Assembly: GCA_012295275.1 (NCBI GenBank)
Contig: CM022671.1
Span: forward strand, 33,323,927-33,387,926
DNA: 64,000 nucleotides
Reading direction: 5' to 3'
Origin: Chrysomallon squamiferum
Lineage: Eukaryota > Mollusca > Gastropoda > Neomphalida > Peltospiridae
Part shown: piece by piece, positions 1-64,000 of the stretch
How the letters are laid out: each line of letters starts with the position of its first letter
Position numbering within the stretch: the stretch's first letter is position 1
Translations under genes and position numbers: made by a program
The notes under the pieces: model-generated
Database searches by the model: none
Told to the model about the DNA's origin: nothing
Seen by the model: the letters and a program-made list of their open reading frames with translations, nothing else

Positions 1-1494
1 CAAATCTAGTGAAGAAAATCTACAAACATTTGAATCAGCAATGACTTCCTGAGTGCACTGGACCATTGCACTCCTCAACATCTGATAGGATATCATTTAT
101 AAACATTCAGCTCATACCTTTAAAAAACTGAATTCAGTCATTGTGTAGCTAATGCTTTTAAAAATCCAAATCACATTTTTCACTCAGTTATTTGTATGTA
201 CTCAGGACTTACAAAACTGCATTTACTTTTTCATAAGTTGTTTGTTTGACATTGAAGACTAAAAAAAAAAAAATTCATTTTCTTTTTCACCTGAGTTATT
301 TGTACTTACAAAGAACTGTTAAGAAACAGGATTTATTTTATTATCTTTTTTTCTTTCACCCCAGTTATTTTTACATATATATAATGAAAATCAATAACAG
401 GCTTTCTTTAACAAACAAAATTTCACAAGAACACTTGTATGAAATGTACTAGGTCAACAAGAAGAAAGAAAGAAAAAAAAAAAAAAAAAAAAATATATAT
501 ATCTTTCCTGGTGGCCTGATTTCTCTACTAGAATTTTAAATAATGATTTACAATGCTTTTACAAAACCACAGGTACTGACATTTTATGTTAACTTGTTCT
601 ACTCACACCATATGGATAACAAACATAATTATTATTTAATACTTTTTAAACATTAACATTTAATATTATCCTGTCATAATATATTTTGCTTTTATAATAA
701 TTATTTTTGTTCTAAAACATCAAATTACATTTGACTAGATTTGAAAACAATATACAAACATATATGAGAAAATACATATATATTCAAAAATAAATGTACA
801 TTTATTTATCACACACAAACACATATACTCACCAAAATTATTGTTATTAAATTTAATTTTCTTATTTTTTTAATTTCCATTCAAGACTACTACTACCCTG
901 GGTACACTAAAATATTTGCCTCTGCCTTTAACCTGAAGTGATTATTATGCTATCACTAACCAAATATCTATCAAGAGTCTGAGAACTGGCTATCAATTTT
1001 TTACTATTGTTATGTATTGTAATGTTGCTGTGAGAATTTTCACATGACCATGTATCCCTATTCACCAATTACAATAATGTATCCTATGGCTGCTAACCAG
1101 ATTGGATGGCATAAAGGCCATATCATTTTACAGGGTGTAAAGGCCATTCACCTTTCATAACCATCCAGCTAATTTGTTACCTGTCCCTGTAGCATGTACC
1201 ACTAACAATACACTAGGTTCAAAAATAAACACATCAGTAATGTTGGCATTATGGAAATTATCATTATGGAAAGTGTGAATTTATAAATAAATTAATGTTT
1301 GTTTACTGATGCATTAACATATTTTGTTTAATTAATTATTAGGTGTCAAGTTGTTGGTGTTTATCTTAATAAGATATATATATTTTTTTTTTTAAATTTC
1401 AAAAGTATCAAAAATAAAATAAGATCATATCACAAGAACTGCAGTCACTATTGCAAATAAGTAGTTTGTATCATCATCAGATTTGTTTAATTTC

Positions 1495-1532
<38 letters not shown>

Positions 1533-4500
1533 CTGTGTATGTGTGGGGAAAAAAATGAAGTAAGAAACTGTTTATACTCATTACCAGTTATCATATTTTA
1601 GTTATTGTATTAGAATATTTCAAAAAATATATATATCTTAAAAAGTTTAATACAAATTTGTTAAACAGTGGTAATCATTAGCAGAATAGATCCTTTAAGC
1701 ATTCTTTAAAAACATCTAATGTTAAAATGTGTTAAGATCTCTTTCAACAGATACTTAATCATTACAGCATTTAAAAACCACCAATTTGTTAAATTACATG
1801 GACTATATTTGTACTGAATTATCTGAAAGTATAATGAACTAGATTACTTTAACATCTATTTTTAAAAATTCTTACCTCCAACTGACTTTAGACATTAAAT
1901 ATTTAAGCACCAATTTAAACCTTATATAATTCTTTGTATCTATGATCTGCTTCATTCCAGAGTTACACAGAAGCAAATTTCCTAATTCAGCTGAAATTTA
2001 CCGAGAAGTTCATGACATTACCATAATTTGCACTTAAGAGCAAACAGATCTAATTAAATATACATTTCTGACACATTAAAGGCACAAAGTCAGAAATATT
2101 TAATATTTTAAACAGAAATTTGTTCTTTTTACTTAATTACTGTTTACAGAAATGTTTTCCCAAATGAGATGATGCTAATTTTTAGCACTTACATCTCCCT
2201 TAGTATGTTTTAATGTTTTTAATTTTTCAATATTTATTATTAATTTACTACTAAATTCTTAAAAATAAAACAATAAAAAAAAGAAGAAGAAGAAGAAAGA
2301 AAGAATGAAAAGAAAAGAAATATGCAAAATGTTAAATATTGTCCTAACCAAAAAAAAAAAAAAAATATTTTGTAATGGTACATAAGCCTGGTGAGGCATC
2401 TTAAAACTAAATACTTCTATATGTAAAATAACAAAAAATAAAAGTGCAATAAGTTTTTCTTCACAATTATTACTAGGCAATTTTAAAGATGATACCCCTA
2501 GCATCACCTGAATACTGAAGATATTTTACACATGTAACCCATTATATAACAGTAGACATGTGTGCTTACTGACATTTCTACAAGCCATAAACTTTCACCT
2601 AACTATCTCTGTACCTGCAAATATGCTGTCAATACACCTTTCTACCAGTATACAAAAAGGCTCGAAAGCAACAGAAATATTTGTGAAGTAAGGAGTGGGG
2701 AAACAAAAAAAAAATTAACTGTGCAAAGATAGAATTTATGAAAGACATCTAGCATTTCTGCTAATTTATATGACTAGCCTTCCCAGTATGCAATGGGAAA
2801 TGTTCAACATTACTGACATAGAGATTGGAACAAAATAAACATCTACTGTGTGGCACTTCTGACAGACATGGATACATGTCCTGCCTGTCTGACATGCAAC
2901 AACACTGAAAGTCAATAAACAACCATAAACATTAGCATGCAAAAATAAACAGAAATTATCCAGATACCACATTTCACCACTATGATAAAGATTCCTTACA
3001 AGTGCAAACTTTCAGTCACATGAAAATCTTAGTTTTTTGGAATTTGTTCTTCTCTTCCTCTTTTTTCAAAAACATCTAATGTATTTATTTTATTTTTTTT
3101 GGTCATTTTTAATTTTTTAATTTTTTATATATAATGAATGATTAAAGGCTCTTTTCACAGCAATTATTTTTGGGGGTAAGATATGAGATTTAATTTTTTT
3201 TTTAATTTAATCCATAATAGTTGTTATAAAATGAAAATATGAATTAATCCGTTTCCTGAAACTTAATTGTAAACTATATGAAAAAAGAAAAGCCTAATAT
3301 AATGCATTAACATTAACAGAAGATTTAATAACATTTATTATGCAATAGCTAGTATCTCCTATTGCTTTTGGATATCATTAAATATTCATTACTCAGCTTT
3401 AGTTTTCCTCATTAAATAGTTTCATTTTGCAATTTGAAAAAAAAAAAAAAACAAAAAAAAACAAACAATAAAACCCACAATACCCCAGAAAATAATATGT
3501 TTTCTAAAAATGGAGAGTAGTAATGTAATTACCAAACTATGCCAAAAATCACAGTGTCCCACATCATCTGCACTGTCACATAGCTCAGAATAGTTTAGCA
3601 TGGTCCTGTGACATGTACTTTTCAGCACATGAACATCCTAAATCTTAATTTTGGCATGCCACAAAAACTCTTTGCAAGAAACTTCCTTATGGAAGAAGTT
3701 TGCTAATGGCTTAAAGTCAACACTCACACATCAGTGATAAGACTTAACTTTGTCTGTCGGCCATGACAAGACTTTTGAAAAAGAATGCAGAATTATCTCT
3801 GAGTGCAAGGAATGTTTTCAAATAGAATCAGTGGCAGTAACTGCATTCCTTTTAATAAAAATGTTTAATAATAATAATTTAAAAAAACAGTAACAATACA
3901 ACTACTACTAATAAAATAATATAAACATAAAATGTTACATACTGTTTCTTTTCTAGCCTTTTTATTATTTCATATCATAGTAATTTGACTACTTACATGA
4001 AATTATTATCTGAAATATTTACTTAGTATCTAACATTATGAAATATATGTATTAAAGGATTACAACTAAATGCATAATGAAGAAAAATAAATAAATAATA
4101 GTAGTAATAAACAATAATAATAAAAAATTTATAAAAAAGTAAAATAAAAATTTTGCTCCTGTTGTAAAAGCAACATGTAATTTCAATACAAAGAAGAATA
4201 CAAACTAACACCAGTATTAACTGCCTTAACTGATTTAATGCACTGCCAGCATGGCTAGGTTTGGTTACAAGAGGTGTTCTTTCAAGACAGCAAACCAGAA
4301 ACTGAAGGTGATAATTTCCAGCATGAGGTTGCTTCCAAGATTCAACAGCTGCAGTTACTTCACATTTCTACCCTTCCATGTGCAATTTATCTATAGCATG
4401 TACAGACAAATATCATCATTATGGGCAAGGATTACAGGAACTGTATTGTTAAGAATTTCAGCCAGTTGCTTCCAAATTAACTAGGACTGTCAGGAGATAA

Positions 4501-7500
4501 CCCACATACTATCTTCTTTCTGGTTAATTTATAACTTTTGTAACCATAAATCAAAATAATATTAGTACATTAGTTTTTTGTCAGAATTGTACATCATGAT
4601 TTAATAAACATTTATTGGCTATCTTATTACTAAGCTGTCTCACAAGCTTAAACACTGTGTTATATACCTTTGTTATTAAAAACATATCCTAAACTGATAA
4701 AGTTATTATTATTATTATTATATGTTATAATTATTATTTTTATCATTTTTAAATGTTTAAATGAGCAAGGTTATTAATAAACATTTTTTCTTCTCAGTAT
4801 TTTTAATTTGAATTACCTTTATAGCTATAAATATTTTTTTTATTAATAATTACCTATTTCTTTCTTTTCCTTTATGAATTTAACTATAAAATTTGTTTTG
4901 GTGCACATGTGCATGTGTTTTGGTGTGTATGTGTGTGTGTGTGTGTTTAAAAGTGTATATCACATATATATATATATATATGTTATTAAAACATCTGGTT
5001 ACATGTTGATATTTGATTATGTTTAGCGTTACCACATCACATCATTGTGTCTATACATCATCACTTCTTCATAAGCAGAAGGTTTGTGTATATACTCAGA
5101 TATCAATTTACATATCTTTGCTAGCTAAATTAAATATTATTTATTTATTTATAATAATAATTATTTTTATATATAAGAAAAGAAACAAATAATGTTAACA
5201 CTAGAGAGAAAACAAAAAAAAAGTAAGAAAGAAAAAGATAAATGATTAAAAAACAATAACAAACATTAGATTTTGAGTATTCCCATTTTAAAATAAAAAG
5301 TCTTAAGGGGGGGGTGAAATGGCTCCAGGATGATTGGCTCAGGTAACAGTGATGAGCTGTCATCACCCATGGTGCAACAGGCCCCACTAGAACTATGTGC
5401 CTTGTATCAATTAGAGTGATGACAGAGTTACACAACCTGGCACAGCCAGTTGTAAATGCCAATCTGTGATCCAAGTTCAACATCAACAGAATAAGAAACA
5501 CATCTTACCTTGATCATAACTACACACAAATGATCCTCCATAGGTGTGCTGTTCAGTAACAACAGTTTCTGAACACACCAACAACCAGATTAAAGAAAAT
5601 AGTGGTTTTATTTTTTGGCAACAAATTTGGCTATCTATTTTAGTTGTGTTAGCTTTTCTTTTCTCATTTTTGTGATTGTTGTGATGATGATACTTGCCAT
5701 TTTTCATTACTATAAAATTAATAGGGTTAGTTCTCCATGTTTACATTATGGATAAAAATTAAGCAAAAACTCATTTTAAATGGAGAATTATGCATTTGTC
5801 ATGATTGCGGCTTTAAAAATATCAAGTATGAAATGCATGCCTTCAATATTTTCAAAAAAGTTCCCATTAATTTTGTTAAAAATGTTTCCTAAAATAGAAG
5901 AAGCAATTTAAAAATATGTAGATCTAACAGCCATAAAATTCACACCTTCAGGCACAGATCTGAAGTGTTTCCAAAACTGAAACTTCTCACAGGAACTTTT
6001 CAAGAATACACTCCACAATCAGCTATGTATAAATATTAGTTTCCTGGCTGCTGATGACAGCCATAAAATCCACTGATAAAAAAATATATTTATGAAGCAA
6101 ATCTGAGTTTGTATGTTCTAGCTCTAACCCTAAAAGTCATCTCATTTTGCTGAAATTCTATCCATCACTATCAAAATCTCTGCCAAACAGTGATAACAGA
6201 CAGAGACACACATGAACATCAGGTGTAAAGCCTATCTCATAGAAAGCTTGGACTATCAGAGGAAAAAAAACTATCCAGTGTGATAGGATTGTGTCATTGT
6301 ACCTAGTGGACCCCACCACCAGCAGTGCCACCCTCAGCACCCATGTTAATAACCTGATAGGATGTAATGAACATTTCCTCTATTGCCTTCATCCAGAAAG
6401 CATGAGATGTTTTCTAGAAGAACATGCCAAACACAACCACCTGATGACTGCTGATAAATGGTAAACAAATAATAATAAACAAAAATAAAAATAATGATAT
6501 ATATATTTCAAAACTGCATTAATACTGGATACCTTTAATAATATTTAGTAATAAAATGCATTGAGATAGCAATAAATATTCATTCAATTTAAAACAGGTT
6601 ATCTTTTAACAAGCCAAGGCAGGTAAAAATGTGAGCTTATCTCTGTTTTAAAATAAATTCAGATTTAATTCATGACAGTAAGGATGTATCTGAATCTTTT
6701 ATAATCAGAAAGGTTCTGCTTTTATTTTATTATTTTATAACTGTAAAAAGTTTATAAACATGCTTTTTTCGAATTTTCAGTGCTAGAATTCCAGTTCTCT
6801 GTATAATACATTTTTGTTTCATTCAGAATTACCTTTTAAAGACAAAATTAATATTTATCCAGGATTAAGTAAAGTCACAAAATGTTACTACATGAAATTT
6901 TTATCTTCTGCTCAGCCATGTCTATGTTAAGTAACAGATTTTCTCCAAATCTATAAGTTAAATAATACATAAGGTATCTGGCTGACCAGTAATAAAACTT
7001 CCATTGGTTGAATAACACAGTTTATAATCCTGTAAAATAAGTTAAATAATCTACTTTCTCTCTTATCTGACCACTGTTTGAAATTCAGAAAGCTAACTTT
7101 AAATAGCAGAGGAACTGCCAACAAGCAATCAATAACAGGTGGAGTTCTTCTTGGAATACCCACTGATCTGAATAGGAGTGAATAAAATATTTCTTAGTGT
7201 TAGATATTACTAAAGTCAGTGGTTTCTCTTCTCAAACTGTCATTATAAAATCTCGTCTAATAACAGTATTATAAAGAAAATACTACAGAGATTTTAAACA
7301 AATATGTATTCATAACTAGAACTGCAGTAGTTTGTGGATGAGTTAGATGGTGTTCACAATAGACAGCAAATATGAAATGTAAATATCACCTATAGAATAC
7401 ATATATTTCTGTACACTCTTACACAAGGCAAATGATGCCTGTGAAAGAAGACAGCCTGTAAGTAAATATATTCATGGACAAAACAATGAAACCATAAAAA

Positions 7501-10500
7501 GTTATTTACTACAACTTGAAGGAAATGTATCTTGTACAAATTGACTGAAATGGTGGACAATACAAAAAAAAGAAGAAAAAACCCCCCAAAAACAAACAAC
7601 AACAAAAAAGCATTTATTTAATGTATTTTATGTTATAATGAAGATAATGAATAATAAAAACCTTTTAGTTTAATTACATGTAGACACATATGTATGTGTC
7701 TGAGTAAAATAACTAGAACATAAATTAGTTTTAAACATGTGTTACAGAAATGGCCAAGATGGCCTACCTGCTACATCTATCACCATAACATGATGGCAGG
7801 GCTCACAAATTAGCAATCTTATGCAGTCTTAAACAATTAGTTAAATTTACAAATCTCTTTATAACTCCCAAATGTAAAATGCAGCTGATGTCAGCGTGGG
7901 ATTCTGATCTTTCTCAAGGTGAGGAATAATAACTGTGAGGCAGTTGAGATTCATTTCACAAATTTATTGCAGCCATCAAATGTGCTTACTGATTGAAGAC
8001 AATTCCAACATCTGGATTTGACAGGCTATAGCCAGACTTGTGTGTAGCCTGGAAAAGTTTACTCAAATTTATTGCCTCTCTTTTTAACTAATTTATATAT
8101 CTATAAAAGAAGTTTTAAAATGTTTTAGACTGACAAAGTTTTCTTCTGTAACATTTCTAATATATTTTACCAGTTCCAACCAAAATGTTTTAATAAACAA
8201 ATTTATAATCAGTTACAATAAATACATTTGTTAAATAGGAAGATACTAATTGTGCTCAATTAAAAAGATAAATTTTATGTAGTTAGACAAAAAATTTCTT
8301 TATGTCCTTTGTTATTAAAGTGTTCTTTGAATCTTACATATATCAATGTAGATTTAAAGATGCTCCATCACTTAGCATCGATTATAATGCATCATCCAAG
8401 AGAAAGGACCAAACAAGATCCACAAGCTGTTATTGAACAGACACATTAACCTAGTGACTGAAAAATAATAATACACCAAAAACAAAAGATTTGTAATATG
8501 ATGTATAAACCCATATTACATTCTACATACTATATTTGCTATATGCTACAGAAATACAGAACTATATAAAGATTATGCAGTGCCTTTACTTTTTCTGAAA
8601 TGTATTGATTAAAATATCAATAAAAATAAATTTAAATGAACTCTTTAGTGAATTCTATGAATAATCTGGCTAAATTTGAATCTTAAAAAAATGTATGCTA
8701 GGCAAGAACAAGAATAGGAACAGTACCAGCTGTTTTGGTAATTAACATGATTACAAGAGAAAATAGGATTAGAATACTGACACCAAAAGCTAATTATATG
8801 CAAATGGCATGGTTAATGTTCTACTAAGCAAAAGACATGTCACAAACAAACCAGGCTACGGTGCCATACCTGCCAGGCTCAATACTGACACTTTCTGATG
8901 TAGGTGATAACAACATGTACTGTCCAGACTTACAGGTCAAGGGTCAAACACATGTGGCCACAGAACCTCTTGAAAAACATCCCCAGCACCATGGCTAGGC
9001 AGCCATGTGCCATCATGAAACCAACTCCAGACCCAACATCCTGACAAAATGTTTTGGACAAATCACTGTTGGTACAGGTGCTGCCTGGACTCATAGAAAT
9101 AAATGATTTCCAAGGCCACAGTTTCAGAGCAATATGACATTTTTCAAAATTGTTCATGAAGAAAGATGCACAAAAGAATATTTGAAATTATGATAAAGTT
9201 CTAAAAGAATACAGTGTTCAATCTAGTTAATGTTTTGTAGATCCTTCTCTTCTTATTTCTTTTTTTCATCTCCTTCTTTATAAATTATTATCTCTTTTTT
9301 AAATTTTTTTTATTATTAGCACTCTGCTCACAGTTTGTACAACAATTATAATGCAAATGACATTAATTGTAAAATACTGTACAATAAGAACATATTGAAC
9401 ATACTATTTACTATTTACTAATTTTTGCAGTTGACAAATGTAAAAAGATGAAGAAAATATGCAGAATATTACTTCTTTCATACTGCTTACAGGATTTTAT
9501 ATTTACCATTAAATGAAATAAGAAAAAAGGTCAGGCCATCCTGTTTTAGATCAAAAATTGCTCAATGTGACTGTCATACAGGAGCAGTTTCACTGTTTTA
9601 TGAATGGTCTAATAAATATGTCTGTGTTGTCCACAAAGTCAGTTTTGATGAGCAAGATGACAGACAGAACTCAGACAAGAGAGAGAGATGTTGTACAGGT
9701 CACAGTCCACACCCCAGGCAGTGTCATAAATTCACCCATATACATTGCAAGGAGACCCTACAAGGTGTCGTAAATCTGAGAACTTCAATCAGATCTGGCC
9801 AGTTATGTTTGTGCTGGAAAGTTGTAAAACTCTGCACCATAGGTCCCACTTTCACAAACGACTGTGTGGTTTTGTGGCAGGCTACGTACACAGCGATAAT
9901 GAGATAACATTGAGCTTCTCATCAGACAAGGGTGGGAATTACAACCATAGGGTGCTACAAAAACATTCTTTCACAGAACACTTCTCACTCTCCAAACAGA
10001 CTCCCCATGTTCTCAAAACCAGTGAATAGGTAGTATAAAATGCTAATGAATTCCACATGCACAGAGTTCTAACATTAGATAATACTAGAATATAGTATAT
10101 TAAGAAAGAAATATTTAAATAAACAAATACTGTCTTGATAAAAAATGAGAAATTTTCTTCATTTTTTTTTCTTTATATATATATATATTTTTTTAACACA
10201 TCAAAGAAAAAGAATATTGATATTGCTAATTTTGTCTCCCAGTTCTATTTATAAAATAATATGTATATATATATATATGGCACTGTGCAGATTTGGAAAA
10301 AATGGCACCCTATTTATTTTTTCTGTATAGTTGCTTTTCAAAAAAATTTAAATGTCTTTGTGAAAAAAATGTTTATTCATGCAATATTGTTACATACATG
10401 TATATTAATATACAGCATCACTCAGCCACTTGGTTTTGCTTAACAAAATACAGTATTATATACAGAGTTTAATATTACACATATACACATACATATACAC

Positions 10501-12386
10501 ATATACACATACATACATACACACACACATACATACATACATATATATACACACACCCAAACACGTGTGTATACATGTCTATGTGTATATATATATATAT
10601 ATATATGTATATGTATAATACACACATACACATACACATTCATTTATATACATATATGTATGTACATATACTTACATGCATATATAGATGCACTAGTACA
10701 TTCATACAGATGTATCTAATTTAAATACGCATACCACAGTTAAAACATCCTCCAGAATGATATCATTTTTACATTAGGTACATCTGTATGAATGTGTCTG
10801 TATATATGAATGTACTCATTCATCTAGGTACGTGTGAAAGCATCCATATATGTATGCATGTGTCTATATGTGTACTTTGTTAAGCAAACCTAGTGGCTGA
10901 ATGATGCTATATATTAATATACATGTATGTAACAATATAGCATGAATAAACTGTATTTTCAAAAGTACATTTAATTTTCTTTTTAAAGCAACTATACAGA
11001 AAAATAAGTAAGTTGCCATTTTTTCCGGTGCCTTTATTTCTGATTCCATTTTTTCCTACAACCGTATATATATATCAACAAACAGTCAAAACTAAAGAAC
11101 AATTTCATCTTTACTCAAACTTTTTCTAGTTCTTATTCTGTTTTTAGCATAGGGGAAAGTTCTGAAAACTGCTCTAACTGCTAAAAGGATATCCTCTTAC
11201 TCTTTATCCACTTTTATTGTACATGTCAATAACATTAAAGCACCACATTATAGGAATGCTACATTACTTCACAGAGTAATTGTACACAGACTCAAACATT
11301 TCTTAGATAAAGGGTTATTCCAGTCAACCATGCAGAACCTTCAGACTACAATACACTCTACAGTTTCAAAACCACACACACCTGATTGCATTTTAATACA
11401 TATGCAAGACCTCTTTTTTGTGCTAGTTAACAATTATCTTATTTCATTTTCTTATGTTTACTTAACCTTCCAAGTATATCTTATCTACAGATTAAAAGAT
11501 TCTTTAATCTTGAATGGTCGAAAATTATCTCAATATATATATATATATTTTTTTTTTCTCTTCTTTTTAAAAAACTGTTTATTGCCCATTATTTTTTCAA
11601 AGAAGAAAGCAACTTTTAGAACAATAATACTATTAACAACAATTCACTAAATACAAGTGTAAGTATAATAAAATGGTATTTTATACTAGATATTTAGATC
11701 TAGAAGACAGAGATGGAAGACAGCACCAATGTATCACCATAATGAACTAGAATGGACATGGCTGAACTAATCTGTTCCATGATAAAATGATACAACAGAT
11801 GAAGGGAGAGACAGAGAGAGGAAGTAGTGATGGAAAGATAACTCCAGTGCCAAAAATCCTATGACTGGGTATAGTTACAGGTTCTATGGGCCAAGTGTCA
11901 ATCACTTTATCAGATGCTTTACATTCCTTCTGTTTATCTTTTAGCCTCTTTCTAATCTGATAATTAGCTAACTAGTTTTTAAATAAAATATATTCTTTTA
12001 CACCAAATGGGAGCAATAATATCTCTAGAAAAACATTACCTCCATCAGCAGAAAATAGAAAATATAAATGTTCTGTGAAATGTACAAAAGAACAGTTCTA
12101 AAGATGATAATCAATTTGTTTTAGGAGCATCATAATGAGTAGAGAAAGAAAAAAGAAAGAAAATAAAAAATAAAATTTTCTATTTTACTTTGAACTTTGT
12201 TGATATACACAGATAAAGGCTTCTGTCACATTATTTTTAATATATTTTGCAATATAATAATAATAACAATAATAATAAAAATTAAAATAAAATTTGTAAG
12301 ATTTTTGTGTGATTTTCTATGATTCTTTTCTTATTTTTCTTTCTTTTTTCTTTCTATAAACTGCATATATAATACTGGTATATATA

Positions 12387-12418
<32 letters not shown>

Positions 12419-15400
12419 AATAAAAATAATAAAAACAATAACTACTACTATAATAATAAGAAGAAATAAAACTAAATTTAAGAGAAAAAATATATAAAAA
12501 AATATAGTGAGAGAGACAGAGAGAGAGAAAGAAAGAAAGAGAAGAAACAAAGGAAAAAAAACTATTCATAGAGTGGAGAAAAATAATAATAATCTTTTCA
12601 GATTATGAATAATGTGCTATGTAGGTAATCTGACCACAGCAAATGTGGCTCAAGTGGAAAACTTTACATCAAAAACATTCTGTGGCCTCTATGAGCAAGA
12701 TGTGCCCTGGGCAGACACTGGTATCAAAGAGTCAGAGGATCCAAAACACACTTGAGACCCTTTGCCTTTAGAGTAGACCTATTACACTAAGATACACATC
12801 CTCACTGAACATTTGCAGGTGAGAAGAGTAGCCTTACACACAGGACATGTGTCATACATTAACCTGCAAACTGAAATTGTGGTAATAAACAATAATAAGA
12901 AAGTCATTTTTTTTGTTTCTGAACAAACACATTCACAGATGGGACTTATTTCTCAAAAGTATCTGTTAAACATGACATAAAATACTGTAATCTTACACAG
13001 TGATGGTTTTCTTTACTTTGCTGTAACTATAAATTCTACTTCTTATGGTACACGTGTCAATATACAAAGGTGCTAATTATATAATAGTACTCTTTACATT
13101 CAGCTTAGTAAGGTGCTTACAATGAAGCTTTTAATAGTAATAAATTATTTTAACACACGTCACGAAGGCATGAATGTGACCTTCCTTAATGAATGTTAAC
13201 ACAAAAAAATACACAATAAAACATTTAAAAAAGGTAAATTTGTTTTATCTGTTTAACAGGTTGTGAAATGCTTCAGTAGATCCATTAACAGAAAGTAAAA
13301 CAAATGAAAATATTATTAACTTCCAGTGATGTTTCAGATTCAGACATCTGGATATAATTATATACTAGCAAGATGTTATGATAATAAAATTCTGTTTGAT
13401 AGGATTTTCTGACAAAAGCATTGAATAATACATTTAAAATCAATGGAAAAAAATATTTTGTGAATGGTAAGAGTTATGTTTTAAAACAGAATTTGCAAAT
13501 TTAATACAGGCTTGTATAGGTGTACATGAGATATTTCCCTGATTATCTTGCACCTTTTTTGAGACTAATTATGTTATTAACTAATAGATTAGTTATTAAA
13601 ATAATACAATTATTCTGTATAGAAATGTATTAGTTTATCCCAGTGACATTTCTCATATAATTTAACAAATATTTTATAATTACACATCTCCATTCATTCA
13701 CATGCACACACAGAGAAACATCTTAAACTAAGCCCCAGTAAAGCATCTGTCCATTTAAAGAAAAAATAACTGCCTTTTGCTCATCATAACAACTGGCATT
13801 TTAGACGAGTAGTTTTTCTCACTGGCTTCGTGTTTCTCACATCTAAAACACATTTAGCTTCTCTCACTGCATTTAATGTACACAGCCAGAAAAATAACTT
13901 TCCACACACACACTCTAGGAATACAGTTTGTTCTGAATCTATACACAAGGAGTGTACTGTTTGCATTACTGAATCTACTCTGATGTTGTAATATATACAG
14001 AAATACAATCCAATTATAAACCTACCTAACTTTTGACTAATTATAAATCTTACATACATAGGAATAAATTATTGCAGTTACCTAGATATGATAGCTACAT
14101 TTACATTTATTTCCTCTCTGGTAGAATAGAGTTTAAGGATTTTATTTCCCCTTTCTTTTTGTTTGTGTGGGGTTTTTATTCTTTAAAAAGGAATGAGGGT
14201 GTTATTTTTATTATTATTTACATCATTTTTTTTTTTATTATTGACTTTTTCTTCTTATTTAGTTCAAAGGGTAAATTTAAAAATTTAATTTTAAAGTTGT
14301 TTCATTAGGTATTTCCAAAACCAACTTTACTGAACACACTTTTTCTCATGCATAATCAGATAATATTCACAGAGTGATAGACATTGGCCAGTAGTTAGTA
14401 CAATTGATACAAATTGTCCAGAACGCTTCAGAATTTGTTTTGAATGGTAAACAATGTTACTCAACTGCCACAGACTTTTACTCTTTACTCACTTCACTAA
14501 CATTATGCAACAGTCATGGTCAGTTTATCAGGTAAATGTTTTCACCTGGACAGGTGATCAAAGAACTCTTGACCTACCAGTGGCAAAGAGAGCAGTTCAA
14601 GAACGGATAAGAAGTTTTTCATTGTTTATAGGTGATAGGTAACTGCCTTGGGGCAGAAAGATATTTTCTGGATTGTAGATTTAGATTATCAGTAGGGACC
14701 TGCAAATGATGGACTGGTAATCTTCCACTTTAAACAGAAAAATTTCAAATCATTTCTTAAGTAGTCAGCTTATTATATCTACAAATCTCTAGATATTTTA
14801 GCTGTGAACAATAAAAATACTCAGAATAGTCTGAATAATAGATTTATGTTTAGATTTTGGAGATGATCTTATCATTATACATACAAAAATTGTAAATTGT
14901 TTCTTATGTAGCTGGCTTGAGCTATCAACAAAAATCTTGAGATTTCTGAACTCATGATAAACAAAATTTAAACTAATTTCCTTTGAGCATATCACATATT
15001 TTTACCAACTGAGATAAACAAGTGATAATCACATACATATACAAAAAAAAGAACATAGTGTCTTGTGAAAAGCATTACAATGAGAAGATAACTTTTTTGT
15101 TGTTACAATGTTAGGAAATAAGAAAATGTTTTGAAATGTATCCTATTTATTTTGTAAAACTGTACAACTAAATATTGTGAATCAATATCATTAAGCTAGG
15201 TACATTTTGCAAAGTATGTACAGTATTTATAAACATCGAAAAAAGGTATCTTAAATAAAAGTTAAAAATCATAAAAGATTTCAAATACATCAAATTTAAT
15301 GTTTATAGAATGAATGAAACACACACACACACATATATACATATACACTTTGACTAACATTTTATTTGTAAACACAGAATATATATGGATTAGTTAAGTA

Positions 15401-16341
15401 TAACGTATACAATATATCTTTCTGTTAAGTGTAGATAACTACCATAAACTAGATTCTTTGTTAGTTTATCTATTACATGTATGCAAACAATGATAAAAAC
15501 AAACACTGCACATGTGTTGCTGTTTAGAACAGAAATAATAGAAAAATGGGGTTTTTTTTAGTAACAAAGATAAAAATATAATTTTTAATATTATAAACTA
15601 CAATCTGGAGTACACACATACAAATACATCAAGAAACTTATATACGGGAGATGCAAAATGAGAAATTAAGGAAAGTGAAATCAGAATGTTGTAATGCAGA
15701 TGATTGGTGTTATTTACTAGAAACTGATTTTACATATTCCCAGTAATTGGTGAAGGAAAGAGAATAGTGAAAAAAGAAAAGAAGGGGAATAGTAAGAGAT
15801 AGTCATTTTGTTAATATGAAACAATTTACATTATGATTAAGAATATCTTTTGGCATAAAAACAACAGCATATGAGTTGTATTTTAACTTATCTGTGTTTT
15901 CATACTGAGTCAAATCACTTTACTTGATCATGATTAAAGGTGTGAAAAACCATGCTGCGACCAAAACTATTAAACACAGCCAGAAACTTTAAACATAATA
16001 AGTAGTGTGTTACTGAAAGAATTCTGAGCCATATTTAATACATAAGTGTGTGTGTGTGTGAAGATTAAACTATGTGGATTAAATATAATTTCAAATATTA
16101 ACCAATAAATCCTTAATTGATTGATCCATGTCTGTTTTTATAAATAGACAGACAGAGAGATAGAGAGAGAGTTGTGTGTGCGTGTGTGTGTGTAATACAT
16201 AGGTATGACAGATATCTAATCAATACTATGCATTTTTATGTGATAATTTCGGAAAGGAAATAACCTCTCCCAGTTATAATTAAAGTATTAACATCACATA
16301 ACTCCAAATTAAATATAAAATTGTATATGAAGTTCACTGAC
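1..16341. other. Gene-poor AT-rich region, probably intron or flank of the Testin-like gene
   Basis: I see no coding exon that I can defend here. The sequence is AT-rich with poly-A/T runs and short microsatellites, for example (GT)n near 1,499-1,531 and 4,929-4,946 and (TA)n/(ATA)n near 12,379-12,423. Several 200-450 bp islands are visibly less AT-rich and freer of simple repeats: about 4,240-4,500, 5,290-5,500, 6,150-6,460, 8,830-9,160, 9,560-10,030, 12,610-12,870 and 14,450-14,650. Their open frames are short and match nothing I recognise. They could be untranslated exons, old transposon copies or conserved non-coding DNA. Two minus-strand coding exons begin at the right end, so much of this stretch may be a long intron or 3' part of that gene. 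Confidence 0.5.
10295..11026. repeat. Fold-back (long inverted repeat) element
   Basis: The left arm (about 10,295-10,453) and right arm (about 10,872-11,026) are inverted copies of each other, roughly 85% alike by eye. Both arms share, in opposite orientation, a GGAAAAAATGGCA-type outer end, a stretch reading CTGTATAGTTGCTTT, and an inner end reading GCTTAACAAA. A second, shorter inverted pair lies inside at about 10,697-10,718 and 10,775-10,794. The spacer is filled with TATA/CACATA microsatellite. The structure fits a fold-back or large hairpin MITE, or two head-to-head copies of one repeat. No transposase is visible. Open frames on both strands here are mirror images of the arms and not genes. 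Confidence 0.75.
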
Positions 16342-17119
16342 CTCCAGTAATGTAGTCCAAAGCCTGGACACTGGTCTTTGCAGTTAGAACATGGCTTTCC
16401 CAGAGCCACTGACTGGACTTTTGGTATCTGGGGTAAAAAAAAATTAACAATAATAATAATGACTTTTAAAAAAAAAAAAAAATTAAAAAATTATGATAAA
16501 CATTTGGCAAAGAAATTCAAAGGAACAACAAAGCAAAGAAAGAAACAAAACAAACAACTAGAAATAATACATCAACTACTTTTATAAACAAATTGAAAAA
16601 AAATAATTAAAATAATTAACAAAAATCCCCAGCATTTTTATAAAACGGTTACAATGTTCACATCTGACAATAATCAGCTTGTAAGTAGGTCAAACAACCA
16701 GACAATTAGAAAAGAATCAAAATATTCTTCTAAAATAAAATTATAATATTTATAATACTCTGATAGTAATATTATTAATTTTAATGTTAAATATCAAAAC
16801 TAAAATAATAACTGTGGCATGACTTCACGTTTTAGTTACTTTCAAGATATGCAGCAATTTGATCAAGTGTCATAAAAGTCAAATACAGGTGGGGTTTTTT
16901 CATCAATATTTTAACAATTATCTCATGCATGAGTGATCTCCACGATGTAGGTCTGCAACGTAGCCCTGTAGCGGATTGTGACCGTTATATCCACCCCGAT
17001 TAATAATGGCAGTAACTTACCCCTGAATTGGGGGATTCTTCTAACTCCCCCATCATAACAGACGCTTCCCTCCTCACGCCCTGAAGGCCAAGATGTATAG
17101 GGGAATCTGACGATGCCAT
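16342..17119 (-). CDS. Testin/LMCD1-like PET-LIM protein, first two coding exons (partial gene)
   Basis: Exon 1 is 17,119 down to 17,021: ATG in good context (AAAATGG), 33 codons, phase 0, then GTAAGT. Exon 2 is 16,427 down to 16,342: preceded by a pyrimidine-rich tract ending in ACCCCAG, 28 codons plus two bases, then GTCAGT. Joined, they start MASSDSPIHLGLQG and reach a cysteine motif, PC-x2-C-x3-CPGF-x2-HYWR. Testin and LMCD1 carry such a C-x2-C-x3-C-x-GF-x2-H-x-WR block near the N terminus, just before the PET domain; in those proteins LIM domains follow and act in actin and focal-adhesion or transcriptional roles. I did not find exon 3, which would start with a Lys-rich cysteine block, so the PET and LIM parts are outside the window or missed. 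The family call rests on one motif. Confidence 0.6.
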
Positions 17120-17141
17120 TTTATAAGTTATTTTCTTTCTT

Positions 17142-17172
<31 letters not shown>

Positions 17173-17770
17173 CTTATACCAAGTAATATAAACAGTTGAT
17201 AAAGTTTCTACTTTTTTAATGACTTTGTAACATCATCATTCCTTACGACATACTAGTATTTAAAAACTATCCAGACGGAATACAATTAAATTTAGAACTC
17301 CTAGCACTCATTTTCGTCTGCACGTGAAAGGGACGCTGTGGAAATTTCAACTTCCCGTAGACGCCGATTCGGACGCAGACGTCACTTATCCAATGAAAAA
17401 GTGTGTTTAAAGAAGTTTTCAAAGAAACTTTGGTAAAAATCCCCAGGTAAAACTTCCAAGAAAAGTGCAAGAATCCAAGAAAGTTCAACACAAAGTCATC
17501 AATAAGTAAAGATCCGTTTAAAAACAGAAAGAGAAAAGTCCAAATTTTAATCAATGTTCCGCAGTCGACAGTGAAAATTACCCAGGTGCTTGGTGAGCTA
17601 TTTCGGTACGAAATCAAACACTTTAAGCTCCTCCTCTCAGTCAAGACGCCAATGACGTCGCATGATTGACACTTAAGGCAATAACATTTTCTGAACTGTA
17701 ACGTCAGGAGGTGTTAAAAGGGTCCCAAAACTACGAGAGAGATCGTTTCGCGTCTAGTCGTATGGTTTTA
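17120..17770 (-). promoter_or_regulatory. Probable promoter/5'UTR of the Testin-like gene, with CRE-like sites
   Basis: This stretch lies directly upstream of the minus-strand ATG at 17,119 and is richer in CpG than its surroundings. It contains TGACGTCG (17,653-17,660), GACGTCAC (17,378-17,385) and an AACGTCA half-site at about 17,700-17,706, all close to the cAMP-response element. A T-run of about 35 bases (17,138-17,172) separates the ATG from this region. An open frame of 125 codons (17,267-17,644, minus) crosses it but ends before the ATG and resembles nothing; I treat it as chance. The assignment is by position and motifs only. Confidence 0.4.
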
Positions 17771-17869
17771 AGAAAATGGTGTATTGTATTACGCTGGGGT
17801 GGGGGGCGGGAGACGAAGAAAAAATTACAAGCAGTGATCGAAGCCTGCCCCTAAAAATCTACTAACTTC

Positions 17870-17873
<4 letters not shown>

Positions 17874-17939
<66 letters not shown>
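17874..17939. repeat. (CA)n microsatellite
   Basis: About 33 uninterrupted CA units, upstream of the Testin-like gene's promoter region. Confidence 0.95.
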
Positions 17940-18026
17940 CAGCAGAAAAAAAAGCAACCAAAACAACATATTTTACTGTTTTTATTAAATTATTGTTTTT
18001 CCAGAGATAAAATTATTAACGTGATG

Positions 18027-18341
18027 TATTAAATACATGATTTATGGTTTATTACGTTCTTAATTCAGTTACATAATTACATCTTCTTCTCTGTTTGTTT
18101 TTGTTTTAATTAATTAATTAATTAATTAATTATTAATAATAATAATTGCAAGGCAAGTATTCATACGTATCATTCTTGTATGATTAAATACATGATTTAT
18201 GGTTTATCACGTTCTTAATTCAGTTACATAATTACATCTTCTTCTCTGTTTGTTTTTGTTTTAATTAATTAATTAATTAATTAATTATTAATAATAATAA
18301 TTGCAAGGCAAGTATTTATACGTATCATTCTTGTATGATTG
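18027..18341. repeat. Tandem duplication of a 155-bp unit
   Basis: Two head-to-tail copies with an offset of 155 bp (for example AAATACATGA at 18,031 and again at 18,186). They differ at only a few positions, such as TTATTACG against TTATCACG. Each carries an inner (TTAA)n and (ATA)n tract. The near identity marks a recent duplication. A CTAT/CTAC-type microsatellite follows at about 18,358-18,400. Confidence 0.9.
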
Positions 18342-19322
18342 AATATATCTCTATAAATACCTATCTATCTACCTACATACCTACCTATCTGTCTATCTAC
18401 ATATATGTGCGTGTGTGTCAAGGCATCTTGACTTTTTCGACTCAAATGACTGCATTATTTTACTTTCTAACATAATTATTTATTTAACAGTAATCCATTT
18501 TCAGAAATAACAGTGTAAAGACAGTAAATTTGAACTTAATGCAATATAATTATCTTTGTTCTTTTTTAAATTTTAGCCATGCTCTTTAAGGAGGATTAGC
18601 TGTTTTCATTTAAGTTGGAGCCTAAGTCGAGTTTCTTGAGCTTCGTGGTCTAAAAATGATTCAAAAAATAAAGTAAAAACGAGAAACAAACAAACAAGCA
18701 ATAAGAAAGAAAAAGGTAAAAGAAAAGAAACCTCTTTATTTAAATTTTGCCGCAAATAACTTTGAGGTAAATGTGCTGGACTAGACGACAATAATAATTA
18801 TTTGCACTGTAAGCCACATCCATGCGTGTTCCTTGATCAGGATTACATGTTGAATATGCAATTAACGTTTTGAATGAACATTTGATTGCGGAATTTGCCG
18901 CCTACGTTTGTCTAAACTCCTGTCTATCAGTGATGTTTGAACACAAACTTCAGTAAGAAGGCCTATGTTTGAGAACTTAGTATTTAAGTAGTGCAGTCAC
19001 GAACACTGTGCACGAAATCGAACGTAAAAATACGAATATTTACGAAAACTCGTCGGAAGTATTCCCTCGAGTACTTTATTTTTTTTAGAACACTTTAATT
19101 TCGGTTAGTCTTTGCATTATCCAGTTTTAGACCTGGTGAGCTTGTTTTTGATGTATATGTGTGGAATCGTGATCACAATGATAAATAAGTGACTCTCAGT
19201 TTAATTTCTCGCGGATTTGTTTATTAATAAGGCAGGCCTGCAGCTATTCCGACGTTCTTTGAACTTAGATCCGATGTTCGTGATGAACGTTTTCAGTTAG
19301 AAACACCTTTTTTTTTTTTAAC

Positions 19323-19366
<44 letters not shown>

Positions 19367-20491
19367 CACACACAAATATTATTGTTTTTGAAGCAAGCAG
19401 AAAAATACTATTTATTGTATTTTCTTTAAGTTTGACGGTATTGTTGATTTGCTATAGCATATCACACTTCCGATCCAAATTAAACATTGTGATTTTGATG
19501 TACGTGGCGCAGTCGACACCCGCTACCAGTATCCATTAGCAGTAACTGATATTTTACATGACTTTTTCTTTACCCGAGAAAACATTTAGTTACCACCGCC
19601 TGGAACGGGAAACAGCCTAATGGACACCATGAGAAAAGAGTGGGTAAACGATAATGCTTTTTTTGTTGTTGTTGTTGTTTTGCTGTTTGTAATATAAGCG
19701 TACTTGAAGGTTTGATTATGCAAATAGTTTGTAGAAAATGCAATGATTTTTAAAAACTTATATAAGTATCTTTGAATAAAATATATTCTTGAATTTTCAG
19801 AATTTATTAGTCAATACACATGACGATGTGGATTAAACACTAAGCATTTTAAGTATTAATAGTTATTAATTGTCAGATATTAAAGATATGTCAGAGGATA
19901 TTCGCTACCCTACCATGAATGTACATGCTAGAAATTTTATAATGGTTGGAACGAGAAATAGCCCCATAGTAATCTTTGCGGAAGACTGATTCTCGAAAAG
20001 TTGTGATTTGGACCAGCGTTCTAAACCTCTGAGCAAAAAGCCTTTCCATCTCTTTTTTTATATGATTGTTCATTATTTAACTTTCATAGAAATTATTAAC
20101 AACTGCCTTAAGTTTACTATTCTGTTTACTGACATGTTGGTGGAATGGGAACATAAAATCAAAAATAAATCTTAACGTGATACGGGATTATGCTATTTTA
20201 TTACTTAGTTTTCAAATACAGAAAACTCCAATATGATTCATTTCTTTAATTAGTCTTTTTCTTTTCTTTCATTCTGTTTTTTTTTTTTTTTTTTTTTGGT
20301 CTCATCTTTTAAAATTTAGTTCATTATTTATTTGCTTGCTTACTTACTTACTATATTTTTTATACTCTATGGGAATGCGCATTCAAAAGATATCTCGCTA
20401 ATGGCTAAAAGTAAGTAAAGATAGCTCTTAAAGTATGACTTTGACACATTATAACCGTAAATATAATAATGATTAAGTTGTAGCAGTGGTG

Positions 20492-20539
<48 letters not shown>

Positions 20540-20866
20540 TTGAGTCTATGACCTGTTAAATATTAGGAAAGAAATCAACACCCATTCACGTGATCATCAT
20601 CGTCATGATGGTCGTAGTTTACCGTAGTTATATAACAGCATAACACGTGTATAATGTTGTTCTTGCAGATTAATCTAATAGCGTTTAACGAGTTAAAATG
20701 TCAGTTAAGAAAATCAAAAAGTTTTGTTGTTTTGACAGTTGGTAACCCAGCTCCCCACCATGTCCCACCATCATCAGAGATTTGCTGAGTTGCACTTCGG
20801 TTATTAGCAGCCGTGTAGCAGATATCACAGAGAATAACCCTGGTATTCTTCATCCAGAGTTATTTA
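18342..20866. other. Intergenic stretch without a supported gene
   Basis: I see no supported gene. It contains an (AC)n run at 19,324-19,364 and a (GTG)n(TAG)n run at 20,484-20,539. A segment at 19,914-20,028 on the minus strand is bounded by a good acceptor (TTTTTGCTCAG) and a possible donor (GTAGGG), but its open frames do not join in phase to the upstream APCDD1-like exon, so I do not call it coding. Confidence 0.4.
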
Positions 20867-22792
20867 TTAACAGTAACTCCCATAAAATGTCGCGTGGTAA
20901 AATTTCATATCGTATGGCATTGTTCGAGCGTACTCTTTATGTGAGAGGAATACTGCCAAAGAATTCACTTCTAGGTCGCAGTCTTCGTACTGGTCTACAT
21001 AAACAACGCGAGAATCATATGTTCCGTCACGGATGGTTGCTTGCCAAATTCCAGAAAGAATGAAAATTCTGACACGAGGATATAAATCATAATGTAGCTC
21101 TGTAAGCATATAACACTCTTGTGTTTCCGCGGTCTGCGGGAAAGTTAACATCCTAAAGCCATTTTCATTATGAACCAGAAGCCAGTTTGTGGTGAATGTA
21201 TGTACATACCTTTTAATCGTTTTGTTCAGAAAACGCAGAGAGGACAAATATTATGTACAGTCAGTCAGAATACCCGTCTATCTTGTGATAACTATTAAAG
21301 AATTTTTCATTATTATTCATTGAATTTGTTTAACGATATGTGAGGTGATACAGACAGACAGACCCACACAGGCACGCAGAGAGAAAGAGATAGAGAACTT
21401 TATACATATACATAACACACATAACCCTCTAAAAACTGGCTGTTGGAAGTAGTTTTTTAAAAAGTCTATCATCTGACATCTGTCTTGTATTTGTCATATA
21501 GCAACACATGATAAAATTAAATGTTTTTTAGAATGACTAATGGCCAATAAATAACTAAAAGTCAGGATACAGAAAAATATTTTTATGGGAAATGAGTACA
21601 TTGCCCATGTAAATAATGAGGGATGGCAATGTCTTGCGAAGAATATGATCTCCTGGTCTTCAAATTTATTGAACGATGGTATCTTTTCGTAAAGGCAAAG
21701 TTTTGTAAATGCTTAGAATATTTAAACAAGTGAAAGAAATTATATTGTACGTTTGTGGCGTGTTTAAATGCGGGTTGCTAGTGAGAGCGAGAGTATTAAT
21801 TTTAGTATTCTGTTTAACAAACACCTGAGAAATGTATTATGGCATAACAATAAATCAGTATTATTTATAACAGGATTAAAATTTAGGCTTTAGATCGTAA
21901 ACACCAAATATACATGGCAGCACTCTTGAGAATAATGAGCATGCACTTTCTCAAAACTGACGTAACACTGTTACAGAATCCATTTGTTATTTTTGCTAAT
22001 TTAAAACAATTCCTTTGTTACTCTGCACCATGTACACCCCTGACCTTCTGAGCATCGACAAATGAAGTGATGGTGAAATGTTTTATGACTTCCGGTGACA
22101 ACAAAGATCTGAACGCAGTGCTCAATAGCTTTACCAGCTTACAAACTGTCGCGTGATCATGTCCTGTGAGGCTTGAAAATGAAAACTTTCTTAACAATCA
22201 AAACTTCATATCGGGATTCCTGAACATGGAATAAGTAGATATCAAGTAAATATAGATATGGACGTAAATAAATGAAATAAACTAAACTAAACTAAACAAA
22301 AATAAAATAAATCAAAATGATCGTGACGATAGTGATATTAATTATGTTATATATATAATATATATAATGTGAAAGAAGAAACTCGCTGAAGTCACGCTAT
22401 TGGTTACTCTTTATTCATGCTGCAAGGTATCTTTTTCCATGCACTTTCTTGTATACAGGAAAGCATGTATCACTAGTTTTGATAAACCAGTCTCGGTGTT
22501 CTGACAGGAAAAGGAAACAGACCAAAGGTTTCGTTCAGGAGGATTTATCAGGAAACAGAAATTTAAAAAATTCCCGATCACTAATCTATAAGAGGAACCG
22601 AAGTCCGGCTTCTTTTCATTTGTTTTTTTTTCTTTCTTTTTCTTTTTGTACAAAAATCACAAATCGTTATTAATGAAATATCTTTAGATAAACATACTTA
22701 TGCATTTTTCTTTCATTCCTGCATTGATTTATGTAAGTCTCAGTAATCATTTTTGTATTTAATATACACGAAATACATTTCCTTTTTCTTGC

Positions 22793-22850
<58 letters not shown>

Positions 22851-23638
22851 TATGTTGTCCAGACTGGTGTACGCTAATATAATGTTAATTAAAAACCCCC
22901 ACCAAAAACACCCACTCGCCACCAAAACCCACCAATGAACAAAGTATTGCCTCCAAGGTAAATAACTCTCATAACTGAGCTTCCCACGAAATTAGCAACG
23001 TTTATGGTTCTTGTTTTGCTTACAACGTTGTTATAAATGGATCTGTGTAGTATTAAGAAAATAAAAATAAAGAAAAATGGATAATAAAAAAAAAATTAAA
23101 ATAAAAAAAAAATAATAATAATAAAAAAGAAGTAAAAAATACTAAAAAAAAAAGGGCATTGGAAAAAATATATACTGCGTAGATTTTTCAAAAGATTTAT
23201 AGAAAGCTTAAAATCTTGGCTTTTATTTAATTCTTTAATCAAAAACATTTTGGGACAAGTTTACCAGTGATTTCAGGCTGCTGAGCTAATATGGATCCAA
23301 GCTGTCTGGATCTCTCTCCACGTTGACTAATTATGTTTTAAAATGATATTATTTTTGCTGTTGTTGTTGTTGTTGCTGATAGTGGTGGTAGTGGTAGTGT
23401 TGGTATTGTTACTGTTATTGTTATAAAATATCCAAACACCTACTTGATATGAAGAACTTGTTTCGTCGTCATACCACATTATATCCATTGATTTGATCGG
23501 TGTCGGTTGTCGAATTTCCCTGCTGGTCTTCGTATCGTTCATTGTTATCCAGTACTCAATCACTTTCATGTACATAAACAGACACAGAATGTTTACGATA
23601 GTGCAAATCAAGTCCAGTTCAGCTTCAAATAGTACCAT
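20867..23638 (-). CDS. APCDD1-like protein, two exons (possibly partial)
   Basis: Exon 1 is 23,638 down to 23,444: 65 codons, phase 0, followed by GTAGGT. It has a hydrophobic stretch at about residues 9-24 that could be a signal peptide or anchor. Exon 2 starts at 21,133 after a strong acceptor (CTTTCCCGCAG) and is open in the joining frame to a TAA at 20,867-20,869, giving 153 aa. Exon 2 has the spacing of the first APCDD1 domain: C-x2-L-x2-LH, then GIWQA, a Cys-Asp-Leu block, FLSHKEY, and F-YGS-x-C. APCDD1 is a membrane Wnt and BMP antagonist in vertebrates. The frame stops two bases before an AATAAA, so either a one-domain protein is encoded, or exon 2 leaves earlier at the weak donor after 20,872 (GTTAAT) and more exons exist. 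Homology is judged by motif spacing only. Confidence 0.5.
22792..22850. repeat. (ATT)n microsatellite in the APCDD1-like intron
   Basis: About 19 ATT units in the 2.3-kb intron of the minus-strand gene. It gives long Asn-only or Leu-only frames that are not genes. Confidence 0.95.
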
Positions 23639-23870
23639 AATTAGCGAAAATACATTTTGATAATTTGAAATAAGTTAATTTTTTGAAATTAGAAGATCAT
23701 CGTTTCTAATTTCCCGCAGAAATAGAGTGGACCAATCAGAACTGTCGATGAATCAAGGCGGCATTGTCCTAACAGGTGGTGAGCGCACAAAGAAACATCT
23801 TTGTTGCTTGACATCAGACACGCGAATGTCACGTGCTCATTGTGACGCTCATTGTGACGCATGTCTGGGT
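23639..23870 (-). promoter_or_regulatory. Probable promoter of the APCDD1-like gene
   Basis: Directly upstream of the ATG at 23,638. It has a CCAAT box in the plus orientation (CCAATCAG, 23,732-23,739), a CACGTG E-box (23,830-23,835) and two direct copies of GCTCATTGTGAC (23,835-23,858). It is more CpG-rich than neighbouring DNA. The assignment is by position and motif only. Confidence 0.35.
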
Positions 23871-23931
23871 TATTTTTAAAACAAACTGAATGCTTCGAGA
23901 ACGAAATATTTTTCTCATTCTTGCCATGTCA

Positions 23932-23977
<46 letters not shown>

Positions 23978-24013
23978 GGAACTTCTATACCACAGGCTCC
24001 ACTTTCGTCATTT

Positions 24014-24073
<60 letters not shown>

Positions 24074-26465
24074 GATTAAAAACAAAAAATATTAGCAAAT
24101 AAAAAGATCAATTAATTAATTTATTATTGTTGTTATTGTTATTAAATCAAAGAACATAGTAAATTAGTAAGTGGCAATTAGAAAAACCAAGTTTTCCTCA
24201 CAATTATTTCTGCTTCTGACATGTTCTTTTACCAATGAAAATACGAAAAACGTAAAATATAATAACATTTTTATTTTTGTTTAATTCTGCGAGCAGATGC
24301 TTGGTATTTATTATTAAGAATTTAGTTAAAATAAAAACAAATGATGCCTAATAATGCGTTCCTTAACAAATAATCATGTACACATGACCAGTGCATGTCT
24401 TACGGGAAGAAAGACAATAGCAAGATAAACTAAATTCTGAACTTCATTCTGAAACTGACAAATTGACGTTATTAAAATGGACTGTTATTTTTAAATTCGT
24501 TTAGTTTCCTGAATGTTATGGCTAGATAGCCTAGGTCATCTCACAGTTCAGCTCTGCTAAGGAGCATCAATAAAACTGGCCACAATTGTGACAGAAGTCC
24601 TTCTGATGGATTTTTGTTGGAATTTTTTTTTTTTTTTATTATTATTATTTTTTTTTTATAAATATTTATTTATGAATGAAAGGTCAATATCAATAATTTT
24701 GAACATGAAATATCTATGTGTATGTTCATGTCCGATTTATATTTTATTTGAAGCCAAATTTGTTTTAATACAAATTTGAAGACGAATAGCAGTTGAAGAG
24801 AAATTTAATTATTTTTTTCCAGTTCTTAAAAAATTAATTCTATATCCCATATATTCGGTACTCGTCTGCTAGGGTATACTGGATCAAAATCCTCAAAGGT
24901 ACGTCCTTGCTTACTGGTTTTCGTTTACACAATTTTGGTTAAATCCAGTATAATCTATCTCAAAATTCAGAATTGTTTTGTCTCCCAAATGATTTGTAAT
25001 AACGACCAATCATTTGTTCGGTATTATTGCTAAATTTATGGCAGGTCTAATTTAAAACATAAAATTCAAAATAAATAAATAAAATATGTCAAAATAAAGA
25101 TATATAAAAATAAAGAATCATTCGAAATAAATCATAACATTTCATTAATTTAAACTTGCAACTAAAAATATGATTTAAAATGCATGTTTTTTTGGTGTTT
25201 TTTTTGTTGTTGTTTTTTTGTTTGATTTTTATATAGTATCGTCTGTCACAATACACTGAGCGTAACTGGTTAATTTTCACGTACTTAGAGAAAAGTATTC
25301 GCAAAATTCCCACAGAAATAAAATATAAAAATTACTAGTTTAAACAAGCAAATGATAGCGCTGGTTTGATGATTAAAAATGACTATAATCAGGACCCAGT
25401 TAGCGGGGAGCCTCTCCCCTACTAAAGCTGAAGATCGATAAATAGTCTCTAGTATGCAAACAACAGAATAAACTTGAATTCCAGATACACCTCGCGGCCG
25501 AGAGGTAACAACTGTTAGAGATAAAACACTGAAACATACTCGAGGACAGACTGCACAGTTTTAACGCTTTCTTTGCAGTATCAAGAAACTTCGAACGAGT
25601 GCGCGGAGACTCCTTCAGGCGCGGGGCCCAGTTTCAACAAATCGGTCTAATCGGCTTAAAACCGAACCTGATGTTGTAACCTTAAATTAATATTTCTGCA
25701 TTTTGTGATTTATTATTATTATTGTTATTATTTATATTTTTCCTTTGTTTGAACAAAAAATTATAATAATAATATATTAATTCAAAAACTGAAACTATTA
25801 ATACATCCTTGCAAACTCGATGGTCCTGAAAATAAAAATATCGATATCAGGGCGAATTAGAAAGGTTTATCGTTCTTGTTTCGCCTGCGACGTTGTGAAT
25901 GAATCGTTGTGAATTTGAGAGTATGTTACAATGGACGTGTATGTGTGTGTAACGATTGTAATAAATATATTTTCCTTCTTGCTAGATAGCGGTTTTTAAT
26001 TTTTTTCTTTCACTGTGAAATTTGCTTGTTTCTAGAATGTATTCCAAGTTGACATTACGTCGGTCTCCTACTTTAAGCAGTTACATTGTTTAAAAGTTCT
26101 TTGCCTCTTCCACTGTGTGCAATTATTATACTGTCTATGTACTGACAAAATCACATTCAGGAAGATCTCTTGGGTGTTCGTGCATGCGCGCGTATTTTTT
26201 ATAAATAATTGGGGATCTTTTTATACTGCTGTTAATATTTAGATAGAGATCTAACCATAGTATATGATCGACATATATGTGAAACCAGTTTGCATAAACT
26301 GTCAGTGCAATAAATTTCAACACTTAACAACATGAAAAGAAATTATGTATCGGCAGCTTTAATGTTGTTTGTTTACCCTTTCACCATAATTATTCATTTA
26401 ACTTCATCATGACTGTTTAACAAACTAAAACATTTTGATAATTTTAACTTCCAAGTTATGTTTTA

Positions 26466-26508
<43 letters not shown>

Positions 26509-26638
26509 AATGAAAGTCTAATAACAAAAGAATGCAGTTTAAATATATAAGAGCGTCACCATCTTTCAGGTGTGACGTATTTACGTACAGGTCGGTCCGA
26601 TTTGACCAAGTTTCTTCCAACATTGTAAGAAACAAATA
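23871..26638. other. Intergenic stretch with microsatellites
   Basis: (GT)n at 23,936-23,972 and (TC)n at 24,018-24,069 sit close together. A GC-richer patch at about 25,400-25,670 interrupts the AT-rich background; I cannot assign it. A (TTA)n run lies at 26,467-26,505, just before the transposon. I see no coding exon. Confidence 0.5.
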
Positions 26639-27036
26639 CAGTGGTACCTTGGCTCGGTCGATTTTTTGCGTTGAGTTGCTAGCCAAAATCCGAGTTAAGC
26701 CATGGATCGTAAGAAAGTGATTGCAAAGGACAATGCTGAGAAGAAGGAGCGGATGATGTCCATTGAATTAAAGCATGAAATCATAGAAAAACATGAGCGA
26801 GGTGTGCATGTAGTCGACTTGGCTAGGCAGTACGGGCTTACTACTTCTATGATATGTACCATAAAACACGTTAGAAAAAAAGAAAAGAAAAAAAAAAGGG
26901 GGTGTTTTTGGGGGGCTCGAACGGATTAATGGTATTTCAGTTAAATTCCCTTGGGAAAACTGATTTGATATACGAGCAAATTGAGTTACGAACTCAGTTA
27001 CGGAACGAATTGAACTCGTATGTCAAGGTACCACTG
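26639..27036 (+). mobile_element. Non-autonomous Tigger/pogo-like DNA transposon
   Basis: The element begins CAGTGGTACCTTG and ends CAAGGTACCACTG, a perfect 13-bp terminal inverted repeat, and is flanked by TA on both sides (26,637-26,638 and 27,037-27,038), the target duplication of Tc1/mariner/pogo elements. Inside, an open frame starting at 26,702 (MDRKKVIAKDNAEKKER) encodes about 55 residues of a helix-turn-helix of the pipsqueak/CENP-B N-terminal type (LARQYGLTTSMI), as in Tigger transposases. It then runs into a purine-rich tract. The DDE catalytic part is missing, so the 398-bp copy is an internal deletion product and cannot move by itself. Confidence 0.85.
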
Positions 27037-27781
27037 TACTACTCCGTGCACAATGTACTGGGTGACGTCAAAACTTCTGTTGTGAATTAGTAAAATGACG
27101 GCGTTAAGAAATTGTAACAGTAATTTTGACTGTCATTCTGCGTTATGTGCGATGACACGTCAGCCAAAACAAATATACTTATGACTCAAAAGTACAATAA
27201 ATTTTACTCCTACAGGTATACTTAAATGTATTTTATATTTTGTTTAAATGTTGACTTTTAACATTAACAAGTGTCTTTATTTTCATTTCAGGTATTTTTT
27301 GTTTTATGCTGTCGTTGCTTCAGGAACTGCAGCATCTGAATGGATAATAAAAATATTTCTTGTGTAATTACTTTCTGTGTGTATGTGCGTGCTTGCGTGT
27401 GCGTGTAGTGTGTGTATGTGAAGATACAATATATATATCTGTAACGGTTCACACCGATACATCCACCACTAATTAGTTCATTAATCTAAAAGCATTCTGG
27501 TACTAATTAAGAACACTTTTCTTCCCTTGCTGTTATACGTTGTGAAATAGAAAACACTGTCTCAAATGCAAATATCCGAATATTTCCAGTGGAATTTCGA
27601 ATAGTGCCAGTTTATGAAAATAAAAATAATCTTTTCAATTGGATTGCTATTAACAGAAATTCAAATATTCCTTCGAAAGACACTAAGACTGTTCTATGTT
27701 ACTGTTCTGAACGAAGGTTAAATAGTCAGACGAATGGAATCTCCGTCACGAGAATCCGAAACAGTGGGAGAGAGCAATGTT

Positions 27782-29041
27782 CTAGTTTGATTGTTCCGAA
27801 TATCGCAGTACGCTTATCAGACTAATTTGCTGAACCGATTCCCGAGTTTCCTGCTGCGCAACTTCCAGTTGTCTAGGCGTAATTTTACGTCTTCTACCGG
27901 GCTTCAAGCTGCGGGATAGTCTGTCTCTGAAACTGCTGCTTAAACAAACACAGAACAAGAAATTGAAAGGACAAGTGGCTATCACTAAAAAATTTGAGAC
28001 CACGGAACAAGCACCGAGAGCATCTTTCGGTACAAGATCACTTTTATGATACTGCTGTACAAAGGTGATCAGAAGATTCGCAGCATAGAACGACTCGACG
28101 AGAAGAATTCTGAAAGCTATTAGCAACAGCATCGCCGACGTCCTGACTGTCAGCCACAGCTCTGCATTCTGCAAGTGTTTGTTCCCAATCACCAGTCGAC
28201 GTCTGTAGTTGAAGCTGGAGTATGTTACTCTCACTAGAAGAATGTTGAAAAACGTTAACAGGACGCACGGTAAGACTTCGGCAAGGGCAAGTTTGATCCA
28301 TGTGTATAGATAGTTGAAGGAATCGAGGGACACACCTATACGTAGTCTCAGAGAACACGTGTTCACGATAGCAATGCTAGACTGGTCAAAAAACCTTTTC
28401 CCCACGACCTTGATGGGCTGTACGTACACAAGCAGTAGAAATGAATGCAAAACACAAGAAAACAGAACTATTCCTGCAATGGTCATTGAAACTCCTTTAT
28501 ATCCTGTGATACAAGTTAGACAGTGTTTGTTGGATATGCCAGAATAACGTTGTAAGGACAGCAGGACAGTCAGCCATAAGGAAGTTGTATGTAAAACGAC
28601 TGGAACAATAACTGTCCCGTAATGAAAAACGTGACACCATAGCACAGAAGGGTAACTTTTATAACCTTCAAGGGCGTAGATGTAGATAAAATGCGGCAAC
28701 GTTGCCAATCCTGTTAAAGTATCTGCTACAGCAACAGCAGCAAGAATGACGTTCGTTGGCGACCTCAGCCGTTTGGTAAGTATATTTCTTGTAAGAATGA
28801 TATTTAACACAAATGTTATGAAGATAATTACTGGGGCTGCATATCCGTAAAGCGGTTTTGCCAAATCTACAGGTTCAGTCTTTTCCAGATCCAGGACATT
28901 TTGCAGCTGTCTGCTCTTTATGGCGATCTTTGACAGATTGGAGCTGAAATTCTGGAATTTTATCAGAGATGACACATCTTTTTCAGGCCAACCAAATCGA
29001 GAAGATAAGGACGACAAACACTGATGATATGTTTCGTTCAT
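27782..29041 (-). CDS. Class A GPCR, sex-peptide/myoinhibitory-peptide receptor-like (intronless)
   Basis: A single open frame of 419 codons from ATG 29,041 to TAG. Seven hydrophobic segments are visible, with TM1 at about 66-88, TM2 97-121, TM3 137-163, TM4 184-206, TM5 248-272, TM6 299-325 and TM7 342-366. The extracellular N terminus has N-glycosylation sites at N2, N31 and N35. Family marks are PLYGYAAP before TM1, SPTN before TM2, Asp107 in TM2, HTTSLWLT in TM3, QRY at 164-166 in place of D/ERY, Glu316 in TM6, and CPFNFLF instead of NPxxY. These fit the sex-peptide, myoinhibitory-peptide and FMRFamide-like receptors of protostomes. Cys136 and Cys229 probably form the usual extracellular disulfide. 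The ligand cannot be told. The lack of introns suggests a retrogene or a lineage-specific expansion. Confidence 0.88.
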   Translation of the reverse strand: MNETYHQCLSSLSSRFGWPEKDVSSLIKFQNFSSNLSKIAIKSRQLQNVLDLEKTEPVDLAKPLYGYAAPVIIFITFVLNIILTRNILTKRLRSPTNVILAAVAVADTLTGLATLPHFIYIYALEGYKSYPSVLWCHVFHYGTVIVPVVLHTTSLWLTVLLSLQRYSGISNKHCLTCITGYKGVSMTIAGIVLFSCVLHSFLLLVYVQPIKVVGKRFFDQSSIAIVNTCSLRLRIGVSLDSFNYLYTWIKLALAEVLPCVLLTFFNILLVRVTYSSFNYRRRLVIGNKHLQNAELWLTVRTSAMLLLIAFRILLVESFYAANLLITFVQQYHKSDLVPKDALGACSVVSNFLVIATCPFNFLFCVCLSSSFRDRLSRSLKPGRRRKITPRQLEVAQQETRESVQQISLISVLRYSEQSN

Positions 29042-32000
29042 ATTTTGAAATATTACAATAATAATAATTAAAAATATAGAAAAATTGGTCAGTTAATTTT
29101 TACTTTCAGTCGAATAATTTTAATTTACATTTCTCAAATTACATTGTTGTTACATTTGTTATCGTTATTTCTTTTAACAATATTCTGAGTATCTTATGCT
29201 TTCACAAGCATTATAATTTTTACTTTTAGTTCCAAAACATCGCTGGAAGAAACTGTTTATATTATTTTATCCATTTTTCATTCCGCCAGCATAAATTTCT
29301 ATCTTTAAAACATATTGTAGAACTGTATTTTCCGACGAAATCAACACCCAGTTTTAATAAACAGTAAAGTATCCTATACACATATATTTTTCTTTCTTTT
29401 CTATATGTCTGCCCTAAACTTTCCAAGTACAGTCTCGAAATTCTTCTTATCTTTTTCGTTTTCCTCCTTCGCACATTAAAATTCTTTCAAGAACTTCATA
29501 AGAATTAGAAAACGTGATTTCACGCAGCATTTTCATTTTTTTCTGACAGTCTGCCAAATCAAAATCTATCTTATATTATATTTCTATTTTTTTTTTCTTT
29601 TTACGTTTTCACGTCTACTTGATTGAAGAGGATCAAACAAATGACTAATAGGTTCGTCTCAGTTATACTGTATTATTATTTATTCCTATACTGGCTTTAA
29701 ACTTGGATACAGGCGTATGCAAACTCCGACTGCTTTTTCTGAGAAACATTCCGACCTGAATTTTCGATCAGTGTACTTAAGCTCTCACAAAGCAAATTAG
29801 CACAAGTGAAATTTAAACAACATTGATTGAGTGTAGCGGATAATCATATTTACCTTAATCCGCATTAAACGGATCACGTGTCTTGTTCTCACAAAATACA
29901 ATACATAGTGTCACATAGCATAATAACATTATTATTTTCTTTAGAGGTATTTTTATTTTGACATGACTGACTGTAGAGACGTCAGCATCAGAAATCTCAG
30001 AAATGAGCTCTATGAACAGAAAATGCATCTGGTGTCAGTAAATAACTTACATTTTGTAAACTTTTTAAAGATTGTTTTCGGTTTTTTGTATGTTTGTTGT
30101 TATTGTTTTTTTTTTTTTTTTTTTTTTAAATTAAAATGTACTTGAGGTTTACTGAAAAAACAGACTAAAACCATTTTAATGTAATTACCACACTTTTTGT
30201 TTTTGTTGTTGTTTGTGTTTCCAATATCTTTATGACTATAAAAACAACGAGAGCAAAAATGTTTCGTAAACTATTTTATGATTTTTTTTTTGTACGTTTT
30301 TCTTAAAAAAAAAAAAAAAAAAAAAAATAAAAATATATAAAAATAATAAATACATTGTTTAATCAGTGGAAAAGTCAACAAAAATCTACATCGATGTGAA
30401 TTAATTACACTGGCAGTGTTATGCAAATAGGCTTCTCATATGTCATTCTCCAGCCCAGTCAGAGTTTGCCCATATTTGTGCTATTTAAAAAAAAAAAAAA
30501 AAATTTAATTGTTTTGTATGGTTGCTAGGAAAAAAAATAGTGCTTAGAAATAAAAAAAGGAATATGGAAGTACAAAAAATAAATAACTGAGGCTTTTTTT
30601 TTATTAGTAGTACAACAGTACAATTACTACTTCTGATTCTCTAAAAAATTCTACTATCACTACTACATCTACTAGTACTACTACTATCACCACTACAGTT
30701 GTATCAACAGTAACATTAACGATAATGAATCAATTCTTATTAAATCAGATTTCTATGCTGACGGATGAAAATTAAACAAATAAATGAAACTTTTTGTCTG
30801 TGACAGTCATGGTCTTTATCCTCTGTTTGAGGCGTTGTCCTAAATCAGGCGTTCTAGGTGCCCCTCGTTAAAATCCAGTAGTGAATATTTATTTAGTTTT
30901 CATCAGTGATTTTAACGAGAGAAATTAATGTAGTGCATGTATGTTCAGGGGCTAGAGTATGAAGGAATGAACTTAATGAGCTCATGTGATTAAGAATTAA
31001 TTTTGTAATATTTTATCAGGAATGCTTTGCTACTTGAGATTAGTTTAGTATATATTGTACCATTACTAAAAAGAACAACATAATTATTATTATTAAAAAA
31101 GTTTATTGTATTGCACTGAATGTGTGATTTTAAAGTCTCATTATGAATAGTCTATTAAATCTTAGTTCGACGCAAACATGAAATTTTTGAAATATAACAG
31201 TAATTGTTATCCAAAATAAACAAAGAAGCAAACAAACAAATAAACATACAAACAAATAAATAAATAAATAAACAAACACGTAAATAAACAAATAAAGAAA
31301 GAAACAAGCAAGCAAACAAACGAATTATGTTTATATTGGACGAAAATGCAAGAACCCAGGAAGTGTTTAGGTAGTTATTAAATCCACTTACATTGGGGAT
31401 TTATTTAAGTCAAATTAGCTGCTGTTAATACAGAGCAGTATCATTCAAATACATATCATAGTGTCCGGTTATTTCAAAGTGCGAATTATCTTTTTGGGCT
31501 AAATAACATTCAGGTGAATAATATTTATTTTGGTGTGCAATTTTTACTTTTTAACAATGACGAAATTTTTCACAGATCCTATTTGACTATGTAATAAATA
31601 AATAATGATTATTTTTTTTATGTCGGAGTATGATCACATTTATATTCGGATTCGCTTCTATGGAAGTGGTATTCTTCAAATAGTAATATATGCATAACAT
31701 TTTTTTTTGTGTTAAGTAATCTCCAGTTGTCCTTTATTGACCGATCTTAGAGACAGTAAATCCAATTGATTCTTTAAGTTTACTGAATAATCGTATTAAA
31801 ATAACTGACTAACAAACTAACTAACTAAAAAAAAAAAAAAAAAAAGAGAAAGAAAGAAACGAAAAGAAATTGTGACTAAAACAAAAAACAGTATTAATAA
31901 CATAAAAGAAAAAAAATATATATAAAAAAATAAGCATGCAAGCAAGCAAACTAGCAACATACATGCGCGCGCTGAAATTGCTTATATTTTGACAGCAGTA

Positions 32001-32399
32001 ATTACTTATAATTAAAATAATTATAACTTCGGATGTATTTCTAATGGCGTTTTGTTTGTTTTGTTTTAATCCAAACCAAATTTAATTAAAAAATCAATAA
32101 ATAAATCAATAATAAATTTAAAAAAAAAGAAAAAAAAAAAAATCAAATTTAATATATTATAAAATTAGCATTACATCTGGAGAAAATAAATAAATAAATA
32201 ATAACAATAACAATAAAAATAATAAAAATAAAAATACAATACAATACAATACGATACAAATGAAAAAGGTTTTGATAAGCGAACATAGCACTGTTTTATA
32301 TTATAATTAACAATTAAAACGTCTTAATAAAGCGGTCAGGCGTACGATATTAATAAAGTACTTCCGAGAACAGGAAGATCAAGATGAAACATTTATGAA
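29042..32399. other. Intergenic stretch between GPCR and CARD/Z-alpha cluster
   Basis: I see no supported gene. It contains long A and T runs (30,108-30,127; 30,307-30,327; 31,828-31,846), CTA/ACT trinucleotide repeats around 30,610-30,710 and an (AAAC/AAAT)n tract around 31,215-31,320. Confidence 0.5.
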
Positions 32400-32708
32400 C
32401 TAAGCGCGAGGCGTAACGGTCGCTTCGTGAAAAGTCGACTCTCTACGGGCCGTACGAAATACGTGACAATGCAGAACACAGGGAAAAACCCGAATGCTAA
32501 TTTTATACTCTTTTCTCCGTAAAAATAGTTTTAACCAATAGATAACTGGATTACAAATTGAGTTCAAAATCCAGCCAATCAGTTTTATTGCTGTACATTT
32601 GTATGGAAAGATCCGAAGATTCCCTGTAAGATGATGCAGTTCATCACAAAACCACAAACAAACCGCAGTAAACTTTAATAAGTAATTAGTAAACAGATAT
32701 TCATTCAT
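32400..32708 (-). pseudogene. GPCR TM7-like fragment
   Basis: A 102-codon open frame contains LIGWILNSICNPVIY followed by FLRRKEYK. This matches the TM7 and helix-8 pattern of class A receptors (W-x2-NS-x2-NPxIY, then a basic F-R-x segment). A TM6-like stretch with CLWF lies about 34 residues before the NPVIY Asn. No further receptor exons are visible on the minus strand at higher coordinates, where gene A starts on the opposite strand 47 bases away. It could be a relic, a terminal exon of a split receptor, or chance. The tail is basic and ends in TPRA. Confidence 0.35.
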
Positions 32709-32754
32709 TCAATTATTTATTTATTTACTGTCAGGAATTGGATTATAATAAAAC

Positions 32755-33025
32755 ATGGGTCCGACTAAAGAAGAAGATCTGGTAAGAAGGTTGACACCAA
32801 AATTTATGGAATTGATTGACCCATCTACATTTATGATTCATCTTGAAGTTCATGTTCTCACTTCCATTGATGAGGTAAGTGACAATTTAGATCCATCAAG
32901 TTGTGTCACTAATTAAGTGAGAATTTGTTTGTAATGTTTTTACTGGTAACACACTTTCTGTGGATACTGAAAACTAATCATCAACAAGTGATTCTTTGTA
33001 CCAAAAAGAGAAGAACAAAAAAATA

Positions 33026-33068
<43 letters not shown>

Positions 33069-33123
33069 GAATCAAAATTATCAATTTGAGCCAGTAACTG
33101 ATAATCATTATTCTTTTTATGTA

Positions 33124-33176
<53 letters not shown>

Positions 33177-33366
33177 ATAGATCTGTGGATAGATATATAC
33201 ATTTGTATAAAGCCTTTTTATGAAACATCAACATTTCTTTCTTACATCGTTAATTATATCAGTTACAGTATTGCATTATAATTATTCTGTTGTGAAATAG
33301 AAGAAAAATTTCTATTTTTTTTTATCATCGTACAATATTTACTGACGTTTAAATAATAATAATATT

Positions 33367-33407
<41 letters not shown>

Positions 33408-35178
33408 CAATATAGTTTAATATAAAGACATTCTACTTGTATTCTGGTTTATTACATTATAATTTTCTGAACACATTCACTCTGATTGGTAAATGTTATT
33501 TTCTCTCACTGACCAGTGATGGAGCTGGTTGGCAATGGTGATCATGTTTAGTGACTGTCACAGTCAAAATGTCCATTAGTAACATTATCTGCATCTCATT
33601 ATAACTTCAGACAGTTCAACCCCCCCACACACAAACCCTTTTATAGCATTCATTTTTTGTTTTTCTGGTAGAGTTTGATAGAGGCTGAAGAAAAGTGTAA
33701 AGGAAGACAATATGCAGCGAAAAAATTGTTGGATATTCTTTCTAGAAAAGAAAACTGGTTTGAGAAAATAATAGAAACTCTGAGAATTGAAGAGGTGAAG
33801 TTGAGCCATGTTGCAGATAAATTTCTACAAATTAAAAGTAAGTATTTTTTAAAAATTATTACTGAAACAAAAGGTTTCATGCTAAAATACCTCACATATA
33901 TCATTACCAGAGAGACAACTGTAACAAATATTGAATCACATTCATATAGTACTTCCCAGTATATATGTATATATATATTATAAAAGGTAACCGTAACAGA
34001 TTACTGACAACTGTAATAAATTATATTATTTAACTGGTTTATATAATTTGATTTAAAAAAACCCACAAACCACAAATTTAGTTGAACACTCAGTGTATGG
34101 TTTTATTTACTTATATTCTTTTTCTAGTCTATTTTGTATGATTATAATTATAAAATGATAATTTCTGTTAGCTTTTGAAGAAACCAATGTTCTCTTTGTT
34201 ACTTGGAGCTATTAAATGTTCAGATATTGAGAAAGTCATTCATAAGTTTCTGTTTGTTTTCAGAAGAGGTAGATGCTGACTGGATTAAATTAGAACAAAA
34301 GTCCAGAGGTAAGCAGTTTTCTACACATCATGAGTCTAGATTGTTATCATTATTTAATTGCAGTCTTAAAAGCAGAAAACTTACTTGAGTTGTAAGTGGT
34401 TGTAGGATCAACTCTTCTCATTTCTTCAATTTGTCTTGGTCATAAGACCAAGAGCTTTACTAAAGGCCACTTTTTTGTGTTTCCCTCTCAGTGTGCAGTG
34501 AAAAATAACTCTTGCACTTTCATAAATGATCACTTAAGTTTCCTATTATAACAGATATAGTAAAAACATTTGTTTTCTTATATTGTTTTTACTTTCAAAA
34601 GATGTAATTCTATTAAAGAAAATATCATCTGATCTGAATATGTAGCTTAAACACATGGAGTATTATCAATATAACACCTAATAATTATTATATCCAAGTG
34701 GTACAAATTACTGCTTCTGTAACATATTAATTTTGTTCTTATTTTTTACTGCAGGAGCTGAGTCACATCAGTCAGTTCTGTGTGAAAATAAAACAGCTCT
34801 GAGCACTTTTATTTTTGGTAATTGTTTGCCAAAACCTAAAGGTAATGTTTTATACAAAATCAGCATAATGTGTTACTATGGTTACCATTCTAATTATTCA
34901 TTATAAATAAAATTAGTACAGAATAAAATGGTTTTTTATTATTTTCTTTGCATTTTATTAGTGTTGTAAAAATTCATGTTCATTTTTAAAATAGATTATT
35001 TTGTTTTATGTCATTCTGTTTAGGTACACTCTTATTTTATTATTATGAAACATGAGTAAACACACACACACACACACATACACTCATTTGTTGATATAAT
35101 GATTTTCTACCTGTAAAACCAAAGATAATTTTCCAGATAAGATGAGTAATAAATATATATTTACATATACAAAAACAG

Positions 35179-35235
<57 letters not shown>

Positions 35236-37135
35236 GTTATATGAAAACATTCAGACATTTAGGTATGAAACACATATTCATATTGGTATAAAACACATAT
35301 ACCTAATGAAGAAATACACCTACTGATATGAAACAAAGAGAAACACTTACTGGTATAACACACATAGACTTACAAGCACACATACCTTTACAATACAGAC
35401 ACAGAGATGCTATGATAAATTAGCAATACTTATGTATGTACATACTAACTGACGTGACAATTATATTTTTAGATCACTATAAAACAGATGGGAAAAGACA
35501 TGAACAGAACGAAAATAAAAATCCCACTGTTTGTGATTCTCCCAGGAACGATTTTGGGAATGACAAATTTGTAAGACCATGTTTTGTTTATTTGGGTGTG
35601 CCTGTGTGTGGGTATGTTGTAACTCATATGAAACTTGTTTATTGTTCATCATGGAGTTGTAAGTAGGTTTGAGGAAGCTGCTTGAAACTCATATAGTCCA
35701 TCAAACTTCACGCCACCCACTTAAAATGTCTCCAAAAGTAACAGTGTTGGACACAAGTTTGTCGTGTATTGACTTTAACCCTTCAGAGCATGCATCTGTG
35801 TGGTTTGCTGTGTGCAGTGTTACGTATCCACTAATGTGCCTTGTTGTGTGCAGTGTTAAGTATCCACTAATGTGCCTTGTTGTGTGCAGTGTTTATCCAC
35901 TAATGTGCCTTGTTGTGTGCAGTGTTAAGTATCCACTAATGTGCCTTGTTGTGTGCAGTGTTAAGTATCCACTAATGTGCCTTGTTGTGTGCAGTGTTAA
36001 GTATCCACTAATGTGCCTTGTTGTGTGCAGTGTTAAGTATCCACTAATGTGCATTGTTGTGTGCAGTGTTAAGTATTCACTAATGTGCCTTGTTGTGTTC
36101 AGGGTTAAACTGTCAAAAGTCACTTATTTACTTACTAGTCCCTAGCAATTTGGTAACACAGACTTCACAATTCAGATTACCTTTTTTGTGATAAAAAGAA
36201 GTATACCACTTCCACAACAAAATACTATTTTTTTAATTTACAATACACCCAATCACATAAATGTGAGATTACTATACATTTCAATTTTAAAAATATTTTC
36301 AATTACCTGAGTTGGTAAATAATTTTCTTTTCTTTTTCTTTCTTTCTTTATTTTTTTGTTGCTTTTTAATTTGTTATTACAGTTAGGCAATCTTAATTTT
36401 GAAAATTGTTTTTCATTTTCTTTCATTGTAGAATGATTTAGAAAGAAAAATTATAAGATTTTTGAGAACTAAGACAGAGCCACAACTAACACTGACAATT
36501 GCGAAAGCTTGTGGTTGTGAAACACGGAAGGATGTTAATCCATCACTGTATGGCCTTGCCAAAAAAAACATTATTAAACAATGTGATACCCGTTCGCCTA
36601 CCTGGCAGGTGAGTTAATGAGATTTTTAAAACTAAATTTGTTAATTGAAAGAGTTATAAAATGTTAAAAATTATAATATTTAATCATTTAGTTTAAGTAA
36701 GTCACTTCTTGTTGAATAATATTTATTTCAGTGTTGTTAAAAATAAAAAAAAGTGTTTATTTTTGTTTATTTGATGAAAATGATGACTACATAAAGATTA
36801 GTCACATAATTACATGAATAAATTTGTGTGGTTGTATGACTAAATTCTGTACTTCTAACTTTCCTCTATCACTTCATATCAACCTTTAATAATAAAAAAG
36901 TATTTTTGTTAACAATTTCTGGAGTATGCATAGAGGCTGAAACTTTTCTTTTGTTTTGTGATAACATTTCATACACAGAAGTGCAAATAATTCAAGTAAT
37001 GTAAGGTTTTATGTTAATAATTTAAATAATATCTGCAAACAATAAATCTGAAAATAATTTTCTCTTCACAAATTTCATTTGATGTTATCATTTAACTTTA
37101 AAAATATTTTGTTTGGTTTTCAGATGATGTCATAA
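32755..37135 (+). CDS. Gene A: CARD plus Z-alpha domain protein (234 aa, seven coding exons)
   Basis: Exons: 32,755-32,874; 33,672-33,837; 34,264-34,308; 34,755-34,841; 35,473-35,570; 36,432-36,608; 37,124-37,135. All introns are GT-AG and every phase agrees (705 bases). Residues 1-95, exons 1-2, form a CARD-like helical bundle ending in WFEKIIETLR, the pattern of RIG-I, MDA5 and MAVS CARDs. Residues 96-172 are a polar linker. Residues 173-231 are a Z-alpha winged helix: LTIAKACG (helix 2), TRKDVNPSLYGL (recognition helix with Asn208 and Tyr212) and RSPTW (wing, Pro228 and Trp230). In ADAR1 the matching Asn, Tyr, Pro and Trp contact Z-DNA. The last exon adds only Met-Met-Ser. An acceptor-like AG (32,732-32,733) before the ATG suggests an upstream non-coding exon. 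AATAAA lies at 37,204. The function, Z-nucleic-acid sensing, is inferred. Confidence 0.8.
33030..33407. repeat. (GT)n, (AT)n and (TAA)n microsatellites in intron 1 of gene A
   Basis: (GT)n at 33,030-33,065, (AT)n at 33,128-33,174 and (TAA)n at about 33,354-33,407. The same order, with shorter runs, occurs in intron 1 of gene B (about 40,660-41,002), so the repeats predate the A/B duplication. Confidence 0.9.
35181..35233. repeat. (CA)n microsatellite in intron 4 of gene A
   Basis: About 26 CA units, with a shorter run at 35,059-35,078. It is opposite in sense to the (GT)n run in intron 1 of the same gene. Related runs lie in gene D at 56,186-56,203 and 56,308-56,343. Confidence 0.95.
35805..36105. 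repeat. 36-bp minisatellite before the Z-alpha exon of gene A
   Basis: About eight copies of a unit reading TGTGCCTTGTTGTGTGCAG and continuing GTTAAGTATCCACTAA. The unit length is a multiple of three, so long repetitive open frames appear on both strands; they start and stop with the array and are not genes. One unit is a few bases shorter. A related array of different unit length sits at the same place in genes B and D. Confidence 0.9.
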
Positions 37136-37929
37136 GAACCAAAATGAGATGCTTCCAGACGTATGAAATATACTACAGCATGGCAGGAAAAAACAAACAA
37201 AATAATAAAAGTGCTTATTTAAAATTACAGATGTAAACTGGAAGCAAGCACAGTGATAATCTCTGATGTACAAATATCTGATCTGTACTGGTTCTGTTCA
37301 AAGTTTACAAAATCTGCCAATATTTAAATCCAGAATGAAATTTGTTATTCATCTAAAATATAAGTAATTTAGGTTGTATATTTAAATAGGAATTTTTAAA
37401 ATAGGAATTAAAATAACTTAATTTATTTGGTGACCTATTTTAATCAAAGAGTTAAGACTTATTCAAAGGATTATGAAATTTAATTTTTTTAAATAGATGA
37501 ATTTCATGAATTTAATTTTTAAATTCTTATAAAGAAATTATTTACAGCTTTTAAAAATGTTCTTATATCTTGATTTAAATATTTGTATGAATATTTAAGA
37601 ATGATCAATTTATACTTAACGAATTTAAATAAAAATTATAACATTTGTATTGTTTATAATTTATTAAATCTGTTGAACAGCAGAGTTATAATAATTTTAA
37701 CATTAGTAGCTGTAGATTCATGATATCTTGTTAATCATATACTTGATTATAATTGAAAAATACATTATTACGAATAACTGTATAATGTTTTTATATAAAC
37801 AATAAATTATTTTACAGTGTATTCAGTTTTGTTTCAGTCAGTTAATCTTCTGCTGCAGGATTACAAAATCAAAAAAACAAACAAACAAACAAACAAATAA
37901 ACAAATTAGTAATTAAAAAAATCTATAAA

Positions 37930-38058
37930 ATGACTAATGGGAAAGAAGGTAGAAACATTTTAATGACACGATCAGCACATTCCAACCTACCATTGTGTGA
38001 GTCATATTATACAGGTTTAAGATCCATCATAAGAGAAATCCCACTTCCATTAGACTGA
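37930..38058 (+). other. Conserved 42-codon open frame, copy 1 (spacer A-B)
   Basis: The frame begins MTNGKEGRNILMTRSAHS and ends REIPLPLD. The 129-bp frame and its near flanks are identical by eye to copies at 48,293-48,421 and 60,278-60,406, while the surrounding spacer between A and the others has diverged by several per cent. A fourth copy at 39,251 has a stop after 13 codons. No homology or signal peptide is seen. It may be a microprotein, a conserved regulatory segment in the right reading frame, or the result of gene conversion. Confidence 0.3.
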
Positions 38059-40037
38059 GTTTGTTCTTTAATCATTAGCTGTAATATACATATATTCAAA
38101 AAGAAAGAAAGAAAAATTATTAATAAATTCCAGCTGCAAGCACACGCACAACAATATTTATTTATTTTAATTGTAACTTTACAATTTTTGTTTCTTTAAA
38201 CGTATTCCAAACTGAAATAAACTTAGTCTTCAGTTCTTTGCTAATGGATTAAAACTGCTTGGTCTTTGCATGATGACAAATCCAATCCAAACACTTAAAC
38301 AGCGAGTGTTATTTATATACGATACAAACATTACCAGAATAGTGTATAACACCTACTTGACATGGATACAAAAAAAAAAAAAAAAAAAAAAAAAAAACAG
38401 AAATAAAAAAACAAACAACACATATAATTAAATAAATAATAATAAAAATAATAAAATTAAACCAAAAAAAAAAAAAAGTTAAAAAGAAAAATAATAATAA
38501 TAATTTTTTTTAATAATAATAATAAAAAAAAATAAAATATAAAATTTTTAAATAAAAAAGAAATAAAACAAAACGATTGATATGCCCTTGACTTGTAAAA
38601 CCGTAACGACGTATAGGCGTGAATTATATTGATAAATTAATTGTTATAGGCCAGGTACCCGAGTTACTATCAAACATAATATAACTGAATTAAAAATTAT
38701 TTAAACAGTTTATGAAATTAAAAAATAAAAAAATATAAAAGAGGCCTTTTAAAATCAAGTTCATGAAATTAATTATAAAATTGTTACCGAAAAATTATGT
38801 GCAGTTTTTAAAAGAGTTGTTATATACAGATTTTGATATTTTTGTCAGAGGAACATTTCTAAGAATGTTTAAGAATGATCTATTTTTACTTACGTAATTT
38901 AAATAAATATTACTATTTTTATTTATTCATTTATTATTTTATTAAATCTATTGATCGGCAGTGTTATATTTTAACATTAGTTGTTTTTGATTCATATCTG
39001 GTTAATTATACAAATGGTTATGTTTGAAAAATACACTTTTAAGAATAACTGTTCTGGTGCAAATACATTGTGAAATGTTTTGATATATGTAATAGATTAT
39101 TTTACTATGTTTTCTGATTTGTTTCAATCAGTGAATCTTCTACTGCAGGCAAACAAAATCAAACAAACAAAATACAACAACAAGAAACAAACAAAACAAA
39201 CAACAACAACAAAAACAAAAACAAACAAAGAAACAGTAAATAAAAATAAAATGACCAATGCGAAAGAAGGTAGAAACATTTTAATGACATGATCAGCACA
39301 TTTCAGCCTACATTATGTGAGTCATATTATACTGGTTTAAGGTTCATCATAAGAGATATTTTAATTGTAATTTTACTATTTTTGTTTGTTTAAACTGATT
39401 CAAAACTAAAATAAATTTAGGCTTCAGTTCTTTGGTAATGGAACAAAACTGCATGATCAATCGAATCCAAACACTTAAACAACGAGTATTATTTATATAC
39501 GATACAAACCTTGCTATAATAGTGTGTGATATCTACTATACATCAAAAAAAATAAATAAATAAATAAATAAATAAAATAAAATAAAATAAAAATAAATAA
39601 ATAAATAATGATTATAAACTTTAAAAAGAAAAACTAAGAAATAAAAATGAAAAAAAGAAAGAAGATAGAAGAAGAAAAAGGAAATACATGTACAACGAGA
39701 GGGAGGAGTGGGTAGGTGCGCAGCAAACTGTGGAAATTACATAGAAAAAACTGTGGAAAACACTGTACGTAAAATCTTCGTCAGGAGTTTACTTTTCAGT
39801 TTTATTTGAAATGTATATATAGTTATAATGATTTTAACAAAAATTCATTTACGATCATTAGAAATTATATTTCAGTTTATTTTAACTGAAATTTCAGAAA
39901 CTTTATAACATAAATAATCATTTCCTAGCCGACAAATTTCTACTTTCACTTTCTCGTTGAAATCTTGTAGAATAATTTGACTAAACTGACACTTTAAAAT
40001 ATTCTATATCATTATATCTTTGAGATAAAACAAACTG

Positions 40038-40087
<50 letters not shown>

Positions 40088-40372
40088 ATTAATAAAAATG
40101 AATTGTCAAACTCTAAAATTTTAAATTCATTTGAAATATGAAATTAGTAAGAATAATACCCATGTTGTGTACTTAGATGTTTATTTTGTGTTGTGGGTTG
40201 TGCTACATTAACTGAGATTACAAGTTCATTTATTTCACCTTTCAGATACAAACATTACAAAACCCCAAACAAACCACAATAAATATTAATATTAAAATGT
40301 GCTACAATTAGTAAACAAATGTACATTCACTCAGTTATGTATTTATTTTTAGGAATCTGATTAGAATAAAAC
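38059..40372. other. Spacer between genes A and B with a decayed second copy of the 3' flank
   Basis: 38,700-39,535 is a diverged copy of the 37,440-38,350 flank (same order: late 3' region, the 39,251 frame relic, then TTTATATACGATACAAAC). Long A-rich simple sequence lies at 38,370-38,570 and 39,545-39,680, and (ATA)n at 40,039-40,084. This suggests that a gene copy was once inserted or duplicated here and mostly lost. No coding exon remains visible. Confidence 0.5.
39711..39740 (+). promoter_or_regulatory. Conserved GGTAGGTGCGCAGCAA...GGAAATTAC element upstream of gene B
   Basis: The same block recurs upstream of gene C (48,885-48,914) and gene E (60,870-60,899), followed about 40-50 bp later by a shared AAAATCTTCGTC. 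A TATTTATATACG TATA-like stretch lies about 200 bp before each. GGAAATTAC resembles one half of an NF-kappaB site. Likely a promoter or 5'UTR segment of the CARD/Z-alpha genes; the role is inferred from position and conservation within otherwise A-rich DNA. Confidence 0.4.
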
Positions 40373-40959
40373 ATGAATCCAACTAAAGAACAAGATCTGG
40401 TACGAAAGATGACACCACAGTTTATGGACTTGATTGATCCATCTTTGTGTATGATTTACTTTGATGTTCATATTCTCCTTCCCTCTGAAACGGTTAGTAA
40501 TAATTTAGATAAATCCCGTCTGGTTATTAACTAAGTTAAAATTTGTTTGTAATGTTTTTACTGGTAACACACTTTCTGTGGATACTGAAAACTAATCATG
40601 AACAAATGATTCTTTGTACCAAAAAGAGAAGAACAAAAAAAATATTCTGTGTGTTGACATGTGTGCATGTGTGTGTGTGTGAATGATGAATCAAAATTAT
40701 CAATTTGAGCCAGTAACTGATAATCATTATTCTTTTTAAGTAAAAATCATATATATATATATATATATATATGGATAGATCTGTGGATAGATATATACAT
40801 TTGTATAAAGCCTTTTTATGAAACATCAACATTCTTTCTTACATCATTAATTATATCAGTTACAGTATTGCATTATAATTATTCTGCTGTGAAATAGAAG
40901 AAAAATTACATTTTAACACTTTTATTATTTTATCATTGTACAACATTTACTGAAGTTTA

Positions 40960-41001
<42 letters not shown>

Positions 41002-44000
41002 CAATATAGTTTAAATAAAGACATTCTACTTGTATTCTGGTTTATTAAATTATAATTTTCTGAACACTTTCAGTCTGATTAGTAAATGTTATTTTCTCTC
41101 ACTGACCAGTGATAGAGCTGGTTGGCAATGGTGATCATGTTTAGTGACTGTCACAGTCAAAATGTCCATTAGTAACATTATCTGCATCTCATTATAACTT
41201 CAGACAGTTCAACCCCCCACAAAAAAACCTTTTATAGCATTAATTTTTTGATTTTCTTGTAGTCTTTGATAAACGCTAAACAAGAGCAGAAAGGAAGACA
41301 TCTTGCAGCAAAAGAATTGTTGGATATTCTTTCTAGAAAAGAAAACTGGTTTGAGAAAATTATAGAAACTTTGAGAATCGAAGATTTGAAGTTGAGCCAT
41401 GTTGCAGATATATTTCTGCAAATTAAAAGTAAGTATTTTTTTAAAATTATTACTGAAACAAAAGGTTTCATGCTAAAATACCTCACATATATCATTACCA
41501 GAGAGACAACTGTAACAAATATTGAATCACATTCATATAGTACTTTCCATTATTTATTTTTTTATAAAACATATTATAAAAGGGGATTGTATATATTGTT
41601 TGGTTTAAAAAAAGCACAGACCATAAATTTAGTTGAAAACTCAACTGGAGTTATTAAATATTAAGATGTTGAGTACATCATTGATCAATTATCTGTTTAT
41701 TTTCAAAGGAGATAGATGCTGGCTGGATTAAATTAGAACGAAAGGACAGAGGAAAATCCCCACACAATATAGACACACACAAACACACAGATATGAAAAC
41801 ATGCAGACATACTGGTATGAAACATATATATATAAAACATTTTCACTTCTTTCTTAGAAAATTCCTTTTCATTATCCACCTTATGTCTGTGTGTGTGTGT
41901 GTGTGTGTTTATAAATCTGTGTAATTTGAAATTCAGGTATTCTAACCTTTCTTATATTTGTTTTTGGTCATCTTTCCAGGAGAAGTTGATGATCACTGGA
42001 ACAGTCTGCCGCCAGAAAAGCCTCATTCTGTTTCAGACATAAATCAGACTACAGTTAAAGAATTTAAATTTGGCAAGATGAAAAGTAAGTTCTATTTGAA
42101 AAAACATAAAAAGAACAGAATAATGAATTTAATTTTAATTCAACTCTTAAAACTGACCTAAATTAATCTCTTCATAAATAATGGTAGACATACTGGTAGA
42201 GTATTTGCCTAATCACCATTGTCAATGATCCTCACTACATCAACTGGATTATTACAGTCAGTATTTATACTAGTGTATGTGTAGATGTATTATGTACCTA
42301 GCTATCTCTATATAAATATAAAACAGTTAGTGAAAACTAATTAATTAATTTAAATTCAGACTGAATTAATTGATATAATGTGTAATCCAAACTACATTGT
42401 AATAGTTCTGAGAAATTTCAGTGCCTTTGAGGTTCTTCATGAAAAAAAGTTTGTTAAAGTTTTGTTCTCTCAAACTTTTTTCATTTGCATTTTATTTTTT
42501 GCTTTTTAAAATATTTCTGGTTCTCCTTCCCACCTTTGATTTCTGTATTTAAAAATGTATATATATATATGTGTGTGTGTGTGTGTTTTAGAAGATTATG
42601 CCACAGATGTTGGTCGTCCAGGAATGCCTGGTGCCAGAAGAGCTGATAACAAGTCAAATAAGGTAAAAATAAATGTTTCATTATTATCCCAATCTTTGTG
42701 ACTGATGTATAAAATCTGAACTGTAAGTAAATATTAAAAATGGATCATACAGTATTCTGTATTTTTACAGTTCTTCTGTAAAAATATCAGTTTGAAAGTA
42801 TGTTTTTCCCTGGGCAAGTTTTGATGGTTGGATTTATCAAAGAATTAAGCTTATCACAACATTCACAATCATAAGTCTTTGGCACTGAATAGCAGCTTTA
42901 ACTTTCCTTGTATGACCAGCAATCACTAAATAAAAGTTTGTCTCATAATTGTCATATATATTCTCACCATATATACACACATGTAATAAAAGTATATTAT
43001 TCTACTGAATATGCATTTTCAATTATTTATTGTTTAACATTAGGAAAATTAGTAATTTACAGCTGGATAATGTGCCTGTCTCTTCTGCAGCTTATGACTT
43101 CATTTTTCTCATTTTATTTCCATTTGTAAAAATACTGAGGACATTTAGTACACTGGTATGAAAATATTGAGGAAAATGAGTTTTAAAAAATGTATTTTTT
43201 TCCAAGTCTGAAAATGTCACTATAATTCTATAACTTAACATGGGCAAACACATGTTCATGGGTAGGAATAAATATTCCTTACCTGGAGATAATATTCTTT
43301 TACAAAAGAAATAATTATATGGACTTAGCTAACAAGGCTGTTATTCTGAGAGTTGACTGCAAATGAATCAAAATAAAATTTTAAGATTAAAAAAAAAATA
43401 TGCTTTATCAGTGCTGTTTCACATTCATCAACTAAATATTTAAAAATATGTACACCTTAACATCTTTTCATTCTTTGGTTTGTTAATAAGTTATAATTCA
43501 AAGACTTACAAAGGGAACAGAAATATAATGGAACAAATTGTAGATAACTAATATTTCATATTTGTAAGTGTTCTCTTAACAGATATTCAATATAAAACAA
43601 ATTTACAAATGACTCCAATAGTTTTTCCATGTTCCATTTGCTTAAGACTTGGTTAATCCCGGATTCAGCAACAGAAATGCTTGGCATTACAAGGACAAAA
43701 AACACTACAGCAAAAAATGTATAATTAATAACATTATTAAATTACTTCAAAATTTCAAAACTTCTTAGTGATTTCTGTTTAATGAACTACTTTGTAGACT
43801 CCTGGAATAAAAGAACAGTGCTTTAAGTCTTTCAAACTGAATCAATTATTATATTTTGCAGGCTCAGTCATGTTCACAGGTTGCAGAAGAACTTGAAGGA
43901 GCACGAGCTAATGAGACAGCCAGTAAGTTATCTAGTTAACTAAAAATGTAATTAATATACGTTTTTTTATTCTTCTTGATAATGTTCAGTAGCAGTATAT

Positions 44001-47000
44001 ATTCCACTTTATCTAACACACTGTGTATACACTTTTTCATTAAGTACTATGTGTTATTTTATGTTTAAAGGAAAAGAAACAGGACACTTCGTTTGTTAGA
44101 GTTCACATATTATGATGGCTAAATGTCAGAGGTCGGTTCATTTATGAAATTCAGAATCTAGAAATGTTTTATTTCAAAATACAAAACAAAAAAACCCCAG
44201 TAAAATACCCAAAATAGTAAACATTTTTGATGGTGAATAAATCGTGAAATCAAAGCCATAAATAAGTGGGTATATTTCAATAATTTATATGATGATGGAA
44301 TAACATTATAAAATACTGAAGCTATTTTTAATATAAGTCTTAGAAATAAATTGTCTTTGTTTATTTTCAAACCGTTTTGAAGGAAATGGAGCAGAATGAA
44401 AAAAGGAACACAGAATAGCTCATACACTGAAGATAAGATTCAGTAAATCTGTAAAATAAATCAAAATAAATTTGAATATAATAAGATCAGTTTCTTATAT
44501 CTCTATATAAAATTACATTATTAGAGAAGGTGAAATGTAATTTTCATAATGATATTTTATATACTTTCACATCAGTCAGGTTGTGTGAAAATAAAACAGA
44601 ATATCAAAATAATACATTCTAAAAATGAACATGAATTTTTATAACACTAACAAAATGCAAAGAAAATAATAAAAAAGCATTTTATTTTGTACTAGTTTTA
44701 TTCATAATGAATAATTAGAATGGTAACCATACTAACACATTATGCTGAATGCATAAACCATTATCTTTAGGTTTTGGCAAATGATTACCAGAAATAAAAG
44801 TGTTCTGACCTGTTTCATTTTCACACACACACACACACACACACATACACACACAAAGATATACATATATGAAAACTGACGACATTTAGGTATGAAACAC
44901 ACATATACAGATTGGTACAAAAAACATATATGTAATGTAAGAACACACATACATACTGGTATGAAACACAGAGAAACACTTACTGGTATAACACACATAG
45001 ACTTACAAGAACACATACCTTTACAATACATACACAGAGATGCTATGATAAATTAGCAATACTTATTAGCAGTACTTACAATCTGATGTGACATTTATAT
45101 TTTTTTGATCTGTATAAAACAGACAGTGGGAAAAACACTAAAAGGGTAACTCATGAAGAGAATGAAAATAATAAGCCCACTTCTCATGTTTGTGGATCTT
45201 CGTACAACCATTGTGAGCAGCAGAAATTAGTAAGACCATGTTTTGATTATTTTGGTATACGTGATAACTGTGTGTGTGTGTGTGTCTGTGTGTGTATTTG
45301 TGTGTGAGTGTGCATGTGTTATAACTCATATGAATCTTGTTTATATTATAATATATTATCTACATTATTTTCATTGTATTACTATATACATTTATTTTGT
45401 TATTACAGTGAAGCATATAAAGGTACCCATATACAGACACACATATACATATATCTATAAACATTTTGTAAGATATTCAACTCGCAGAAATGATTATATA
45501 ACAAAATTAATATCTTATTAGAATAAAAGGCTGATTCCAGAGTTTGCATTTATTAGTTAACTGTTCTATTAAAAATAATGTTATTGAAATAGTTAAGCAC
45601 TGAAAACATTTGATCAGTTTTGTGAAATCTGCACACTGTGATGAAATAGATGTTCTGCATTGATTATGTGGTAATTAGATGGTCAGGCATTTTTATTTTA
45701 TTTGAAAGATGAAATTAATGTTTATAAAAAAAACCTGGTTTCTTTTGTTAGGTTGCTGTCTTTTTCATCAAAATAATAATCCATTTCATACTTTAAACCT
45801 AAAAAAGGTTTAATTTGGGAATTTTTTAAACCAGACTGAAGTCATTTGTCTTTTTCAAGTCATTATATCATGCAACTAGAAGTGTTAATGTGTGGTGTGT
45901 CACTGAAACAAACTTATGCATGCTACAACATGCCCTTTATAATTGTGTTATGACAAATAAATGGTCTAATAAAATTCTTTATTTTTTCGAAGATGTTGGT
46001 GCCTAAGAACTTAACTTAAAGATCTTGTAAGAGAAGAATCATTTAATGTTCTCTAAAGTTTCCTAAACATGTCAGACACAAAAGTGTTTTACTTTGACTT
46101 TGCCCCTTTAGAGAAATACATTCTTCTGACTGAAAAAAACCCATCCTTTGTACAGAAGTAAGCATCCACCTTGTTCCTTGTGTGTGTGGAGCTAAGTGTG
46201 CACCTTGTGTGTGTGGAGCTAAGTGTGCACCTTGTGTGTGTGGAGCTAAGTGTGCACCTTGTGTGTGTGGAGCTAAGTGTGCACCTTGTGTGTGTGGAGC
46301 TAAGTGTGCACCTTGTGTGTGCAAAATTAAATACCCACCAGTGTCTCTTGTGTGCAGAGTTAAACTGTCAAGTGTCACTTATTTACTTACTAGTCCACAC
46401 CAATTTGGTAACACAGACTTCACAATTCAGATTACCTTTTTTGTCATAAACATAAATATACCATTTTGCCAACAAAATATATTTTTTACTGTAAACAAGA
46501 TATCAACAAGATGTAACTATACATTACAATTTTAAACCTTTCATTTATATGAACTGGTAAAAATATATATGTATGTATTTCTTAAAATTATTTATTATTA
46601 TTGTTTTTTTTTTTTTTTAAATTTGTTATTACACTTAGGCAAAGGGCTACTTTGAATCTTAGTTTTGAAAATTGTTATTGTTTTCTTTGTAGAATGATTT
46701 AGAAGAAAAAATAATAGCATTTTTGAAAACTAAGACAGAGCCACAACTAACACTGACAATTGCGAAAGCTTGTGGTTGTGAAACACGGAAGTATGTTAAT
46801 CCATCACTGTACGGCCTTGCCGAAAAAAACATTATTAAACAATGTAATACCCGTTCGCCTACCTGGCAGGTGAGTTAATGAGATTTTTAAAACTAAATTT
46901 GTCAATTGAAAGAGTTATAAAATGTTAAAAATTATAATATTTAATCATTTAGTTTGAGTAAGTAGATCAGTCATTTCTTTTTAAATGATTTCTTCCAGTG

Positions 47001-47300
47001 TTGTTAAATATGAATCACTTCTGTACTTCTAACATTCCTTTACAACTTCAGATCAACCTTTAATAATAATAAAGCATGGTGATAACAATTTCTAGAGTAT
47101 GCAGACAGACTGAAATTTTCCTTTTGTTTTGTGGCATTTCATATATAGAAACGGAAATAATCCAAGGAAAGTAAGGTTAATGTGAAATAATATATCTTTA
47201 TAAAATCTGTATAAAATATATCTGAAAACCTCTTTCTTTTTGCAAATTGCATTTGATGTAGTCTTTTAACTTTAAAAACTTTTGTTTTCAGATGATGTGA
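40373..47300 (+). CDS. Gene B: CARD plus Z-alpha domain protein (271 aa, eight coding exons)
   Basis: Exons: 40,373-40,492; 41,263-41,428; 41,980-42,084; 42,592-42,662; 43,862-43,922; 45,123-45,229; 46,693-46,869; 47,292-47,300. Phases agree throughout (816 bases). Exons 1-2 encode a CARD-like domain close to that of gene A, with the same WFEKIIETLR core. The linker differs: EVDDHWNSLPPEKPHS, a short DYATDVGRPG exon and an AQSCSQVAEELEGAR exon shared with gene D. Residues 211-269 form the Z-alpha domain with Asn246, Tyr250 and wing SPTW (Pro266, Trp268). Exon 1 uses a GTTAGT donor. Exon 6 uses a downstream AG (AAAACAG), because the gene A acceptor TTTTTAG reads TTTTTTG here. The gene also holds three dead exon copies. 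Function as for gene A. Confidence 0.75.
41707..41751 (+). pseudogene. Relic of gene A-type exon 3 inside gene B
   Basis: It matches 34,264-34,308 (GATGCTGGCTGGATTAAATT against GATGCTGACTGGATTAAATT). The acceptor CAG has become CAA and the donor GGTAAGC reads GGAAAAT, so it cannot be spliced in the old way. The working exon 3 of gene B lies 230 bp downstream. Confidence 0.7.
44369..44433 (+). pseudogene. Relic of the gene D exon 55,697-55,753 inside gene B
   Basis: It shares GGAAATGGAGCAGAATGAAA and CTCATACACTGAAG with the intact exon of gene D. The acceptor TTTCAG is TTTCAA, the donor GGTAAG is GATAAG, and an in-frame TAG has appeared. Confidence 0.7.
44600..44823 (-). other. Micro-inversion carrying the gene A-type exon 4
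   Basis: Read on the minus strand, this block aligns with 34,782-34,998 of gene A, including TTTGCCAAAACCTAAAG at the exon end. A forward stub of the same exon (CACATCAGTCAG...GTGAAAATAAAACAG) lies just before it at about 44,571-44,603, so the event duplicated part of the exon and flipped the rest. Gene B therefore cannot use this exon. In gene D the equivalent stretch (about 55,890-55,967) is in forward orientation but dead. Confidence 0.75.
46172..46325. repeat. 27-bp minisatellite before the Z-alpha exon of gene B
   Basis: About five and a half copies of a unit reading CTTGTGTGTGTGGAGCTAAG then TGTGCAC. The unit is a multiple of three, so repetitive frames run through it on both strands; I reject them as genes. 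A longer copy with more variant units is at 58,126-58,310. Confidence 0.9.
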
Positions 47301-48292
47301 AAAGAACTTTCGTAGATATAATGAAATACTGGGTAAAAAAAGCGACAAAATGAGAACCTTCCAACACATCATTTTTGCATATGATAAATGTTTTCTTCAA
47401 ATCATACATCTGTGACTTTTTAAATAACATTACAGCATGGCAGGAAAAACAAACAAAATAAGAAAAGTGCTTATCTAAAATTAGAGAAGTCACGTCTCTG
47501 TGAGTGAATTTGGAACAGTTCCAGGTTGTGAAGCAGTTAATTGTAACTGGAAGCGAGCACATTGATAATCTCTGATGTACAAATATCTGGACTAGTACTG
47601 TTCAAAGTTTACAAAATCTGTCAATATCCAGCTGTTATTTAAATCCAAAATGAAATTTGTCATTCATCTGAAATGCAAATAATTTAGGTTGTACACTTTA
47701 AATGTGAAATTTTGAAGTTGGAATTAAAATAACTGAAATTGTTTTGATGACCTATTTTAATCTAAGAGTAAAAAATTATTCAAAGGAATTTATAAGATTT
47801 AAATTTTTTAAATAGCAGAGGCCTTTTAAAATGAAGATATTGAAATTGTCTTTAAAATTCTTATGAAACAATTATGTACATTTTTTAGAAATGTTGTTAT
47901 ATATTGATTTTATATTTGTATGAGTATTTAAAAAATGATCTATTTATTATGTAAATCAAATAAATATTATAATATTTGTATTTATTTATTTATTATTTTT
48001 TAAATCTGTTGAATTACAACATGAGATCTTACAAATTATTAATATCTTGTTAATCATATACTTGATTATGATTGAAAAATACCTTTTTAAGAATAACAGT
48101 TCTGGTGTAAATAAAATATTAAATATTTTTATATAAAGAATAAATTATTTTATTATGTATTCAGTTTCGTTTCAGTCAGTTAATCTTCTACTGCAGAAGT
48201 ACAAAATCAAAGAAACAAAGAAACAAACATACAAAAAAAAACAAAAACAAAACAAACAAATAAACAAATTAGTAATTAAAAATATCTATAAA

Positions 48293-48421
48293 ATGACTAA
48301 TGGGAAAGAAGGTAGAAACATTTTAATGACACGATCAGCACATTCCAACCTACCATTGTGTGAGTCATATTATACAGGTTTAAGATCCATCATAAGAGAA
48401 ATCCCACTTCCATTAGACTGA
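48293..48421 (+). other. Conserved 42-codon open frame, copy 2 (spacer B-C)
   Basis: Identical by eye to the copies at 37,930 and 60,278. It lies between the 3' end of gene B and the start of gene C, about 1.0 kb before the gene C ATG. Confidence 0.3.
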
Positions 48422-48884
48422 GTTTGTTCTTTAATCATTAGCTGTAACATACATATATTCAAAAAGAAAGAAAGGTTATGAATAAATTCAACCTGCACGC
48501 ACACGCACAACAGTATTTATTTGAATTGTAACTTTACAATTTTTGTTTCTTTAAACTGATTCCAAACTAAAATAAACTTAAGTCTTCAGTTCTTTGCTAA
48601 TGGAACAAAACTGCTTGGTCTTTGCATGATGACAAATCCAATCCAAACACTTAAACAGCGCGTGTTATTTATATACGATACAAACATTACCAAAATAGTG
48701 TATAACATCTGCTTTAAATTTAAAAAACAAAGAAACAACAGCTACAACAAGAACAAGAAAAAAATCAAAGAAAAAGTTAAAATAAATAAATAAACAATAA
48801 TAATAAAATTAAATTAAAATTTTAAAATAAAAAAAATTAAAAATTAAAAATAACAAAAAAGATATAAAACATGAGGGGGGAGAG

Positions 48885-48914
48885 GGTAGGTGCGCAGCAA
48901 CCTGTGGAAATTAC
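48885..48914 (+). promoter_or_regulatory. Conserved promoter-like element upstream of gene C
   Basis: GGTAGGTGCGCAGCAA followed by GTGGAAATTAC, as upstream of genes B and E. ACAGAAAGAAAC follows here. A TTTATATACG stretch precedes it at about 48,668. Regulatory role inferred. Confidence 0.4.
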
Positions 48915-48998
48915 ACAGAAAGAAACACTACTATGGAAAGCACTAGCAGTAAAATCTTCGTCGGGTGTTTATTAGTCAGTTATATTTGAAATGTTTGT

Positions 48999-49026
48999 AT
49001 ATTATTATTATTATTATTATTATTAT

Positions 49027-49058
<32 letters not shown>

Positions 49059-49062
49059 TTAT
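48999..49062. repeat. (ATT)n(AGT)n compound microsatellite upstream of gene C
   Basis: An ATT run followed by an AGT run. The matching place upstream of gene E (about 60,986-61,036) has more ATT and fewer AGT units, showing slippage since the duplication. Confidence 0.9.
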
Positions 49063-49439
49063 TATAAATTCAGTTACGATCATCAGAAATTATATTTCAG
49101 TTTATTTTAATTCAAAATTAGAAACTTTGTTATACAAATATTTACTTCCTGGTCAGCAAATTTCTACTTTCATTTTCTCGCTGAATAATTTGACTAATAT
49201 AGAAATATTATTATATATCGTTGAGATAAAAAAAAAAAAAAAAAAAAAAAATAATAAAAAATAAAAATAAATGTTTAATATTTTATTTAAAAAAAGAGTT
49301 AATTGTCAAATTCGAAACAGTTTAATATATTTGAAATTAGTGTAATATCTTTCGTTACTATTAGATATATATAAAGAGAGAAAAAATTATTTTTGTATTA
49401 GATTAAAATAGTAAGATTTTATGTTTCCAGTTGTTTATC

Positions 49440-50037
49440 ATGGATAAAGAGCATTTGAGAGAAAATGACTTAGTAAGAAGATTATCGTCTGAGTTTAAGT
49501 CAAAAATAGTGCCATCTCAAATAATACCTTATTTAGATGTTCATCGTATTTCCAGGGAAGATGAAGTTAGTTGGTGTTTTGTATTAAATATTAAAATAAT
49601 AGAACTTTCATTCTTTAAACAACAATGACAGACAGTTTAACAAAGTCACCAATAACAAAAATAAATAATATATTTAAAAAAAAGAAGAAAAATGGAGAAA
49701 GAAATTTTAATTAATATTATTATTATTATAATTATTATTATTATTATTTTGAATGGATTTAATTTTATAGTTTCACTTTAGGTTGGAAAATAAGAGATAT
49801 AGGGTGTGTCTAGCAGAGATTTTAAATATTTGTCAGTAAAAGTTTCAAGTCAAGGAGGTTTTGAATAGTTTCATGAGAACCATATAATTTCATAACCAAA
49901 AACATATTGATAATTGATTTGTAACCAAGTAATAATTAGTTAGATATTAAAGTTTTTAAATGTAAAATAATTATATTATTACAATCTTAAAAATGTTCAT
50001 TAAGCAAAATACATAATCAGTTTATGTTTTAAGTTAT

Positions 50038-50068
<31 letters not shown>

Positions 50069-50415
50069 TATATTATTAGTATTTTTTATTTTTTGCATAG
50101 GATTTAATATTAGCAAAAGAAACAACTGAAGGAGCAATGGCAGCAGCTTATTTATTGCTGAATCGTCTTTCACGTAACTATGACTGGTTTAACAGCTTAC
50201 TGAGAACACTCAGACATGAAGAAGTCCGGTTGCATCACGTAGCATGTACTTTTGAAGAAATTAAAAGTATTTTTCAATTTCAGTTTTAACATGTCTTCAT
50301 GTGAACTAACAAAAGAACTTTACAAATATAAATACTACATGGGACTGTGTTTATGTTTATTGATATATTTTTAAATTAATAGTTCTTGGTTGCAAAACTT
50401 GATTTATTTATTTAT

Positions 50416-50508
<93 letters not shown>

Positions 50509-52434
50509 GCAGCAACAGATTTGTAATATATTTTTTTTTCTCTAGAAATGAAAAAGATCATAGCTTGGTGTTTGTTAAAAAAGTGATTGGCCATCACCTG
50601 CAGTAAAATTAGGAGGATTGATCCTGGAGCATGTCATTGCTACCCTGTGATTAACTAAGTCATGGAAACGTTTCAATAAATTAATTTGACTGTTTCACAC
50701 AAACCGACTACAAAATTTACAAGAAAGTTGTTCATATGTGATGCATTGTTGAATTTATAAAGGATTTGTAGATATGTGTGGCCTTATTGTCCTTATCTGT
50801 TCATTGTTAGAAAATTCCTTTTTGTTATCCAGCTTATGAAGTGTGTGTGTGTGTGTTTGTTTATAAATCTCTATAATTTGAAATTCATTTATTCTGAATT
50901 TTATTTATTTTTAATGTTTGTTGTCATTTTTTGCAGGACAAGTGGATAATCACTGGAACAGTCTACCGCAAAAAAATCCTCATTCTGTTTCAGACATAAA
51001 TCGGACTACAGTTAACGAATTTAAATTTGGCAAGCCAAAAAGTAAGTTCTATTTACAAAGAAAACAAAGAAAAGAATAATGAATTTAATTTTAATTGAAT
51101 TCCTGAAACTGAGCTATGATATCCTGGGTGTGACAGATTTGGATAAGATAAATGAATGGCTTAAATTAATCTCTTTATAATATGTAATAGATATTGATAC
51201 AGTATTTGCCTGATCAGCATTGTCAGTATTCCTCACCACATCTACTGGATTATTACAGTCAGTATTTATACCAGTATAGGTATGTGTGTATTATTTACAT
51301 ATGTATGTATATATTTATCAGAAAACAATTGATGAAAACTAATGGATTAATTTAAATTCAGACTGAATTAATTGATATAATATGTAATACAAACTACATT
51401 TTAATAGTCCTGAGAAATTTTAGTGCCTTTCAGGTTCTTCATGAAAAATAAAAATAAAAAGTTAAAGTTTTGTTCTCTTTCTCATACGTTTTTCATTCTC
51501 CCTCCCACCTTTGTATTATAGCTGTATTTAAAAATGTGTGTATGCATTTTAGGTGATTATGTCACAGATGTAGGTCATTCAGGAAGGCCATATTTAAGAA
51601 ACATTGAAACTGCAGAAAAAGGGGAAGCTTCCATGTATGTTGATGCCAGAAGTGCTGATAATAAGCCAGATAAGGTAAAAATAAATGTTTCATTATTATC
51701 CCAATCTTTGTGACTGATGCATAAAATCTGAACTGTAAGTAAATATTAAAAATGGAAACATACAGTATTCAGCATTTTCTAATTTCTTGTGCAAATTGAT
51801 TTAGAGAAGTGGGTTGTGTGTTTTATAACATGCTAACACCATTACAGGACACCTGGCAAAGCAGCACACTAAGGGCATTTCACACAGAACCACTTAAAAA
51901 ACCTATTAACAGCAATCCACAGCATACATGGAGAGCATGGGACTTATGGTGCCTATTATCTTAAAACAGAATCAGAATATTTTCTCTTTATTATGAATAG
52001 TATGTCTATAAGTGTGTGCATGAAAATTATCTCTTCCTGCTAAAAAGTAAGAATGGTGTGCAGAACTGAGGTGTCAGATTTTTTCTTTCCCTTGTTACAT
52101 AAAATCATTTCACATAGAATTAATATTATGATGCTGTCCATTATTCATGATATTATTATAAAAATATTCAAAAGCACATTTAAAGAAAGTGAATTCAATC
52201 CTTTTGTTTACTTTTCAGAGTGAATTAAAAGATAAAATACTAGAATTTTTAAAAACTAATCCAGGACCACAGGAAACAATAAAAATTGCAAAAGCCTGTG
52301 GTTATAAATCACGTTCAGATGTGAATCCTGTAATTTATAGCCTAGAGAAAGAGGGTCTTCTCCAGAAATGTACTGACCAACCTCCCTCCTGGCAGTACAT
52401 CAATATGAGTATTGTAGACAGGGTAGAAAGATAA
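49440..52434 (+). CDS. Gene C: CARD plus canonical Z-alpha protein (244 aa, five coding exons)
   Basis: Exons: 49,440-49,565; 50,101-50,266; 50,937-51,041; 51,553-51,674; 52,219-52,434. Phases agree (735 bases). Residues 1-97 form a CARD-like domain (IIPYLDVHRIS, then YDWFNSLLRTLR). The linker includes DNHWNSLPQKN and DYVTDVGHSGRPYLRN. Residues 174-232 are the clearest Z-alpha domain in the window: KIAKACGYKSRSDVN, Asn209, Tyr213, LEKEGLLQK and the classical wing PPSW (Pro228, Pro229, Trp231). Unlike A, B and D there is no donor after TGGCAG; the frame reads on for 12 residues to TAA. An acceptor-like TTTCCAG nine bases before the ATG suggests a 5' non-coding exon. Exon 1 uses GTTAGT as donor. 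Likely a cytosolic or nuclear Z-nucleic-acid binder with CARD signalling; inferred. Confidence 0.82.
50417..50505. repeat. (GT)n(GA)n microsatellite in intron 2 of gene C
   Basis: A short GT run followed by about 37 GA units. The matching run in gene E is at 62,381-62,470. Confidence 0.95.
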
Positions 52435-53276
52435 GAAATAAAATAAAATTACACATCCACTTTTTTTCTTTTTTTTTTTTGTGTGGGGTGAATGGGCAGA
52501 GAAATAAGCATCAAATTAAAAAGTTGTTTAATCTTTCTGATCTTTGTTTAAACTGGTAAATGATCAAGAAATAGAAACCAATTTCTATACTGTTAACGTC
52601 AAATGTAATAGATAATAAGAAATTTTAAAAAGCATTACATGAATCACCATTGTTTTTTAGTAATCACAAATGTAGCAGGAGGCATCTAAGAAGATCTCAG
52701 TTTCCAAAATATCATACTTGCAATACTGCTGTGAAAAAAATAATAATAACATTTGTTAAGAATTATAATATTTTTAAAATTTGACAAAAACTTTTGTTTT
52801 CTAATATTTTCAGACAAATGAATGTACAGAACACAAGGAAGATGATGGTTATGCAACATTAAATTATAGGTTAATTTTAACTTCACGAATATCCAGTGTG
52901 AGATTGAAATTGTTCTGTTTTAAGTTATTTGCATAAATCAGTAATATTTCTATAAAGATGAAATGCATGCATCAGTTGGAATTCCATACTTGATCTTGAA
53001 TTGAGCTATATTTCTAGGTGTTTAAATTAATATATTAAAAATCTTAGCATTTATTATAAAAAACAAAATAATAATAATAATTTGTAATTATTTAACTCTG
53101 AAAATATACTGAACTGCCTGTTATTTATTTTTATTATTATTATTTTTATTATTATTATTATTATTATTAGTTTCATACTCTACGTGAAAGGGTTTACTTT
53201 TGGAAACTGTTAGAAGTTATCATGACAACAGTTATTTTATTTATTTAATTATTTATATTTTAAACTAAATCAACAC
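52435..53276. other. Short spacer after gene C
   Basis: No exon seen. It carries AATAAA-type signals soon after the stop (AAATAAAATAAAA at 52,436-52,448), a T run, and a (TTA/TTAT)n stretch at about 53,131-53,169. Confidence 0.5.
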
Positions 53277-54788
53277 ATGGAGAAATTCTTTATCAATATA
53301 AAATCCTGCTTGGTATTATTTTCCAGTATTCAAAAGTCCACTGACGAAAGTGATGTTTATGATCAGCTTGAGAATATTCATTTTGATGACAATCCGGAAT
53401 ACCATGACAGACAGCGTGACACTGCAGTAAGTTATAATAAAACAACTACTTCGAAAATCACACACACCAACATTTCTAGTACTGAATTAATAGTGAGATG
53501 AGTAGTGGGTTGTAGTAGAGTAAGTTACATTAGTACATGTCACACTACAGCACGGCAGTGTACATCACTACACTGCATCATATCATGTGTCAGTGTACAT
53601 CATTACATCATGTCAGTATGTCATATATCATGTTAGTTTACATCACTGCATCATTTCAGTATGTCATATATCATGTTAGTTTACATCACTGCATCATTTC
53701 AGTATGTCATGTATCATGTCAGTGTACATCACTATATATAGTTTATATTATTGCATCATGTCATTAGAGATCAAATTACAGTAAATGCTCAATTTAATGG
53801 ATTGATATTTTATTATAACATGAAATATTTAATGTACTCTCCAGTTTTAATATTAAATATTGAGTAACAGCAATTCCTTTGCTCTAATTAAGTCTGCTCG
53901 GGAATAAAAATGTATCTGAATTGTAATATATGGATGGAGATGTACCATTTGTTTTCTGGTAGCAGGTTGAAGAAGTCAAAGTCACTTTTTAAAAAAAAAA
54001 TAATTATACTAACCCCTCTTAAAAAACCCTAAAAATAATAATAAAAGATATAAATCTCTAAATGATGGCAGTCTCAGAAGTTGTTCTTCAGATGATGTAA
54101 AAGTTTCTGGTTCATCCATCTGCACAAATCATTGAGTATGAGACTTCCTTTGCACCTAAAACAGTCTGCTAAATCCAAATATTCATTAAATCAGATACAC
54201 TGTATGTCACGTTGTTATGTGAAGTTATGTCTGGTTCTCTCTCACTGTTAGTACTCACATTGCAGAAACATGAAGAGAAGGAATATACCAAAGCAGAAGT
54301 AACACAAGCCCTTCAACATCTGGCAGTACATCACTGTGAATATTGTAGACATGGTAGAAATTGTCTCATAATTATCATATATATTCTCACTATATACACA
54401 TAAATGTAATAAAAGTATATTATTCTACTGAATATGCTTTCTCATTTATTTATTCTTTAACATTACAGCTGGATAATGTGCCTCTCTCTTCTGCAGCTTA
54501 TGACTTCATTTTTCTCATTTTATTTCCATTTGTAAAAATACTGAGGACAGTTAGTACACTGGTATGAAAATATTGAGGAAAATTAGTTTTAAAAGACTTA
54601 CAAAGGGAACAGAAATATAGATATAACAGATATTCAACATGAAATATTTTTAACCAGTGGTTACATAACTCCACACATGTGGATATATACTACACAGAAA
54701 AGCCAAGGAAGCTTGCTGCTGTCACATAAGGAGCCATTTTCTAATCTCAACAAGAGATCCTTTTTAATCAGCCTCCGCAAGGCAGTGT

Positions 54789-54820
<32 letters not shown>

Positions 54821-56306
54821 GTAAAATACCACAAACATTGTCTGCATAACTTGTGGCACCCAGACATTTTTTCACTGGTAACCTCTTTCAGTGACAGTCT
54901 ACTGAAATTAGGAACACTATAACAGTAAGAGGGAAATAGTTTCATAAAAAACATATATAATAATAAACCTTTAAATGGAAAGGTGTAGCTGATGAAAGAA
55001 GAGTGTTGAGCTGGAAATTGGTGGGTTTTACAAATGACTCCAATGGTTTTTCCATGTTCCATTTGCTTAAAACTTGGTTAATCCCAGACTCAGCAACAGA
55101 CATGCTTGGCATTAGAAGGGAAAATGTTTTCACTACAGCAAAAAAATTTGTAATTAATAACATTATTAAATTACTTCATGCATTTGACAAGAAGACGAAG
55201 AAATTGCTGCAAAATTCCAAAACTTAAATCAACTTCTTAGTGATTTTTTTACTCACTGACATGTTTAATGAACTACTTTGTAGACTCCTGGAAAAAGAAC
55301 AGTGCTTTAAGTCTTTTAAACTGAATTAATTATTATATTTTGCAGGCTCAGTCATGTTCACAGGTTGTAGAAGAACTTGAAGGAGCACGAGCTAATGAGA
55401 CAGCCAGTAAGTTATATTGTTAACTAAAAATGTAATTAATATACGTTTTTTATTCTTCTTGAAATATTCAGTAACCGTATAATTCTACTTTCTCTAGCAC
55501 TCTGTATTGGCACTTAATGATAAACTGGAATGTGTTCTGTTATGCTTAAAGAACAAGAAACAGGAAAATTTGTTTCTTTCATGACTGAATATCAGATAAA
55601 AATTCATGTATAATATTCAGAATCTATAAATGTTTTATTACAGAAATCAAGCTATTTTTAATTTAAATCTTAGAAACAAATTGTGTTTATTTTCAGTTTT
55701 AAAGGAAGTGGAGCAGAATGAAAAAAAGAAGACAGAAACCTCATACACTGAAGGTAAGTGTCAGATTAAAACTGTAAAATAAACCAAAATAAATTTCAGT
55801 ATAATAAGATCAGCTTCTTATACCTTTATATAAAATGACATTATTAGAAAAGGCGAAATATAATTTTCATGATGATTTTTTATACACTTTCAATAAGTCA
55901 TGTCTGTTTGAAAATAAAACAGCTCAGTAAACTTTTATTTTTGGTAATCATTTGCCAAAACCTAAAGGTAATGTTTTATACACAATCAGCAAGATGTGAT
56001 ACTATGATTACCATTCTAATTATTCATTATAAATAAAATTAGTACAAAATAAAATGTTTTTTTATTATTTTCTTTGCATTTTATTAGTGTTATAAAAATT
56101 CATGTTCATTTTTAAAATAGATTATTTTGTTTTATGTCATTCTGTTTAGGTACACTCTTATTTTATTATTATGAAACATGAGTAAACACACACACACACA
56201 CAGATATACACTCATTTGTTGATATAATGATTTTCTACCTGTAAAACCAAAGATAATTTTCCAGATAAGATGAGTAATAAATATATATTTACATATACAT
56301 AAACAG

Positions 56307-56345
<39 letters not shown>

Positions 56346-57059
56346 GTTATATGAAAACATTCAGACATTTAGGTATGAAACACATATACCTAATGAAGAA
56401 TTAGTACAAAATAAAATGTTTTTTAAAAATTATTTTCTTTGCATTTTATTAGTGTTATAAAAATTCATGTTCATTTTTAAAATAGATTATTTTACTGTAT
56501 GTGACATTTCTTCATTCTGTTTAGGTACACTGTTATTTTAGTATTATCAAAACATGAATAAACACAGACACACACATTTGTAGCTATAATGAATTTCTTC
56601 TGATAAAACCAAAGATAATTTTCCAAATAGATGAGTAATACATATATATTTACATATACAAAAAGAGAAAGAAACCGTAGAGATTTAGGTATGAAATACA
56701 CATGTACATATTGGTATAAAAACCATATGTCTAATGCAAGAACACACATACACATACTGGTATGAAACACAGAGAAACACTTACTGGTATAACACACATA
56801 GACTTACAAGCACACATACCTTTACAATACAGACACAGAGATGCTATGATAAATTAGCAATACTTATTAGCAGTACTTACAATCTGATGTGACATTTATA
56901 TTTTTTTGATCTGTATAAAACAGACAGTGGGAAAAACACTAAAAGGGTAACTCATGAAGAGAATAAGCCCACTTCTCATGTTTGTGGATCTTCATATAAC
57001 CATTGTGAGCAGCAGAAATTAGTAAGACCATGTTTTTATTATTTTGGTGTAAATGATAA

Positions 57060-57094
<35 letters not shown>

Positions 57095-59281
57095 AACTCA
57101 TATGAATCTTGTTTATATTATAATATATTATCTACATTATTTTCATTATATTACTATATACATTTATTTTGTTATTACAATGAAGCATATAAAGGTACAC
57201 ATATACAGAAACACATATACATATATATATATAAACATTTTGTAAGATATTCAACTTGCAGAAATGATGATTATATAACAAATTTAATATCTTATTAGAA
57301 TAAAAGGCTGATTCCAGAGTTTGCATTTATTAGTTAACTGTTCTATTAAAAATAATGTTATTGAAATAGTTATTAGCAAATTATGTACAAATTTAAAGAT
57401 GGGATTTACCTAAAAATGGTCTTATTCTAGGCCAAAATTATGAAACATTATGTTGAATGATGAATAATATTTGTCTTTATAACAAAAATAAGAAATCGAA
57501 ATATTTATAGAGTATTTACAAGAAAGCACTGAAAACATTTGATCAGTTTTGTGAAATCTGCACACTGTGATGAAATAGATGCTTTGCATTGATTCTGTGG
57601 TAATTACATGGTCAGGCATTTTTATTTTATTTGAAAGATGAAATTAATGTTTATAAAAAAAATAAATAAAAAAAAATGGTTTCTTTTGTTAGGTTGCTGT
57701 CTTTTTCATCAAAATAATTATCCATTTCATACTTTAAACCTAAAAAAGGTTTAATTTGGGAATTTTTTAAACCAGACTGAAGTCATTTGTCTTTTTCAAG
57801 TCATTGTATCGTGCAACTAGAAGTGTTAATGTGTGGTGTGTCACTGAAACAAACTTATGCATCCTACAACATGCCCTTTAAAGGTGTATAATTGCGTTAT
57901 GACAAATAAATGGTCTAATAAAATTCTTTATTTTTTCGAAGATGTTGGTGCCTAAGAACTTAACTTAAAAATCTTGTAAGAGAAGAATCATTTAATGTTC
58001 TCTAAAGTTTCCTAAACATGTCAGACCCAAAAGTGTTTTACTTTGACTTTGCCCCTGTAGAGAAATACATTCTTCTGACTGAAAAAAAACAACACCATCC
58101 TTTGTACAGAAGTATGTATCCACCTTGTTCCTTGTGTGTATGGAGCTAAGTGTGAACCTTGTGTGTGTGGAGCTAAGTGTGCACCTTGTGTGTGTGGAGC
58201 TAAGTGTGAACCTTGTGTGTGTGGAGCTAGGTGTGAATCTTGTGTGTGTGGAGCTAAGTGTGCACCTTGTGTGTGTGGAGATAAGTGTGCACCTTGTGTG
58301 TGCAGAATTAAATACCCACCAGTGTCTCTTGTGTGCAGAGTTAAACTGTCAAGTGTCACTTATTTACTTACTAGTCCACACCAATTTGGTAACACAGACT
58401 TCACAATTCAGATTACCTTTTTTGTCATAAACATAAATATACCATTTTGCCAACAAAATATATTTTTTACTGTAAACAAGATATCAACAAGATGTAACTA
58501 TACATTACAATTTTAAACCTTTCATTTATATGAACTGGTAAAAATATATATGTATGTATTTCTTAAAATTATTTATTATTATTGTTTTTTTTTTTTTTTA
58601 AATTTGTTATTACACTTAGGCAAAGGGCTACTTTGAATCTTAGTTTTGAAAATTGTTATTGTTTTCTTTGTAGAATGATTTAGAAGAAAAAATAATAGCA
58701 TTTTTGAAAACTAAGACAGAGCCACAACTAACACTGACAATTGCGAAAGCTTGTGGTTGTGAAACACGGAAGTATGTTAATCCATCACTGTACGGCCTTG
58801 CGAAAAAAAACATTATTAAACAATGTAATACCCGTTCGCCTACCTGGCAGGTGAGTTAATGAGATTTTTAAAACTAAATTTGTCAATTGAAAGAGTTATA
58901 AAATGTTAAAAATTATAATATTTAATCATTTAGTTTGAGTAAGTAGATCAGTCATTTCTTTTTAAATGATTTCTTCCAGTGTTGTTAAATATGAATCACT
59001 TCTGTACTTCTAACATTCCTTTACAACTTCAGATCAACCTTTAATAATAATAAAGCATGGTGATAACAATTTCTAGAGTATGCAGACAGACTGAAATTTT
59101 CCTTTTGTTTTGTGGCATTTCATATATAGAAACGGAAATAATCCAAGGAAAGTAAGGTTAATGTGAAATAATATATCTTTATAAAATCTGTATAAAATAT
59201 ATCTGAAAACCTCTTTCTTTTTGCAAATTGCATTTGATGTAGTCTTTTAACTTTAAAAACTTTTGTTTTCAGATGATGTGA
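53277..59281 (+). CDS. Gene D: Z-alpha protein without a CARD (183 aa model, six coding exons)
   Basis: Exons: 53,277-53,426; 55,346-55,406; 55,697-55,753; 56,924-57,021; 58,674-58,850; 59,273-59,281; phases agree (552 bases). The last four linker and Z-alpha exons are well supported by paralogy with gene B. The first exon is less certain: its ATG frame gives an acidic STDESDVYDQLENIHFDD segment, but an acceptor-like TTTTCCAG at 53,319-53,326 suggests that the exon may really start at 53,327 and belong to a longer transcript. Residues 123-181 are Z-alpha, with Asn158, Tyr162, Pro178 and Trp180; this exon is almost identical to that of gene B. Without a CARD the product could be a competitor or regulator. 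Alternatively the D exons may be used by gene C, whose exon 4 ends in the matching phase. Confidence 0.5.
53555..53770. repeat. Minisatellite of about 43 bp in gene D intron 1
   Basis: Imperfect repeats reading CATCACTGCATCATTTCAG then TATGTCATATATCATGTTAG. A His/Ser/Ile-rich frame across it is repeat-derived. Confidence 0.75.
54257..54365 (+). pseudogene. Fragment resembling the 3' end of the gene C Z-alpha exon
   Basis: CTGGCAGTACATCA...GAATATTGTAGACATGGTAGAAA matches the end of the 52,219-52,434 exon with small changes, while the 5' part of that exon is not recognisable. An upstream CATTGCAG could serve as acceptor for a short KHEEKEYTKAEVTQALQHL frame. Most likely the tail of a lost Z-alpha exon. 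The sequence after it matches an intron of gene B at about 42,945-43,150. Confidence 0.45.
55890..55967 (+). pseudogene. Dead copy of gene A-type exon 4 in gene D
   Basis: It matches 34,764-34,841 (GAAAATAAAACAGCTC, TTTGCCAAAACCTAAAG) and keeps the donor GGTAATG. The acceptor is lost and the frame has an in-frame TAA at 55,927-55,929, so the exon must be skipped. Confidence 0.7.
56027..56565. repeat. Local tandem duplication of intron sequence in gene D
   Basis: The stretch from ATTAGTACAAAATAAAATG at about 56,038 recurs at about 56,401, including the TTTAGGTACACT block (56,146 and 56,521). The (CA)n runs at 56,186-56,203 and 56,308-56,343 are expanded in the first unit only. Confidence 0.8.
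58126..58310. repeat. 27-bp minisatellite before the Z-alpha exon of gene D
   Basis: About seven copies of the gene B unit with more variation (GTGAACC, GTGAATC, GAGATAAG variants). Not coding. Confidence 0.9.
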
Positions 59282-60277
59282 AAAGAACTTTCGTAGATAT
59301 AATGAAATACTGGGTAAAAAAAGCGACAAAATGAGAACCTTCCAACACATCATTTTTGCATATGATAAATGTTTTCTTCAAATCATACATCTGTGACTTT
59401 TTAAATAACATTACAGCATGGCAGGAAAAACAAACAAAATAAGAAAAGTGCTTATCTAAAATTAGAGAAGTCACGTCTCTGTGAGTGAATTTGGAACAGT
59501 TCCAGGTTGTGAAGCAGTTAATTGTAACTGGAAGCGAGCACATTGATAATCTCTGATGTACAAATATCTGGACTAGTACTGTTCAAAGTTTACAAAATCT
59601 GTCAATATCCAGCTGTTATTTAAATCCAAAATGAAATTTGTCATTCATCTGAAATGCAAATAATTTAGGTTGTACACTTTAAATGTGAAATTTTGAAGTT
59701 GGAATTAAAATAACTGAAATTGTTTTGATGACCTATTTTAATCTAAGAGTAAAAAATTATTCAAAGGAATTTATAAGATTTAAATTTTTTAAATAGCAGA
59801 GGCCTTTTAAAATGAAGATATTGAAATTGTCTTTAAAATTCTTATGAAACAATTATGTACATTTTTTAGAAATGTTGTTATATATTGATTTTATATTTGT
59901 ATGAGTATTTAAAAAATGATCTATTTATTATGTAAATCAAATAAATATTATAATATTTGTATTTATTTATTTATTATTTTTTAAATCTGTTGAATTACAA
60001 CATGAGATCTTACAAATTATTAATATCTTGTTAATCATATACTTGATTATGATTGAAAAATACCTTTTTAAGAATAACAGTTCTGGTGTAAATAAAATAT
60101 TAAATATTTTTATATAAAGAATAAATTATTTTATTATGTATTCAGTTTCGTTTCAGTCAGTTAATCTTCTACTGCAGAAGTACAAAATCAAAGAAACAAA
60201 GAAACAAACATACAAAAAAAAAAAAAAAAAAAAAAAACAAACAAATAAACAAATTAGTAATTAAAAATATCTATAAA

Positions 60278-60406
60278 ATGACTAATGGGAAAGAAGGTAG
60301 AAACATTTTAATGACACGATCAGCACATTCCAACCTACCATTGTGTGAGTCATATTATACAGGTTTAAGATCCATCATAAGAGAAATCCCACTTCCATTA
60401 GACTGA
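60278..60406 (+). other. Conserved 42-codon open frame, copy 3 (spacer D-E)
   Basis: Identical by eye to 48,293-48,421, as expected inside the recent duplication, and also to the older copy at 37,930. Confidence 0.3.
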
Positions 60407-60869
60407 GTTTGTTCTTTAATCATTAGCTGTAACATACATATATTCAAAAAGAAAGAAAGGTTATGAATAAATTCAACCTGCACGCACACGCACAACAGTA
60501 TTTATTTGAATTGTAACTTTACAATTTTTGTTTCTTTAAACTGATTCCAAACTAAAATAAACTTAAGTCTTCAGTTCTTTGCTAATGGAACAAAACTGCT
60601 TGGTCTTTGCATGATGACAAATCCAATCCAAACACTTAAACAGCGCGTGTTATTTATATACGATACAAACATTACCAAAATAGTGTATAACATCTGCTTT
60701 AAATTTAAAAAACAAAGAAACAACAGCTACAACAAGAACAAGAAAAAAATCAAAGAAAAAGTTAAAATAAATAAATAAACAATAATAATAAAATTAAATT
60801 AAAATTTTAAAATAAAAAAAATTAAAAATTAAAAATAACAAAAAAGATATAAAACATGAGGGGGGAGAG

Positions 60870-60899
60870 GGTAGGTGCGCAGCAACCTGTGGAAATTAC
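60870..60899 (+). promoter_or_regulatory. Conserved promoter-like element upstream of gene E
   Basis: Same GGTAGGTGCGCAGCAACC and GTGGAAATTAC block as before genes B and C. Its presence suggests that gene E may still be transcribed despite its frameshifts. Confidence 0.4.
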
Positions 60900-60984
60900 A
60901 CAGAAAGAAACACTACTATGGAAAGCACTAGCAGTAAAATCTTCGTCGGGTGTTTATTAGTCAGTTATATTTGAAATGTTTGTA

Positions 60985-61019
<35 letters not shown>

Positions 61020-61205
61020 GTAGTAGTAGTAGTAGTCATTATTATAAATTCAGTTACGATCATCAGAAATTATATTTCAGTTTATTTTAATTCAAAATTA
61101 GAAACTTTGTTATACAAATATTTACTTCCTGGTCAGCAAATTTCTACTTTCATTTTCTCGCTGAATAATTTGACTAATATAGAAATATTATTATATATCG
61201 TTGAG

Positions 61206-61247
<42 letters not shown>

Positions 61248-61413
61248 TTTAATATTTTTTAAAAAAAAAGAGTTAATTGTCAAATTCGAAACAGTTTAAT
61301 ATATTTGAAATTAGTGTAATATCTTTCGTTACTATTAGATATATATAAAGAGAGAAAAAATTATTTTTGTATTAGATTAAAATAATATGATTTTATGTTT
61401 CCAGTTGTTTATC

Positions 61414-61650
61414 ATGGATAATGGGATTTGAGAGAAAATGACTTAGTAAGAAAATTATCGTCTGAGTTTAAGTCAAAAATAGTGCCATCTCAAATAATAC
61501 ATCATTTTGATGTTCATCGTATTTCCAGGGAAGAGGAAGTTAGTTGGTGTTTTGATTTTGTATTAAATATTAAAATATTAGATCTTTCATTCTTTGAACA
61601 ACAATGACAGACAGTTTAACAAAGTCACCAATAAGAAAAAATTAAATAAT

Positions 61651-61688
<38 letters not shown>

Positions 61689-62393
61689 GACAAAGAAATT
61701 TTTAATTTTTATTATTATTATTTTTGAATGGATTTAATTTTATAGTTTCACTTTAGGTTGGAAAATAAAAGATATAGGGTGTGTCTAGCAGAGATTTTAA
61801 ATAATTGTCAGTAAAAGTTTCAAGTCAAGGAGGTTTTGAATAGTTTCATGAGAACCATATAATTTCATAACCAAAAACATATTGATAATTGATTTGTAAC
61901 CAAGTAATAATTAGTTAGATATTAAAGTTTTAAAATGTAAAATAATTATATTATTACAATCTTAAAAATGTTCATTAAGCAAAATACATAATCAGTTTAT
62001 GTTTTTTAAATATATCTATATATATATATATATTATTTTTTTTTTTTTTTTGCATAGGATTTAATATTAGCAAAAGAAACAAATAAAGGACCAATGGCAG
62101 CAGCTTATTTATTGCTGAAACATCTTTCACAAAAATATGACTGGTTTAACAACTTACTGAGAACACTCAGACATGACGACGTCCGGTTGCATCACGTAGC
62201 ACATACATTTGAAGAAATTAAAAGTATTGTTCAATTTCAGTTTTAACATGTCTTCATGTGAACTAACAAAAGAACTTTACAAATATAAATACTGCATGGG
62301 ACTGTGTTTATGTTTATTGATATATTTTAAATTAATAGTTCTTGGTTGCAAAACTTGATTTATTTATTTATATTATATGTATGTGTGTGTGTG

Positions 62394-62473
<80 letters not shown>

Positions 62474-63615
62474 GCAGCAACAAATTTGTAAATTTTTTTT
62501 TTTCTCTAGAAAAAAAAAGATCATAGCTTGGTGTTTGTTAAAAAAAAGTGATTGGCCATCACCTGCAGTAAAATTAGGAGGATTGATCCTGGAGCATGTC
62601 ATTGCTACCCTGTGATTAACTAAGTCATGGAAACGTTTTAATAAATTAATTTGACTGTTTCACACAAACTGACTACAAAATTTACAAGAAAGTTGTTCAT
62701 ATGTGATGCATTGTTGAATTTATAAAGGATTTGTAGATATGTGTGGCCTTATTGTCCTTATCTGTTCATTGTTAGAAAATTCCTTTTTGTTATCCAGCTT
62801 ATGAAGTGTGTGTGTGTGTGTGTTTGTTTATAAATCTCTATAATTTGAAATTCATTTATTCTGAATTTTATTTATTTTTAATGTTTGTTGTCATTTTTTG
62901 CAGGACAAGTGGATAATCACTGGAACAGTCTGCCGCCAGAAAATCCTCATTCTGTTTCAGACATAAATCAGACTACAGTTAACGAATTTAAATTTGGCAA
63001 GCCAAAAAGTAAGTTCTATTTACAAAGAAAACAAAGAAAAGAATAATGAATTTAATTTTAATTGAATTCCTGAAACTGAGCTATGATATCCTGGGTGTGA
63101 CAGATTTGGATAAGATAAATGAATGGCTTAAATTAATCTCTTTATAATATCCAATACATATTGATACAGTATTTGCCTGATCAGCATTGTCAGTATTCCT
63201 CACCACATCTCCTGGATTATTACAGTCAGTATTTATACCAGTATAGGTATGTGTGTATTATTTACATATGTATGTTTATATTTATTAGAAAACAATTGAT
63301 GAAAACTAATTGATTAATTTAAATTCAGACTGAATTAATTGATATGGTATTTGTAATACTGAGAAAAGCCTTTCAGGTTCTTCATGAAAATAAAAATAAA
63401 AAGTTAAAGTTTTGTTCTCTTTCTCATACGTTTTTCATTCTCCCTCCCACATTTGTATTATGTCTGTATTTAAAAATGTGTGTATGTGTTTTAGGTGATT
63501 ATGTCACAGATGTAGGTCATTCAGGAAGGCCATATTTAAGAAAAATTGAAACTGCACAAAAGGGGAAGCTTCCATGTATGTTGATGCCAAAAGTGCTGAT
63601 AACAAGCCAGATAAG
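61414..63615 (+). pseudogene. Gene E: frameshifted CARD gene, copy of gene C (partial, runs off the window)
   Basis: Exons corresponding to gene C: 61,414-61,538; 62,058-62,223; 62,904-63,008; 63,495-63,615. Splice sites are kept, including GTTAGT after exon 1. Exon 1 is one base shorter than in C (125 against 126), so the ATG frame ends at a TGA after five codons. Exon 4 is also one base shorter (121 against 122), in the A-run before GGGGAAG, which shifts the frame again. Exon 2 is intact and encodes a CARD half with YDWFNNLLRTLRHDD; its differences from C include several amino acid changes. The Z-alpha exon would lie about 160-200 bp beyond the window end. This is either a young pseudogene or an assembly with homopolymer-type errors. 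Confidence 0.7.
62381..62470. repeat. (GT)n(GA)n microsatellite in intron 2 of gene E
   Basis: Counterpart of 50,417-50,505, of slightly different length and with a TAT interruption. Confidence 0.95.
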
Positions 63616-64000
63616 GTAAAAATAAATGTTTCATTATTATCCCAATCTTTGTGATTGATGCATAAAATCTGAACTGTAAGTAAATATTAAAAATGGAAAC
63701 ATACAGTATTCAGCATTTTCTGATTTCTTGTGCAAATTGATTTAGAGAAGTGGGTTGTTTGTTTTATAACATGCTAACACCATTACAGGACACCTGCAAA
63801 GCAACACACTAAGGACATTTCACACAGAACCAGTTAAAAACCTATTAACAGCAATCCACAGCATACATGGAGAGCATGGGACTTATGGTGCCTATTACCT
63901 TAAAACAGAATCAGAATATTTTCTCTTTATTATGAATAGTATGTCTATAAGTGTGTGCATGAAAATTATCTCTTCCTGCTAAAAAGTAAGAATGGTGTGC

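Follow-up and report, generated by a model that had tools for sequence, protein, structure and literature searches.

The locus analysed here raises the question of whether an invertebrate genome encodes proteins in which a CARD is joined to a Z-alpha domain and, if so, whether such proteins might act as sensors of Z-form nucleic acid. The window referred to throughout is the whole 64,000-nucleotide stretch of Chrysomallon squamiferum DNA that was analysed.

Gene models and copy number

Three genes were modelled on the forward strand, A (32755-37135), B (40373-47300) and C (49440-59281), from DNA alone. In each, the introns are GT/AG, keep a consistent phase and connect a CARD with a Z-alpha exon, so that the three phased models linking these domains in an earlier note on this DNA are borne out. 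The exons of gene A are as follows.

32755..32874, +, exon 1, first part of CARD, with ATG
33672..33837, +, exon 2, second part of CARD
34267..34308, +, exon 3, linker
34755..34841, +, exon 4, linker
35473..35570, +, exon 5, linker
36432..36608, +, exon 6, Z-alpha
37124..37135, +, last coding exon, MMS then stop

A relative of exon 3 lies in gene B at 41709-41756 and, judged by eye, has no fitting acceptor; decayed relatives of exon 4 are found near 55892 and 72883. Gene B is built similarly.

40373..40492, +, exon 1, first part of CARD
41263..41428, +, exon 2, second part of CARD
41980..42084, +, exon 3, linker
42595..42662, +, exon 4, linker
43862..43922, +, exon 5, linker, homologue of gene C exon 8
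45123..45229, +, exon 6, linker
46693..46869, +, exon 7, Z-alpha
47292..47300, +, last coding exon, MM then stop

Gene C contains two Z-alpha exons, here called Z-alpha 1 (C1) and Z-alpha 2 (C2).

49440..49565, +, exon 1, first part of CARD
50101..50266, +, exon 2, second part of CARD
50937..51041, +, exon 3, linker
51553..51674, +, exon 4, linker
52219..52422, +, exon 5, Z-alpha 1
52814..52869, +, exon 6, YATL motif
53327..53426, +, exon 7, YDQL and NPEY motifs
55346..55406, +, exon 8, related to the CARD exon of a downstream SAMD9-like gene, G, but shrunken
55697..55753, +, exon 9, linker, related to the exon that follows the CARD of gene G
56924..57021, +, exon 10, linker
58674..58850, +, exon 11, Z-alpha 2
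59273..59281, +, last coding exon, MM then stop

Read through without splicing, exon 5 meets a stop at 52432-52434, making a short form of the gene C product possible. The protein sequence of exon 6 is the same in two further copies, E and F, and the DNA of exon 7 is identical to that of F over the compared codons. Copy E is cut by the end of the window.

61414..64000, +, copy E, continuing outside the window with a frameshifted Z-alpha exon
61414-61538 (frameshift, in-frame TGA) and 62058-62223, +, CARD exons of copy E
from 62904, +, linker exon of copy E, followed by a frameshifted exon 4 at 63495-63615

The earlier note had counted five adjacent copies, but there are four CARD exon pairs in the window, those of A, B, C and E, and four Z-alpha exons (at 36432, 46693, 52219 and 58674), the last of which has no CARD of its own. 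Since the exons at 55346 and 56924 match linker exons of B and join C in phase, the Z-alpha at 58674 is most simply the second Z-alpha of C. We therefore reject a set of five separate genes and adopt A, B, C with two Z-alphas, and E; exon 11 of C likewise matches the Z-alpha exon of B. Adding the 70 kb downstream raises the totals to five CARD pairs and, counting one that is broken, six Z-alpha exons. The locus is well supported from the DNA as a tandemly duplicated family with the architectures CARD-Z-alpha (A and B) and CARD-Z-alpha-Z-alpha (C).

Copy E is frameshifted in exon 1, in exon 4 and in the Z-alpha exon beyond the window, and this broken state was counted against a sensing role. 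Copy F lies just outside the window, at 66509-74012 (extended coordinates), and its ten modelled exons are open and in phase; no Z-alpha 2 was found there, and a repeat expansion was noted. The frameshifts in E and these features of F would suit a view of the fusion as an artefact of gene modelling, with CARD and Z-alpha exons lying in separate transcripts or in decaying duplicates. We judge this quite improbable, because A, B and C, together with F as far as exon 10, repeat the order CARD, linkers, Z-alpha with consistent phases, because the Z-alpha exons are entered in phase 0 after in-phase linkers, and because the CARD, as described below, appears constrained in the long term.

Beyond F, at distances of approximately 17 and 29 kb, are two SAMD9-like genes. 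One of these, G, is preceded by its own CARD exon and is interrupted in this assembly. A single transcript running from F into a SAMD9-like gene would be allowed by the phases, but was set aside. Gene C shares both exon ancestry and linkage with G, whose product is a second candidate signalling partner.

Domain assignments and residue conservation

The earlier note would have been refuted by an absence of z-alpha or CARD profile matches to the spliced models. In all three, however, both domains score above the curated Pfam cut-offs, 28.2 bits for CARD_2 (PF16739) and 21 bits for z-alpha (PF02295): the N-terminal CARD_2 matches reach 53.1 (A), 41.7 (B) and 51.8 bits (C), and the C-terminal z-alpha matches 27.6 (A), 22.0 (B, barely over the threshold) and 54.2 bits (C). 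The CARD is nearest to the CARDs of RIG-I (best E-values 3.2e-07 for A and 8.9e-09 for C); A and C also match MDA5 weakly, as C does MAVS. Helicase, RIG-I_C-RD, RHIM, kinase and deaminase domains were absent among the Pfam matches of the three models up to an E-value of 1, and no dsRNA-binding domain was among their Pfam matches. An NCBIfam search with one of the three models, that of gene A, gave no match.

The Z-alpha of A is nearest to those of fish PKZ and ZBP1, and Z-alpha 1 of C is nearest to ADAR1 and ZBP1. Of the positions named in the earlier note, Asn, Tyr, the second Pro and Trp are invariant in all four Z-alpha exons of the window. The first wing Pro is Ser in A, B and C2; Z-alpha 1 has both wing prolines. 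We take the invariant residues to include the equivalents of the Z-DNA contact positions Asn173, Tyr177 and wing Trp195 of ADAR1. At what, by ADAR1 numbering, is presumably the equivalent of R174, the cluster Z-alphas carry Pro, as does the Asn-Pro of this genome's own ADAR1. The Pro at this position and the Ser at the first wing Pro of A, B and C2 were counted against a sensing role.

These same substitutions, if the residue roles are as we assume, would be expected of a Z-alpha fold retained without binding to the Z-form, as in ADAR1 Z-beta, and serving instead in protein contacts or dimerisation. Such a role seems improbable, given the retention of Asn, Tyr, Trp and the second Pro, the Asn-Pro likewise present in the ADAR1 Z-alpha of this genome, and the two wing prolines of Z-alpha 1. 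Structure prediction adds no support for a sensing role: from an alignment of four sequences, the C1 domain was modelled poorly (pLDDT 59.8) and that of A at pLDDT 83.5 without the wing strands, and a fold search with the A model returned no PDB match. Searches for relatives gave 238 and 3,995 candidates in a protein database that may hold few animal proteins, none of them significant, and 99 pattern matches in viral contigs, none of which was confirmed.

Divergence between copies and genomic context

In codon comparisons of the CARD between distant copies, nonsynonymous differences per site are fewer than synonymous ones (Fisher p 0.004 for A-C, 0.015 for A-F and <0.001 for B-F), pointing to long-term constraint on this domain. 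The corresponding deep comparison of Z-alphas, A-C1, is non-significant (p 0.089). The pair A-B gives no sign of constraint in either the CARD (pN 0.172, pS 0.184) or the Z-alpha (pN 0.059, pS 0.048), and these results, like that for A-C1, were counted against a sensing role. C and F encode an identical Z-alpha 1 protein sequence and have diverged CARDs, for which pN is 0.116 against a pS of 0.042 (Fisher p 0.08). Diversifying selection on the CARD is not claimed at this p value; uneven recombination is as likely, since synonymous exon sites differ more between A and B than do the flanking introns.

When the whole genome was searched with A's Z-alpha exon, seven places scored, all of them matching, and six (one broken) are in the cluster. 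The seventh is an ADAR1 gene on another contig, where z-alpha is followed downstream by A_deamin exons. RIG-I_C-RD matched three times, at two loci on contig C8, and for each a CARD_2 match lies on the same strand approximately 9 or 11 kb away; with such exons nearby a CARD signalling pathway is probably present in the genome. One CARD gene, C8:8811605, is not claimed as MAVS: it may run into a disordered, coiled-coil-like frame, with no obvious membrane helix by eye.

Since RIG-I-like receptor domains and ADAR1 occur in the same genome, the cluster proteins, being short, with a single RIG-I-type CARD and no catalytic domain among their Pfam matches, might be regulators rather than sensors. 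On binding to Z-form RNA they would cap the CARDs of RIG-I-like receptors, or compete with these or with ADAR1, so damping responses to endogenous dsRNA. We regard this as unlikely, though deserving of weight; tandem expansion and SAMD9-like neighbours suit a frontline sensor at least equally.

Proposed function and comparison with known systems

The reading we favour, with modest confidence, is that the cluster encodes cytosolic sensors of Z-form RNA or DNA that signal by CARD assembly. The C-terminal Z-alpha domain or domains would bind Z-form nucleic acid arising from infection or from endogenous repeats, and several copies of the protein would align on one ligand. Their RIG-I-type CARDs, thereby brought together, could nucleate assembly of a CARD-bearing partner. 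Candidates for this partner are a MAVS-like adaptor of the kind that RIG-I-like receptors use, a caspase, and the CARD-SAMD9-like protein encoded nearby. Expression of these proteins, their binding to the Z-form, CARD assembly, the partner and an antiviral role are all features that we infer.

A more specific version would link sensor and effector, the CARD-Z-alpha protein detecting Z-RNA or Z-DNA and activating the neighbouring CARD-SAMD9-like protein through CARD-CARD contact, so that translation is stopped, as SAMD9 would suggest by analogy; the system would then be an invertebrate counterpart of ZBP1 that originated when exons were exchanged with a SAMD9-like gene. We consider this version doubtful, the interruption in this assembly of the SAMD9-like gene with the CARD exon having lowered its likelihood.

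If sensing by CARD assembly is correct, a non-vertebrate family in which Z-alpha is linked to a CARD would mean that Z-nucleic-acid sensing has been wired independently to a RIG-I/MAVS-type module. For invertebrate immunology the family is a concrete candidate sensor, making testable the idea of Z-RNA as a danger signal in animals without ZBP1 and PKZ, and the C/F pair, with the same Z-alpha 1 and diverged CARDs, is a ready-made comparison. New here beyond the earlier note are the two-Z-alpha gene C, the frameshifted copy, copy F, and the linkage and exon ancestry shared with a SAMD9-like gene.

The earlier note knew of no described family joining CARD and Z-alpha, and literature searches aimed at Z-alpha are in agreement, with none among the matches listed. 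The part of a 2024 article on the Z-alpha fold that treats linked domains (PMC11293857) gives only deaminase, dsRNA-binding, kinase and RHIM as partners, and the term 'z-alpha' is absent from the main text of the article on the SAMD9 family with CARD (PMC5445408). The SAMD9-like neighbours resemble that family, one of them being preceded by the CARD exon to which exon 8 of C is related; a SAMD9 core is absent from the cluster genes as modelled.

ZBP1 resembles gene C in having two Z-alphas, and the cluster proteins generally in combining Z-alpha with a homotypic signalling module. Its Z-alphas are N-terminal, unlike the cluster order of N-terminal CARD and C-terminal Z-alpha. Its output is the RHIM, according to the same part of PMC11293857, where the cluster has a CARD. 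Fish PKZ, whose Z-alpha is the closest to that of gene A among solved structures, has a kinase output that is not seen in the Pfam matches of the cluster models; a CARD may have taken the place of the RHIM or kinase output of ZBP1 and PKZ. With ADAR1 the proteins have the Z-alpha in common, and neither deaminase nor dsRNA-binding domain is among their Pfam matches. With the RIG-I-like receptors and MAVS they share a CARD of the CARD_2 family; in place of the helicase and C-terminal RNA-binding domain, which the cluster models do not have, the sensing part would be the Z-alpha.

Gene models joining CARD and Z-alpha domains

A tblastn search of the window with exon pieces located CARD exons in four pairs and Z-alpha exons at four places; every one is on the plus strand. 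The following coding units were read from the DNA, extended coordinates being window numbering carried on into the 70 kb downstream.

Gene models and the further copy downstream
Gene A, plus strand: 7 coding exons, 233 residues
Gene B, plus strand: 8 exons, 270 residues
Gene C, plus strand: 12 exons, 426 residues
Copy F, extended 66509-74012: first ten exons open and in phase

All splice sites and phases of A, B and C fit. The splice sites are partly weak or tandem: exon 3 of A and exon 4 of B are each entered at the second AG of an AG-AAG pair, and the exon 5 donor of C is GTAGAA. That the fusion of CARD with Z-alpha is an artefact of the exon models is a rival reading, against which stand the consistent phases. 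In Pfam searches, CARD_2 and z-alpha exceed their curated cut-offs in all three spliced models, with two z-alpha stretches in C. The proposal of the earlier note that CARD and Z-alpha are joined in phased genes is thereby upheld. In sequence-only searches of solved structures, the first matches of the CARD were RIG-I structures; Z-alpha 1 of C matched ADAR1 and ZBP1, and the Z-alpha of A matched fish PKZ and ZBP1.

Five adjacent copies had also been claimed. The tandem repetition of CARD and Z-alpha on one strand holds, but the Z-alpha exon at 58674 lacks a CARD of its own and is most simply no separate gene. In B the order is CARD, linker exons, AQSCSQ exon, DSGK exon and Z-alpha; since the same AQSCSQ and DSGK exons precede 58674, with one extra linker exon between them and in phase with the upstream exons of C, the simplest reading is that gene C would encode CARD-Z-alpha-Z-alpha. 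Translation of C may also stop early, at the in-frame stop codon behind Z-alpha 1, giving a shorter form. Copy E, which starts at 61414, carries frameshifts in exon 1, exon 4 and the Z-alpha exon just beyond the window, and is either a pseudogene or the product of assembly errors. Z-alpha 2 was not found in F, where an expanded short tandem repeat occupies the expected place. Across the window plus 70 kb (3,944 bases masked), profiles built from the family gave no further CARD or Z-alpha of this kind with an E-value under 0.1. Among the weaker CARD matches, the top one is the CARD of the downstream gene G (E 0.16).

Several other features were noted. A short tandem repeat at 35.8-36.1 kb of the window, in the intron before Z-alpha, is much expanded in F (about 75.2-78.9 kb extended, within the DNA piece L006). 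Exons 6-7 of C (52814-53426) contain YATL, YDQL and NPEY motifs, ITAM-like by eye; C and F are identical in them, which means little as these copies are too young. An open, exon-like stretch at 54248-54361 ends similarly to Z-alpha 1 and has a relative near 79.2 kb in the F flank. Upstream of the cluster, at 27782-29092 on the minus strand, lies a 436-residue open frame for a rhodopsin-type receptor (7tm_1, 40.5 bits). The G+C content of the window is 24-33%, and its spliced genes and tandem duplications are eukaryotic. Taken with the SAMD9-like genes, the RIG-I-like genes and the ADAR1 with Z-alpha, the receptor frame suggests an invertebrate genome, perhaps that of a lophotrochozoan.

Related domains across the genome

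The genome searched comprised 404.6 Mb in 22 contigs, the window lying within contig C7 (36.9 Mb). The Z-alpha exon of gene A yielded seven candidates, all matching, six in the cluster (one broken) and one on contig C9; such counts are lower bounds for large families. On C9, the matching place falls within an open frame of 557 residues that matches the z-alpha profile; two frames lying a few kb further downstream were tested and both match A_deamin, which identifies the gene as ADAR1. CARD_2 matched 14 times, five of these in the cluster. Three RIG-I_C-RD matches fall into two loci on contig C8, and at a distance of about 9 or 11 kb each is accompanied by a CARD_2 match on its own strand; two RIG-I-like receptors are therefore very probably encoded in the genome.

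Compared with five of the nine other CARD_2 matches and the CARD of gene G, the cluster CARDs are nearest to a CARD_2 match on C9 (30-34% identity). By eye, this CARD apparently has the same two-exon split as those of the cluster, and scores 46.0 bits when joined.

L041:632-826 and 6084-8489 (DNA piece from C9): CARD exon with LRR-rich open frame downstream

Elsewhere, three further CARD_2 exons lie on one strand over about 42 kb (G000:C2:6202575-6244825), with more CARD-like frames nearby. At G000:C8:8807097 and 8811605, two CARDs on opposite strands share 91% identity across 91 residues; one lies on the same strand as a RIG-I_C-RD match, and after the other comes a frame that looks disordered and coiled-coil-like.

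SAMD9-like neighbours

Two SAMD9-like genes, G and H, lie downstream of F.

SAMD9-like genes and pieces
Extended 90789-91107: CARD exon of gene G, its open frame scoring 39.4 bits for PF00619
Extended 92322-95927 and 95972-96796 (L018:2248-5853, 5898-6722): SAMD9-like pieces of G, interrupted
Extended 102695-107695 (L017:121-5121): gene H

H matches solved SAMD9 (E 1e-13, residues 482-853) and, at E 0.1, matches no Pfam family. From the CARD exon of G, splicing continues in phase via 91518-91574 to a third exon that begins at 92102; the frame of this exon is shifted relative to that of the long SAMD9-like stretch at 92322-95927, and a second break precedes 95972-96796. Each of these three pieces of G matches H, at 49%, 49% and 58% identity. 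G is therefore either broken or misassembled in two places, and the union of a CARD with a working SAMD9 core is a candidate only. According to PMC5445408, the P-loop of the SAMD9 family is a GG-T variant with His upstream, and invertebrate members may carry a CARD; HAPGGGGTT is present in both H and G.

The DNA flanking exon 8 of C aligns at 80-81% on both sides with that flanking the core of the G CARD exon, about 266 bases of G being missing in C. The alignment makes exon 8 in the CARD-Z-alpha genes a shrunken relative of the G CARD exon, and the CARD-Z-alpha and SAMD9-like genes, already neighbours, are thus also related by descent. Beyond the SAMD9-like genes, a long open frame at extended 115448-116941 on the minus strand (L012) is aminotransferase-like by eye.

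Divergence, mechanism and known systems

Deep comparisons (A-C, A-F and B-F) show constraint on the CARD; that for Z-alpha (A with Z-alpha 1 of C) points in the same direction and is non-significant (p 0.089). No constraint is seen in recent copy pairs. Between C and F, the CARD differs at 24.5 of 210 nonsynonymous versus 2.5 of 60 synonymous sites (higher per site for the former, p 0.08), and Z-alpha 1 has no nonsynonymous differences over 138 sites. Such a pairing of a kept ligand domain and a labile signalling domain is suggestive, not proven.

Sequence supports the component parts of a sensor model, each functional step of which we infer: Z-alpha would bind Z-nucleic acid, the bound proteins would cluster, and the CARD would then drive assembly of a CARD partner, both domains being seen in the sequence. 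Rival explanations, besides the exon-model artefact, are that the Z-alpha does not bind and that the proteins are damping regulators. The sensor model is the preferred reading.

No CARD-Z-alpha protein appears among the Z-alpha and SAMD9 literature matches listed (titles and abstract starts); as subscription journals and protein-database annotations lie outside that search, novelty of the family is probable, not established. The term 'z-alpha' is absent from the main text of PMC8998645, which deals with the grafting of domains onto RIG-I-like receptors of lophotrochozoans. Eight putative Z-alpha proteins are reported in eukaryotes in PMC11298590.
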